A stretch of 64,000 nucleotides of DNA. It comes from Scenedesmus sp. ARA3 (taxonomy: Eukaryota > Chlorophyta > Chlorophyceae > Sphaeropleales > Scenedesmaceae). Below, in pieces: positions 1-64,000 of the stretch. Position 1 is the stretch's first letter; the number at the start of each line of letters is the position of its first letter. The notes under the pieces are model-generated. The model saw only the letters and a list, made by a program, of their open reading frames with translations. It made no database searches and was not told where the DNA came from. The position numbers and the translations under genes were made by a program. The stretch covers positions 62,001-126,000 of the forward strand of contig RWJK01001821.1 of NCBI GenBank assembly GCA_004335835.1, in the 5' to 3' direction.

Positions 1-902
1 AACACCAGCTGGTAGAGGCTGTAGTGCTGCAGCAGGCCTTTGGTGAAGCTGGCAGCCAGCACAGACACAGCATCAGGGGACAAGCATGCCGAGCTGGCAC
101 TGCCTGCTGCTGCTGCTACTGCTGGCGCTGCGCTGCACAGCTGCAGCAGGGAGCTGCGTAGCAGCTCCTGGCATTCCTCTCTGCTGCGGCCATCTGCAGG
201 ACATACGAAGGCAAGCGCAGTGAGGCGGTGCTTGGGGCCAGTTTGTGGGTGTCAAGCTACATGGTTATGATCCTGGACATGCTTGCAGGGTCTGGCCAGC
301 AGCATCAATGCCCATTGCATGCACCATGATGCTTGTTGAATGCATGAAATGCTGACAGCATATGGCAGCAGCTGATAGCAGAGCGGCTGCTCTTACCTGC
401 ACAGCCCTGCAGCAGCTGCTGTCCAATGCTGAGCACTGCTGCTGTTTGTTCTGACCCCAGGTGCAGCTTGTGGCACTGCCTGCAAGCACAAAGCAGCACG
501 CATAGCCCCACACGATAATGATGCAAGGGGAGACTGTGTGTTCATGGGGCTGCAAAGGGATGCAATACTTATGACTGCTGAATGTTGACAGCACTGGCTT
601 GCATCCAACTCAGCACATCAGAAGCTGACTCTGCGTATTTCAGGACAAGCAGGCACCTACTCTAGCATGGCGGCAGCAAAGTCCAAAGTGATGGCGCTGC
701 GTGCATCATGCTTGTACTCCGGCAGGTCAAGCGCTTCTGCCAAAAACCTGCATGTCACAGCATGCAAACTTTCTGTCAACAGCAGATGAGTACCGAGTGC
801 ACGCTGCATGCCTGTTGACATGATGTCAGGCTGAAGAGGCCAAGCTGACAGGCGGCAAAAACAAGTGATCAACTCTTGTCGTTCAATCCAACCTTGTAGC
901 AT
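1..902 (-). CDS. CFAP119: CFAP119 (CCDC189)-like ciliary protein, 5' part, cut by the window edge
   Basis: Three exons on the minus strand join in phase: 902(or 811)..661, 479..397 and 193..1, each with GT donor and AG acceptor; the last runs off the window. The joined protein carries LPEYKHDARSAITLDF, then HKLHLGSEQTAAVLSI, then a stretch ending FTKGLLQHYSLYQLVF. As I recall the CFAP119/CCDC189 (C16orf93) family, these match in order its EYKHDAR-type helix, the 'EKTSAFFSIV' segment and the 'YFRHFKLYKYVF' segment. The family is found in ciliated organisms and linked to axonemes, so a flagellar role follows from the family, not from the sequence. The 5' end is unsure: ATG at 902 is open, but an acceptor-like CAG at 812-813 could make 811 the start of an internal exon. 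It is divergent from RPS24 with about 520 bp between start codons. Confidence 0.6.
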
Positions 903-1420
903 CAGTAGGCGTCTTTTTCAGCTGGTTGTAGCCTTCCTGCTGTTCTGATGTGAGCAACAGCTGGGGAATTGTGGCCACATCAGCGGTCATCTCTGCTTGC
1001 CAGGTGTGTCCTACACTACTAGTAGTTGACCAGCCTTGCAATGCTCTGATGCGTGACCGAGATACTCACTACCAGCACAAAATACTTTATACACACGTTT
1101 TGCTTGTCAGCTGCTCTCAGCGATGCTGCTTTGATGCTGAACTGCACAGGAGGGTGGATGCTGGTGCTATGCGCAAAGCACAGAAAAGCTTGTCAAGAAC
1201 GAATAGTTTTCGAAAACAATCGTCACAGGCATCTGCAAACAAGAAATTGCCTACACAGTCGAAAGTGACAGGCCGAGGGTTCATGGTCCTCCTCCTGCTG
1301 CTGCTGCTCATAGCACACTGCATCGTCTGATTCGTCCTCTTTTGAAACGCACGGAGCACCACGGTGCAGTCTTGCTTCTGTGTGGCACCAGCTTGCGTCT
1401 GAGGCCGCCAAGCAGCAAAC
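903..1420. other. Divergent intergenic region CFAP119-like / RPS24
   Basis: About 520 bp lie between the two divergent starts and should hold both promoters and the 5' UTR of RPS24. Short open frames exist on both strands but none matches a family or is bounded by convincing splice sites. I see no obvious TATA box placed to decide a start. Confidence 0.4.
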
Positions 1421-3016
1421 ATGGCAGACAAGTCTTGCACCATCAGGACTCGCAAGTTCATGACCAACAGGCTCCTTGCAAGGCGCCAGTGTGTCGTGGA
1501 CGTGCTGCACCCCGGCCGCGCTAATGTGTCCAAGAGCGAAATCAAGGACAAGCTCGCCTCCATGTACAATGTCCGCGACCCCAATCAGATCTTCGTGTTC
1601 GGCTTCAGGACAAACTTTGGTGGTGGCAAGTCCACCGGCTTTGGCCTGATCTATGACGACGTCAAGTCCGCAGAGAAGTTTGAGCCAAAGTACAGGTGAG
1701 GCAGGGGCACTGCTGGTGGGCTGGGTGGCTGCATGTAGCAGCCAGGGAGTTGGATATGTTCGTATTAGAGTGCTGTGACTGCAGCATGGCTAGGCAGGGC
1801 ATGCAGGCTCTTGGCAGCAGCGCAGCGCCCTTGCTGCAGCCGGCGCGGCTGCTGCTGTTTGAGAGGAGCTCAGCAGCACATCGGCAGCTGCTCAGGTTTA
1901 ATGCAGCCCGTTTGTACAGCTGCACAGCCAGACATCACAGCCAATACGACACCGGTTTGGCCTGGGTGGCAGCAGCAGCGCCGTTGTCGACTGGAATGCA
2001 GCACTGGCAGCTGGAGCAGTGCTGCTTGAGATGGGGCAGCTGCAGCAGTGGCCGCTGGCTGTTGGTGAAGCTTCCACCAAAGCAGCGTATGCTCATGCTC
2101 TGCAGCTGCCAGTAGGCAGCAGCAGCTGGTGAAAAACAGCCCCACTCAATCAGCAGTGCCAGCAACTGTTTTGGCAGTTGCAGTGTGTCAACACCTGAGC
2201 CGCACCAGCACATCTGTGCAGTGATGGATGCACAGGCAGCAGCTGCAGCTGTAGCAGCACGGCTTTGTTGTGCAGCCAGCCTGGCTCAGTAGCCAGCTGC
2301 TGCTGCGTTCCACACAGCATGCTTGCACGCAGCACAGGCGTAGTTGCTCCGCGTGCTGCGGTTCAGGAGCTGCATGCGCTGTCGCGCGCCTTGACAGCAG
2401 CTGCAACCTCCGCTTGCAGCTGCTGTCAAGGCGTGCAGCAGTAAGTGCAAGCCTCTGTGTAGGCACATGCAGCAGCCGGGGCCGGGGGCTCGCCGTGCCA
2501 GTCAGCGGCACAGCAGCAGCACAGCTTGAGCAGCGTCACAGACGCCAGCAGTTGCTTCGGCAGCTCGCAGCGGAAGGACCCGGCAAGCAACATCCAGCTG
2601 GTCACTTGCTAGCCAGCAGCAGCAGGGGTAGTAGCAGCAGGGGCCGCCGGCAACAATGCAGGGGGTTCTGTGGGGAGCATTTTCGATTGATTGCGTCTGT
2701 CATGTGTTGCATGTGTGTGTATGCGTGTGCATGCATGTGCGAGCATGTGCGATGATGGAGCAATGTGTATTGTGATCTGCACCTGCGTGTTTTGCAGTGC
2801 TGATGGTTAGCACACTCTCCTGTGTGGCATCGCAGGCATGTTTCCATAACTCTCGTCCGTAACGGTGCTGCTGCTGCTGCTGCTGCCCCCCCCCCTGCTG
2901 CTGCTGCCAGGCTGGTGCGCCAGGGCCTGGCCAAGAAGGTGGAGAGGAGCCGCAAGCAGCTCAAGGAGAAGAAGAACCGCACCAGGAAGATCCGCGGTAT
3001 CAAGAAGAACAAGTGA
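1421..3016 (+). CDS. RPS24: 40S ribosomal protein eS24 (RPS24), two exons
   Basis: Exons 1421..1695 and 2911..3016 are joined through a GTGAGG donor and a CAG acceptor to give 126 residues, close to the family's usual 130. The start [20 protein letters not shown] and the block [20 protein letters not shown] are the conserved eS24 N-terminus and core. The short second exon supplies the basic C-terminus (LVRQGLAKK... to IRGIKKNK). The protein is a small-subunit component acting in the cytosol and in 40S assembly. The ATG at 1421 is chosen because the family starts MADxxxTIRTRKF. The 1,215-bp intron is long for such a gene and contains a perfect 20-bp inverted repeat (listed separately). The intron ends in a C-run followed by CTG triplets directly before the acceptor. 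Identification is very secure. Confidence 0.97.
2387..2433. repeat. Perfect 20-bp inverted repeat (7-nt loop) in the RPS24 intron
   Basis: The left arm 2387-2406 begins CGCCTTGACAG and is exactly complementary to the right arm 2414-2433. The loop 2407-2413 is CCTCCGC. Beyond a G.T pair two more bases pair. In the RPS24 pre-mRNA this would fold into a stable hairpin. It could be a small-RNA precursor, a structured splicing element or a mobile-element remnant; nothing seen decides between these. Confidence 0.75.
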
Positions 3017-6000
3017 GCAGCGCCAGCAGCAGCAGCAGCCTGTATGCTGCAGCAGTCTGCTCATGCGTGTGCAGCTGTGCTGTAGATGCAACTATGCTCT
3101 TGCCTGCAGCAGTTCAGCGTGCTTTGCCAGCAGCGCATGTTGCTATGTGTGCATGTTGAATGCTTTGGCTGCGCTGCTTCAGACAGCTTTTCTGGCAGCA
3201 GCATACTCGCTGCCATTGGGGCAGGAGCAGCTGGCAGCAGCTGCCGTTGCACATGACAGCACTCAACAGCGCAAGTAACACAGCCCACTGCAACAGCACT
3301 AGTGCACGGTGGTTGACAGCACATGACAGCTTATACTTGCCATTCGCTGCTTCAAGGTTGCTTGCAAATAGCGGCACGTGCCTCATGACGTGCAATGCGT
3401 AGCTGCTGCACGTTCACGCATGTTGTGAATGACAACTCTTCCTTTACAGCGTGCATGTGTCTGATTACTATCGTTGCCGTCTCTTGTCGCTGTGCTGCAG
3501 GAACTAAGCGGAGCAGCTTGGCGCGCTTGCAGCCATGCGCTGCAGCAGCAGTAGCGGCAGCAGCAGTAGCAGCAGCAGCAGCAATGCTGAGGCGTGTGCT
3601 GCTGTGCAGTGCTGGCGCCTGCTGGCCAACTGGCGGACCTTGACAGCGGCAGCAGCGGCGGCTGCAGCAGCAGCAGCAGCTGCTGTTTGGAGCTATCTGA
3701 CAAGCCACAGCGCCTGCCGATTGTTCTGGCTGTGTGCTGGTGGCTGGTTCTATCAGGTGGTGGTGGCCACTCACCCTGGTGCTGCAGCTTAGCATGGTGT
3801 AACCACTCGTACACGGTGTAGGTGATGTGTCACACGCCCAGGTTGAAGCCAAGGATGTGAGCTGACGCAGCATAGTTGAAAGTGTGTGGTGCAGTTGCAG
3901 CTGTGACGTGTGGCTGCTCAGACGTCGCAGGCAGTCGGCCAGAGCCAAGCATGTGCGGGTAGGTACAGACAAGGTCGCTAGCCGGGCAGCTGCTGCTGGG
4001 GTGGGTTATCGATGCAGTGCAGTAAGAGCCATTGACACGGGGTGTACAGGGCTGGGGGAAGCACATGTTGCATCGCACAGTGCAGCATGTGAAACCCACA
4101 GCAGCGCAGAAGCAGTAGCAGCAGGATTGCGGCACTGTCATAAACCTAATAGTTGTTGCGGCAGCAGTTGAGGCGGCACGTGCTTGCGTAGAGCGTTACA
4201 ACAGCACACTACAACCTCGCAAGCAGCCGCTGCGGCAGCACTCCGGAACATCACAAAATGAACACTGCACAGGGCTCTGCGCACAGTCGGTGCAGCTCCA
4301 CAATGCTTTGACGCATGCATTGCTCAATGCTTGCAGTGTTGCAGTGCACATGGTTTCAGAAAGTAAGCCGAGCCAACACGTAATGAGTACATCACTTGAC
4401 AGCTGCCACCGCCGCCACCGGTGCTGTTGACACACAACCAACAGCAGCAAACCACAATAGAGTGATGCCATAGGACTGTACATCAACACACAAACCACGT
4501 CTGATGCTACACTCGGTGTAGCACTCAGTGCGAGGCTTACTGCAACAGACCAGAGCAGGACAGATTATGTCAGACACGAAACTGCAGCTGCAAGTCTTTC
4601 AAACAATGTATGCAGCATGGAACTGCTCACTGACCAATGAGGCTGATGAGCAGCAGGGTGCAACATGACAGTTTTAGTGTGTCCAAGCAACAGCGGCACC
4701 AAACATCCTGCTGACTCATCGACTCAGTCGCTTGTCACACAGCCACTGGCATGGCATGCATATGCAGTCGGGACGGATTGGCTTGGCTCCAAGCCAGCTA
4801 GGTGCGCTGCTAGCTGCGGCGCCTGCAGGCGCGCTCAGCCCTGTGCGCTGGGCCCGGGCCTTAGCAACTGCAGTTCAGCGCTAGGCGCTGTAAAAGGACG
4901 AATTCTATACAAAGCCAGGATCCGGAAGGACGCTAGGCGCTGTGCTAGACAGCTGCGTGGCACGGCGTATGCCGCCAGCATGCAACAGGCAAACCCAGCT
5001 GGGCCTGCAGGCCCTGGATGTCTGCAACAACATGACTGCAGTGCTGATGCTGCTGACAAACAGATGTGAAGGGCAACAAAGCGGCACATATCCAGAGGCA
5101 AGAGGCAGCGAGCACCCTGCCTGCTGCTAATCTACAGAGAGCGGGCAGTACAATATGCAGCAAAGAAGCGACGGTCTTGTCAGGCGCTACAGGATGCACA
5201 CTGAATGGACCATGTATGAACCTATGGTTCAGGCCGTAGTCGCCACTGCGTGCATGCAACAAGAGGTATGCATGCATAGCTACCACGTCATGCAGCTCTG
5301 ATCCAACACGCTGTGATCATGACGACGCTGTGTGCGATGCTGCAAGTCTTGCTGTCCGAGCAGCTGCGACGACTGATATGCCTGTGGCGCGGCTCAAGCG
5401 CATCAGGTAGATCATCGCAGCATATGCAGCGATGTGCATGACAGCCTGAGGCAAACTGCAGAGCAATGAATGGCACCGAAGCCAGCGCAACAAGCCTGGC
5501 ACACAGAAATGTTTGTGTCGCTAGTGGCCGCTGTCTGAACCTGCCAAGGCGGCAGCATTTCTGACGTGGTATGCAAGCAGCACTTCAAGTACTGCACCTG
5601 GACAAGTCACCCAGCAGCAGCTGCATTCGACACCCAGAAGCATGACCACACCGCTGCAGCACAACAGCCTTTCAGCGCCAGAGCCAGCTTCAGCCCTGCT
5701 TACATGTTGCCCTCCCTGCAGAAACACCTCTTCAACAGAGCTGGCCACCTGATCCTTGTCAGCACCAGGGCTCCGTCTCCCGAGTACTGTGTATGTGTTT
5801 GGGGCGCTGAGGCACACCCATGGCCGAGCAATGCAGCAGTTCGCTAGAACACAGTCTGATACATGACAGTTGTGGGTCCCCTGGTACTTCTAACCCCATC
5901 AAAGCACACCAGGTTCTGTCCAGATACCTCAGAAGCATGCTGCAGCTGCTGCGCAGCGCCCACCCTTTGACAACGCTTTTCCTTGCCAGGCGAACCCTAA

Positions 6001-7237
6001 GGTTGCCAGCATATATTGATTGGCTGGCATCCTGCACACATGCCGCACGCTCAGCAGTGCAAAGCATTGAAACACTAAATGACACACATACAAGTGATGC
6101 AGAAAGGCAGCCTGCCTGGAACAGGACAGGGCCGCCTAAAATGGTAGACGCAGTTCTACCAATGAAACAGTCGCAGCTGGCACGCAGCAATTGCAGCAGC
6201 AGCGGCAGCAGTATAATGGCTGTGACCATCACAGTACCAAGCCTGCATCTTAGGAATATGCAGCTGAGCACTGCTGCAGCCATACGCACAGCCGGCTTGA
6301 AACCGACCGACCCTTCAACGACCGCTCGTACTGAAGGGCCCACAAGCGCACGCACGCTTGCAAACGGCACGGCACAGTGTACATGTTTTTGAATGGTGCG
6401 ATTTCTTGGACGAAGATGTAGCGATCCTGTCGCTCAAACACAAGTGTGGACAGGACCACATGTTGTGCCAGCTGCAAATGGGCAAAGCTGTGAAGGAAGG
6501 GCAGCAGCTGCAAGTGCATGCTTGCTCATGCCATGACCATATAGCGCCGTGCGCCAGCAGCAACTGAGCACTACACATGTGCGGTGCGCGCAAACTGCAG
6601 CCAACCCTCCCATCAAAGCTGTGCGCTTAAGCCAGGTCATTGCAGCACCAGCCCTTGCATCACCGCCACATGGCAGGTGGCAGCATGCACAGTATGAAGG
6701 CAGTGCAGTACCTGACAGCAACCTGCCGACCCAGCTGCAACCCTGTTTCACCCCACAATCGTGCCACGCAAGCTGATGGCCCAAGTGATTGCATGTGCCA
6801 CCCACTGCAGTATCTGCCATGCAGCCAGCTGGTTTGAACAGAAGATGCACGAAGCAGTCACCTTGACAACCCACCGGATGCAATAGTAACATGTCAACTG
6901 CAAAGGCCCACACAAGCAAGTCAGAGCATGCATTGCAGGGTGTTGCAACGCAAGGTAGTGGGACTGCAGCGATGTATGGCATTGATGATGCTTCAGAGCA
7001 CGGGCTGCTACCTAGGCATGGTGCCTCCGTGCACACATAGCAATGCAGCAGCGTGCATTGGTGACAAACCCGCAACGTGCTGTGCTTCACAGGTGCACGC
7101 AGCTGGTGACCTGACATGAGTGAAGCACAAAGATCAAGAGCCAGAGCCCCAAAGTGTAAAAATTGTTTGTAGAGTGTGTAAAGTGCGTCAACTGTCTGCC
7201 TGTCCCCTGCCAGGCCCATGTACGTGGCTGGACTCCA

Positions 7238-7270
<33 letters not shown>

Positions 7271-8149
7271 ACAGTCACTCCACCTGCCCAGTTGGCAGTT
7301 TCCTCAGAACGTTCAGCAAAGGTGACAGTCACACCTCGGCAAGCAGCGCAGTGTGATGCTGCCGTCTGCAAGGCATGATGCCCAGCTGAACTATGCCGTC
7401 AGCAGAGAAGGTGCCTGGGAACACCCTGACACTATGACCACAGATGATCAGGCCCTTCAACGCATGAAGCTTCTGCGTATGAACCATGGTGCAGACGCTG
7501 CCGGGTGTCTCTATTGACACGGGGATTGCATTTAAAGGCATGCATGCAGGCCAGCAACATATGCAGGATGACAATCCCAGCAACAGCTGCTACCAAGATA
7601 GTACAAGTGACGGTGTTTTGCTATGTGTTTGAACTGAGCAGTGAGCAGCCGTCACCAAAGCACGCCAGCAGCAGGCAGCAGACCAATCCTGCAAGTACTC
7701 AATGCTTGAAACTCATCTGTCCAGAAACAGTAAAGCATCTCAGTCATGCATCGTAATCAGATGGTACAGTTTGCAAACGTCCTTGATCTGGCGCAACAAG
7801 CCTATAAGGCTGCACCTCCACCCATGCTCAACACGCCACAGCTGCATTGCTAGCTGCATGCACTCGTGTCGCCCAACTAGTGCTGTACTAACACAGCACA
7901 ACATCAAGGGCAGCTGCCACCAACAGTGCATGTTGGAAACGGCAGCTGTCCCGCTTGTGCTGACGCGTGCATTGTCACAAAAGTCACGGGATGATGTCCC
8001 GCGCTAGCACACGCAGTAGACCTGCGGTGAGCATCTGATCAGTCCCCAAGCCATCTTGGTGCGTGACAGCACCGGACACCTGTAGAGAGCAGCCTTCATT
8101 GCCCGCTGCTCACCGGCATAACTGCTGCAGAGCTGAAGCCCAGGCCAGC
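3017..8149. other. Gene-poor 5.1-kb region with no recognisable gene
   Basis: After the RPS24 stop there is no stretch on either strand that I can match to a protein family or chain into phase-consistent exons. The longest frames (minus 6434-7261 and plus 5820-6392) are Cys/Ala/Leu-rich and look like chance frames in GC-rich DNA. CAG-rich segments (about 3535-3700) give low-complexity frames only. A (CA)n tract lies at 7237-7264. A lineage-specific gene or a long non-coding RNA cannot be excluded. Confidence 0.45.
7237..7264. repeat. (CA)n dinucleotide microsatellite
   Basis: About 14 uninterrupted CA units lie inside the gene-poor region. This is one of the few non-CAG microsatellites in the window. 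Confidence 0.9.
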
Positions 8150-8475
8150 GCAGAGTGTGCAGCATGTTGCAAATCATCACAGGCTCTCACTGAACACGGA
8201 CAGCAGCCTGCAAGGCATCAACAGCCTGCACTGTGCTGCCATCAACAGCAGCGGTGCCTGGCAGCACCCTGCCTGACAAACCACCAGCTCAGAGTGCGCA
8301 GCATGTTGCAAATCGTCACAGGCTCTCAATGAACACGTACGGCAGCCTGCAAGGCATCAACAGCCTGATTTTTCTGCCGTCAACAGCAGCGGTGCCTGGC
8401 AGCACCCTGCCTGCAAAACCTCCAGCGCAGAGAAAGCGGGCAGCGTGTATTCACAGGCTCTCAATGAACACAGAC
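8150..8475. repeat. Tandem array (unit about 138 bp) over the stop codon of the receptor kinase
   Basis: Two long copies and one partial copy of a unit containing CAACAGCAGCGGTGCCTGGC and TCACAGGCTCTCAATGAACA start near 8152, 8290 and 8426. The rightmost copy includes the real stop codon (minus strand TGA at 8453-8451). The others lie in the presumed 3' UTR and repeat the last codons. The unit length resembles the splice-site arrays elsewhere in the window. Confidence 0.8.
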
Positions 8476-8772
8476 GGCTCCAGATGGCTCCCGTGCAAGC
8501 ATGATTGCCGGCTGCGCTCCGGCTGCTGCCGAGGCATCCGCTGCTGCTGCTGCTGCTCCTCAAACACCAGTGGCGCTGTCTTGATCTGCACCCGCTGGTG
8601 CGTGCACACCCCAGGCGAGCTGTGCTTGTCAGCGCTGCATGCAGGTGCAGAGGCCGGGCACTGCTGGCACGGCAATGCAGCAGAGCTTGCGTAAGTCCCT
8701 GAGCTGCTGCTGCTGCTGAGTGTGCTGATGTGGCATGCACCAGATAGCCCGCCGTCGCTGCTGAGCCGCGTG

Positions 8773-8816
<44 letters not shown>

Positions 8817-11174
8817 GGCCCATGCCTCGTTGCTGTCGAGTAGTGCAGCTGGCAGCAGCGTAACAGCCTGACCGCCTCGAGCTTGCCAGGCAGCCAGCCC
8901 TTCTGCAGAAGCAGAAGGCGTCTGCAAGCCCATCGCATGGCTAGAGCATGTGCGGTGCAGCAACTGCTGCTGCACCGCCTGCTGCTGCTGCTGCTGCTGC
9001 TGGTGCTGGGCGAACTGCGCTGCCTGCTGCTGCTGTGCCTTCTGCACTGCTAGCTGCCTGTCACGAATCATGAGCTCCAGGCACTCCAGGATATGCTCAG
9101 CAGAGGGCCGGTCAGCAGGGTCCACCGACCAGCTGCACAAGGACAACAGCAGGGGCCGCACACATGTACAGTCAAGGTGCTGCCTTACGGAGTAGTTGGT
9201 CGTTGTTTGTGCAGCAGCGGCCAAGCCAGCAGTTGGTGATTTGCGCAGCTGCGTGACTGCAGGAGCAGTACACAACAAGTTTGCAGCGACTGGCGATGCC
9301 AGCACATGTAGTGCGTTGAGAAGCCCGTGTGCAACAAGTGCATGTTGTTATGTAACATGTCACATAACACTCACCAGGTTGTCATCAGCAGCGAGTAGTC
9401 CTCCGGCATGTGCTGTGGGATTGGCGGCCGCTCGTTGCGCAGCACCACTGCCTCAAAGTACTGCCCGTAGTGCAGCTTCCTGTTGTAGCCAGCAAAGAAA
9501 CAGATCAACACCAAGGTTCAATAGCAGCAAGCGTGTGTGGCAGGTGGCGTATATAATACTCCTGCTGCTGCTGCTGCATGCCCCTTCCCAGCCTGACACT
9601 CGCCCGGTCCACAGCGTCAGCAACTTGATACCAAAGAAGTGGAGTAATGCATGATTAAGTGCAAAAAAGCAGCAACTCAGCTGCCAACATGCAGCAGCCC
9701 ACCCACCTAAGGCCTCCTGCCCCGTCCACAGTGTCAGCAGCATGATACTTATGTGCAGCACAGTAAAGTGATGTCAAGGAACACACAGTGGAGCAATTGG
9801 GCCCGTCAAACGTGCAACAGCCACACCTGAAGGCCTCCTGTCCTGTCCACAGGGTAAGCAGCATGATGCCAAAGGCGTACGAGTCTGCTGCCGGGCTCAT
9901 GCGCCCAAAGCGCAGCATCTCAGGAGGCATGTGGCTCAGCGTGCCAACCTGCAATGCGTTGTCAGCGAGGCAGCGCACAGCAGGGCACAGATCACAGCGA
10001 CCTCAGGGACAGCCTGGCACATGCACACCAGCGCAGTGCATAGTTGGGTACTGTTGGGCTATCAGCAGCAAGGTCTTGATGGCTGGCATCAGCCAGCTGC
10101 TGCTGCTGCTGCTGCTCACCGTGTTGGTGGTCCTGTGTGTGGAGTGCTGCTTGATGACTCGGCTCAGCCCCAGGTCGGCCAGCTTCGCCACCAGGCCGTA
10201 CGGCGCGCAGCGGCTGCTGCTCACCAGCACGTTGCGCGCATTCTGACACAGCAGCAGCAGCAGCAGCAGCAGCAGCAATTGTGTTTGTTGCACCTCGCAA
10301 GAGCCAGTGTGACATGCGGCCTGCCCCTCACTCTCCCAGCCGCGTGCAAGCACAAAGCAAGGCAGCGCTCACGCAACATCAGCCTCATGCCAAGCAGCAG
10401 CAGCAGCAGCAGCATGCTCACCAGGTCTCCGTGCACCACACATGCCGCATGCAGCGCCTGCAGCCCGCGCGCCGCGTCGCGCAGCAGCAGCAGCCGCCGC
10501 AGCATCTGCTCGTCTCCTTCCAGCTCAGGCAGCCACTTGGTGGCAGCCAGGTTGGCCAGGGTGCCCTGGTCGCAGAACTCCTGCAGACACATTTGGTGAT
10601 GTAACATGTCATGTAACAATGTACGTAACGACATTTGTAACAATGAGAGGCAGCCACTTGGTGGCAGCGAGGTTGGCCAGCATGCCCTGGTGGCAGAACT
10701 CCTGCGGACACACAGTTGATGTATGTCACGTAAGACGCCACAACGTATGTAACAGCGCCTGAAACAATGGAAGCAGGTGATGGGCGTTTGACAGCGCTGG
10801 GTGGCAGCGAGGTTGGCCAGCGTACCCTGGCCGCAGAACTCCTCCTGCAGCGCGGGTGAGGTGGGAGAGGGAGAGGTGAGCAGCGTCGGGTACAGATTGG
10901 CACATACTACATCAAGGCTAGCGGGACGCACACTGCGATCCTGCCAGCAAAACCCAAACGGAGAATTGCCAAACTGCAAGATTGCACCAAATTGCCGGCG
11001 GCTCACCAGCACTAGCATCGTCTTGGCCCGGGCAAGCTCCTTCAGGCTGCCACTGACTTGCGGGCTGAAGCGCGCATCATTCGAATTGATGATGCCGGGG
11101 TACCAGCGGTACACTGGGGTGTCTTCATCAGTGGTCAGCTCCCGGGCGCCCCCTTTGGCAGATGACCAAGGTGC

Positions 11175-11208
<34 letters not shown>

Positions 11209-11326
11209 GCTGCTGCTGCTATGTTGGCTGCTGCTGCTGCCGTCGCATTTGCTGATGGGCTGCTGCTGGGTGTGTTGTGGCCGCTGGGCAGCGGTATCAA
11301 TGCAGCCGGCAGCCTGCTGTGTTGCA

Positions 11327-11358
<32 letters not shown>

Positions 11359-14300
11359 TGCCGGTGCTGTCCGCTGCTGTCCCTGCTTCGCTGCTGCTGC
11401 TGCTGCTGCTGCTGCTTGTCCAGCGACCCTTTCCGCTTGTGCTTGCGGTCGTGCACAGCAACCATACGTGCCGGCAAGCTGATATCAATGGACACCTGGC
11501 TATCATCTGACACAACTTCAGCCACACAGCAGCTCGGATCCTCCGTGCAAGCATCAGCAGCTGCCCGCCGCTGCAGCAGCACATCTTCATCAGCAGCAGC
11601 AGAAGCACTGACCCCACACTGCCCCACCACTGCATCACATGGCAGCGCCCTATCATCGTCAGCACACCCACTGACCCTGTGCAAGCCAGGGCCAGGCGCA
11701 CTGACTGCAGCGGCGCTGCTGCTGTGATCGATAGGATGAGGCCAGACAGCAGCAGCGCTGATCTGCTGCGCCTGTGCCTTTGCGTCTGCCAGGTCACGCA
11801 GGGCAGCAGCAGCGTTTGCTGCAGTGGCGGCTGCGCAGGCTGCAGCAATGCCGGCAGTGCAAGAGCTAAAGCTGCCTTCATCGGTGTGGTCTGGGCTCTG
11901 CATGAAAGTCCTGAAGTGGAAAGCGCGCACGATGTTTGGATGGTTGAAGGACAACATCAGGGTGACCTGCAGCAGCAACCGGCAGCAGCAGTGTGATAGT
12001 AAGCGGTACTGCATTGCTGCTGGCGTGTGCGCTTGCGTGGAGTACATGTGCTGGTGTTGCGCTGCGGTGGGCTGCCCTAAGCAGCGCATGTGCATGTGAT
12101 CCACTGCTGCCATTGCTAGCGCACCTCGTTTTCGACGGCTGCTGTCGTCTCTGAATCATGCTCGATGACCTGCGGCAGCAGCACCAGTCGCTCAGCACCA
12201 CCAACACAATCCCAATACCATGCCAGATCACGAGTTTATGCAACATCGGTAGTGCTGTCTGGTGTGCTGATCCAGTTCCAGCAGAGCACAGCAGTCCACG
12301 TATGCAGGCAGGCTGGGGAGCGGCACACCGCCTGTGCTGTGCTGCACCGCATGCACCTGCCCACTGCTGAGACGCTGCTGCACCACAGCACCCACCGCAA
12401 TTTCTAGCACAGCTGCTGCTGCAGTGCACTGCCCTGCAGCCATGCTAGCCCCGCCGCTGCCATCATCATGGAATCACCAACAAGCCTGGCAATAGCAGCC
12501 CGCTGCCATGACAGCATCGGCTACCTACCTTTATAGCCACTTCCCTGCCACCCCAGAACCCTTTGTAGACCTTGCCAAAAGACCCTGCGCAGCGATGAAT
12601 CAAATCAGAACCCCAGCAGCAGTGACAGCGACACACACGCCCGGCTTCAAAGGACAGAATTCTAGATGCATGTGCATGCATGCCGTAGTCCTCAACAGGC
12701 TGTACATGCAAGCACATCCCGTGACACATCAGATGCCAGTTATGTGACAGAAGTCTTACGACACGTAGCAAGTTGCAGACCAGCAACAACAAACTTCCTG
12801 CACAGTAACATGACATGGCCCAGCGGCGCACCTGCGCCCAGCATGACGCCCCACTGGATGTGGTCATCCCGTGCAATGCATGTACATCTAAGTCTCACTC
12901 CTCAACGGGATTTCATGCAAGTACAGCCCCTCCACCATATCCAGTCAAGCACCGCCGTGCTGCTGAACGTCAGGCTGATGCCGGTTGAGCGACGACGTTC
13001 GTAACATCACGTAAACAACTTGGGGAGTAAATGACGTGTGATAACAATAATAACAAGGTCCGGCGTCACACCTGCGCCCAGCATGACGCCCCACTGGATA
13101 TGATCATCCCTTGCAATGCTGAGGGAGGGTGCCGTGCTCTCTGTGGTCATCTGCCAGCCCCGTGTATCCAGCAGCTGAGGCTGCGGCTGGTCAACGCTGC
13201 TCTTGACGTCAGCAGCTGCTGCTGCAGATGGCGCGGCACTGCAGCAGCATGCGGAGTACACAAGCAGGTGTGCATGATGCCGGGAGAAGGGCTGCATGGC
13301 TGTGTGACTGTGTGGTTGCGACGAAAGAGTGCCTGCTCTGCTGATGGTTGCGCCGCATGCCGCTGCTGTCCCTGCACATTGGCTCACCTGATCTTTATGA
13401 GCCCCTGCTCAATGTCAGGGCCATGCGGGGAGCTGCCAGAGCCACTTCCAGCTGCCACATGCCTGCTGCTGCTCCCGTCGCTCCCATCACTCGACTTGTC
13501 GAGCTGCCGCTGCTGCTGCTGCTGTGTGGCACGCCGCCGCCTTCGCACCAACCAGACAACCGCCGCTGCTGCCAACAGTACACCTGAAGCAGGGGCAGGG
13601 GCAGGAGCAATGGATATAGCACAGGCTGAGGCTCAGAGCTGACAGACATAAATGCTGCTTGCAGGACAGCAGCGGGGCCACATGTGGCGTACAGCTGGGC
13701 TCCAAGAGCCCCACGTGCATTCCCGGCCGCTGCGATGAAGCACAGGATCGTCCCCATGTACATGCATGCTGCTGACACATGCAGCGTTTGACTGCAGTGT
13801 TGCCGATCTTTAGCAAGGGAAGCTAACATGCTGTGATGCTGCTGTGCTGTCATGCTGTCATGCTGTCGTGCTGCGCTGCTGCAGGTGGCGCACCTCCCAC
13901 CACGCAGCCCACCATTGCTGCCACCAGCACGGTGGGCTGCTGGCGTGCTGCAGCCGCCTCATGGCTGGCATTCTCCATCTGCTCATCGATCAGGCTGTTC
14001 ACGCACGCATCCGATGACTTGATCTTCAGGCAGTCCTCCGACACAGTGGCCACGCAGATGCGCGTGGTATTCTGCACCAACTGCAGCACGCACAGAGCAG
14101 CAGCACCCGCATGCAATCTTGGTGAGCATGGTGAAGCGTACGTGAGATGATATTTGAGAAGTGCAGTTGAGGAATGAGCACATCGTGTGCGCAGTGCAGG
14201 GTCAGCACGCAGCATGCAGCTGCTGCCGGCGCACTGCCAGCCTGGTGAACGGCAAGCAGCTGCTGCTGCATGTGCAAGGCTGTCATGCTGCTGCTGCTGC

Positions 14301-14881
14301 TGCTGCTGCTCACGATGGTGAAGCCTCCAAGCAGTCCCCTGCCTTCCTGGTATGCCAAGGGCAGGTCAGTCGCAAAGTCATCCAGCTGCAGCTGCTTGGA
14401 GAACACCTTGCCCTGCAAACAGAGCAGAACACGCAGCCGCGCCAGAACAACAGGGCACGCGTCAGCAGGAATGCCATATGTCCTCCTAGCCAGCGCTGCT
14501 GCTGCTGCTGCTGCTGCTGCCCAGTGCCACATGCACCATGTCCTGGCAGTCGCCGGCCCGGCTGCTGCTGGGCGAGTGATTGCAAACTCAGCACTGCTGC
14601 TGCTGCTGCTGCTGCTGGCCGTCTCCTCATCTGCAGCCCCCTTACTCTCGCACACAGCACGGTGCTGCCATCATCAAAAGCAACACGATCAACCAGTCAC
14701 CTGGAAGGTGGTGGTGATGGAGCGCACGCGCTGCTGCATGCCCTTGTTGGGGAACTTGCTGCTGCGTGCGTAGCTGGTCATGATGAGCTCCGTTGAGATG
14801 GAGGCGCTGGTGCAGGCAGGCCGCACGCGCTGCGTGTTGTACAGCGCCAGCACACTGCCGGGCCGCCCGCGGAAAAAGTCT

Positions 14882-14924
<43 letters not shown>

Positions 14925-15956
14925 GAGGAGGAGGAGGAGCGATGAGGCTAGGTGACGACTATGATGCTTAGAAGGTGTGCCGGCGATTTGAGGGCTCCAC
15001 ACCCTGGGCCGCGCAACACATCATGCTGCTGTGTCAGCAGGGGTTGAAGAGCTTAGGTGCGTAGCAGGGCTGGCAGGGTCGACACTCCTGCATGTGCCAT
15101 AGCTGTGTTGCTGCTGCAGCGCTCTTGATGTTGTCAACATGCTGGTGGCTGCGCATTTGGCGCTCACCCACAGACGCGCCATTGCCCCTCCTTTCATTGG
15201 CTATTGCGAGGCGCTGCACCGTGAAGCTGCATGATGGGCACAGCTCCACTACAGCCCATTTGAATTTGAGATCAAGCGTGGTTTCTACTTGTGGCAGCCC
15301 AGTGAGTGTTACATTCCTGCAAGCAATCGTTGCAAGTAACAAGTCGAGCAAGGGGCTGTTGCGCCAAGGCATAAGCAGCTCAGGCAGCAGGCGTACGTAG
15401 AACCGCGTTGCTGCAGAATTTAGCTGTAGTCGCTTTGCTTGTACGCTGCTGTAGCTGGGCCAGCAAGAAGACATTGTTGCAGCCAACACATGATATCATG
15501 GATGGTGTCCGCAGTCACGACTGCGAGATCATGCACACACGTCTATGCCGCTAGTCTTGCTTTTGCATACACAGATGCAGTCAGCAAGGGCTGATATGGT
15601 CAGCTGGCGGGTACTGCTACACGGTGCACTGGGTAGGTGGGCTGCATCATGTAATCTGGTGGGCTGCATACACTTGGCAGGATCATGCACCCTGGTGACA
15701 CCCACCTTGTGATTGGGATAGGCGAGCCCAGATACGCATCAAACTCACTACCAACGGTGTAATTGCTGGTTAGCACAATACTCGTTATGCTGGGATCCTT
15801 CAAGGCTTCGAGCAGCGTGGTTGTGCTTCCCGCGCCAAGAGCCAACCCAACTCTGCTGTCTCCCGCCGATACATAAGCTACACGGTCTGCTAAACAGAAC
15901 TTGGGGCTTAGACAGGCGACAATCAGCAGCACGAGAGTGAAGAACAGCCGCAGCAT
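8451..15956 (-). CDS. Receptor-like Ser/Thr (TKL-type) protein kinase with beta-helix-like ectodomain, 15 exons
   Basis: Exons: 15956..15706, 15316..15168, 14879..14701, 14412..14314, 14080..13894, 13583..13388, 13238..13072, 12584..12529, 12169..12125, 11966..11007, 10580..10422, 10242..10120, 9948..9827, 9479..9375 and 9132..8451. All junctions are GT-AG, phases close, and the product is 1,159 residues. A signal peptide (about 1-26, MLRLFFTLVLLIVACLSP) precedes a secreted region with RNVTLTG-type motifs typical of algal beta-helix/pectin-lyase-fold ectodomains. A single TM helix lies at about 274-301 and is followed by RRRRR. The kinase domain has LGAGSFGKV (about 406-414), VAIK with Lys428, an alphaC Glu near 441-443, HGDLNARNVLV (Asp815, Asn820), DLG (839-841), MPPEM and CW..DP.DRPSA. 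The RD arginine is Gly and DFG is DLG, so it is a non-RD kinase but with the key Lys and Asp residues. A 250-residue Gln/Ala-rich insert splits subdomains IV and V, and the tail is poly-Gln. Ligand and pathway are unknown. Confidence 0.85.
9602..9870. repeat. Triplicated exon-13 donor side of the receptor kinase
   Basis: The 3' end of exon 13 (codons for MLLTLWTGQEAF) plus adjoining intron recurs downstream in the intron. The shared core GTCCACAG/GTCCAC falls at 9845 (real), 9724 and 9607, a spacing of 121 and 117 bp. Copy 2 keeps most of the exon sequence; copy 3 is more decayed. Confidence 0.85.
10521..10860. repeat. Triplicated exon-11 acceptor side of the receptor kinase
   Basis: The first 50-60 bases of exon 11 with the acceptor recur upstream in the intron. 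The core GCAGAACTCC falls at 10572 (real), 10693 and 10833, a spacing of 121 and 140 bp. In the minus-strand frame the copies read EFCDQGTLANLAA-like, so they are ghost first halves of the exon. Confidence 0.88.
12821..13120. repeat. Duplicated exon-7 donor side of the receptor kinase
   Basis: The last ~45 bases of exon 7 (codons for HIQWGVMLGAG) with the donor recur in the next intron. The core CCTGCGCCCAGCATGACGCC falls at 13071 (real) and 12831, exactly 240 bp apart, which is twice the 120-bp spacing seen elsewhere. Confidence 0.85.
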
Positions 15957-17249
15957 GGATGCAGACGGCAAAGAACACCATCACTACCCGAGCCGGGCCA
16001 AGACCCCTTTTTGGGTGTCAAATATACAGCGCTGCAGGGGCCTTGAGGCCAAAAAGGCGCGATCCAACCCACAATTTACTTTTACTGCCGTTCCGAAACC
16101 GCGTGCAGCTCAACGTAAAGCATTCAAGTGTACAATTGAACGAATTAAAATGCCAAATTACTGCACGGACTATTGTTTGCGGCCTTCTTGTCACCCCTGT
16201 CACGCATGTGCGCTGCTGACATGTGCGATCTTCAAGTAGCAAAATGCTGATTTTGAAAATTCGATTAAATCATGTATTTGATCATGTACAAACCGTACAA
16301 CGTAAATGCACGGGGCTGTGACTGCCGTTGACTAGTCAACCCAGTGACGCATAGCTGCGCTTGTCTGAAGTTTGGACCCCGGACAGATTGTTGCGCCTCA
16401 AACCAACCCGACCAGCACTGATCGTTTACTTTGTGGAGTCGCATGTAACAGACTTGGACTTACAGAAGTTCGACATGAGCATGTTGATCACTGGCCCACT
16501 GGCTCACTGCCCACATGGCATGCCATGCCATGGCATGATGGGGGCCCCATGATGGGCAGCTGGCTGGTGACCACCAAGGGTAGCAGCCCAGGCAGTGCTC
16601 ACCCCCGTAACGTCTGAGACTACCTTATGCCGCGCCTTGCAGTCAGCTACTGACGGAATAGCTGCTGCAAACTGCAGATCAACCATTCAACGGCATGCAG
16701 TGCATCAAAACTGATGATCACATGGCATGTGATGATCACATGATGTTGGAGCCGCAGCACTTTGCACTCTGTGACGTGTTGCCAATGTGTGTTGAACACA
16801 CGCACTGCGGCTGACCAAACTTTGATATGACATGACTATTGAAGGGGCCATGCCAGTGGTACCGGCATCAGCTGTGTTGACCCTGATGCTGTTCAAGCCG
16901 GCACAGGCAGCTAGCTGATGTGCACACACGCAAGAACACCTGAGCAAACGCTGATAATGGGTGCTTTGCAGGACCACTGCTGCGGTGCGGTACCCAAGCA
17001 CAACTCATCAAAAAAGGATCCGATTCATGCTGCAAGCCAGCTAGTGCAGTAAGCTGAGCCAGCAACAGATGCAAGCTTCATTAACCGTTCGCTGCTCCGA
17101 TGCTTATGATAACAACCAAACCTTGAGCCCAGTCTCACATGTGTGCAAGCGATAGTTGGTTGTCGATGATAGCATGCAGCTGCTAGCTGCTCATTCTGCC
17201 ATCATTCCATGCGCACCAATTTCAAGCCACCCATGTACACCCATGTTCG
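15957..17249. other. Intergenic region upstream of the receptor kinase
   Basis: About 1.3 kb lie between the kinase start and the 3' end of the IQ-motif gene. The first part is more AT-rich than the rest of the window (about 16060-16330), as expected for a promoter. Small palindromes occur near 16515-16540 and 16722-16745. I find no coding exon. Confidence 0.4.
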
Positions 17250-18254
17250 TCAACCTTTCAAAGCTGGCTGGTGGCTGGCACCAGCTGTAGCACTGGCCCA
17301 GGCCAGCAACACACCTGACTGTACTCTGTGCCGGTGAAATGCGGCAGCACATGCGTGCCTGCCCTCGCTTGCATATGGTTGCTGCACCTGCAGCCACAAC
17401 TGCTGCCCTCTAGCGCAGCCCCCTCGCAACCGCTGCACAATCAGCGACCAACTATTCTGCCTGTACATGACCTGCTCTCTCCAAGCCGTTAGTATGCGCC
17501 GAGCCTTGTGCAGCTGCAGCCGCCTAGCCCTGCTATGATGCTGCGCGTGCTTGCGCGCTAACCAGCTGCGCACTGCTGCCTGCAGGACGCATGCAGCAGC
17601 GTGTCGCCGCAGGCGCCAGCTGCGCACCAGCTGCAGCTCAGCGGCAAGCGCTTCACCAGAGAATCCCCGCGTGCTGTGCGCTGTGGGGGTGGATGTCCTG
17701 CAAGCAGCGCTAGGGGCTGGCATGACAGCATCTGCTGCTGCGGAACTGCATCGCTGCTGCGTTGCAGGTGCTGCCAGTGTGGAGGCTGACTCCTGCGAGC
17801 TGGTGTGGCTGCCATGCTTCCTGCAAGCCTGTGATGGTGCAGTTTGCAGACGGGGCTTTGCTGGCAACTGGTCCGGCAGGCTGGCTGCACCCCTGACCTG
17901 CTGTAGTTTGCTGCTGTCGGTAAGCTCATCACTGCCCGCATCAGGCCAAGGCATTGGGCCAGAGCGGGCATGTGTGCTGTTGCTGCTGCTGTCGGCAGTG
18001 GCTGCTCTGTTTGTCACTGCAAGCTTGCTGTAGGTGCTGCTGTTGCTGCTGCCTGGGGCTTCTGCAGGCCTCTGCTGAAGGGCTGCAACAGCTGCTCTGC
18101 GCTTCAGCGCCCTTTCAATAGCAGGGAATGCCAACGGCCGCTCCGTGCAATGGGCGTTGGCTGCTGCTTCAGTGCTGCATCGCACTTTGCCCGCTGCCTT
18201 GTAATCCACTGACGTGCTGTCAAGAGCTGGGTTACTGCCTCTGGCGTTTGCCAT
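17250..18254 (-). CDS. Hypothetical IQ-motif (calmodulin-binding type) protein
   Basis: A single open frame of 334 residues starts at an ATG at 18254. The first two thirds are Ala/Ser/Thr-rich and look disordered. Around residues 212-262 the sequence becomes basic and helical, with AACVLQAAVRSWLARKHAQ, which fits the IQ motif pattern (I/L/V)QxxxRxxxxR. A second weaker basic helix follows (LHKARRILTAWREQV). IQ motifs bind calmodulin or myosin light chains, often at the cytoskeleton or cilium, but no other domain is visible to fix a function. Introns at the 3' side cannot be excluded. It lies between the receptor kinase and the RBMX2-like gene, all on the minus strand, without sign of co-regulation. 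Confidence 0.5.
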   Translation of the reverse strand: MANARGSNPALDSTSVDYKAAGKVRCSTEAAANAHCTERPLAFPAIERALKRRAAVAALQQRPAEAPGSSNSSTYSKLAVTNRAATADSSSNSTHARSGPMPWPDAGSDELTDSSKLQQVRGAASLPDQLPAKPRLQTAPSQACRKHGSHTSSQESASTLAAPATQQRCSSAAADAVMPAPSAACRTSTPTAHSTRGFSGEALAAELQLVRSWRLRRHAAACVLQAAVRSWLARKHAQHHSRARRLQLHKARRILTAWREQVMYRQNSWSLIVQRLRGGCARGQQLWLQVQQPYASEGRHACAAAFHRHRVQSGVLLAWASATAGASHQPALKG

Positions 18255-18908
18255 TATGAGAGCAGAAGCTTCTGAGTATTGACGTTTGTTTGGCAGACCT
18301 TCAGATTAGTGGACCTGACCAGGTGGACAGAGGCACTGCTAACCCAGAATCTGCTGGTACTGCTGCTAGCACTTGGCAGTGCCGTAGGGCTCATGCACTG
18401 CAGCACCGTCGCCTTTACAACGTCATACTGGTCGACGCGTTCATATTCATTATTTTAGCGTGCGTCAGGGGCCGATTGGCTGCAGCTCTGAAGAAGGTTC
18501 GACGCTGAACATCTTCGCGCCAATTCGCTCAGGTTGCATGAGCACTTTTCTCGTGCTGGTGTTTTGGCTCTGTCTGTGCAAGCTGCGGTGAAGTTGGGAC
18601 GGAGGGTGGCGATCAGGTTACTCAAGCAACCAACCGGGTACAGCATCGCTCATAGCTCGCTAACACCTGACACGTGCAACCTTACTATGGTACTATGGTA
18701 CGTGCAACCTTACTATGGTACTATGGTACGTGCAACCTTACTATGGTACTAGTAGTGTGCCTGATCATCCTGGCATCACTTACACTGCAGCAGCACCACC
18801 AAGCGAACGTCGTTGTCTCAAGCAACACAAATCCACGCTCAAGGATCAGGGCAGCGTCTTCAACCCTAACCCTGCAACTCCGTCTAAGCTTGCAGGACAT
18901 GGCGCATG
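18255..18908. other. Intergenic region with a 28-bp minisatellite
   Basis: This lies between the 3' end of the RBMX2-like gene and the start of the IQ-motif gene. It holds the minisatellite listed next and no supported exon. Confidence 0.4.
18672..18753. repeat. 28-bp minisatellite, three copies
   Basis: The unit starting ACGTGCAACCTTACTATGGT begins at 18672, 18700 and 18728. Copies are nearly identical and the last is truncated. Confidence 0.92.
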
Positions 18909-19977
18909 TCACCTGCTGCGGCTGCGGCTTCTCCTGCGGTCATTTGCACCGTCCCTGGCCCTGCTGCTTTGCTGCCTGTAGTCATCCCTGCGGTAGTCTC
19001 TGCTGCTGCCCGCGCTGCCATACCTATCCCTTTGGCCATCCCTCTCCCTGTCTCCTCTGTCTCCTCTGTCTCTGCTCCTCTCCCTGGCCTGCTGCCTATG
19101 GCCGTCCCTGTCTCTACTGTCATGTCTGCTGCTGTCCCTGCCAGGCCTCCGCTCCTCATCACGCTGCTGCTGCTGCTCCCTGTCAGACCTGCGCTCCTCC
19201 AGACGCTGCTGCTGCTGCTGCTCCCTGCCAGGCCTGCCTGCATCAGCCCCGCGCACATCTTGCTGCTGCCGCTGCTGCTGCTGCTGCAGCGCAGGCGGCC
19301 GAGGAGGACCAACAGCTGCACGCTGCCCCGGCAACTGCTGCTGCTGTCTGACCGGGCTTCTGCTCCTGCTCCCGCTCCTGCTACGGCTGCGATCCTGCAG
19401 CACACCACGGACCCAAGCAAGGCAGGCGGCAGAGGAAGCATGTGGTAAGGCATTGCAATCAGGAGAAGAGCTGCTGGTGGCATAATCTCACACGCTGCCA
19501 GAACAGCTGCAGCAACGTTGGCTTCAGCAAGCAGGCTGTAGGTGTGTAGCAGTATGTCCCTGCAGCTTGCTACAGCCTCACCAAAAGGTGTAAACCGCCG
19601 CTAGCATACAAAAGAGTTCGTATGTGAGCATGCAGGCAACCAGCAGCCCACAAACCCACCTGCCACCCCATGCACTGACAACAAATTGCCGATGCGCACT
19701 GCAGCCGGATCCTCGTCTCACCTTGTCTATGTGCTTGTGCTTCTCCTTCTTCTCCTTCTTCTCCTTCTTCTCCTTCTTCTCCTTCTTCTCCTTGTGCTTG
19801 TGCGCTGCTGCTGCTGCTGCTGCTGCTGCTCCTGCAGGGGCCGCAGGCTTCGCCTCGGCCAGCAGGGCAAACAGCGAGCCAGGTGCCTGCCAGCTGTCCC
19901 CTAGCCGTCCAGAGCCAACGCCGCCTCCCATGCCTGCCTCCGCCACTTGAGGCGGCGAGTCGCCGCCATCAGGCTCC

Positions 19978-20013
<36 letters not shown>

Positions 20014-21035
20014 CCTCTGCCCTGCTGCTGCTGCTGCCGCTGAAGCTTTGCTGGCGGCTCATCAGGCACTGCGTCCGGATCTTCGCCCTCAAGCTGCAGC
20101 AGTGAATCAGAAGCACATGGTGCAGTACGTGTGCTGAGCAATGTTAACCGGCAGCAACACGCCCACACTGGCAAGAGAAGCAGCAGGAACAAGATCAAGC
20201 AGCGGAGCCGTTTACTGTGCGATGCAATACCGATAAGCTGCTGGCACTAAGGCGAGTGTGTGCATCCAAACAGGTGGAAGTTGTTGTACCATGCCGTGTT
20301 GTTCTGGCTTCCAAACAATTGCAGCACACAGGAACCAACAACTAGTTTGGAAAGCTGTCCCAAAGAGCAGTGTACAGGAAGGATGAGTGCCAGGCACTTG
20401 GTGCGTGCCACTGCTGCTGGTGCTGGTGCTATTGCTGCTGCCATGCCACTGCTGCTGCTGCTGCCGCACCTCTGCCTTGCGCTTCTTGTAGTTGTCCACG
20501 TGCTCGACGCGGATCTTCCTGCCAGCCACAGTAGCGCCAGACAGGTTGTCCACTGCCAGCACGGTGCTGCGCTGGTCCTCATATGCCAGGAATGCAAAGC
20601 CCTTTGACCTGCCTGTGTCCTTGTCACGCACCAAGTGCACATCCACAAGCTCGCCATACTGCGCAAACACTGCCAACAGGTCGCCCTCGGTGAGCTCGTA
20701 GTCCAGGCCTCCTGCGAAGATGTAGGCGCTGTGTGCGAAGCGGGCATGCCATGATGCCTGCAGACAAGGGCACAGGCAGCAGCAGTAGCAGCAGCAGCAG
20801 ACAGCAGCAGACGGCAGCAGCACCAACACGGCAGGTCGTGGGGACAAGCTGCCTCAGCCTTCGACATTGAAAGAACATGAACAACATACTTTAGCAACAA
20901 GAAGGGTATCAGGTACCGTACAGACTCAGGATACACATGGCCATCCCTCTCGCTCCTCACCTTCTCAAATAGGCCAAGCTCGATCTCCCGTTTCGTGACC
21001 TTTTGAGTATTTTTGATCTGCGTAAGCGGATTCAT
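18909..21035 (-). CDS. RBMX2: RBMX2/Ist3 (Snu17)-like RNA-binding protein of the RES splicing complex
   Basis: Exons 21035..20961, 20757..20470, 20093..19722 and 19394..18909 join in phase 0 to give 406 residues. The N-terminus MNPLTQIKNTQKVTKREIEL and SWHARFAHSAYIF are the family signature directly before the RRM. The RRM (about 34-113) has YIFAGGLDYELTEGD (RNP2) and KGFAFLAYEDQRSTVLAVDN (RNP1). The RES complex joins the activated spliceosome in the nucleus. After the RRM come an acidic/poly-Ala segment, an (EKK)n tract from a 9-bp minisatellite and a C-terminal RS/RD-rich tail (DRSRSRSGSRSRSP, many RD pairs) typical of metazoan and plant RBMX2. The ATG at 21035 gives the expected family start. 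Identification is secure; the exact 3' intron structure is slightly less so. Confidence 0.9.
19739..19793. repeat. 9-bp minisatellite in the RBMX2 coding exon
   Basis: About six copies of a TTCTCCTTC-type unit encode the (KKE)n tract on the minus strand, so the length of this charged tract can change in frame. Confidence 0.9.
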
Positions 21036-22112
21036 TTGGTGTTTACTCTACTGATGGGGTTGCTGCAAATGTCCTGTTCATCTGCTCTGCTTTTGTACAG
21101 GCATGCAGTACTTGTCGAGGCTCTGTTAGCAGTCAGCAGGTGTGCCTTACAGGAATACCTATTCAAACATTAGTGCTGTTGCACCGCGTGCTGTAAGTGT
21201 TGTCCACTGCCAGGAGTTGACATTGTGAACTAGACCAAGCTGTGTAACGCGGTGGAAGGGTTCAAGCTCCGCCGCCAACCCTTGGGACAGCGCCCAACGC
21301 GCTGCCCTGTGTCAAGCCCCATGCAAGCGGCACTCAGCCCAGCTTGGCAGAGAACAGCATCACATTGACTGTCTGGATTGCAAGGCCCAAATGCAGGACG
21401 CGCGGAAGATGACTTACAGAAATGGGTGGTGATGATCAAACCCAAGCAAGCGCTCACGGTCTACACCCCAATGTCAGCCGGAGCATGCAGAGCATGCACT
21501 GCTATTGAAAACCACCACTCCTGCAGCTACCTACACACTCAAGATAAACATGATGGTACAGCTTGGCTGCTGCACGGCGCAGCTGCCATTCGTTTTCGTT
21601 GCAACTCTCAACACCTGAGCCCGTACAAAACCCTTACTGAATCACCACGACCTTGCCGCTGCCTTGCTTGCTGCAACCCAACCAAACAGGGATCCTAAAA
21701 CCAACCACGACAGCTTCAAATTAGGCAAGCACCAACAGCCCCTGTGTGCAGGCATTGAAGCCCAGCACAGCGACATTCATTGCAGTTCAAAGCAGTTCAA
21801 TGCATGCAGGACGCTGCAGGACAGCCCGCAGCAGCCCTGCAGAGCCATCTGGTGCTAGTCAGCACCCCGCGTCTGCACTGCGTACATGTACACACGAAGC
21901 ACGCTCAGCAGCTTCCACAAATCCACGAATCCACAAACCGCCAACTCTCAAACCGCCAACTCTCAACCACTAGATACCTACAAACACTGCAGCCAGAATG
22001 ATCATGCAGCATGGCGCAGGCAGCTGGCCCGCACATGAGCTTGCTCACAACTCAACACAATGTACAGCAGGATTGTAATCACGGCAGCATGCAAGCAGGC
22101 ACCGAAGCCTCC
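21036..22112. other. Intergenic region RBMX2 / octatricopeptide-like gene
   Basis: This 1.1-kb stretch upstream of RBMX2 and downstream of the next minus-strand gene has no supported exon. A short direct repeat (AACCGCCAACTCTC twice) lies near 21936-21967. Confidence 0.4.
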
Positions 22113-24445
22113 TCATGCAAGCAACTCCAGGCTCTCCATCACAGATGGCGACCCACTCCGCGACTCCTGCTGCTGCTGCTGCTGCTCAACACTTGCAGCG
22201 CCAGCGCCTGCTGCTGCTGCTGTGGCTACCTGCTCTTGCTCCTGTCCAGCTGCAGCATCCATGCCCACAGCAGCAACCAGGGCTGCTGCCGCAGCTTCAC
22301 CTGCAACCGGCGCTGCCGCTGCTGCAGCCGCAGCCGCAGCAGGCGAAGCAGCTCTGCTACTGCGCTCGCGCGCGCCGCGCACAGTGCCCACTGCTGCTGC
22401 TGCCACAGCCGGCTTATACTGCAGCTCTGCCAGTGCCGCCCGCAGCTGCTGCAGCTGCCCGTACGGCAAGCTCACAGCCATGGCATCAATCAAGCCCTCA
22501 ATCTGGCTCCCTGCAGATGGCGTCGGCACATACTGCATGCGCCGCAGCGCCACCAGCAGCCGCACCAGCTCCGGAGCATCTGCTGCTGTCACTTGCTGCC
22601 CTGCAAGCTGCCCCATGAACGCATTCATCCACGCAGGCGCAGGCTTGTAGCCGACTGCTGCCAAACTAGCTACTAGTACGGCCTGCTGGCCTAGCGTAAG
22701 CTCAGGCAGGTGCCCCTGCACCTGCGCCATGAACAGTGACATGAACACGGGCCCCGGCCGATGCTGCTGCTGTGACAGCGCGTCGATCAGGCCCACATGC
22801 TCCGGTGCTGACAGTGCATGCAGCGCGGCCCGAGCCTGCATCAGCAGCAGATCAATCCAGGAAGGGTCTAGCTGCATTCCAAGCCCTGCACACGCCACCA
22901 CGAGTGACACCGCCGCACTGCTGCTCAGGTGGCTGCTGCCTTTCACTGCTGCTGCCAGCAGCTGCTGCAGCCAAGCCTCGCTTGGCCGCTGCTTCAGCGC
23001 TGCTACGCTGCGCACAACTTCGGCACACTCCTGCGGCCGCAGCGCTGCGAGGGCTGCCCCTCCGACTTGGCGCTCGATCTGGCTGATGACATGCTCGGGT
23101 AAGCGGTAGCCCATACAGGCGAGTGCGGACAGCATGCGGACCACGCTGCCGGGTGGGCAGGCGGGCAGCTGTGCGGCCATCTGGCGCACAAAGAGGTACA
23201 GCCAGAAGCGGTCCGGCGTGACGCGCAGCGCGGCTAGGCAGGTGATGACTGCCTCCATGTGCTGCAGGGAGCAGGAGTGATGATAAAGAAGGGAAGCGAA
23301 ACAGCGGGGTGGGCAGAGCAGCAGACACTGTCAAGATACAGCGGGGATGCCAGATGTCGCTCGACACGGATACGACAACAGTTGAAACAGCGTAGGCAGA
23401 CTGCAATAGAACACATGCATGCGAGATGCATTCCACCATTAGTATTAAGCCATTCGCAGCAGCTCTGGCGATCTGTAAAACCCACCTGCGGCTGCAGCTG
23501 CGGGTGTGCTGCCCTGGCTTCCAGGTAGCGCTCAAAGGTGGTCATGAAGTGCTGCAGCCATGCAGTGGTCAGCACAGTGGGGCTACGCCTCGCCGTGATG
23601 TTGCTGCTGCTGCTGCTGCCGCTGCTGCCAGCCTGCGCCACTGCTGCCATGTCTATCTCAGGCGGCGGGCAGGCGTACGGCAGCTGCTCTGCTGCTGGCT
23701 GCTGCTGCGCCCCCATCAGCACTGAAGGCGCTGCAGTGGGACTGCTGCGGGTGAGCTGCATGGGTGGAGGCGCAGCGCCAGCCACGCGTGCTGCTGTCTG
23801 TGTTGCTGTCAGCAGCAGCAGGGCCAGCTCAGCTGGTGTGTAATGCACCAGTTCAGTGCCTGCATGCTGCAGCATGGATCTGGCCCAGGGTACAGAGGGT
23901 TTAAAGCCTAAGACCTGCAGCCGAGCAAGCAGCTGGCCCACCTCCTGGTGGTGCAGCTCCTGCAAGTGGAGTGCTGCTGCGTCTGCGAGCGTAGTGAGCA
24001 GCGTATCTAGCTGCTGCTGCTGCGCCGGCGGCAGTGCCCTAGGCTGTGCGCAGCTGCTGAGCTGCTGCAGAGCAGCTGTGATGTGGCTGTAGCTCAGCTG
24101 CTGCTGTTGCTGCTGTACGACTGCAGCGACCTGTGCCCAGTGCCGGCACTCCTGCAGCTGCTGCAGCAGCGGATCCAGTTGCTGCTGGTGGCCGTTTACG
24201 GCCCGCTGCTGCTGCTGCTGCTGTGGTTCCTGCTGTGCTGCGCTAGCTTGCTGCCTGACACTGCCTGGCCCTTGCTGCTGCTGCTGCCCCTGGCTGCCCC
24301 AGGGCTGTGGCAGCCAGCCGTTTTGCTGCTGCAGGGTCTGCTGCTGCTGCACAGTCACTGCCACTTGAATGCCAGGCTGCCTGAAAGCCCGGCTGTCATC
24401 AGTGAATGGAGCTGGCACGGCTGCTACTTGTGCTGTCACGCGTGC
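22113..24445 (-). CDS. Octatricopeptide (OPR)/FASTK-like organelle RNA-binding protein, 5' end not found
   Basis: Two exons, 24445..23486 and 23261..22113, join in phase 0 through CAG|GTGGG and CAG|CAC to give about 702 residues. The N-terminal third is Gln-rich. The rest is built of helical repeats with the recurring pattern L..L..LG..P...W...F, for example QVLGFKPSVPWARSML, MQLDPSWIDLLLMQAR and AVGYKPAPAWMNAFMGQL. This spacing is that of OPR repeats, abundant in green algae, where such proteins control chloroplast or mitochondrial mRNA stability and translation. No C-terminal RAP domain is visible. The acceptor at 24446 implies at least one further exon upstream carrying a start and probably a transit peptide; I could not place it (candidate near 25063-24990). 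The C-terminus is poly-Ala/Gln and ends SVMESLELLA. Confidence 0.68.
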
Positions 24446-25467
24446 CTGCAAGCACACATGGAATTTGATGTCAGTGCGCATGCTGTTGTTGCCAGTTGCA
24501 AATGTTGAGCATGCTAGTAGCCAGAGGAATCAATACCAAGTGCTGCAGTATGTGCCAGAAACACACCACATGTGCATGCACTCAGTGCACAGTGACTGTG
24601 GTTGCAATGTGTGGTGCTGACATGACAGCATGGTGGTTGTAGCAGTTGACACTGTAGCATGTACCAAGTGTGCTGAGATGTATGGTAAGATAAATGATTG
24701 TCAAGACATTGCTGTTGCATACCTATGCAAGCATGCTTTGGCAAGCAAGGAACCTGTCAGTGAGCACAGTGTGATGTGGTGATCACACCAGAGCTTAGTG
24801 TCTGGCCCTCACCTTGCCATGAGACTCCTGGTGAAGCAAAGCACGTGGATACAGCCTACATGACACAAAGCATAGAAGCAAACGTTACATCACGGCCAGC
24901 TGAACGTGTGTAGAACTGCTGACACATACTGAGGTCCACGGCCAGGGAGTGGTCAGTAGCAAGTGGAACCACTGATCGACACGCACCTGCGCCTGAAAGT
25001 GGCTTGCGAAGCCGCATGCTGATTGCAACTACCAGCTGACTTTTGAAGCTGCCTTGTCTCCATGCGAGCTCGCCTAATGGCGCACAGCCCAGCAGTGATG
25101 ACTTGGCCCCCGTGCAATCACCAGCTAGCCTCTGCTCTGGTCAGATGTCTTACTCGACAAAATGATCACCGTTTCACGGCTAGAGAGCCTCTAAAGCGCC
25201 TGATGATACTTTGAGTGTGTGGCTTGGAAGGCTCTGTTGCCTAGCTGCGTGGACAGAGCCTGCTGTAAGACTGACATGAGCAACGTTTCAGCATATGCTG
25301 GAGCATAAGCATTGACCAGATAGTTTCAGCGACAGATCGCGGCCTGCCCATCCCAGAACCCGAGCAACATGGCAAGGTGCAGCTCGTGCTGGCTGGTCCT
25401 GCCTGCAACACCCAGCGTGGCGATGTATCCGGTATAAGAAGGGCTTAATCACTGCTGGCATTCACAG
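24446..25467. other. Divergent region OPR-like gene / MED4
   Basis: About 1 kb should contain the missing first exon(s) of the OPR-like gene and the promoter and 5' UTR of MED4. An ATG on the minus strand at 25063 opens a 26-codon Ser/Ala/Arg-rich frame before a possible GTGCGT donor, as a transit peptide might, but the phase does not match the next known acceptor. Confidence 0.35.
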
Positions 25468-26391
25468 ATGTCAAAGTGTTTCCATACAGTACTGTACAGC
25501 CCAACCAGGTCAGAGGCTGTCGTCACAAAGCACTACTCCTATTCCTGCAGTTCAACCTGCACGTCACTTGCAGCAGCAATGAGCGGCCTGGGATTGCTGA
25601 ACCATGCGGCGCAACAGCAGGCTGCAGGCCTGCATGCCCAGCTGTCAAGTCTGTTGGGGCCTGTTGCCTCAGCACCTCCTGCTGATACTTCCACAGCTTC
25701 AGAGCAACAACAGCAGCAGCAGCAGCAGCAGCAGGCAGCTCTGCAGCATTTACAATCACTAGCGCTTGCCAACGCTGCACTTGGCCGTGCACTCGCAGCA
25801 ACCCAAGGCAGCAAGCAGCAGCAGCAAGCAGGCGCACCAGAGGAGCTAGAAGAAGGACAGGAAGCATTCAGCAGCCGTGAGCAGCTGCTAGGAAACTTGC
25901 TGCAGCTGCTGGACGGCTCCGCGCAAGGCCTGCGCGACCAGCTGGACAGCTGCCACAAGCTGCTAGAAACAAAGCCTTGCATGGAAGATCCGGAGCAGAT
26001 CATCCGCTATGCTCACACACTGCGCTACGGCTACGCTCCGCTGGGATGCACCCAGGGTCAGTTGCAGGTGGCGCCAGCGCCGCAGCTACCATTCATGCTG
26101 CACTCCACGCTGCGCACATACCACATGGAGATGGCAGCAGAGCAGCAGCAGGCGGCGCCGCCCGGCCCTGAGCAGCAGCAGCAAATCGGCCAGCTGCCGG
26201 CAGTACAGCAGCAGGATGCTAGCGCTGCAGCAGCCCAGCAGCCGCAGCCGCAGCAGCAGCAGCAGGCAGCAGTGCCGCAGCAGCCTTCGCTGGCGTCTCT
26301 GTTTCAGCTGAACAAGGACCTTGAGGATGAGGAGGAGCTGGAGACTGCCTCAGAGGAAGAGATGAGCGAGGAGGAATACAGTGACGACTGA
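25468..26391 (+). CDS. MED4: Mediator complex subunit 4 (MED4)-like
   Basis: A single open frame of 307 residues, or 270 if the ATG at 25579 (MSGLGLLNHAAQQ) is used. The upstream 37 residues are Cys/Ser-rich and may be 5' UTR, so 25579 is the likelier start. The middle has a predicted coiled-coil region (SREQLLGNLLQLL... to LRDQLDSCHKLLE), then MEDPEQIIRYAHTLRYGYAP and AQLPF-like sequence. This order fits the MED4 family, whose hallmark is a coiled coil followed by an I..YA....Y...AP motif. MED4 sits in the middle module of nuclear Mediator, bridging transcription factors and RNA polymerase II. The tail is poly-Gln then strongly acidic (EEELETASEEEMSEEEYSDD), as in many MED4 proteins. No intron is needed. 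Confidence 0.68.
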   Translation: MSKCFHTVLYSPTRSEAVVTKHYSYSCSSTCTSLAAAMSGLGLLNHAAQQQAAGLHAQLSSLLGPVASAPPADTSTASEQQQQQQQQQQAALQHLQSLALANAALGRALAATQGSKQQQQAGAPEELEEGQEAFSSREQLLGNLLQLLDGSAQGLRDQLDSCHKLLETKPCMEDPEQIIRYAHTLRYGYAPLGCTQGQLQVAPAPQLPFMLHSTLRTYHMEMAAEQQQAAPPGPEQQQQIGQLPAVQQQDASAAAAQQPQPQQQQQAAVPQQPSLASLFQLNKDLEDEEELETASEEEMSEEEYSDD

Positions 26392-27471
26392 GGACTGTGA
26401 GATGGTTTATGAAAGTTGTGGCAATTGAAGAAATTTATGAGCAGGATGAGTGTGGCCTTGGGCACCTTCAGTGTAGTGTATTATAGTCATCATCATGTTA
26501 CCCATCAAGCCATAGCATCAACTAGTGTAGTATAGTGTAGTATAGTGTGGTATGGTGGGGTGGGGTGGTGCAGTGTAGCGCAGTTTGCAGTGGATTGTAG
26601 GATGAAGATGCCGTGCCACCGCCTGTGCAGCGGTGGTTCACACTTGCTCTGCATGCCCACCGTGGAGGTGGGAGCAGCAGCTGGACAGCGCGCCGGTTGG
26701 TGTGCTTGGCTGCATGCCGCAGCTGACGACGCTGTACGTTACCGGAGTGGGCGTTGGCATGTTTGTGTGTTTGTTTCTGTGTCGGTTGGCAACAGCTGTG
26801 TGCTCAGGTGGCACCAGCCATTGTGATAACTGCCTTTTGCAGCGGGTGCGTTGGCGGCGAGCGTCTGTACCCTGTACCATGGGGTTTGTACTGCAAACCA
26901 TTGTAGTGCAGTGTTGTGCACTACTCTCTGCTTAAGCGCCCCATGCTCAGCCGCTTGGTGCATCATCCTAGGCCTGATGCATGTGATACGTTTGTCTGGT
27001 TTTCATACAGTCATGGATGGCTTCCTAGTGGCTGGAACACTGCCATGTGACATCTCTAAGCTTGACGTGCGCACTTCATGCATGTGACATATCAGAGGCA
27101 GGTTGTTCAAAGGTAACATATGTGTTACATGAGTTACGACATGGCCTCATAGCCTCATGCTCTCTCATGCTGAAGCTCAAACTTGCGGCCTGCTGGGGCA
27201 TGCTGCTCAGTCACGTTGGCATGCTCAGTCATGCTGAAGCTCAAAACTTGCGGCCTGCTCAGTCACATTGGCATGGCATGCTCAACGTGCCACGTGATCG
27301 GATCACACGCAATACCATTTTGGACACTTGCACAGTAATGCACAGTGTGCGTGAGCAGATTGCACGATTACAGGCACGACGCAAGCTCTCTGTCAACAAG
27401 TCTACCTGCAGGGTCCGTTGCTGCCGAAACAGCGTCACAAAGAGGCCTGCCTTTCATCATGATGATCTTGA
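26392..27471. other. Convergent intergenic region MED4 / HDDC2 with small repeats
   Basis: This holds the 3' UTRs of both genes. A run of degenerate TAGTGTAGTA units lies at about 26521-26572. A 64-bp-spaced direct repeat at 27166-27290 contains CATGCTGAAGCTCAAA and TTGCGGCCTGCT in both copies. I see no exon. Confidence 0.45.
27166..27290. repeat. 64-bp tandem duplication, intergenic
   Basis: CATGCTGAAGCTCAAA begins at 27166 and again at 27230, each followed by TTGCGGCCTGCT and a TCAGTCAC..TTGGCATG segment. Confidence 0.85.
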
Positions 27472-29213
27472 TCACTTGCCTTCTACTGCTGCTGTGCTCT
27501 TTGCTTCACTGCTGCCAGCACCTGCTGCTGCTGCTGCTGCTTGTTGCCGTCTCTGAATGAGCTCGTTGGCCCACGCACGCCTGCATGCACCAGACAACCA
27601 TGGAGGGCCGCGGAGGGTCCAGAGGACACAGGAATTATTCATCCTGATACGCACTGCCTGAAAAGGTTGCCAACATCATTACTTTCCAGGGTTGCAAGTG
27701 GCTGAGCACATCCTGAAAAGGCGTGGCTGGCAACAAATGCTGGAGCAGTGTACTTTGAATGCTGGTTTTTCAAATCACACGTGTCAGCAGCAGCACCGCA
27801 CTCACCCTGTGTCTGTCTTGAACTTGCCGGCCGTGGAGTCGAAGAACTGCTGCAGCCCCAGGCCCTGGCCCTGCTCGTACTCGTGTGCCTGCAGGATCAT
27901 CTCCAGCTTGTCAAAGTCCTTCACCAGGGCTGCCTCGGGCGAGGACTGCGCCTCATACTCGTGCCACAGCACATCCACCTCCTGAGCTGCATTGTGCAGC
28001 AGCAACGGGTAGCAAGTCATCATGATGGGAGGAAAAGACAACACTTCAAGCAGCACGGCCTTTTGAAAGCCATGTCGTACCTTCTGAGACGCTAAATACA
28101 CGCACAGATAGCTACTCTACCTGCGGCAGCTGGTACAGCTAGTGCAAGATTGAGGTAGCTATGCAGCTTACACAGAGACCTGCGCACCTGCATGCGTGTG
28201 CTCCCCGAGCATGGCTTTCATCTGTTGGATTGCATCCGCCTCCAGCTTGTGCTTCTCTGCATCGCTGACGTTGCAGTACGGCGTGATGTCTCCCACGATG
28301 GCCTCCGCCACGTCATGCACCAGCGCCATGCGCATGCAGCGGCCCGCGTCCACGCCGGCGTCACTCGCCAGCAACGACATCATGCCCATGCGGTACATGT
28401 GGTCTGCGGTAGGATTTTGAATATGATTAGTTGAGAATTAAAGTTCAGATTGGCAGGGGAGGGTGTGATGGGCATCGGGCAGTGGCTTGCTGGCCACGTG
28501 AGACAAGAAGGGTGTAAGCAGCCTACGGTATCTTGAGCGTCGCGATTGGGGATCAGGCCCAGGGGTGGCTGTGATGAACGCCACTCCGCACACAGCATGT
28601 TGAGGTGGCAGCATCAGCAGCACAAGTGCACCTGCCGATCTGCAGCTGCTGCTGCGTATAGATAAAGGCTGCAATGCTGCAGGTAGGTCTGGTTCCTTGC
28701 TCGTGCGTACAGCTGTCACGCTGCGAGTTGCAATTTGAAGCGGCTGGGATGCCAGAAGGGCACATGCTGATGAGCTGCAAGCACAATCATGCCTCTGGGC
28801 AGCTGCTCGCACCTGCTATGCTCTCTGGTTGCTGCACATTGCAGCGCACCCACCCCGTGCGCTTCGTAGTCTGCACAGGGCACACACGACAGCAGTGACA
28901 TCAGGACAGACCACTGTCACAACACTTTGAGCATCAAGCTGAAGATATGCCGGCTAGAACACAACTGCCAACTGCTTTGCCACGGGTGTCAGGTTCCATG
29001 AGTCCAGATGATTTGCAGCAAAGCTGTGTACAGTCCAGTTGATGCTACCTTGAGCTTCTGCAGCAGTGTCAAGAAGTCAATTGCTGCTGCTGGAGTGGGC
29101 ATGCTACTGCTGCTGCTGCTGCTTGGGCTGTTGGTGGCCATGGTCCTGCTTCGATGTGCGGAAGTAAGTCTTCTAGAGGGAGCAATACACCTTCTCATAA
29201 GCGAGCTGAGCAT
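27472..29213 (-). CDS. HDDC2: HD-domain 5'-deoxynucleotidase, HDDC2/YfbR-like, five exons
   Basis: Exons 29213..29049, 28870..28813, 28403..28188, 27986..27806 and 27580..27472 join in phase to give 242 residues. The conserved family path is complete: LLQKLK, TKRTGWV, QPESIADHMYRMGMMSLL, ALVHDVAEAIVGDITPY, SSPEAALVKDFDKLEMILQA, QQFFDSTAGKFKT and WANELIQRR. Metal ligands of the HD fold are visible as His76, His104-Asp105 and Asp170. The family removes the 5' phosphate from (deoxy)nucleoside monophosphates. The first 24 residues (MLSSLMRRCIAPSRRLTSAH) are basic and Ser-rich like an organelle targeting peptide; a second in-frame ATG at 29141 (MATNSPSSS) would give a cytosolic form. Tail of poly-Ala/Ser. 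Identification is secure. Confidence 0.93.
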
Positions 29214-29642
29214 AACCAGAAATGTGGCCTGAACTTTGCACTACACTGTTGTACAGTACAATTTGTGGCAGGGAAGCTAAATTGCAGCATGTTTGACGCT
29301 GGATGCTTTGACGTTCCTGAAGCTTGCGATTGAACCGGTTGGGGCAGGCAAAACCCAGCAGCGGTGCCTAGGTGTGGCGGAAATACCAAACCCCACTTGT
29401 GACGGTGCCCGTCTGTCTTCTCCCGTGTCTACTCCGCAGCTCAAGTCAGCTGAGCAAGCCATACCTCAACCACTCCTGGTTTGTTTTGCCGATTAACATC
29501 GTAGTTCAAGGATCGCGCCACAGACATACTTCAGATTCCCTGCAACACTTGTACCTGTACAGAGTGTCCTAGGAAATAGTGCTGCTTTAACAGCTAAGAT
29601 TGCTGTCAACCTGTGATACAACCAGCTGGCCGGAATCGTGCC
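29214..29642. other. Divergent promoter region HDDC2 / folate-receptor-like gene
   Basis: Only 429 bp separate the two start codons, so the promoters must share this stretch. No exon and no clear TATA element are seen. Confidence 0.4.
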
Positions 29643-30809
29643 ATGCAACAGCATGCAGCCCGAGCCAGGTATATGTGCTTGTGTCTGCTGCTGGCGCTGT
29701 CATGCTGCTGCTGGATCACTGCTGCCGAGCCTGTCTGCAAGCCGCAGGTGCGATTTGGTAATGCTGTAACACGCTACTTGGCTGCTGAGCAGCAGCAACT
29801 GTGGTACCTGCAGTGCATCAGGACCAAAACAGCCACATCAGGGTTGGCAGTCCTTTTGCAAAGTCATCCCTACATCCCGCAGATGCTTTGCATGCTGCCA
29901 AGCAGCCAAGTCAGACTCAGCAGCATACAGCTGCTTCTGCACGAAACATTTGTGCAGGCGGTGTGTTTGACAGATGAACTGCTGATGCTGGTTGGGGCTG
30001 CTGCTGGCTGCAGGGCTTGCTAATGCTTGATGACCCGCACCCACCGTACCGTGTGCGCCTGCCGTTCTGTGACAAGGTGTGCAGCTGCCTGCAGCCGCCA
30101 TGCAGGAGGGTGCACCATGCAATCAGACATTGCTCGGTTTGCAGCATAGCGCAGCATCAGTTGGCAGCAGCAGGTAGCAGGGGCAGCAGTTGTTTGGCTG
30201 TGTGCTGGTGCCCTTATGCTCACAGCAGTGCAGGCCAACCACCATAGCTCACATCAACCTGCTCTAGTAACGGTCTTCTGCAGCAGCTGCGCTGAACACA
30301 ACATGACCATGTCAACGCTTGTAGCTGTGTTGCCGCTGCAGCATGCCACATGCCAGCTCTTCTGCGCACAGTTGCTATCGATCACAACAACCTCTGCTGT
30401 CGCTGTTGCCGCCGCACTGCTGCAGTACTGCTGCAGCTGCTGCAACGCCAGCCACGCGCTGGCCATCCAGCGCAGCGTGGCCCCCCTGCTGGCTGACGAG
30501 GAGCTGGGGCTGGCCTGCAAGGCGGGGCTGGTGGCCCTGGCCTGCAGGCTGTGCGACCCGCAGGTGCGGCTGGCGCATTTTGAGGCTCAAAATTTGCATA
30601 TGTTGAGGCTGTGTTCAAAGGGATTTTGAGTATTGCCTGGCCTACAGGCTGTGCGACCTGCAGGTGCCGTGCATTGTGAGGCTGGGGCTGGCTCTGTGTT
30701 TCTAGAGTTGATTTGAGAGGTGCAGCTTTGCATACCTTGCAACTGCAACTGTGCCGATCCCATGCCAGGCAGGCCTGGTCGTAAGCGCTAATGTGCATTC
30801 ACAAGTACA

Positions 30810-30848
<39 letters not shown>

Positions 30849-31178
30849 ACTGCTGCTTTGCAGGTTGGTGTTGGCAATGTGACCACCGTGTGTGAGGCAA
30901 TGTGTGACAGAGTGTATGAGGCCTGCTCAGAGGTGGGTGCCGAGTCTAGCCACCAACATCATAGACATCATGTACTGTGCATGACTGGCGCCTGTCAAGC
31001 AGCACACAGCATATACATGTGCAAAGCTGTTGCAGCCTTTATCAGCGGGGTGCCAGGCATAGTTCTTTTGCAGGCTTCCCTATAAGCAAACCCCAACTGC
31101 CCGCCTGCTGGATGCTTCGAGCCACCACCTTCCTGCTTGGCATCTGTGTCAGTGGCCCCCATCTGCACCTGCTGCCTG

Positions 31179-31221
<43 letters not shown>

Positions 31222-32128
31222 TCCTGTGTCCCATGGTATCAACGTACCGCCGCAGGACTACTTTGCCTTTGACGAGGCCTCCGGCCTTGTCACGCCCTGC
31301 ACCGGGCAGCAGGGCGGCAGCCTGGTGTGCAGCCAGCTGCAGCAGCTGGTGCCCAGCGGCGCTGACTTCTGCAGGGCAGCAGGTGCGGCGCTGCTGATTT
31401 GTGACGTGATTAAACAGAAATGAAGATGGTGCTGCAGATGTGGTGGCTGTGTGTAGAAGTGGCAGCTTGCAGTGTGGTTTTGGAACGGTGTGTTGGCTGG
31501 GCTGGGAAGAGGCAGATGCACGTGCACACCCCTTGGTGGGAGTTCTGCTCCAACAGATGCTAAGGGCAGGCAGGCGACAAGCGCTGCTGCAAGGACAGCT
31601 CGGCCAGCCAGCGGTCAACAGCGCCTACTTTGTCCCACTGCTGACAATCGTCGGCACACTCGCTTTATTGCCTGCTTGCGCCTGCTGTTGCTGCTGCTGC
31701 TGCTGTCTTTCCATTTTGCAGGCTACACACCATCAGAAAGCAGCAGCAGCAGTAGCAGTAGTAGCAGTAGCAGTGTAGGTAGTGTTGCGTGCTTCGACGG
31801 CAGCGCAGTAGCAGCAGAAGAATGCAGCTCAGCAGCCCCACCGCAGAAGCAGCGAGGCAACAGCAAAGCAAGCAGCAGTAGCAGCAGCAGCAGCAGTGGC
31901 AAACGGCGGTCAAAAAAAGCCAGCAGCAGCAGCAGCTCTGGCATATGGCCATTTAACAAACTGAAGCGGCGGCACAAGCGTATGGTTGCAGAGGTGGCCC
32001 AGCTGGTAGCTGGTGCGCTGACATCCACGCTGGTTGCTGCTGGCATCGTGCTGCTGCTGCAGCGCGTCATGCAGGTGGGCTGCTGCAGTGCATTGAGGGG
32101 CTGGCCTGGCTTGTCAGCCACATCGTAA
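29643..32128 (+). CDS. Folate-receptor-like Cys-rich membrane protein (plant At5g27830 type)
   Basis: Exons 29643..29747, 30014..30076, 30426..30563, 30864..30932, 31256..31382 and 31722..32128 join in phase to give 302 residues. A signal peptide (MCLCLLLALSCCCWITA) is followed by the Cys pattern of the family: LPFCDK, CCSCCNASHALAIQR, LACRLCDPQ, VCEAMCDRVYEACSE, DYFAFDEASGLVTPC, SLVCSQL and ADFCRAAG. The order agrees with plant proteins annotated as folate-binding-like (PF03024 type), but folate-contact residues are not checked. A poly-Ser stretch with CFDGS and a basic segment lead to a C-terminal TM helix (about 262-285, LVAGALTSTLVAAGIVLLLQ), implying a type I secretory or plasma membrane protein. 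The last exon may instead splice at 32075 to a downstream exon. Confidence 0.72.
30540..30670. repeat. Duplicated exon-3 donor side in the folate-receptor-like gene
   Basis: CAGGCTGTGCGAC plus the donor occurs at 30545 (real exon 3 end) and again at 30645 in the intron, 100 bp apart. Confidence 0.75.
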
Positions 32129-33407
32129 ATGCTGTTTTGGATAGGGGAAGGTAGCAGCCGGTAGATAGTTCATGCGGGGTTTGGAATGCTCTGCATGTCT
32201 ACATGAAGAGGAATTTACAGATGCTGATGTAGTGCAAAATGCATGCTCAAATGCAGTCCCCGCTGGCTATGCCATGCTGCTTCCTGCAAGCATGCCAAGC
32301 GCTCACACCCCTGCCTCTGCCCTGCTGTTTCCATCTCCGTCTGTCTCATGCCGTGCCTCCCCTGGCTTTGGTGTGGCAATGCTTGTCGCACCGCCACACT
32401 GAGCAGCCTGCTGCATTAGCAGGCAGAGCAGCAGGCAGGGGCCAGCAGGGTGTGCCGTTACAAGCAGCAGCCAGCAGAGACAGGCTGGCGCAGGCTGCTG
32501 AGTCACGGGCAGCAGGCGCAGGCAGCAGAGCAGCAGCAGCTCCTGCAGCCTCGGCAGCACAGCAGCAGCAGCAGCAGCAACAAAACAAGAAGTGAAGTAT
32601 CTTGGTGTCAATATATTGTGTATGCTTTTTGGTGATTGGCAGCTAGATTCCTGTAAGCAATTGCTTCCCATGTTGTTGCAGCAGCATTCTGCTGCTGCAC
32701 CCGCTGCTGCCATACATGCACAGGCTGCATCTAGCAATGCACATTATGGGTGTCTCAGCCATACTAGATGCTTCTCTGTGCTGCGACGAAGCTGCGTCGC
32801 CGCTAGGCCTTGTCAGGCCTGCCTGCGTTCCTTCAAACCCTGGAAGCACGGCCCTGAAGCTGAATGGGCTTGCCGCCGGGCAACATGTTACACAAACATC
32901 TTTTACAATGTAATGCAGCTTCAGCAGGTTGTTTGGCATCGAACGTACCGCCGTTCACCAACCTCTTATTAGTCACTCACGCTCACTACGTGCTGGTGAC
33001 ACGTCGTCTGCGTCTGGTTGAGATGCAGATTGACTGTTCGCGGCAGTAGACTGCAAAGATCGCTGAGCTTTCTCCTACAGACGCTTGGTACAGGATGTTG
33101 CTGTTTACTGGCTCGCCTGTGGTGTCCCGCATCCCCGCCAGCAGCAACCGCACATGCAACAGGCCAATTAGTTTCAGATTCGCTTTAGATTCGTCTCGGT
33201 CAAACCTCAGGTGCGGTACAGCTGTTGACCGCACTGGAGGCAGCAGTTGCAGCAGCAGGAGCTGCAGGCCACACACCAGCAGGTGAGGCATGCCTTGCAA
33301 GGCTGAGGCACGTGCCTTGCATGCGGAATGTGGACATGGTGCTGTTCACAGTTGGCTCGGCTGGATAGCATGTTCTAGCCTTGCCAGAGTGCAATTGCAG
33401 AACCTGC
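32129..33407. other. Intergenic region after the folate-receptor-like gene
   Basis: A CAG-rich segment at 32530-32590 gives poly-Gln, poly-Ala or poly-Ser frames and might be a last, alternative exon of the preceding gene; no phase-compatible acceptor is compelling. The rest has no supported exon and should contain the promoter of the next plus-strand gene. Confidence 0.35.
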
Positions 33408-33686
33408 ATGGCAGCTGCGCCTCATGCTTCGCACCAGGGCTGTCCTGGGGCTGTCCTGCTAACAATTCGCTCGACATCTGCTCGTCGCTTGCATGACAGC
33501 TCACTGCCTGTTATATGTTCTGTGAGCTCAGCCGCGATACGTTGTGCGGTGTGCTGGCACTGTGCTTGCAGCTCAGGCCGGGGGGCTTGTAGCTCTGCAT
33601 GCGCACCACTGCTGCCTTGTGTGCTGCATGCATGCAGGGGCAGGGGCGGCATCGGCAGGTGCTTTGTGTGCCATGCAACAAATGAT

Positions 33687-33721
<35 letters not shown>

Positions 33722-35128
33722 TAGAGAGCCCTCAGAGCAAGCCGCAGAGCAGGCCAAGCCTGAGATCCTGCCAGGTAGCCAGCAGCAGCAGCAGCAGCAA
33801 GAGCTGGAAGATCACCAGCCTCAAGTCAACAGCAGCAGCAGCAGCAATGCACTCATTGAAAGTGCAGCTGCCAGTGTGAGCAAGACGAATGTGGAATTGC
33901 AGGCTTCGGACAACCAGTCTGAGGAGCAGCAGCAGGTAGTACAGCAGCAAGGTGACATGCTACAGGCTGCGCAGCAGGCACAACAGCAGGAACAGCAGCA
34001 GCAAGGTAGCCAGCAGCAGCAGCAGCAAGCAGAGCAGCAGTCTTCCCGGTCGCCTGAGCAGCTGCAGCTGCAGTACCTGAGGCACCAAGCGCTGAAGCTG
34101 CAGGCTTTAGAAGACTACCAGCAGCTCATGCAGCAGTACCCTAGCACCACCAGCAGCAGCAGCAAGCAGCGCAGCACACCATCAGCAGCAGCTGGCGATC
34201 AGCAGCAGCAGCAGGAGCAGCCGGAAGATCCCCCAGATGTGCCAGTGCTTGATGCTGCGCTGCTGATTGCAAAGCATGCACACCCTGAGCTAGATGCAGC
34301 AGCAGTGAAGCAGCAGCTGGATGATCTGGCTGCTGAGGTGGCGGCTGGGCTGCCGGCTGGCGTGCGCTACCCGCTGCGAGTGATCAAGGAGATCAACCGG
34401 GTGCTGTATGAGGTGCACGGCTTTGGCGGCAACACAGAGGACTACTGTGAGTGGCGGCAGGGCTGCTGCTTTTGGTATCAACAGCGTATGCAGCGCATGG
34501 TTTAATTCAGCTGAGGTGCAGCGTAAAGAAGCAGCAGCATGGAGGCAGCGATTCTCTTCTACTATGCTGCTGGTGCAGGAGGTGCAGCGACATGGTGTCT
34601 GTGTTGATGCTTGTGGGGTTGGGCGTCAAAATATACCATTGCATTGGCCCCTGCTGCCCAGCATGGTGCTGGTGAGGCATGTGAAACTGGTGTGTCGCCT
34701 GTTCTGTGCCCGCCTGCGCCTGCCACAGATCACCCTGACAACAGCTGCATTAACCGGGTGCTGGAGACAAAGGAAGGTGAGGCGCGGCAGTCCTGTTGTG
34801 CAGCCGCAATTGCTGATCAGGACTGAAGCAGTATCTCTTCTGCTGTTCTTTCTGGTAATCAAGTGCCTGTTTTCGTCAATGTCTTTGCTTTCATGTCAAT
34901 CAGTCAGTGAGGGCGGGCCAAACGGTAGCATCGGCAGTCGACTCTTGAGGACGGTCAGTTGCAATGCTGCTCAGGGTCGCAACACATTGCTGTATGTATC
35001 TGCCGCACCTGCGCCCATCAGGCTTGCCTTGTGCTCATACAGTCCTCATGCCCCTCAAGTGTGCAACGTATATTATCGGCATATGCATTGAAGCGAGCTG
35101 TTCGTGTGGTGCTGGTCATAGCAACTGC

Positions 35129-35178
<50 letters not shown>

Positions 35179-36945
35179 AGGCATCCCCATCAGCCTGTCC
35201 ATCGTGTACATGGAGGTGGCTGCGCGCCTGGGGCTGCGCATGGCAGGCGTCAACCTGCCCGCACACTTCATGATACGGCCGCAGGTGCGGGCCCGCGCTG
35301 TGATGCCAGCAGCAGAAAGCTAGTCTTGCTGTTGTGACTGCGGTCGTTGCTGTCTGCAGGTGCGCAGACGTCAACTTGCATCACTGTTGAGGTGTGCGTT
35401 TGCTGTTTGTTGGTGCCTCGTCAGTGCTGCACTACGCTGAACGCTGCTGCTGCTGCTGCTGGCCAGGTGGAGGGCATGGAGCTGATGATTGACGCCTTCA
35501 ATGCAGGGGAGCTGACGGCGTTGCAGGACGCCGAGGACGTGCTGGGCAAGCTCATGGGCTACCAGGTGGGCGGCTGGCCAAAAGATATTCCTCACAATGG
35601 GGTTGTGGCCAGGCAGAGAACGGCAGCAGTGACATGCTGTACCGAGTGCGGCAGCGCATTGTGGCTGCAGGTGCTGCTGCGGCTGTGTGGTGCTGTGGAC
35701 TGCAGGGAGGGGTTGCTTACACTGGCAACGGCAGCAGCTTGTAACATGGGCGCTGCGTAGCGGTTGCAAGCGGCACGGGGTGGGTTGTGGGGCTGGCTGC
35801 ATAGGCAGCGAGGTGGCTGCTTCCTGCAGGCCTGCTGCTGCTGCTGCACTTCCTGGGCTGGTGTGAAAGTTTGTGTGCTGCGCGTGCTGCTGTGCCTGTG
35901 GCCATGGGAAGCTACGCTTGCTGTGACACCCTGCTGGTCCAGCTGTCTCTGCTGCTGTGCTGCAAAGCGCAGGTGAAGCTGGATGCTTGTTTTTGGCCTA
36001 AATGATGCTTGCATGCTGCTGTGCCTGTTCTCGCTGCTCGTCTGCTCGTCTGCTCGTCTGCTCGTGTGCTCTGCCGCAGGTGAAGCTGGACCCTCGCTGT
36101 GTGCGCGGCGACACACCCTACTTCAGCGGGCGGCAGCTGCTGCTCAGGCTTCTGAACAACCTGCGCCAGATCTACCTCACGCTCAACATGGCGGAGGACG
36201 CGTTGGGCATTGTACGGTGCGTGGTTGGTGTACTGTTCATACATTGTTATGTTCACTGTTGTGTGTAAGGAGATGGGCTGGGGTAGTTGTAGTGCAGGAA
36301 ATAGGGGTGGGCATGAGAACAGTGGTGTGCTTGCAGCATGTTTTGGAAGCAGGCTGTAGGGCAGGTCATGCACAGCTGGGCGGACAGTGCACTGCTGTTG
36401 TCATGTATGGGCATGCAGCGGTGCCCTGGGGTGAGGGTGCAGTCTTCATTTGCATCGCAGTATGCTTGGTTTCACGCTGCCGCCTCACACAGAAATAAGG
36501 CATAAGTTGCAGCACAGGCAGGGACACATCTGGGTCCTGCAGGACAGCCTTCGTCGCGTGTCATTCATTCAAGCTCACGCCCTTACCACAACAAATATCA
36601 TTGTATCCATAGTATTGCATGGTGTTGACTGTTGAACCATATGTATGCTGCTGCAGGTACATGCGCGCAACTGCCCCTGCAGGCATGCTGCCTGAGCTGC
36701 AGCGTGACGAGGGCCTGTGTCTGTACGGCCTGGGCAGGCTGGCAGAGGCAGCAGAGGTGCTGGGAGATTACCTGCAGCAGGGCGCACCCAGCGGAGATGC
36801 AGCGGTGGTGACGGCAGTGCTCGAGAAGATACGCGAGCGGGCAGCCGAAGCGGCAGCAGCTGCGGCAGTTGCATCAGCGGCAGCAGCAGCTGCTGCTGCT
36901 CGTAGCAGTGGTGGCAGTGCAGAAGAAGATGGTGATGCCAGTTGA
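33408..36945 (+). CDS. SirB1/transglutaminase-like domain protein with TPR-like C-terminus, probably plastid
   Basis: Exons 33408..34446, 34729..34776, 35181..35284, 35467..35565, 36080..36216 and 36657..36945 join in phase to give 571 residues. After an Arg/Ser-rich N-terminus and a long Gln/Ser-rich stretch comes the SirB1 N-terminal domain: LDAALLIAKHAHPELD, INRVLYEVHGFGGNTEDYY, PDNSCINRVLETKEGIPISL, SIVYMEVAARLGLRMAGVNL, PAHFMIR and the 'LMIDAFNAGEL' segment. The C-terminal 150 residues (RGDTPYFSGRQLLLRLLNNL, NMAEDALGIVRYM) look like TPR helices that usually follow this domain. The family is related to transglutaminase folds but usually lacks a known enzyme activity, and its role in algae is unclear. 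Start 33408 (MAAAPHASHQ) gives a transit-peptide-like N-terminus; an intron near 33600 is possible. Ends in poly-Ala. Confidence 0.85.
35968..36095. repeat. Duplicated exon-5 acceptor side in the SirB1-like gene
   Basis: CGCAGGTGAAGCTGGA occurs at 35969 and at 36076 (real acceptor and first codons), 107 bp apart. Only about 16 bp are conserved, so this is the weakest of the splice-site duplications. Confidence 0.55.
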
Positions 36946-37741
36946 GCTATCTGCTCAATGCTTGCTGTCCGTTTGCAGTGGGGGTTACAGCCGTGCAGCG
37001 GTGCTGTGGCGCACGTGAGTAGAGAAGGCAACCAAGGCATCGTACAGCAGGTCGTAGCGCTGGTGCCCTATGCGCCTTTGCAAGGTGGCGTCTGCACACC
37101 AGTACAGTGAGCTGGAACGCTGTTGTAATATGTGTTGCCGTTTTGGTCTGCTCAGCTTGCAGACTGAAGAGGGGTGTCGATCTTGGGTAACACGTTACAA
37201 ACATGCTACAGCTGCAATGAGACGCTTTTTTCTGGTAACTGCTAAACCCTTTGCCAGTCGCAGTAGTGCAGCCCTATAAAGCTTGCAATGCAGCAAACAT
37301 GATGTTTAGTTGAGCCGGTTGATACTGATAGTTGCAACTTTATTTGATTGACTACTGGGAACAGCAGCTGCAGCGAAGTGGCTGGTGGTGTGGTAGTGCC
37401 GAGATATACTCAGTTCTTCTCCTCCGAAGAGCAGCGGTACTCACCTTGGCTTGCTGTGACCCTATTAACAACCACGGCGTGTTAGGATATTTCCAAGCAG
37501 GGGTTCCAGGTGTGCTGACAAAGAGAACGTTGACGCGGGAAAGTGGGACACTGCACGCCCAGCGGCCAGCACTTACTCCGAAGAACATGCACCTGCATAA
37601 CTTATGTCTTTAAAACAGCTCTGCTTGTTGCTGCGAGCGCAAGAGATGGCTGCTCGGCTGTTCTGCCCGAAACTTGTGCTGCTCGTCTGCATCTGTGGCT
37701 GCAGGCTGCGTCCAGGCAGCGGGTGCAGTCTTGTTTGAGAG
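36946..37741. other. Intergenic region, no gene seen
   Basis: This stretch holds the 3' UTR of the SirB1-like gene and the upstream region of the next plus-strand gene. No frame with family similarity or good splice context is found. Confidence 0.4.
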
Positions 37742-39579
37742 ATGGACGGCCGCACGTCTGAGAACACCGAGAAGCTTATGCGTTTACCTTCATCTGCCAT
37801 TGTCGAGCAAGCATTGCTCAGTGGCTCCAGTGATGCCGCTACAGCTGCACCAGCTGGGTGGTGCACAGCAGACAGCAGTGCAGCAGCTGCCAACCTTCTT
37901 GCAACCAGCCGTGGCCGCTCTATGTCTGGCAAGGCACTACCACCGGCATCTCTCTGCAGCCAGCCACAGACACACAGTGTGAACGCGGAGCTCCTCCTGC
38001 TTGAAGAGCTGCAGCGCGCAGAGGCAGACATGTTCCCAGACCTCTTCTCAGAGCTCCCAGCAGCACACAACGCCACTTACTCCGCAACAGACTACGATGA
38101 CTTCTTCGTAGGCTCTGAGCCATCAACCCCCATTGTGCACCAGGAGCCTGATGTGCCAGAGGCCTCCCCCATCTTCAACAAGCGCCAGCTTGCAGGAAAC
38201 CATGAAGAAGATGACAAGTTCAGCGGCATCGCTGAAGTCATCCACTGGAGCGGCAGCAACAAGGTGCACAAGCGGCTGCCGCAGCTCATCAGGAAGGCAG
38301 CTGCACGCAGACCCTTCATGGACATTGCCGCAGTAGCACAGCTGGCACAGGGTGACCCTGCCCGGCTAGTGTATGCCAACCCAGCAGCTAAGACAGCAGC
38401 ACGTGTGCCAGGTGCCCCTGCAGCTGCAGCAGTGGCACGCCAGGTGCCAGTCAGCACGCCAGCAGCTGTGCAGCCTGTCAAGATCACCGTCAAAAAGAAC
38501 GCAGGTGCAGTGAAGTGCCCTCAGCACAAGCCAGGTTGCCTGAAGCCTGCTCTCCGCCAGCCAGCGTCTCAGCCGCAGCAAGGGCACCACCCTCAGCTTT
38601 CTACCGAGGCAAGTCAAGCTGCAGGAGCAGCAGCGACAGCGGCAGTCGCAGGTGTGCAGCAGCAAAGAAATACTACAGCATCATAGCTGAGATGCTTGCA
38701 ACAGCAGCTGCAGCTGGAACACCAGGAGCAACATCCAGTGCAATTGCTGCGGCAGCGCTGTCAGCAGCACTGGCGGCAGCAAACACCTCAGCCACTGCTG
38801 CAATGATGCAAGAATCCACTGGACATGGCACTCCTGCAGGCAACACCTATCCTCAGGTTCTGGGCAAGCGCTGGGAGCGGGACTGGGAGCAGCAGCCAGC
38901 CGGTGTGAATCCTGCCTGCACAGCAGCACGCAAAGAAACGCAGCAGGCGAGTGTGGTCAGCGCCATTCAACCAGCTGCGGGTGGACCCAGCACTGGTGCA
39001 CCTGGAGAGAGCTCCAGCAGCGTGCAGTGCAGCGGTGCTCAGGGTGGTGCCTGCAGCCCAGCCAAGAAGCGCATCAGGTTCAGGGACTCGCTGCCAGGTC
39101 ACTCGCTGCAGGAGTTCAGGCTGTTCCTGAAGCACGAGCCTCCATTCAAGGTAGCTGATCCTGCAGGCACAGCGCTAGCATGCCTCAGCTGGTTACTACA
39201 ACTGCGCTGATTAGTTCGTGTAGCATGCAGCATGCTGATCTCATCAAGCATTGGTGCCATGCTGCCCAAGACCTGGCCATGGTGACCTCCTTTTTTGACA
39301 CGCCCAAGCTGTATGACAAGGCCTGCAGGAAGCATGTACTGCACATTGCTGCAACACACCAACTGCGCTGGTTCCATTGCCACCTCACTCTAATGCTCAT
39401 CTACACACGTTCCGCACATGCAGGCTGCTGCTGATGCGCGCATGCGCCAGCGCAAGCAGCGCCGGCCGCTGGACCTTGAAGGATTGAGGACGCGCAAGGA
39501 CCAGACCCCTGAACCAGCGCCGCTGTTTGGGTGCCTGTACAACCCACTATTCAATTATGTGCGACGCTTTTCAGTATGA
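37742..39579 (+). CDS. Unrecognised Ala/Gln/Ser-rich protein with a frame change near 38505-38690
   Basis: I do not recognise this protein. The best model has exons 37742..38504, 38561..39150 and 39424..39579 and encodes 502 residues. The first part (MDGRTSENTEKLMRLPSSAI) includes an acidic-aromatic segment SATDYDDFFVGSEPSTP and IAEVIHWSGSNKVHKRLPQL. The next part has KKYYSIIAEMLATAAAAG, then a basic SPAKKRIRFRDSLPGHS, and the last exon ends PLFGCLYNPLFNYVRRFSV. The first and second parts lie in different frames; a 56-bp GT-AG intron (38505-38560) restores phase, but so would a 1-bp indel (see findings). Basic clusters and low complexity suggest a nuclear regulatory protein, which is only a guess. 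Confidence 0.5.
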
Positions 39580-40779
39580 GATCTGGTAGTTTCTTTCCTT
39601 TCCCTTTAAAGGACCGTCCTGGGTTGCTGTTTTCTCTGCCAGAATGTGAGTGCTCAGGTGGCACACCCAATGGGCACTGGCGGAAGCTTGAGGAAGTGAT
39701 CTCAAGGGCAGCTGTTGCATAGCTGTCAGCTGTCAGCTTCTGGCACCATTACTCTCGATACAAGAGCAGGCAGTGCAGGGCATTGAATGCTGTATGTGTG
39801 AGTTGTGATTATGTTGCCATTGTTAGCTCGGGGAAGCTGCGATCGGTTTGGCAGGGCTGTGGGTGCATGAGGCAAGTGGCACAATCATCTGGCGCGTGAC
39901 ATTTGCTGCACTTTCTACAGTGTGCAATGGCACGTACACAGTACCTGGGAACCGGCGAGAAGAAAAAAAACCGGCGAGAAGCTGTGTAAATCATGGTTAC
40001 ATCAGGAGAGCGATCTCAGGAGTGGCAAGGCTATGCAAGCCAGCAGCACGGGGCGCAGCTTGCGAGTCGGGTAACTGTCCAACGTGCAGTGCACAAGTTT
40101 GGCCAACAGACCAGGCCTGCACACTGCAAGACCAGCCATCACCAACATGACATTGACTGAACAATGCAAATGAACACATGCACTTGAGATAGCCTTTGAT
40201 ACACACTATGCCTTGATGCAGGCAGCCAGTGGCACACAGGCATCATACACAAGTATGCCGTGAATGCTTTGTGTAGCGATGTTTAGCCCTGCCTGATCAA
40301 CTTTTGGAGGTCCCTCCACCAGCGCCACTGCCACACCAATCAGTGTTGCAACATGGCACTACACCAAGAAGAACTAGCTGCAGCCAGGCGACCAGAAACA
40401 AGCCACACTGGCCTATCAAATAGCACCTGTTGTGCACTGAGTGTAGTACACAGCACTGTTGAGCTCGTCAGCACTCCCAGCTCAACAACTGCGTCGCTTT
40501 CTGAAGGCCAAATCAAGCTCCAGCAGTGAGCAAACATGCGAGAGCACCCCCTGCAGGCTGGTGGCAAGCCTGTGCCCCACAGCTCATGTTGCAACCCAAC
40601 GGTGGGTTCCCAGGTACTACTTGGTACCAATGTCACAGCTGCTACCCACTTCCCATGACTGGGTGGCCCGCCTCATGAAAATTTGGCGCATTTGCAACAC
40701 AATGGAAGCCGCCACATGCTACAAGCCACACACGTGCCCAAATGTACAGCAGCAGCAGCAGCTGGCTAGCAGCATGCCC
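39580..40779. other. Convergent intergenic region
   Basis: This lies between the unknown gene and the AP-4 mu gene, which end toward each other. It is less repeat-rich than most of the window. No exon recognised. Confidence 0.4.
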
Positions 40780-43700
40780 TCAAGTCCTGAACGTGTAGCT
40801 GTTGCTGCTGGTGACGTAGCGCACCCAGCGCTGCGGGTTGTAGTTGCGTTCCTTGCGCATTATCTGCAGGTACTTGAGGCTGATGCGGCTGGCGCTGAAC
40901 ATGGGAATCGTGAACTTCAGGTTCACGGGGCCGACTTCAGTGCGAAGTGACGCGCCAAAGGGCTTGGTGAGGGTGAGGCGCGCCCGCATGGACAGGTCCA
41001 TGCCGCCTGGACAGCGCAGTAAACACAACCGGTCAACACCGTATCTACATCACACACTCAAACAGTAAACATGCATACGGCTTCGAATGGCATCATTGTG
41101 CACACGCTAGGCTGCTGCGCGCCTGTGAACAGTATATACTGCTTGCAACCTGATCTTGCCGTTGCATACGGCATTGGTGCTACAGGTACACGCAGCAGCA
41201 AGCCCTCTACGCCGCATTTGCAATACACCTGTGCCAGCAACAAATTTACGCCCAGCGCAGCAGCACTCAACCCTAAAGCGCAGCCGCACCTGACACCTTC
41301 TTGAACCGCCAGCGCAGCAGGTGCGTCTTATCACTGAACTCCCAGCCCGCCAGCGCTGCCGAGCCTGGTGCATCCACCTCACAGTGCACGCGTGCTACGT
41401 GGCCAGGCAGCGGCAGCTCCACTTCTAGGCCTGAGGCGGCCTTGTCAGCAGGCACATCACACCACAGCCGCAGCCGCACCAGTGCCTGTGCGACAGCACG
41501 GAATCATGATGTGCAACAACAGCAGCAGCAGCAGTTGCAGCAGCAGCAGTCCAGCCAATTTTGAAGGGAAGAGGAAAATTCTCACCATGATAAGCAGCGG
41601 ATGGGACAAGCATTCACCAGGCAGACAGTCGCCAGATGAAGGCTTGTCCACTTGCGAGCCATACCACACTGCACAGCTCAGCGCGCTTTGCGTTCGCTGG
41701 CTGGGTCTGCCGCCATCGCGATGCTGAAGCAACATTAAGTTGGGAAAAGGGGCATGTCACACTGTGATGAGCTGTTTCAGCGCTGCGCACCTTGTGGTCG
41801 CTGGCTGGGTCTGCCTCCGTGGCGATGCTGAGCCGGAAGGGCAGCCGCAGCGCGTGGCTGGTGCGGTAGTTGGCCAGCGCAAACTCGCCGTCCGGCGGCA
41901 CCAGGCTGATGCAGCGCTCCGTGTCAAACGCAGACAGGTCAGCAACCTGGCAGCAGCAGCAGCAGCAGCAACAGCAGGCAGCGAGTGAGCCAGGGTGGGT
42001 GGAAACTGCAAATGATGAGGCAACCGTGCATACTTGAACACAACAAAACATCAGCAGTGCACAATCAGCAGCGGAACAAACAGCAGCAACATATCCTGGC
42101 AAGCAGGATATCTAAATCAGAAAGCACGCATGCTGTCCAGGAAGCACCAAACACACCTCGTGGAAGTTGACATCGTCCAGGATGACCAGGCTGCTGTCTG
42201 CAGCGTAGTCGCCCGCGCTGAAGCCGCTGCCTCCGCCGTAGCCGCCGCCGCCGGCGTAGCCGCTGCCGTCGCGCCGCGTGATGAGCAGGTCGTCGTTGAG
42301 CTTGATCTTGAGCGGCGGGTTGCCCGCCAGGTAGCTCTTGACCTGCAGTTGTGTTATGTTGTGTTATTTGTGTTATGTTATGCTTTGATAGAAAATTGAG
42401 CAGGTTATGAGGGCATGTGGGCGCACCAGAGCTGCAGACCATGTGCTTGCACCATGCCGCCGTCTTGGCTTCCACAGGCGTGCGCGTTAAAGCGTTCCCC
42501 AGCAACATAGCAAGCATGCAGAAACAGCGTACACGGAGGTGAAGACACATGCCCGGCCGCACCTGTATCGAGCCGTCTATCTGGCTGCTGATGGCGTGGC
42601 CTGCCGCGTTGAACGTAACCGCCAGCCGCTCCACTACATCCACGTAGATCTCGTCGCGGCGCTTGCCGTCGGTGCGGTTGGTGTCCAGCACGCTCTTAAA
42701 CACACCCGTGGGGCCCTTAGACAGCCCAAACAGCGGCTTGAGCGAGGCCTGCGGGAGCAACATGGACCGCATTGAGTAGCGGCACTGCTATATATGTTTG
42801 AGGCATGCGCAGGAAGCAGCAAGTTTGCAGCAGCGGCCCTTGACAGCCCAAACAGCTGGTTGACAAAGGCCGCTGATACGCAGCCACATGCACGCCATGA
42901 CACATTTTCGGTAGCACTGCAGCACATGGTGTTGATATGCGCATGTGTCGCATTGTGCGCAGAAGCCTCGGACAGTCCAAACAGCGGCTTGAGCAAGGCC
43001 CCCTCGCCCTACTCACTGGTGGCGTACCCTGGTCAACTTCGGGACCCTAGGATTTGAACGTCGCCCCCGTGGGGACTTTTAGCCAAAAAGTCCACACTTC
43101 TACCGCAGGTCCAGCTCGATGCACAATGTGTACAAAGTCAGCTGCAACAGAAGCAGTTCGTTTGCTGCCAGCATGCCAACCTCAACCCCCGGCCCCCCCC
43201 CCTCCTCTCTCGCATACGCCACGCGCCTCAGCTTGCTGTGCCCCGCCCACCCACCGGCGGCGCCACCACTGTGGGCTCGTTGAGCACAAAGGTCTTGAGC
43301 GCCTCCGTGCTGGTGTTCTGCGGCAGCCCGTAGTCCAGCAGCTCATCGAGAAGTTCGTAGATGAGCGGGAAGTTCTTGCGGATGGCCTCCTCGCTGATGC
43401 TGCCGCAGTAGTCCTGCAGGCATTGATGATGCGCAGAGTGGCAGGCGTGTGGGTTGATTTCAAGAGGGATGGCTGCTTGCGCATGATGCTGCTGATGGGT
43501 GTGCTGCTGCAGGCAACGTGGCTGTTGCTCAGCAGCCGCTGCTGCACGCCAGTGAAATGATTCAGCAAGCAAGGACTGTGTCTGCCAACTGCAACGCGCG
43601 CACGGCCCTCGGCCGCTGCTGCTGGACCTCCAGCAACACATGCTGCACAAGCTGCCACCACTGCCCGGCGCTGTTGCTGCGCACGTGCTGCTGTCCACCA

Positions 43701-44550
43701 GCTGCTGCAGCGCCAGCCCCCACTGCTGCTGCTGCTTGCCTCTCTCCAGCTACTGCTGAACATGCTGTAGCTTGCCACACCTTGATGATGATGCTGATGC
43801 GCTTCAAGAACTCCAGCACAAATGAGGGCGACACATTGTCGCGTGTGGTGGCGACAAGGTGCACGCCGCCATCCTGCAGCATGAGAGCGTTCAAGGCCAA
43901 GCGCTGAGCTGCTGCCATGCTGTAGGGTCAATCAGCGCGCACAACAGCTACTGAAGCAGCACTGACAGCGCTCGGTAGCACACGCAATCATCACTCCGTG
44001 CACAGGAGCTAGCTGCTGCTGGTTGCTGGCTGTTGTGTGAACTGGTGCATGCATAATCATGCACGCCACAGGGCACCATATTTGCTGTTGTGCTGCTGCT
44101 CCTGTTGCTGAATCACCTTGACGCTGAGATATGACACGCCATCAACTAGGAAGATGGGTGGTGCCTCATCCCCTGCTTTGTAGAACTTTGACGTGCGGAA
44201 GAACGTTTCTGTGCTGGTCTGCACAGCACGGCAGCACACGGTGACTGGCGGTTTAGGTGGCTGCATCAATTGCAAACATGTGCAGGCCCTTTCCCTTGCG
44301 CAATAAAACATTGTGGTGCAGCGCAGGGTGGCAAGTACTGCAATACCACAGCTGCAACAAGGGGCACTCATGCATCCACGCAGCAGATTCAAGGAGTCCC
44401 AAAAGCAGCATGCACAGTCTGTGTGGCCATTTGCAGGATGCAACCTTGAGCACTGCACCTGCTGCTGCTCACCTTCGGCACGTTTCCTAGGTAGTCCCTT
44501 CTGATTATCACATCTCCTCTTGGGCTGAGGATGAAGAATTGCGAAATCAT
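40780..44550 (-). CDS. AP4M: AP-4 adaptor complex mu subunit, nine exons
   Basis: Exons 44550..44473, 44218..44117, 43873..43781, 43413..43255, 42748..42563, 42342..42157, 41946..41791, 41485..41290 and 41006..40780 join in phase to give 460 residues, the family's usual size. The longin-like N-terminus starts [20 protein letters not shown] and includes [16 protein letters not shown] and [12 protein letters not shown], then [20 protein letters not shown]. The mu homology domain shows [54 protein letters not shown] and the C-terminal [20 protein letters not shown]. These agree with plant AP4M rather than AP-1/2/3. AP-4 makes clathrin-independent carriers at the trans-Golgi and recognises cargo through mu. 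Exons 5 and 7 have duplicated edges (listed). The start codon is fixed by the invariant MISQFF. Confidence 0.96.
41692..41840. repeat. Duplicated exon-7 donor side of AP4M
   Basis: TCGCTGGCTGGGTCTGCC starts at 41798 (in exon 7) and 41694 (intron), 104 bp apart, followed by GCGATGCTGA in both. The ghost copy has lost the GT donor. Confidence 0.75.
42715..43000. repeat. Triplicated exon-5 acceptor side of AP4M
   Basis: ACAGCCCAAACAGCGGCTTG (real, 42721) recurs with few changes at 42843 and 42972, a spacing of 122 and 129 bp. On the minus strand all three read [12 protein letters not shown]. Confidence 0.88.
43030..43130 (-). other. tRNA-like sequence (possible SINE or tRNA pseudogene) in AP4M intron 4
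   Basis: On the minus strand GTTCAAATC fits the pol III B-box consensus GWTCRANNC. About 60 bases upstream an A-box-like GAGCTGGACCTGCGGTAGA occurs. Between them a hairpin GGACTTTT-TGGCT-AAAAGTCC takes the anticodon-arm position, and CCCC..GGGG could be a long variable arm. T-stem and acceptor stem do not pair well, so it is not a functional tRNA gene as far as I can see. Confidence 0.3.
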
Positions 44551-45514
44551 GGTGCAGAGGCCCCCTGCCAGGTGGTCTACTGCTGCATGCTACTGCATTA
44601 TGCACACCAACCGCTGCCCCACCCGCCTTGCACCTGCTGAGTGGCCTGATGTTCACCAAAAGAATACGTAAGGAGTACAACGATGTACGGAAGATGCAGA
44701 TGCAAGGATCTTGCAACAAGGGACGCGTGTCTTCAGCACCAGTGTTTGTGAAGAGCCGAATATATAGCTAGAAATGCTTGATCTGGACAGAAAGGAACAC
44801 TATCACGTCAGTCGTTTGACTGTAGAGTGTTTGGTACGCAACAGAGCGTGTAATGGAGGGACCTTGAGACCTGATGGCCACGTGTGACTGATGCCGGCCG
44901 TGTTAAACAAGTCGGATACCCAACAAGTTCAATTATAAAGCCGGGCGTTGCAGCATTAGGATGAGTCGTGCCTGTACACACAACCAACTGACTTGTACTT
45001 GTATCTGTCCTGCCGTTCTGGCCAGGGCAAGTGTACAGGCTGAGCTTTACATTCCCCATTCAGTCGCCCCTAGCAACATCACCAGACCAAACAAAGCCAC
45101 ACATCAACCTCATATTTGCCTTCTGTCACATGTACCCATCCAAGGAATGTGACCGTGCAGCCCAAAGCAGCAGCAGCAGCAGCAGCAGTAGCAGCACCAG
45201 CAGGCGTGCTGGGCAGAACCCTTGCTTGAGAGCATGGGTGTCAGCCACCAGCCCAAGCTTAAGCTTGTGGATGCACTGCCTATCTGGTGGAGGATAGCCC
45301 GCCAATGGTTCACAGGTGATGGATGTTCTGCAGCAACACCAACGCTAGCGGTTAGCCCCGTGCAGCTGCTTCCTGCAGTCAAGAAGCTATAGCGCTAGGC
45401 CAAGCAATAAACTCAATTGCTGTAAAACCCTGCTCTCTCCAAGTAGAACAGGCTGATCTGCGCAGATGCAACAGTGTGATGGCCAATCTTGTTGCTGCTG
45501 AGGAGGCTGGACAG
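44551..45514. other. Divergent region AP4M / ABCD2-like gene
   Basis: About 960 bp between divergent starts. A CAG run at 45165-45195 and the palindrome CAAGCTTAAGCTTG near 45254 are the only notable elements. No exon recognised. Confidence 0.4.
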
Positions 45515-48500
45515 ATGGCAGCGGCGACAGCAGTGCATAGACGCCACAATCAGGCATCCGCAGGACCGAGGCGCCTTGTGCGTGCGGCACGTCATTTCTG
45601 GAGTGTTCTCTTCCATGCATTTGCGCCAACAGCACTCGATTGTTGAGCGTGCTCCGTTCGCGCTCTGGCAGGGTAGTTGCAGTACTTTCTGACTCAGCAT
45701 GTACGTGCTTGCCATCCTGCAGGCAGCGCCAAGTGGCAGGCGCGTGCGTACGTGCTGGGCTGTGCTGTGCTGGCCTGCCTCACCACATGGCTGGCTGTGC
45801 AGATCTCATACGCGCAGAAGCATTTCAGCACTGGGCTGGCAGAGAAAGACCAAGGTGCGCTGCTCCTGGAGCCACCTGCAAGTGGAGTACTGCAGCTGCT
45901 GCAACTTCTGTGTTGCGGTCTCGCTGTAAGAGGTGCATGGCTGCAGGGGCTTTGTTCTCCAAGCAGCGGCAGCGGCTGCCAGTGTCTGCACTTTTTGGTT
46001 CAGTATGGAGTAAGTCGTGCTACTCACAGGCCTAGGAAACACTTGGTTGCAGAGGTTGCACTGCGGAACAGCCTGTCCATGTATCCCACATTGCCACATT
46101 GCTGCCGCCGCCTCTCACCCTATCTGCCCTGTACCTGCCGTTGCCACAATGCTTTACTGTGCCTGGCGCTTCCCTGTCTGTGATTCCTGCAAGCAGTTGC
46201 CTGGAAGGCTGCTGTGTGGGAGTTTGTTGGCATCATCTGCATAGCAGCGCCCCTCAAGGCGCTCGCCTTTTACACAGAGAAGCGCATGATTGCGACATGG
46301 AGAGCAGCGCTCAGCGAAGCACTCATAATGGCCTACACCAGCAACAGGTGCTACTTCCACATGCAGCTAGCACGTGGCACAGAGGGAGCGCCAGACAGCA
46401 GCGGTGCAGCTCCACAGCAGCAGCAGCTGAAGCAGTGCAACGCAGCAGGGTACTTGCAGGACGGCAGCGTTCCTGCAAGCAGTACAGCAGCGCCTGCAGC
46501 TGTCCTGCAAGCAGTAGAGCTGTCTGCCACACAGTACGCCCCTACTAGTGCAGCTGACAGGAGCAGTAGCGATAGAAGCAGCGATGCTGAGCGTGCTAGA
46601 GCTCTTGCAGGAACCCCCAGCAAGCCTGAGTATGTGTGTGTGCCAGCGCCTGTGCCTGGCCTGAGTGGTGCGTCTGCATGCGTGGACAATCCTGACCAGC
46701 GCATCACGAACGATGTGGCCAACTACGTGTCAACCAGTGTCACGCTGGTAGCCTTGCTGGGCAAAAAGGCGCTCAACTGCGCAGCGTTTGCAGGTGAGCA
46801 GCTGCAGGAGGCGCATGCGATGCTGTTGCAGCTTGGCATATCGCATGTGTGAGGACCTGCAGGCATGAGGCAGTGAACCTTTTCGCGCAGCGTTTGCAGG
46901 TGAGCAGCTGCAGGAAGCAGACGTGGGTGTTGTTGCAGCTGGCTGTTCCTTGTGTGAAGCGTTTCAGAGTCAAGTTTTGAGTCTAGCACCTGCCTTTCGC
47001 ACTTTTGTGCACTAATGTGTGTTCGCCGCCCGCCTGCAGGCGTGCTGTGGTCCATATCGCCCCGCCTGGTGCTGTTCCTGCTGGGCTATGCCTTCCTGGG
47101 CACGTTTGGCACTGCCGCTGTCTTCGGCCGCGCGCTGACCAGCCTGCAGCAGCGCATCCTGAAGCTGGAGGCAGACCTGCGCTTTGGCCTGGTGCGGCTC
47201 AGGTGGGGCTGCTGCGTGTGGCTGCAGCCGATAGACCCTTGGCTGCTGTCGGTAAGAACGGCTGGGTGTGCTTTGCATCCTAAAGCTGGAGGCAGACCTG
47301 CGCTTCGGCCTGGTGCGGATCAGGTGGGGCGGCTGCGTGTGGCTGCAGCTGATAAGACCCTTGGCTGCCAGTCGGTAAGAATGGCTGGGTGTGCTGTGCA
47401 TCCTGAAGCTGGAGGCGGACCTGCGCTTCGGCCTGGTGCGGCTCAGGTGGGGCGGCTGCGCTTCAGGCAGTCTTGAGTTTCAAGCGATGTTGTCCTAGCT
47501 GCTGCATGCAGCTGCAGATGATAAACCCTCAGACTGCTGGTGGTAAGATTGGTTGGGTGTTAGCGCCGGTAGCGCTGCATGTTGAGATGTGGTGAAACCT
47601 GCTGGCCCCTGCTGCCTGTGCCGTAGCCGTCCCAAACTGCCTCCACCCTGCTTGTCAAACCCCTTGCCAGGGAGAACGCGGAGGCGATTGCCTTTTATGG
47701 CGGTGATGCGCGCGAGGCGGCAGACCTGCGGCAGCGGCTGGCTGCCATGCTGCTGGTGCTGCTGCGCCGCATCAGCTGGCTGGGCTGCTACGAGCTGTGG
47801 GTGCGTGGGGTGCTGCTGTGCTTGTGTGCATGCACATCCACACGCTGCTTTGCTTGTATTCTGACTGTTGGGTATACGTACTTACGTACTTATGTACTTT
47901 ACATACTTACGTAACAGAATGTGCATGTTTACTACAGCTGCACCAGGCCGCCAATTCCAGCACACTGCATACATTTTAGAGTTGCATCGGCTTTGCATCA
48001 CAGGGATTGTTGCACGCTGGTCAACGTACAAACTTGCGACTGCTGCTGCTTTTGCTGTAACTGCACCCACACCTGCCATCCAATTGTTTATACTGACATT
48101 ATTTGTTGCTGTGCAGGTGACGGCGTACTCCTATGCCACCATACTGCTGCCCTCACTGGTGCTGGCCCCGGAGTACTTTCAAGGCAAGATTCCGTTCGGC
48201 ACGCTAACACAGGTGCGGCAGGCTGCCTTGTGAGCTGCGCAATGGGCATGGTGCCGAGAACCCTGCTGCTGCTGCTGCTAGTGCTGCCGCTGCTGCAGTA
48301 GCTGTGGTGCGCATGGTCAGCATGCTGAAGCATGCTGACGCAGGAGGATGTTTGGGGTTCTCGGGATCATTGCGCTCTGTCACATGCTGCACAGCCCACC
48401 CACCTCTGCACTGCGCCCTTTCCTGCCGGCTTGCTCACCACACCGCACACCACCACCACATGACATGCTGCATCGCAAACACACTGCTGCACGGTCCCCT

Positions 48501-49683
48501 TTCTGCTGCCCTACTTGCAACGCTGCAGGCCAGCTATGCCTTCCAAGTGCTGGAGGGAGCCCTGGGGCTCATCCTCGCAAAGCTTGACGAGTTCTCCAGC
48601 CTGGCAGCAGAGACAGCTCGCCTGGACGGCCTGCTGACAGCTCTAGAAGCAGCAGACGTGGATGCAGGCGGCAGCGGCAGCGTGCAGGGCTTTGAGCAAC
48701 CTGTGGCTGGGGCAGTGGGGCTGCTGGGGGGGTTAGGGGCAGGGCTGAGGGCAGGTGGGCTGGGCAGCAAGCGGAAGAAGGGCCCGGGGAAGAGTGAGGC
48801 AGGTACAGCAGCAGGCAAGGCAGCGGAAGCAGCAGCAGCAGCAGCTGAAGATGATGAGGAGGTAGGGGAGGCTACAGGGCTGCTGCTGCATTCGGACAAA
48901 GCCAGCAACAGGCGTGGTAGCAGCAGCACAGAAGCAGCAGGGGTATCAGGGGCGGCGGTGTCAGCAGCGGCAGCGGAGCGATGGGAGGTTGGCAGCGCTG
49001 GCAGTGGCGGTGGCGGTGGCCGGCCCTCGCGTGTGTTGCGGCTCATGGATGGGGCATATGCAGGGTTTTGTGCTGAGGAGCTGAGCGCGTGGGTGCCTGG
49101 CCGGCACCACATGCCCACCTGCGTGTGCGCTGAGCTGAGCTTCAGCATCGCACCAGGTGAGGGTGGTAGGAGCATGGCAATGGTGCTTGCGTGGGCAGGG
49201 TTCAGCCACACTGCGGCTTGAGATGGCCTGATAGGTTGAGAAGGCAATCAAGTGCATCCAATTGAGTGGTGTTCAGCGGTGCAATTGTGCCTCAAATGCA
49301 CCGGAAAACTTTGAGTCACTCTCCTGATAGTTGATGTGCTGCCTGTATGGCTGCAGGCGAGTCGCTGCTGGTGCTGGGCCCCTCGGGCTGTGGCAAGTCC
49401 AGCCTGCTGCGCGTCATTGCAGGGCTGTGGACTGTTGGCAGCGGCACGGTGCGGGGCCCGCCGCCCAATGCACTGTTCTTCTTGCCTCAGGTGGGAGATC
49501 TGAGATGCAGCTGATGGTGCGGCCATGCAAACTGCTGCATGTAGATTTATAAAGCACTGCATGCTTGCAACTGAGTAACTAGAACTGTCTGTCTGCCACA
49601 TGCAAGCTACTGTGCCAACCTGCCGTTTCAAACCGCACATGCTGTCTGAAACAAATGGCATTGGCAAGACTGACTGCGGGGCC

Positions 49684-49738
<55 letters not shown>

Positions 49739-50406
49739 ATACCTTGCAGAAGCCCTTCATGCCCTTGGGCAGCCTACGCCAGCAGCTACTGTTCCCCACA
49801 GCATGGTCGCAACACAGTAGCAGCGCAACCTCAGCTGCAGCAGCGGGTGTGGATGCAAGCACACATGACAGCAGCAGTGAAGAGGCTGACCAGCATCAAA
49901 GCAGCAGCTTCAGCAGCAGCAGTAAACATGCAGCAGTGCCTGCAAGTGCTGCTGCTGTTGGCAGCAGCACGTGTATCAACATGGGCGGCCTAGGGCTCGA
50001 TGGTGGCAGCAGCACAGATGCACAGCTGCAGCAGCTGCTGCAGTCCGTGCGGTTGCGTCACCTGCTGACTAGGTTTGACTCAGGCCTAGACACAGAGCTA
50101 GACTGGTCAGCAGTTTTGAGCTTGGGTGAGCAGCAGCGTGTGGCATTGGTGCGGTTGCTGTACCATAAACCGCAGCTGGCGTTTTTGGATGAAGCCACAT
50201 CAGCGCTGGACCCTAAGAGTGAGGCTGTGGTTTATGGTTTAGTGCGGCAGGCGTGCAGCAGCTACGTGAGTGTAGGGCACAGGTTGCAGCTGCTGGAGTG
50301 GCACAGCCATGTGCTTGTGTGCTGCGGGCAGCCTGGTGCAGGTCACTGGGAGAAGTACACTGCAGCAGAGTACAAGCAGCGGCTAGCAGCAGGGCTGGAA
50401 GGATGA
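45515..50406 (+). CDS. ABCD2: ABC half-transporter, subfamily D (plastid ABCD2/SbmA-YddA type)
   Basis: Exons 45515..45641, 45723..45854, 46197..46793, 47040..47202, 47671..47800, 48117..48212, 48529..49156, 49357..49490 and 49750..50406 join in phase to give 887 residues. The TM domain shows [67 protein letters not shown] and [14 protein letters not shown], the SbmA/ABCD pattern. The nucleotide-binding domain has Walker A GPSGCGKS (632-639), signature LSLGEQQR (792-799) and Walker B LAFLDE (812-817). LSLGE in place of LSGGQ is normal for the plant plastid ABCD2 branch. The basic N-terminus ([20 protein letters not shown]) fits a chloroplast transit peptide; the first junction, using a GTTGAG donor, is the weakest. 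Low-complexity inserts lie in the first half of the TM domain and between TM domain and NBD. Substrate unknown. Confidence 0.9.
46781..46945. repeat. Duplicated exon-3 donor side of the ABCD2-like gene
   Basis: GCAGCGTTTGCAGGTGAGCA and following bases occur at 46781 (exon 3 end plus donor) and again at 46889, about 108 bp apart. Both copies retain the exact GCAG|GTGAGC donor. Confidence 0.9.
47155..47470. repeat. Triplicated exon-4 donor side of the ABCD2-like gene
   Basis: GCTGGAGGCAGACCTGCGCT starts at 47164 (real), 47285 and 47408, a spacing of 121 and 123 bp. Each copy keeps the codons for [13 protein letters not shown] and the CTCAG|GTGGGG donor (ATCAG in copy 2). Confidence 0.93.
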
Positions 50407-50815
50407 GGCAGCAAGAAGCAGCGGCGTGTGCTGGGCTTCGATCATGCCTGGCACCGCTGTTGAGCTTGTGGCTGTACGTTCGGTCAGAGTGTTAATGGTT
50501 GGTAACCGTCGTCGTCCAACGTTCGGTTGGCATCGGCTGGTACAAGGTTGGCTTCGGCGCGGACTGTAAAAGTTTTGTCCGCATATAGATGAAAAGCAAA
50601 TTAGATCCATTATAAATTGGTGCGTTTGTTGACTGGCAACTCCTGCAGCTACCTGTTGTCCAAAGTGCCACCCGTCGCAGGCAGACACAGCTGCACTCAC
50701 TGCCTCGCGTGACACACACCACCGCAGCTTCTCTGCTGCACTTTTATTACTTGTGTCCGCGATTTCACCAAACAGCATCAAGCTTGCGAAATTAGATCTT
50801 GCTGCAGTGTCAAAC
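50407..50815. other. Intergenic region ABCD2-like / LRR gene
   Basis: About 400 bp between two genes on the same strand: 3' UTR of the transporter and promoter of the LRR gene. No exon seen. Confidence 0.4.
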
Positions 50816-51259
50816 ATGGCAGCGCACAGAGCGGTCGCATTGAAGGGGCTGCAGTTGCTTAGCCTCGCCAGCCTGCTGCTGCTGGCATATGTGCAGCTGT
50901 CAACGGCATATACGGACCCAGACCAACGTGCGCACGGGCGTGAACAGCAGTGCCAGCAGCTGCATGCAGTCTGTTACACAGTCTGCAGCAAGAGTAAAGC
51001 AGCCCTGCAATTAGTTCTGGGCTCCTGCAGGACTTGATACTTGTCAGCCCTGCAGCCTGCGATTTGTGCTGGCTGGAGCATATATATGTGATGATGAGCA
51101 GTGGCAGGTTGTGTTTCTTTGGCGGCCGCTGGCTAACTGTCACTGCTCGTAGCCAGACTCACCTCAAAAACCCAGGATGCAGGAGTTGCTCACAAGCAAT
51201 TGGAGCATGCTGCATGAGATGACACCTCTGTGTGCCCTTACCGCACCTGCTGCTGCACA

Positions 51260-51305
<46 letters not shown>

Positions 51306-52384
51306 ATCTCCTGCTTCACCCTGCAGTGGCCAGGTTCATCGCTGTGAGGAATGCCATGAACACGCGCAGCTCGAGCTCACACCTTGCTGCACCTGCTCAC
51401 CTGCTGCTGCTGCTGCTGCTGCTGCTGCCATCCTCGTCCTGCAGTGGCCAGGTTCATTGCTGTGAGGGATGCCATGAACACTCGCAGCGTGAGCTCACAC
51501 CTCTCTGCTCCTGCGCACCTGCTGCTGCTGCTGGCTGCTGCTGCTGCTGCCATCCTCGTCCTGCAGTGGCCAGGTTCATTGCTGTGAGGGATGCCATGAA
51601 CACGCGCAGCCCCTACTGGCGTGCCGCCACCAGCAAGTGGACCTGCCCCACGCCACCAGGCAACAGCGACAGCACCTGCGACCCCTGTGGCCGCGAGACT
51701 GAGGGCAACTGGTACCACATGCACTGCAGGGGGCAGAGCACAGGTGAGAGAAGGTGCTACAGGGGATACAGGCGCTGGCAGGGAAGGGGAGGGGTGGGGT
51801 GTAATGGAGGAGATCATGTGCAAGCTTGGTGGTTAGCTGTTTAGTGTGCTGGGGACACGTTGTGCTCATAGCGCGCTATGAGTATGCAACATGAATGCAG
51901 CATATCACCACAACCGATGAACGTTGGTGATCAACATGCTCTGCTGTGATAGTACGCTGGTAGCTTATTGCACCGCAGCACAGATACTGGCCTTTGAGCG
52001 CATCTTTTTGGGTGTGCTGCTGCTGCAGGGTGGGGCGAGTCTGGCAATGGAGTGATCGACGGCATGGTCACAAGCTCACACATCACAAGCGAGAAGGTGC
52101 GCATAACACTGCGTTGCACTGCGTTAACAATGTGCTCAACATCCGTTCAGCTGCAACTCCTTCCTTCAGTTGCACTGCAGCATCTGTGCTTCTGGCAAAA
52201 ACAAAAACACCGATGCGCGTGTCTGCACTTGTCCTACAATAATACAGTAACACAGCTGCTTCAACATAATGCATGCAGGTGAATGGCCCCGTGCCCAAGG
52301 AGTTCTGCCTGCTGAACCACCTGCGCGAGTTTGACTTTGGTGGGCGCGAGGGCCTGGGCTACCTCACAGGTGACATCACCGCTG

Positions 52385-52415
<31 letters not shown>

Positions 52416-52801
52416 GTGCCGGGAGATTTGGGCAGAACCTGACACGTGCGTGCCGTTTACGGCACAGGCAGCAGCAGCAGCAGCAGAAGTAGATCATGCC
52501 TTTTGGGCAGCGGTGGACCGGCCGTACACCGCCTTGCGCATGCATCAGCTTGAAACATTTTTTGACTTCAACTGCTGGCCACAGCTGCAGCCACTGCAGT
52601 GATGATGCGGCTTGACATGCTCAGCCTTGTGACCAGCTTGTTTGCACAGTGTGCGCACAGCTTAGCAACCTACTGTTGGAGCGGTGGCAGTGCTCATCGT
52701 GTGGGTGTATGAGACTTTGGTGTTGCAAGACCCTTGTGGCCTGCCAACATGCAAGTCGGTGGTTTGAAAAGGCAGGTGGGCGCACTAGAACAGAAGCATC
52801 A

Positions 52802-52893
<92 letters not shown>

Positions 52894-53792
52894 AGGCCCC
52901 ATCCCCAACTGGATTGACAACTGCTTCCCACTGATTGAGGAGCTGGACCTGAGCAACAACAGGGTGCGTGCGGGACAGCTGGGGGCAGCACAGCACTGCA
53001 GCACAGTGGTGTGGTGATGTTCTGTATGCAGTACATAACTGGCCTCCAGTTGTGTGACAGCTGCCACGGGTGCACGACGATCTGGGTGCTGTTGAAACCT
53101 GATACATATTTCAGGCTGCTGGCCACCGCCTTTTCAGCGCCTGCAGCTCTGCCCACCTGCTTAGTGATGCGGTTCTCTTTGTGCGCCGCCAGCGTGTTGC
53201 GTGTCACTATGGACAGTCTAGCATGAAAAATGCAAAGCTGCACACTTTCAAGCTGTTGTGTTGCTTTGCTGCAGCTCACCGGCACACTGCCGTAGTACCC
53301 AGCAAAGTTGCCCCGCATAACATGCTACCCTGCTGCCGTGCTGCCACCTGTGCGTCATGCTTTGCTGCAGCTGACCGGCACACTGCCGGAATACCTTGCC
53401 AAGATGCCCCGCCTGACAGGTGGGGACACGCCAGCCGGCCAACAAGCCAGCAAGCCAGCCAGCTCTGTCAGGCTGTTACTGCCATATTAAAGATGGACAG
53501 TCTATTGTGCTGTGAGTTGCTGTGACCAGTGGTGTCAGCTGCAGCAGGCCAGTGGCCCATCTTCTTTGAACCTCAGCTGCAGCGCGTGCTACAGTGGCTG
53601 GTGGTGTCAGCTGCAGCAGGCTGTCATGTTAGTTCATGGCATGCAGCTGGTGTAGGGCCTGCAGTGGTTTACCCCACATTATTACGTGATTCAATTGCAA
53701 CGTTCCTGCAAACCTGTTTGACAGGAGGCCAAGTCGAGCGCAACGCACTGGCGGGCAGCATCCCACAAACCAGCTGCTGCGACTCACTGCCA

Positions 53793-53848
<56 letters not shown>

Positions 53849-53930
53849 ATCACACCCCCAGAGGCCACGTTTGAGCACAACAACCTGGTGGGCACCACCC
53901 TGCAAGCCGCCTGCTGCAACTCACCACCAC

Positions 53931-53974
<44 letters not shown>

Positions 53975-55031
53975 CCATTCATCATACACATTATGCAGAG
54001 GCCTAGTTTGAGCACAACAACCTGGTGGGCACCATCCTGCAACTACCTGCTGCGACTCACCACCACATGCTGCTGCTGTTTTGCTGTGCATGCAGAGGCC
54101 AAGTTTGAGCACAACAACCTTGTGGGCACCATCCCTGAGGCCTACGGCACCATGGCCAGGGGCGTGCGGCGCTTCCAGGTGGACCACAACCACATGAGCG
54201 GCACCATACCAGCCTCCTTCGCGTGAGTGAGGGCTGCCATGCGTCACATGTTCAGTGTGTGTTGCATTGTATGTGTCTTGGGCTCAAGCTGGCTGCAGCC
54301 AGCTGGTTATGTGGCTGTCACGACCACATGAGCGGCACCCGCCTCCTTCGCGTGAGTGGTGCTGCCGCGTGTTGCATGTTTGCTGTGTGCTATACTGTAC
54401 ATGCTATGAGGTCAAGCTGGCTGGCTGGCTGTCATGACCACGTGAGCGGCACCATACCCGCCTCTTTTGCTTGAGTGGGGCTGGACTTACGGCTGCATGC
54501 TTGCTGAGGTTTGTGTGAGTTCTCAGGGCTCGAACCTGCTGACATCACGGTTGCTGATTGTTCGGCTTTCTCGTTTGTAACAGCGTTTACTGCCCGGTAA
54601 GGCCATGCTATGTAGCTTATTTGAGGATCAACCAGCAGCATTCCGTGCACTGCCACGCTGTGCTTCCTGCTGCGTGCTGCACTCCAGCTGCTGCTGCCTT
54701 GCAGCAACATGCTTGGCTTGGCCTGGTTGTCTCGACTGCATCATGAACACCGCCGACGCAGCTGTCCCTGCTGCTGCCACCGTATGCCTGCTGCTGCTGC
54801 TGCTGCTGCTGCTGTGGTTGTTGCAGCCGCTCTGCGCAGAACCTCACGCAGTTCCACATCGCGGGCAATGACTTCAGCGGCAACCTGTCCATGCTGCTAG
54901 CGGGGCACCTCACAACAGTGCTGGTGCAGGACAACCCAAAGCTGTGCGGCATGGTGCCTGCTAATGTGCGCTACGCAAAGAACTACAACCCCAGCAACAC
55001 AAACCTGGGCAAGCCCTGCCCCAGCAGCTAG
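50816..55031 (+). CDS. Secreted leucine-rich-repeat protein, eight exons with ghost copies
   Basis: Exons 50816..50927, 51567..51743, 52029..52096, 52279..52369, 52896..52963, 53371..53419, 54096..54222 and 54827..55031 join in phase to give 298 residues. A signal peptide (about 1-32, GLQLLSLASLLLLAYVQLST) leads to ARFIAVRDAMNTRSPYW and a Cys-rich cap (TCDPCGRETEGNWYHMHCRG) like the N-cap of plant LRR proteins. Plant-type LRRs follow: GPVPKEFCLLNHLREFDF, YLTGPIPNWI, LIEELDLSNNRLTGTLPEYL, FEHNNLVGTIPEAYGTM, DHNHMSGTIPASFA and FHIAGNDFSGNLS, then a Cys-containing C-cap (PKLCGMVPANV). There is no TM helix or kinase, so it is probably a wall or extracellular protein. Four exon edges lie in tandem arrays, making it the most duplicated gene here; which copies are spliced in vivo needs RNA data. 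Confidence 0.82.
51320..51615. repeat. Triplicated exon-2 acceptor side of the LRR gene
   Basis: TGGCCAGGTTCATCGCTGTG with its CTGCAG acceptor starts at 51327, 51445 and 51567, a spacing of 118 and 122 bp. Only the third continues into CCCTACTGGCG and the rest of the exon. The second is followed by GTGAGC, a usable donor, so a micro-exon there is conceivable. Confidence 0.93.
52802..52893. repeat. (CTG)n tract, about 30 units, abutting an LRR-gene acceptor
   Basis: Pure CTG repeats run to the CAG that serves as the acceptor of exon 5 (exon starts 52896). The repeat itself forms the 3' splice-site context. Confidence 0.92.
53270..53420. repeat. Duplicated exon 6 of the LRR gene with a nonsense copy
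   Basis: The 5' copy starts at 53275, 96 bp before the real exon at 53371. It reads LTGTLP and then an in-frame TAG, so it cannot encode the repeat, although its acceptor is intact. Confidence 0.88.
53720..54130. repeat. Four tandem copies of the exon-7 acceptor side of the LRR gene
   Basis: AGGCCAAGT(T/C)(T)GAGC... copies begin at 53726, 53862, 53999 and 54096 (real), a spacing of 136, 137 and 97 bp. The intervening CTG tracts (53795-53848, 53933-53970) differ in length. Copies 1-3 diverge after the codons for (V)GTI. Confidence 0.9.
54181..54478. repeat. Triplicated exon-7 donor side of the LRR gene
   Basis: The exon end around CACATGAGCGGCACC, followed by TCCTTCGC|GTGAGTG, starts at 54191 (real), 54325 and 54439, a spacing of 134 and 114 bp. 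Copy 3 has lost the donor (TTGCTTGAG). Confidence 0.9.
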
Positions 55032-56301
55032 ATGCTGTTTGTGATGTGGGTTGTAGCTGCGCTGCAGCTGCAGATGTGCAAATGCACGCAGCACAGCAGT
55101 CAGTAGCCTCTCCTGGGCGTGAGTTGACGTGGCCCTGGCCCAGCAGCCGATGGGAAGTGGATGCTGCACATGTGTGTAAATGTGTACACGTGTGTGGGAC
55201 GCAGAAGCGGAGCGTTGTGGTTGAGCTTCCCGTTTGTTGGTGTGCCTGGGATGGCTCTGCCCGCATTGCATAGGTTTGTCATTGCTGGCGCAGCAGCTGT
55301 CACAGCAGCACGGCCGAACATGCTTTGCATATGATCGAAGCGAAGCTGCATGTTCCGATTGTGGATGCTAGCCCGTGCATGTATGTATGCCATGCGCAGT
55401 GTGCGATGCTGACTGTTCACCAGCAGGTGGCTCCACGTGCTGCAACATTGTGCAAGGAGGCGGCGCTGCTCCAGCAGCTGCAATGCAGGCGTATGTGCGG
55501 TTGCTCGAGCAGAACTTCTGCTCTCACATCTTGAAGATGTGATGAGTTGGGCAGGTTGTTGTTCACAGTTTTGAGTTTGTGCATCTGCTGTGCAAGCTGC
55601 ATGCACGGGGTTTGCTAATCATCCGGGGAGAGGGTTGAGGGGGTGGAGGAGGCGGGGTGTTAGTGTTGGTGGAGTGTTGCGTGAAGATGTGACAGCAAGG
55701 ATACCCGGTTGGCAACCACATCGCACCCAATCAGCATGTGGCAAGCAGGCGAATTGCGCTGAAGGAGGGTTGCGCATTGTGGCACCCTGTCGTGTAGATA
55801 ATGCTCTTACTTTTGTGACTGCAGGATGGCTCTGTGTGGCATGTGCCGCATGTGCTTTGCTGCTAGCTCCTCAGCAGCAGCGATCGAGGTGTGCAGCAAG
55901 AGGGTGTCCATGTAATGCCAATGTGCAGAGCGCTGCTCTGCTACACATGTGTACACACGTGTGTACCCATCCTGCATGCGTGCTGTGTTGAGTGGGAGCT
56001 ACAGCACAGCAGCATGGGCACGGTAACTGCGTAACACAAAGACCTGCTGTGTGTCTCTGCAGTGTATGAGCTGGCCAGCTGCTGAGATCCCAAACTGTCA
56101 CCAGCAATGACTGGTACGGTACCACTTGTGCCGAACCTTTGACCCGATAAAATGAAACTCACAATTCAGCCAAAGGCCATCATGATACAAACGTAATTTG
56201 CTTCCGCATGGGCACTGAAGGCACGTACAGCTTGCCGACATTGAGACAGATGCAGCAGTTACACGCAGCACTAATACAGGTGCAACGCAGAGCAGCAACC
56301 A
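55032..56301. other. Convergent intergenic region LRR gene / XPC
   Basis: About 1.27 kb with 3' UTRs of two converging genes. Frames on both strands are short and unsupported. No repeats of note. Confidence 0.4.
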
Positions 56302-62185
<5,884 letters not shown>

Positions 62186-62653
62186 ACCTAAAACTGCACA
62201 AGTGTCTGGTCACACCATCAACCTGTACTTGCTGTTCTGGATAGCACCTGCACAGTATCAGCACCCACAAGCGTCAGCTTCCAAACTATTACACTGCGCA
62301 TTGTGTCGCTCCACACGTCGCTTTGCTAGGGCAAAGCCAGGGTGACGAAGGCCCAGGGTTTTGCTGGCTATCATGAACGATCCGTTTCAACATGGTGAGC
62401 ACACTGATGCAACTGCAATCAAATAGAACTGTGCGCGATCAAATTTCTCAACCTTGTTCCTTGGCTGCACTTGTTCCCGCCGTAACAGTTACTGCTCCTG
62501 TTTGAAACAAACACTGTTGCCACAACAACCAGCGAAGCCTCGTCCATCGCAGAGCTACACCGACACGTCAACAAACAATTTTGAGTGGCAGACATCCCCA
62601 CAGTCTTCCCCAGATATCCACAGCTTGCGTCCTTGGCGGTCACGCACGCTGCC
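62186..62653. other. Divergent promoter region XPC / Gln-rich gene
   Basis: A 468-bp stretch between two divergent start codons, relatively AT-richer than its surroundings and free of CAG repeats. It probably holds both promoters. Confidence 0.4.
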
Positions 62654-63883
62654 ATGGACGCGGGCGACCCATTTGGCTATGTCAGCTACGAAAGAGGACA
62701 CCGTGCAGCTGTGGACTCAGCTGAGGTCGAGCCTGATGGATTCGCCTCTCCTGCACACTGCCAGGTGCGGGAAGCACCGCTTGTTGTGGGTTGTCTTGCT
62801 TATGAGGAAATTCATATGCGTAATATTAGCTGCATCGCAGACAGCACTCGACCACGCTGGCTTGCTAGTGTGGCCATGCCACGCCAAGCTCTTTGACAGC
62901 TGTGTCTGTGTTGCAACGCGTTGCAGGCTCGCAGCCCCGGCACTTTGAGCAGCGAAGATGGCACGGGGACACCAAAGGCACCACTGCTGGCCTTTGAGGC
63001 CAGGCCAGGCAAACCATGCCCTGGTGCACCCAGGAAAGGAAAGGCGCCGTTCAGCCATTTTGACGTGAGTACGGGTCGCAAGCGGCACTAAGTAAACTGT
63101 GGAACCAGCACCGGTACTAGTCTCTGCTACGGAGGGTTGTGCGAGGGGTCAGGCTGGGAGCATCAGGCCTAGTCACATCAACCACCCTGCACTGAGCAGC
63201 TGGCGTGTGTTTGTGTTGACTGGCAAGCATCATAGTCCTGATGGCTGTCTCAAACATGGAGAGAATTGCTAATGTCCTCATCTTGCAGTAAGGCTGGTGG
63301 GTGATTGACCTCTGCTTTGCAGTACATATGAACTGCTGCTGCTGTTGTTACTGCTGCTGACTTAGTATGCTTGCAATGACCGGTCCCGTTGTGTCCTGCT
63401 GTCCTGCAGCTCTCTGGCGAGGCACCAGTGCGCAGGCTGAGTTTTGGCACGAACGGCAGCCAGTCGACTGAGCAGGACCTGGATTCTGATTCGTGCAGCA
63501 TGGACGAGGATGATTGCATGGAGGAGCAGGAGCCCGAAGAGCAGCAGCAGCAGCAGCAGCCACAGCAGGTGGTACAGCAGCAGTATCTGAGGCGGCCCCC
63601 TCCGCAGCTGATGCAGCAGCACATGCAGCAGCCGTGGCAGCAGCAGCTGATGGGCCCAGCACTGCCCAGCCCACAGCAGCTGTTCCGCCAGCAGCTGGTG
63701 CAGCAGCTGCAGCCGCTGCGGCCCCCGCAACCCCCATGCAGCCAGCTCTGGGGCAGCCAGCCGCAGCAGCCAGCTCAGCAGGCAGTGTGGAACCCGCTGT
63801 CACCCACAGGCGCTCGGCCACCACCACTTGCACCTAGTGGCTTGCCACCGGGCAGCACCACACCCGTGCGGCTGTTCAGGTGA
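62654..63883 (+). CDS. Unrecognised Gln/Pro-rich protein, three exons
   Basis: I do not recognise this protein. Exons 62654..62764, 62927..63064 and 63410..63883 have GT-AG junctions, all phase 0, and encode 240 residues. The N-terminus (MDAGDPFGYVSYERGHRAAV) is followed by a Gly/Pro/Lys-rich stretch with KGKAPFSHFD, then VRRLSFGTNGSQSTEQDLDS and a Ser/Asp/Glu cluster. A long Gln/Pro-rich tail closes the protein. RRLSFG has the form of a basophilic kinase site, and the Gln/Pro tail resembles transcription-related proteins; both remarks are inference. It is divergent from XPC. Confidence 0.55.
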
Positions 63884-64000
63884 TTGCGTTCTAGTGAACG
63901 TGCACATGCTGGCCTGATGCGCGACCTTCAGCGCGTCGTTGTGTACCAGCTCGTTGCCTGTTGATAAGGCGGACGGCGACACAACGATTTTGGTGCCCAT
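63884..64000. other. Right-edge segment
   Basis: This is the 3' flank of the Gln-rich gene. On the minus strand an open frame from an ATG at 64000 (MGTKIVVSPSALSTGNELVH) overlaps it; with no flanking sequence it cannot be judged. Confidence 0.3.

Follow-up and report, generated by a model that had tools for sequence, protein, structure and literature searches.

Direct, decayed half-exon copies recur at exon edges in the introns of a Tetradesmus-like green alga

Many introns of this genome, which belongs to a strain or close relative of Tetradesmus obliquus (of 1122 residues compared, 4 differ from the strain of protein P0014), contain copies of half of a neighboring exon. The copies, which we call ghosts, are direct and decayed, and typically lie 90 to 140 bases from the edge of the parent exon. 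They are present by the dozen at exon edges, mostly without a new intron.

Arrays in the 64-kb window

The whole 64-kb stretch of DNA analyzed (the window) was compared with itself by blastn (E ≤ 1e-3), and direct pairs less than 1.5 kb apart were merged into arrays. Eighteen direct pairs yielded 13 arrays with lags of 96 to 139 or 240 to 261 bases, four of which were independently called by TRF (periods of 118 to 137), a program sensitive only to the more complete arrays. Exon edges are ab initio gene-model predictions made with an imposed minimum intron length (training without one gave tiny introns), and homology backs them for XRN1 and one ABCD exon. Pfam identifies adaptor medium subunit, ABC_membrane_2 transporter, kinase, and Transglut_core2 (SirB1-like) products in the window; the names LRR and folate-receptor-like are putative labels from the preliminary description. 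That description had reported duplicated segments straddling exon edges, and the coordinates of the 13 arrays fit its list; the array that it placed at exon 5 of the SirB1-like gene comes down to a 16-base match of 88% identity at 35243 (lag 121), which alone is not significant. The arrays are as follows:

8145..8478, minus strand: kinase gene, stop-codon region, about 2.4 units, lag 139
9686..9867, minus strand: kinase gene, ghost 9686-9746 repeats the donor edge of predicted exon 9827-9948 at a lag of 123
10527..10843, minus strand: kinase gene, three copies at the edge of predicted exon 10422-10580, lags 121 and 261
12810..13119, minus strand: kinase gene, ghost 12810-12879 repeats the donor edge of predicted exon 13072-13238 at a lag of 240
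30536..30683, plus strand: folate-receptor-like gene, ghost 30636-30683 repeats the donor edge of predicted exon 30437-30563 at a lag of 100
41674..41831, minus strand: adaptor-subunit gene (AP4M), ghost 41674-41727 repeats the donor edge of predicted exon 41791-41946 at a lag of 104
42720..43000, minus strand: AP4M, ghost 42971-43000 repeats the acceptor edge of predicted exon 42563-42748 at a lag of 251
46779..46940, plus strand: ABC-transporter gene (ABCD), ghost 46885-46940 repeats the donor edge of the exon ending at 46793 at a lag of 106
47154..47460, plus strand: ABC-transporter gene, the donor edge of exon 47040-47202 present three times, lags 121 and 244
51261..51610, plus strand: LRR gene, an exon's acceptor edge present three times at lags of 122 and 243 (by eye, the real acceptor is near 51566)
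53262..53418, plus strand: LRR gene, two copies around the acceptor-like TTTGCTGCAG, lag 96; the exon is that of the preliminary description, and the gene model does not predict it on the plus strand
53725..54137, plus strand: LRR gene, four copies, at lags of 136 and 243, of the acceptor edge of an exon whose start is near 54096
54185..54483, plus strand: LRR gene, three copies, at lags of 134 and 248, of the donor edge of a predicted exon whose end is at 54222

The end of exon 47040-47202 agrees with matching proteins of relatives. By eye, the array at 42720..43000 has a decayed middle copy near 42840, and TAG replaces AAG in one ghost of the array at 53725..54137.

Extent and placement of the arrays

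The pattern recurs in 250 kb outside the window that the preliminary description had not seen (100 kb each of C1435 and C1306, and 50 kb of C1518). The 314 kb sampled hold 79 arrays, with 26 in C1435, 39 in C1306, and one in C1518; their distribution along contigs is patchy. The smallest lag is 86 to 150 bp in 58 arrays, 151 to 199 in 7, 200 to 265 in 13, and larger in one, with a minimum of 86; the clustering at 117 to 123 described earlier was overstated, with 10 of the 79 smallest lags there and a main spread of 86 to 150. The lag d is a multiple of three in 22 of 79 arrays, showing no preference, and there are multi-copy arrays of constant period, such as that at C1435:73687 (lag 136).

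A predicted splice edge lies inside 69 of the 79 arrays. Arrays of donor type number 45, about double the 22 of acceptor type, in keeping with the earlier observation that both sides are affected, and at high density. When exons were masked, 27 of the 30 arrays still detectable lay at an exon edge or a gene end, compared with 42% under random placement, an excess that unmasked short ghosts may inflate and that includes four arrays mostly in predicted intergenic DNA beside a predicted gene end (C1435:59029, 73787, and 80424; C1306 block, 13213). None of the 30 lay away from a gene, against 29% expected. In the 314 kb sampled, self-alignment supports an enrichment at exon edges. No inverted pairs were found at exon edges; the sole inverted pair within 1 kb is in a predicted intergenic stretch.

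Arrays occupy 16 of the 22 introns of XRN1. Its introns with one pair (n = 9) average 413 bases, or 259 after subtraction of d, and its array-free introns (n = 6) average 232. The proposal that the process lengthens introns therefore stands to the extent that XRN1 introns with arrays are longer, but nothing shows selection for length. Insertion of the exon piece alone was rejected, because these introns lengthen by about d, which exceeds the length copied. Internal repeats are absent from the annotated T. obliquus XRN1 protein, and a search found no relative's protein with an in-frame XRN1 ghost. A relative's protein, P0009, seems from its reading frame to have the intron that follows the ABCD exon but to lack the ghost, a state that would count against gain of this intron by duplication.

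Splice sites and coding changes in ghosts

GT is kept in 34 of 41 ghost donors and AG in 18 of 19 ghost acceptors. Ghost donors are weaker than the real sites in 20 cases and stronger in 5 (n = 41; p = 4e-4), and ghost acceptors weaker in 12 and stronger in 7 (n = 19; p = 0.10). A partner acceptor precedes 42% of 43 donor-type ghosts and is present in 45% of 734 control windows, so there is no enrichment; donors after acceptor-type ghosts are rarer than in controls (10% of 21 against 29%). The weaker ghost donors and the lack of an enriched partner site do not support the earlier suggestion that competing splice sites are multiplied, at least as usable ones. Frameshift indels number 20, across 12 of 67 ghosts. 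In XRN1 ghosts, invariant residues are altered (G295D and D297N, for example) and two stops occur; 13 of their 44 amino-acid-changing or stop codons are at invariant residues, compared to 125 of 546 of all ghost codons. Because no partner splice site is enriched, and residue changes ignore conservation and include stops, the ghosts are, as read from sequence, dead half-exons and not alternative exons. The codon changes in XRN1 ghosts suggest neutral decay atop older silent differences.

The codon tests cover pairs that lie at most 300 bases apart and have exon on one side only; the pooled count has 83 pairs and the array tests 67 arrays with one pair each. Pairs within one array and within XRN1 (19 of the 67 arrays) are not independent. 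Pooled pairs differ by 253 synonymous and 177 nonsynonymous changes and 9 stops, a synonymous share of 58%, against 39% predicted for a neutral ghost beside a constrained exon; at lags below 160 the share is 51% (bootstrap, 43 to 60%), only modestly above neutral. At 19 multi-copy edges, changes seen in a single ghost only fall 22, 20, and 63 times at codon positions 1, 2, and 3; when compared with a neutral model that takes trinucleotide context into account, this third-position excess (63 of 105) has p = 2e-8. CpG bias was rejected as its source: mismatch is 0.26 at CpG and 0.15 elsewhere, without a codon-position effect. Third-position GC loss is about equal in ghosts and real copies (111 versus 103), where slightly more would be expected of a neutral ghost. 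Third-position divergence is 17.8%, and the 67 arrays fit one value (chi2 72.4, 66 df), whereas ages uniform up to 40% divergence would give chi2 of 121 to 210; a pair of at least 97% identity is present in 5 of 79 arrays. Because of the third-position excess and the single divergence value, simple neutral decay appears insufficient to account for ghost divergence.

In two-copy arrays, similarity extends to the exon edge in 48 of 53 and stops no more than 9 bases past it in 25 of 53 (5 short of the edge), with exon identity of 81 to 98%. Intron stubs are still significantly similar in 8 of 24 arrays whose match stops near the edge and in 32 of 42 others (40 of 66 in total). Duplication breakpoints are blurred by divergence.

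Possible origin of the ghosts

The codon pattern and the uniform third-position divergence suggest that the copies began as different alleles. We tentatively propose, as a reading with appreciable promise though short of probable, that strand-annealing repair between homologues with similar exons and unlike introns fails, and that end joining leaves ghosts. A double-strand break in or near an intron would be repaired from a homologue with matching exons and nonmatching introns. One end would invade, copy over the intron and some tens of bases of the next exon, and be released; because the introns are unlike, the copied strand could not anneal and would be ligated to the other end of the break. 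The product would consist, in order, of the broken chromosome's exon edge, its intron stub, and the partner's exon edge and intron. Such a ghost would differ from the start by allelic, mostly synonymous divergence, would be bypassed by splicing because its single splice site has no partner, and would then decay neutrally. Unequal exchange, for instance, may later have added further units of length d to some arrays. The duplications, their bias to edges, the lack of enriched partner sites, the codon pattern, and the conservation-blind amino-acid changes are observed; the second homologue, the repair route, and the order of events are what we infer. The codon pattern fits a diverged repair template, itself a presumed one. 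Templated insertion by polymerase theta should also yield inverted copies, and it fits poorly because there are none at exon edges.

Failed repair needs allelic silent divergence of about 12 to 15% (by our own arithmetic), which is assumed; the P0014 strain differs at only 4 of 1122 residues. The 86- to 150-bp size range is not predicted, constant-period multi-copy arrays need a second process, and the account of the donor excess (45 versus 22) is post hoc. The spread of divergence could also have been narrowed by loss of young, identical repeats.

It is somewhat unlikely that ordinary tandem duplications of about 120 bp, arising anywhere on one chromosome by replication slippage or end joining, simply stay visible at edges, with those in exons purged, those in introns and intergenic DNA fading fast, and those at edges having one copy under selection. 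Such an origin agrees with ghost amino-acid changes that ignore conservation, with the constant-period arrays, and with the residual intron homology (40 of 66 arrays tested), but not with masked arrays at edges or gene ends in 27 of 30 cases and away from genes in none (random, 42% and 29%; short unmasked ghosts possibly inflating the difference), a third-position excess specific to ghosts, one fitting divergence value, and few near-identical copies. The preliminary description had offered intron creation as a model, in which an AGGT-containing exon piece is tandemly duplicated and a new intron of length d runs from the GT of one copy to the AG of the other. In a few arrays, AG and GT stand at corresponding inner positions and score fairly well (C1306 block, 22647 and 27290), but the inner pair scores best at only 11 of 69 edges, and the sole predicted intron of length d that we noticed (C1306 block, 22651-22736) is flanked by a predicted exon absent from the T. 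obliquus protein; as a general model, intron gain is highly improbable.

Assembly error, which was named at the outset as a possible refutation, is probably not the source of the arrays. An assembly mosaic, with divergent haplotypes joined through unmerged overlaps of about read length that double exon edges, would fit the exon-only similarity, synonymous differences, and uniform divergence expected of two haplotypes, the patchiness along contigs, and spacings that seem to resemble short-read lengths. We nonetheless consider it unlikely, given the XRN1 ghosts with G295D, D297N, and two stops, the 20 frameshift indels in 12 of 67 ghosts, and edges with two to four mutually distinct ghosts, some at constant period. 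A DNA-level search found no second genomic location for the XRN1 and ABCD stretches, and four of five N gaps in the sample have no duplication across them, the fifth lying inside a five-copy array. Two intact haplotypes are ruled out for XRN1 by stops, invariant-residue changes, and the conservation-blind pattern, and by eye two haplotypes do not alternate consistently along multi-copy arrays. False duplications in assemblies are intact haplotypes, often beside gaps, which the arrays do not resemble. Ghosts might instead be kept as alternative exon ends or extra exons spliced into some messages, as the retained GT and AG and the synonymous excess would allow; this is very unlikely, with partner acceptors not enriched (42% versus 45%), donors fewer (10% versus 29%), amino-acid changes blind to conservation, an annotated T. 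obliquus XRN1 free of internal repeats, and no multiple-of-three preference in d (22 of 79). Duplicated alternative exons have both splice sites and coding constraint, a combination that ghosts lack.

Relation to known duplications

Introner elements are small, intron-sized insertions found at high density in algae as dispersed copies of one family. Ghosts are likewise small, dense additions to algal introns, but a ghost derives from the exon next to it, and within the window each of the four far pairs involves triplet-repeat tracts. In the part of the paper drawn on here, Pace et al. (2009; PMC2671141) ascribe proximal duplications (copied from within 5 kb; insertions of at least 50 bp) to synthesis-dependent strand annealing (SDSA); among 824 human donors, 4 were partial exon/intron, and two duplicated full exons lacked constraint. 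Our arrays share the close linkage (lags of 86 to 265 in 78 of 79, added length of about d in XRN1, aligned pieces of at least 30 bases) and resemble some partial exon/intron donors, but, unlike the human set as that part describes it, 69 of 79 have a predicted splice edge, the copies are direct, and the differences are synonymous-rich. In helq-1 worms, according to the portion of Kamp et al. (2021; PMC8654963) used here, failed SDSA followed by polymerase theta end joining yields tandem duplications of about 100 bp to 10 kb, caused by HELQ loss. Our proposal is similar in that a newly copied strand that cannot anneal is closed by end joining, which duplicates the copied part, and the direct orientation expected of such events is the only one at exon edges; it differs in the proposed cause, unlike introns, and in size, mostly 86 to 150 or 200 to 265 bp. 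In the potato RdRp case, as given in part of Ma et al. (2016; PMC4974935), tandem duplication over an intron-exon boundary made a new intron; there too a former exon piece ends up inside an intron, but that is one case with a new intron, and here there are dozens, mostly without one. A literature search on duplicated splice sites with exon fragments found no paper, and the beginnings of abstracts found elsewhere describe none, although the print record may still hold some.

It is conceivable, if on balance doubtful, that introns are an archive of other alleles, with a partner's half-exon left wherever repair or recombination passes from an exon into a nonmatching intron. If so, exon edges would be a natural homology break line in very diverse or hybrid species, each ghost would sample a lost haplotype at one point in time, longer introns and decoy splice sites would be by-products of recombination between unlike homologues, and the origin of intron length variation would be testable within one species. 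Ghosts also mislead gene finders: the ab initio model took many for exons and predicted 48 exons in XRN1, so false repeats may be present in the protein sets of Tetradesmus and its relatives.

Exon-edge copies in the window and elsewhere in the genome

Comparison of the window with itself by blastn gave 18 direct pairs that merge into 13 arrays with lags (copy spacings) of 96 to 139 or 240 to 261; each copy takes in an exon edge with its splice site, and intron-like sequence separates the copies. We refer to these decayed direct copies in the adjoining intron as ghosts. The same self-search of 250 kb outside the window, in the further blocks C1435, C1306, and C1518, found 66 more, for a total of 79 arrays with a smallest lag of 86 and a median of 128; lags are 86 to 150 in 58 arrays, 151 to 199 in 7, 200 to 265 in 13, and above 265 in one. 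The distribution along the genome is patchy, with regional densities differing strongly, as between C1518 (100001-150000) and C1306 (coordinates below 100000 in these two are block positions; contig positions are 100000 higher).

Arrays per predicted introns
C1306: 39 per 169
C1435: 26 per 152
The window: 13 per 110
C1518: 1 per 81

Exon edges were taken from a two-strand gene model trained on the sample itself (donor consensus CAG/GTGAG; acceptor, CTGCAG/G). A predicted splice edge lies within 69 of the 79 arrays, a count biased upward because the model calls many ghosts exons; the other 10 are intronic (two), coding repeats in exons (two), intergenic (one, lag 532), or over a predicted gene end (five). 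In a fairer test, exons of at least 60 bases were masked, leaving 30 arrays detectable. Of these, 27 belong to arrays touching a masked exon, compared with 42% expected from random placement (P = 6e-8), although this signal may be partly exon-derived because short predicted exons, mostly ghosts, were left unmasked. Random units had the observed sizes, with exon-internal placements excluded, and the remaining expectation was 28% intron and 29% intergenic. Four of the 27 lie mostly in predicted intergenic sequence beside a gene end; of the other three, two are intronic and one, at 53262 (an LRR exon in the preliminary description), was left unassigned.

Of 53 two-copy arrays, 48 remain similar as far as the exon edge and 5 lose similarity 8 to 82 bases before it; in 25 of the 53, similarity extends at most 9 bases beyond the edge, even at 97 to 98% identity (C1435:32079 and C1306:22647). 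Significant leftover similarity in the intron stub is present in 8 of 24 edge-ending arrays versus 32 of 42 others. No inverted copies were found at exon edges; the sole inverted repeat within 1 kb (30 bases, lag 644) is in a predicted intergenic stretch, C1435:99036-99709. At C1435:30838-30957 (stretch L012), a direct repeat of 34 bases (97% identity, lag 86) is confined to intron sequence and contains no predicted exon.

Splice sites of ghosts

GT is retained at 34 of 41 ghost donor sites and AG at 18 of 19 ghost acceptor sites. Donor scores are lower in ghosts than in real copies (P = 4e-4), and the acceptor difference is not significant (P = 0.10). For donor-type ghosts, acceptors occur around the inner end at the frequency seen in control intron windows; for acceptor-type ghosts, nearby donors are less frequent than in those windows. 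Because partner splice sites are not enriched, ghosts look like half-exons. An ABC-transporter exon has 10 matching proteins, five of which extend past the exon end: P0003, P0008, and P0009 by about 30 to 60 residues, with no ghost visible by eye, and P0002 and P0005 by only 17 and 10 residues. The closest match, P0001 (93% identity), stops at the donor and so is uninformative on the ghost.

Codon pattern and the XRN1 gene

Where the real side is clear (83 pairs), codon positions 1, 2, and 3 carry 107, 59, and 273 mismatches, comprising 253 synonymous changes, 177 nonsynonymous changes, and nine stops. The synonymous share is 58%, compared with predictions of 39% if the ghost is neutral and the exon constrained and 78% if both are constrained; with one pair per array it is 59% (bootstrap, 53 to 64%). 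At lags of at least 200 it is 66% (57 to 74%), and at lags below 160 it is 51% (43 to 60%), such that the short-lag class exceeds the neutral expectation only modestly. Changes unique to one ghost at 19 multicopy edges are distributed 22, 20, and 63 over the three positions, compared with the even split predicted when trinucleotide context is taken into account (P = 2e-8, a value that is too small because the copies are related). Third-position divergence in 67 arrays fits a single value, 17.8%.

The XRN1 gene (C1306:117934-134861, stretches L020 to L022) has a predicted model of 48 exons, many of them ghosts, and its region contains a five-copy array with a 50-base N gap inside; the other four of the five gaps in the sample are outside arrays. 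Its product agrees with annotated Tetradesmus obliquus XRN1 (OEZ86_014473, P0014) at 1118 of 1122 compared residues, excluding a low-complexity part, and no internal repeat was found in that annotated protein. The T. obliquus UTEX 393 draft, a separate assembly, is summarized as 108.7 Mb in 1368 scaffolds; that analyzed here is 87.3 Mb in 1567 contigs. Arrays occur in 16 of the 22 XRN1 introns; introns with a single pair (n = 9) average 413 bases, or 259 after subtraction of the lag, and those without an array (n = 6) average 232. In 549 codon comparisons, XRN1 ghosts have 96 synonymous changes, 43 nonsynonymous changes, and two stops. Invariant residues are hit by 13 of 44 changed or stop codons (baseline, 125 of 546), including two in the catalytic GNDFLP motif, G295D and D297N. 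Because invariant residues are struck as often as baseline, the XRN1 ghosts are not maintained as protein today, yet they carry silent differences that neutral decay of an identical copy would not produce.

Possible origin of the arrays

Loss of young identical repeats could also account for the narrow spread of third-position divergence. Copies that started as different alleles and decayed afterwards fit these facts jointly. End joining of an extended synthesis-dependent strand annealing (SDSA) strand that is unable to anneal, duplicating the copied stretch, is a known repair route that could give rise to such copies (PMC8654963). In this genome, we infer that heterologous introns in the homologue may block annealing of the extended strand, which would then be end-joined, duplicating the copied segment; exon edges would mark the duplications because it is intron heterology between homologues that would block annealing. 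The closest reports found are human repair-mediated duplications, with partial exon/intron donors in 4 of 824 (PMC2671141), and one intron gain across an exon boundary in potato (PMC4974935).

Repeats of other kinds are also present. Diverged repeats lie wholly within long predicted exons at C1435:63662-64600 and 91707-92412, with smallest lags of 207 and 168, both multiples of three. CTG/GCA triplet runs, found with TRF, are plentiful over the whole window, and some encode poly-Q, poly-S, or poly-A tracts of the predicted proteins.
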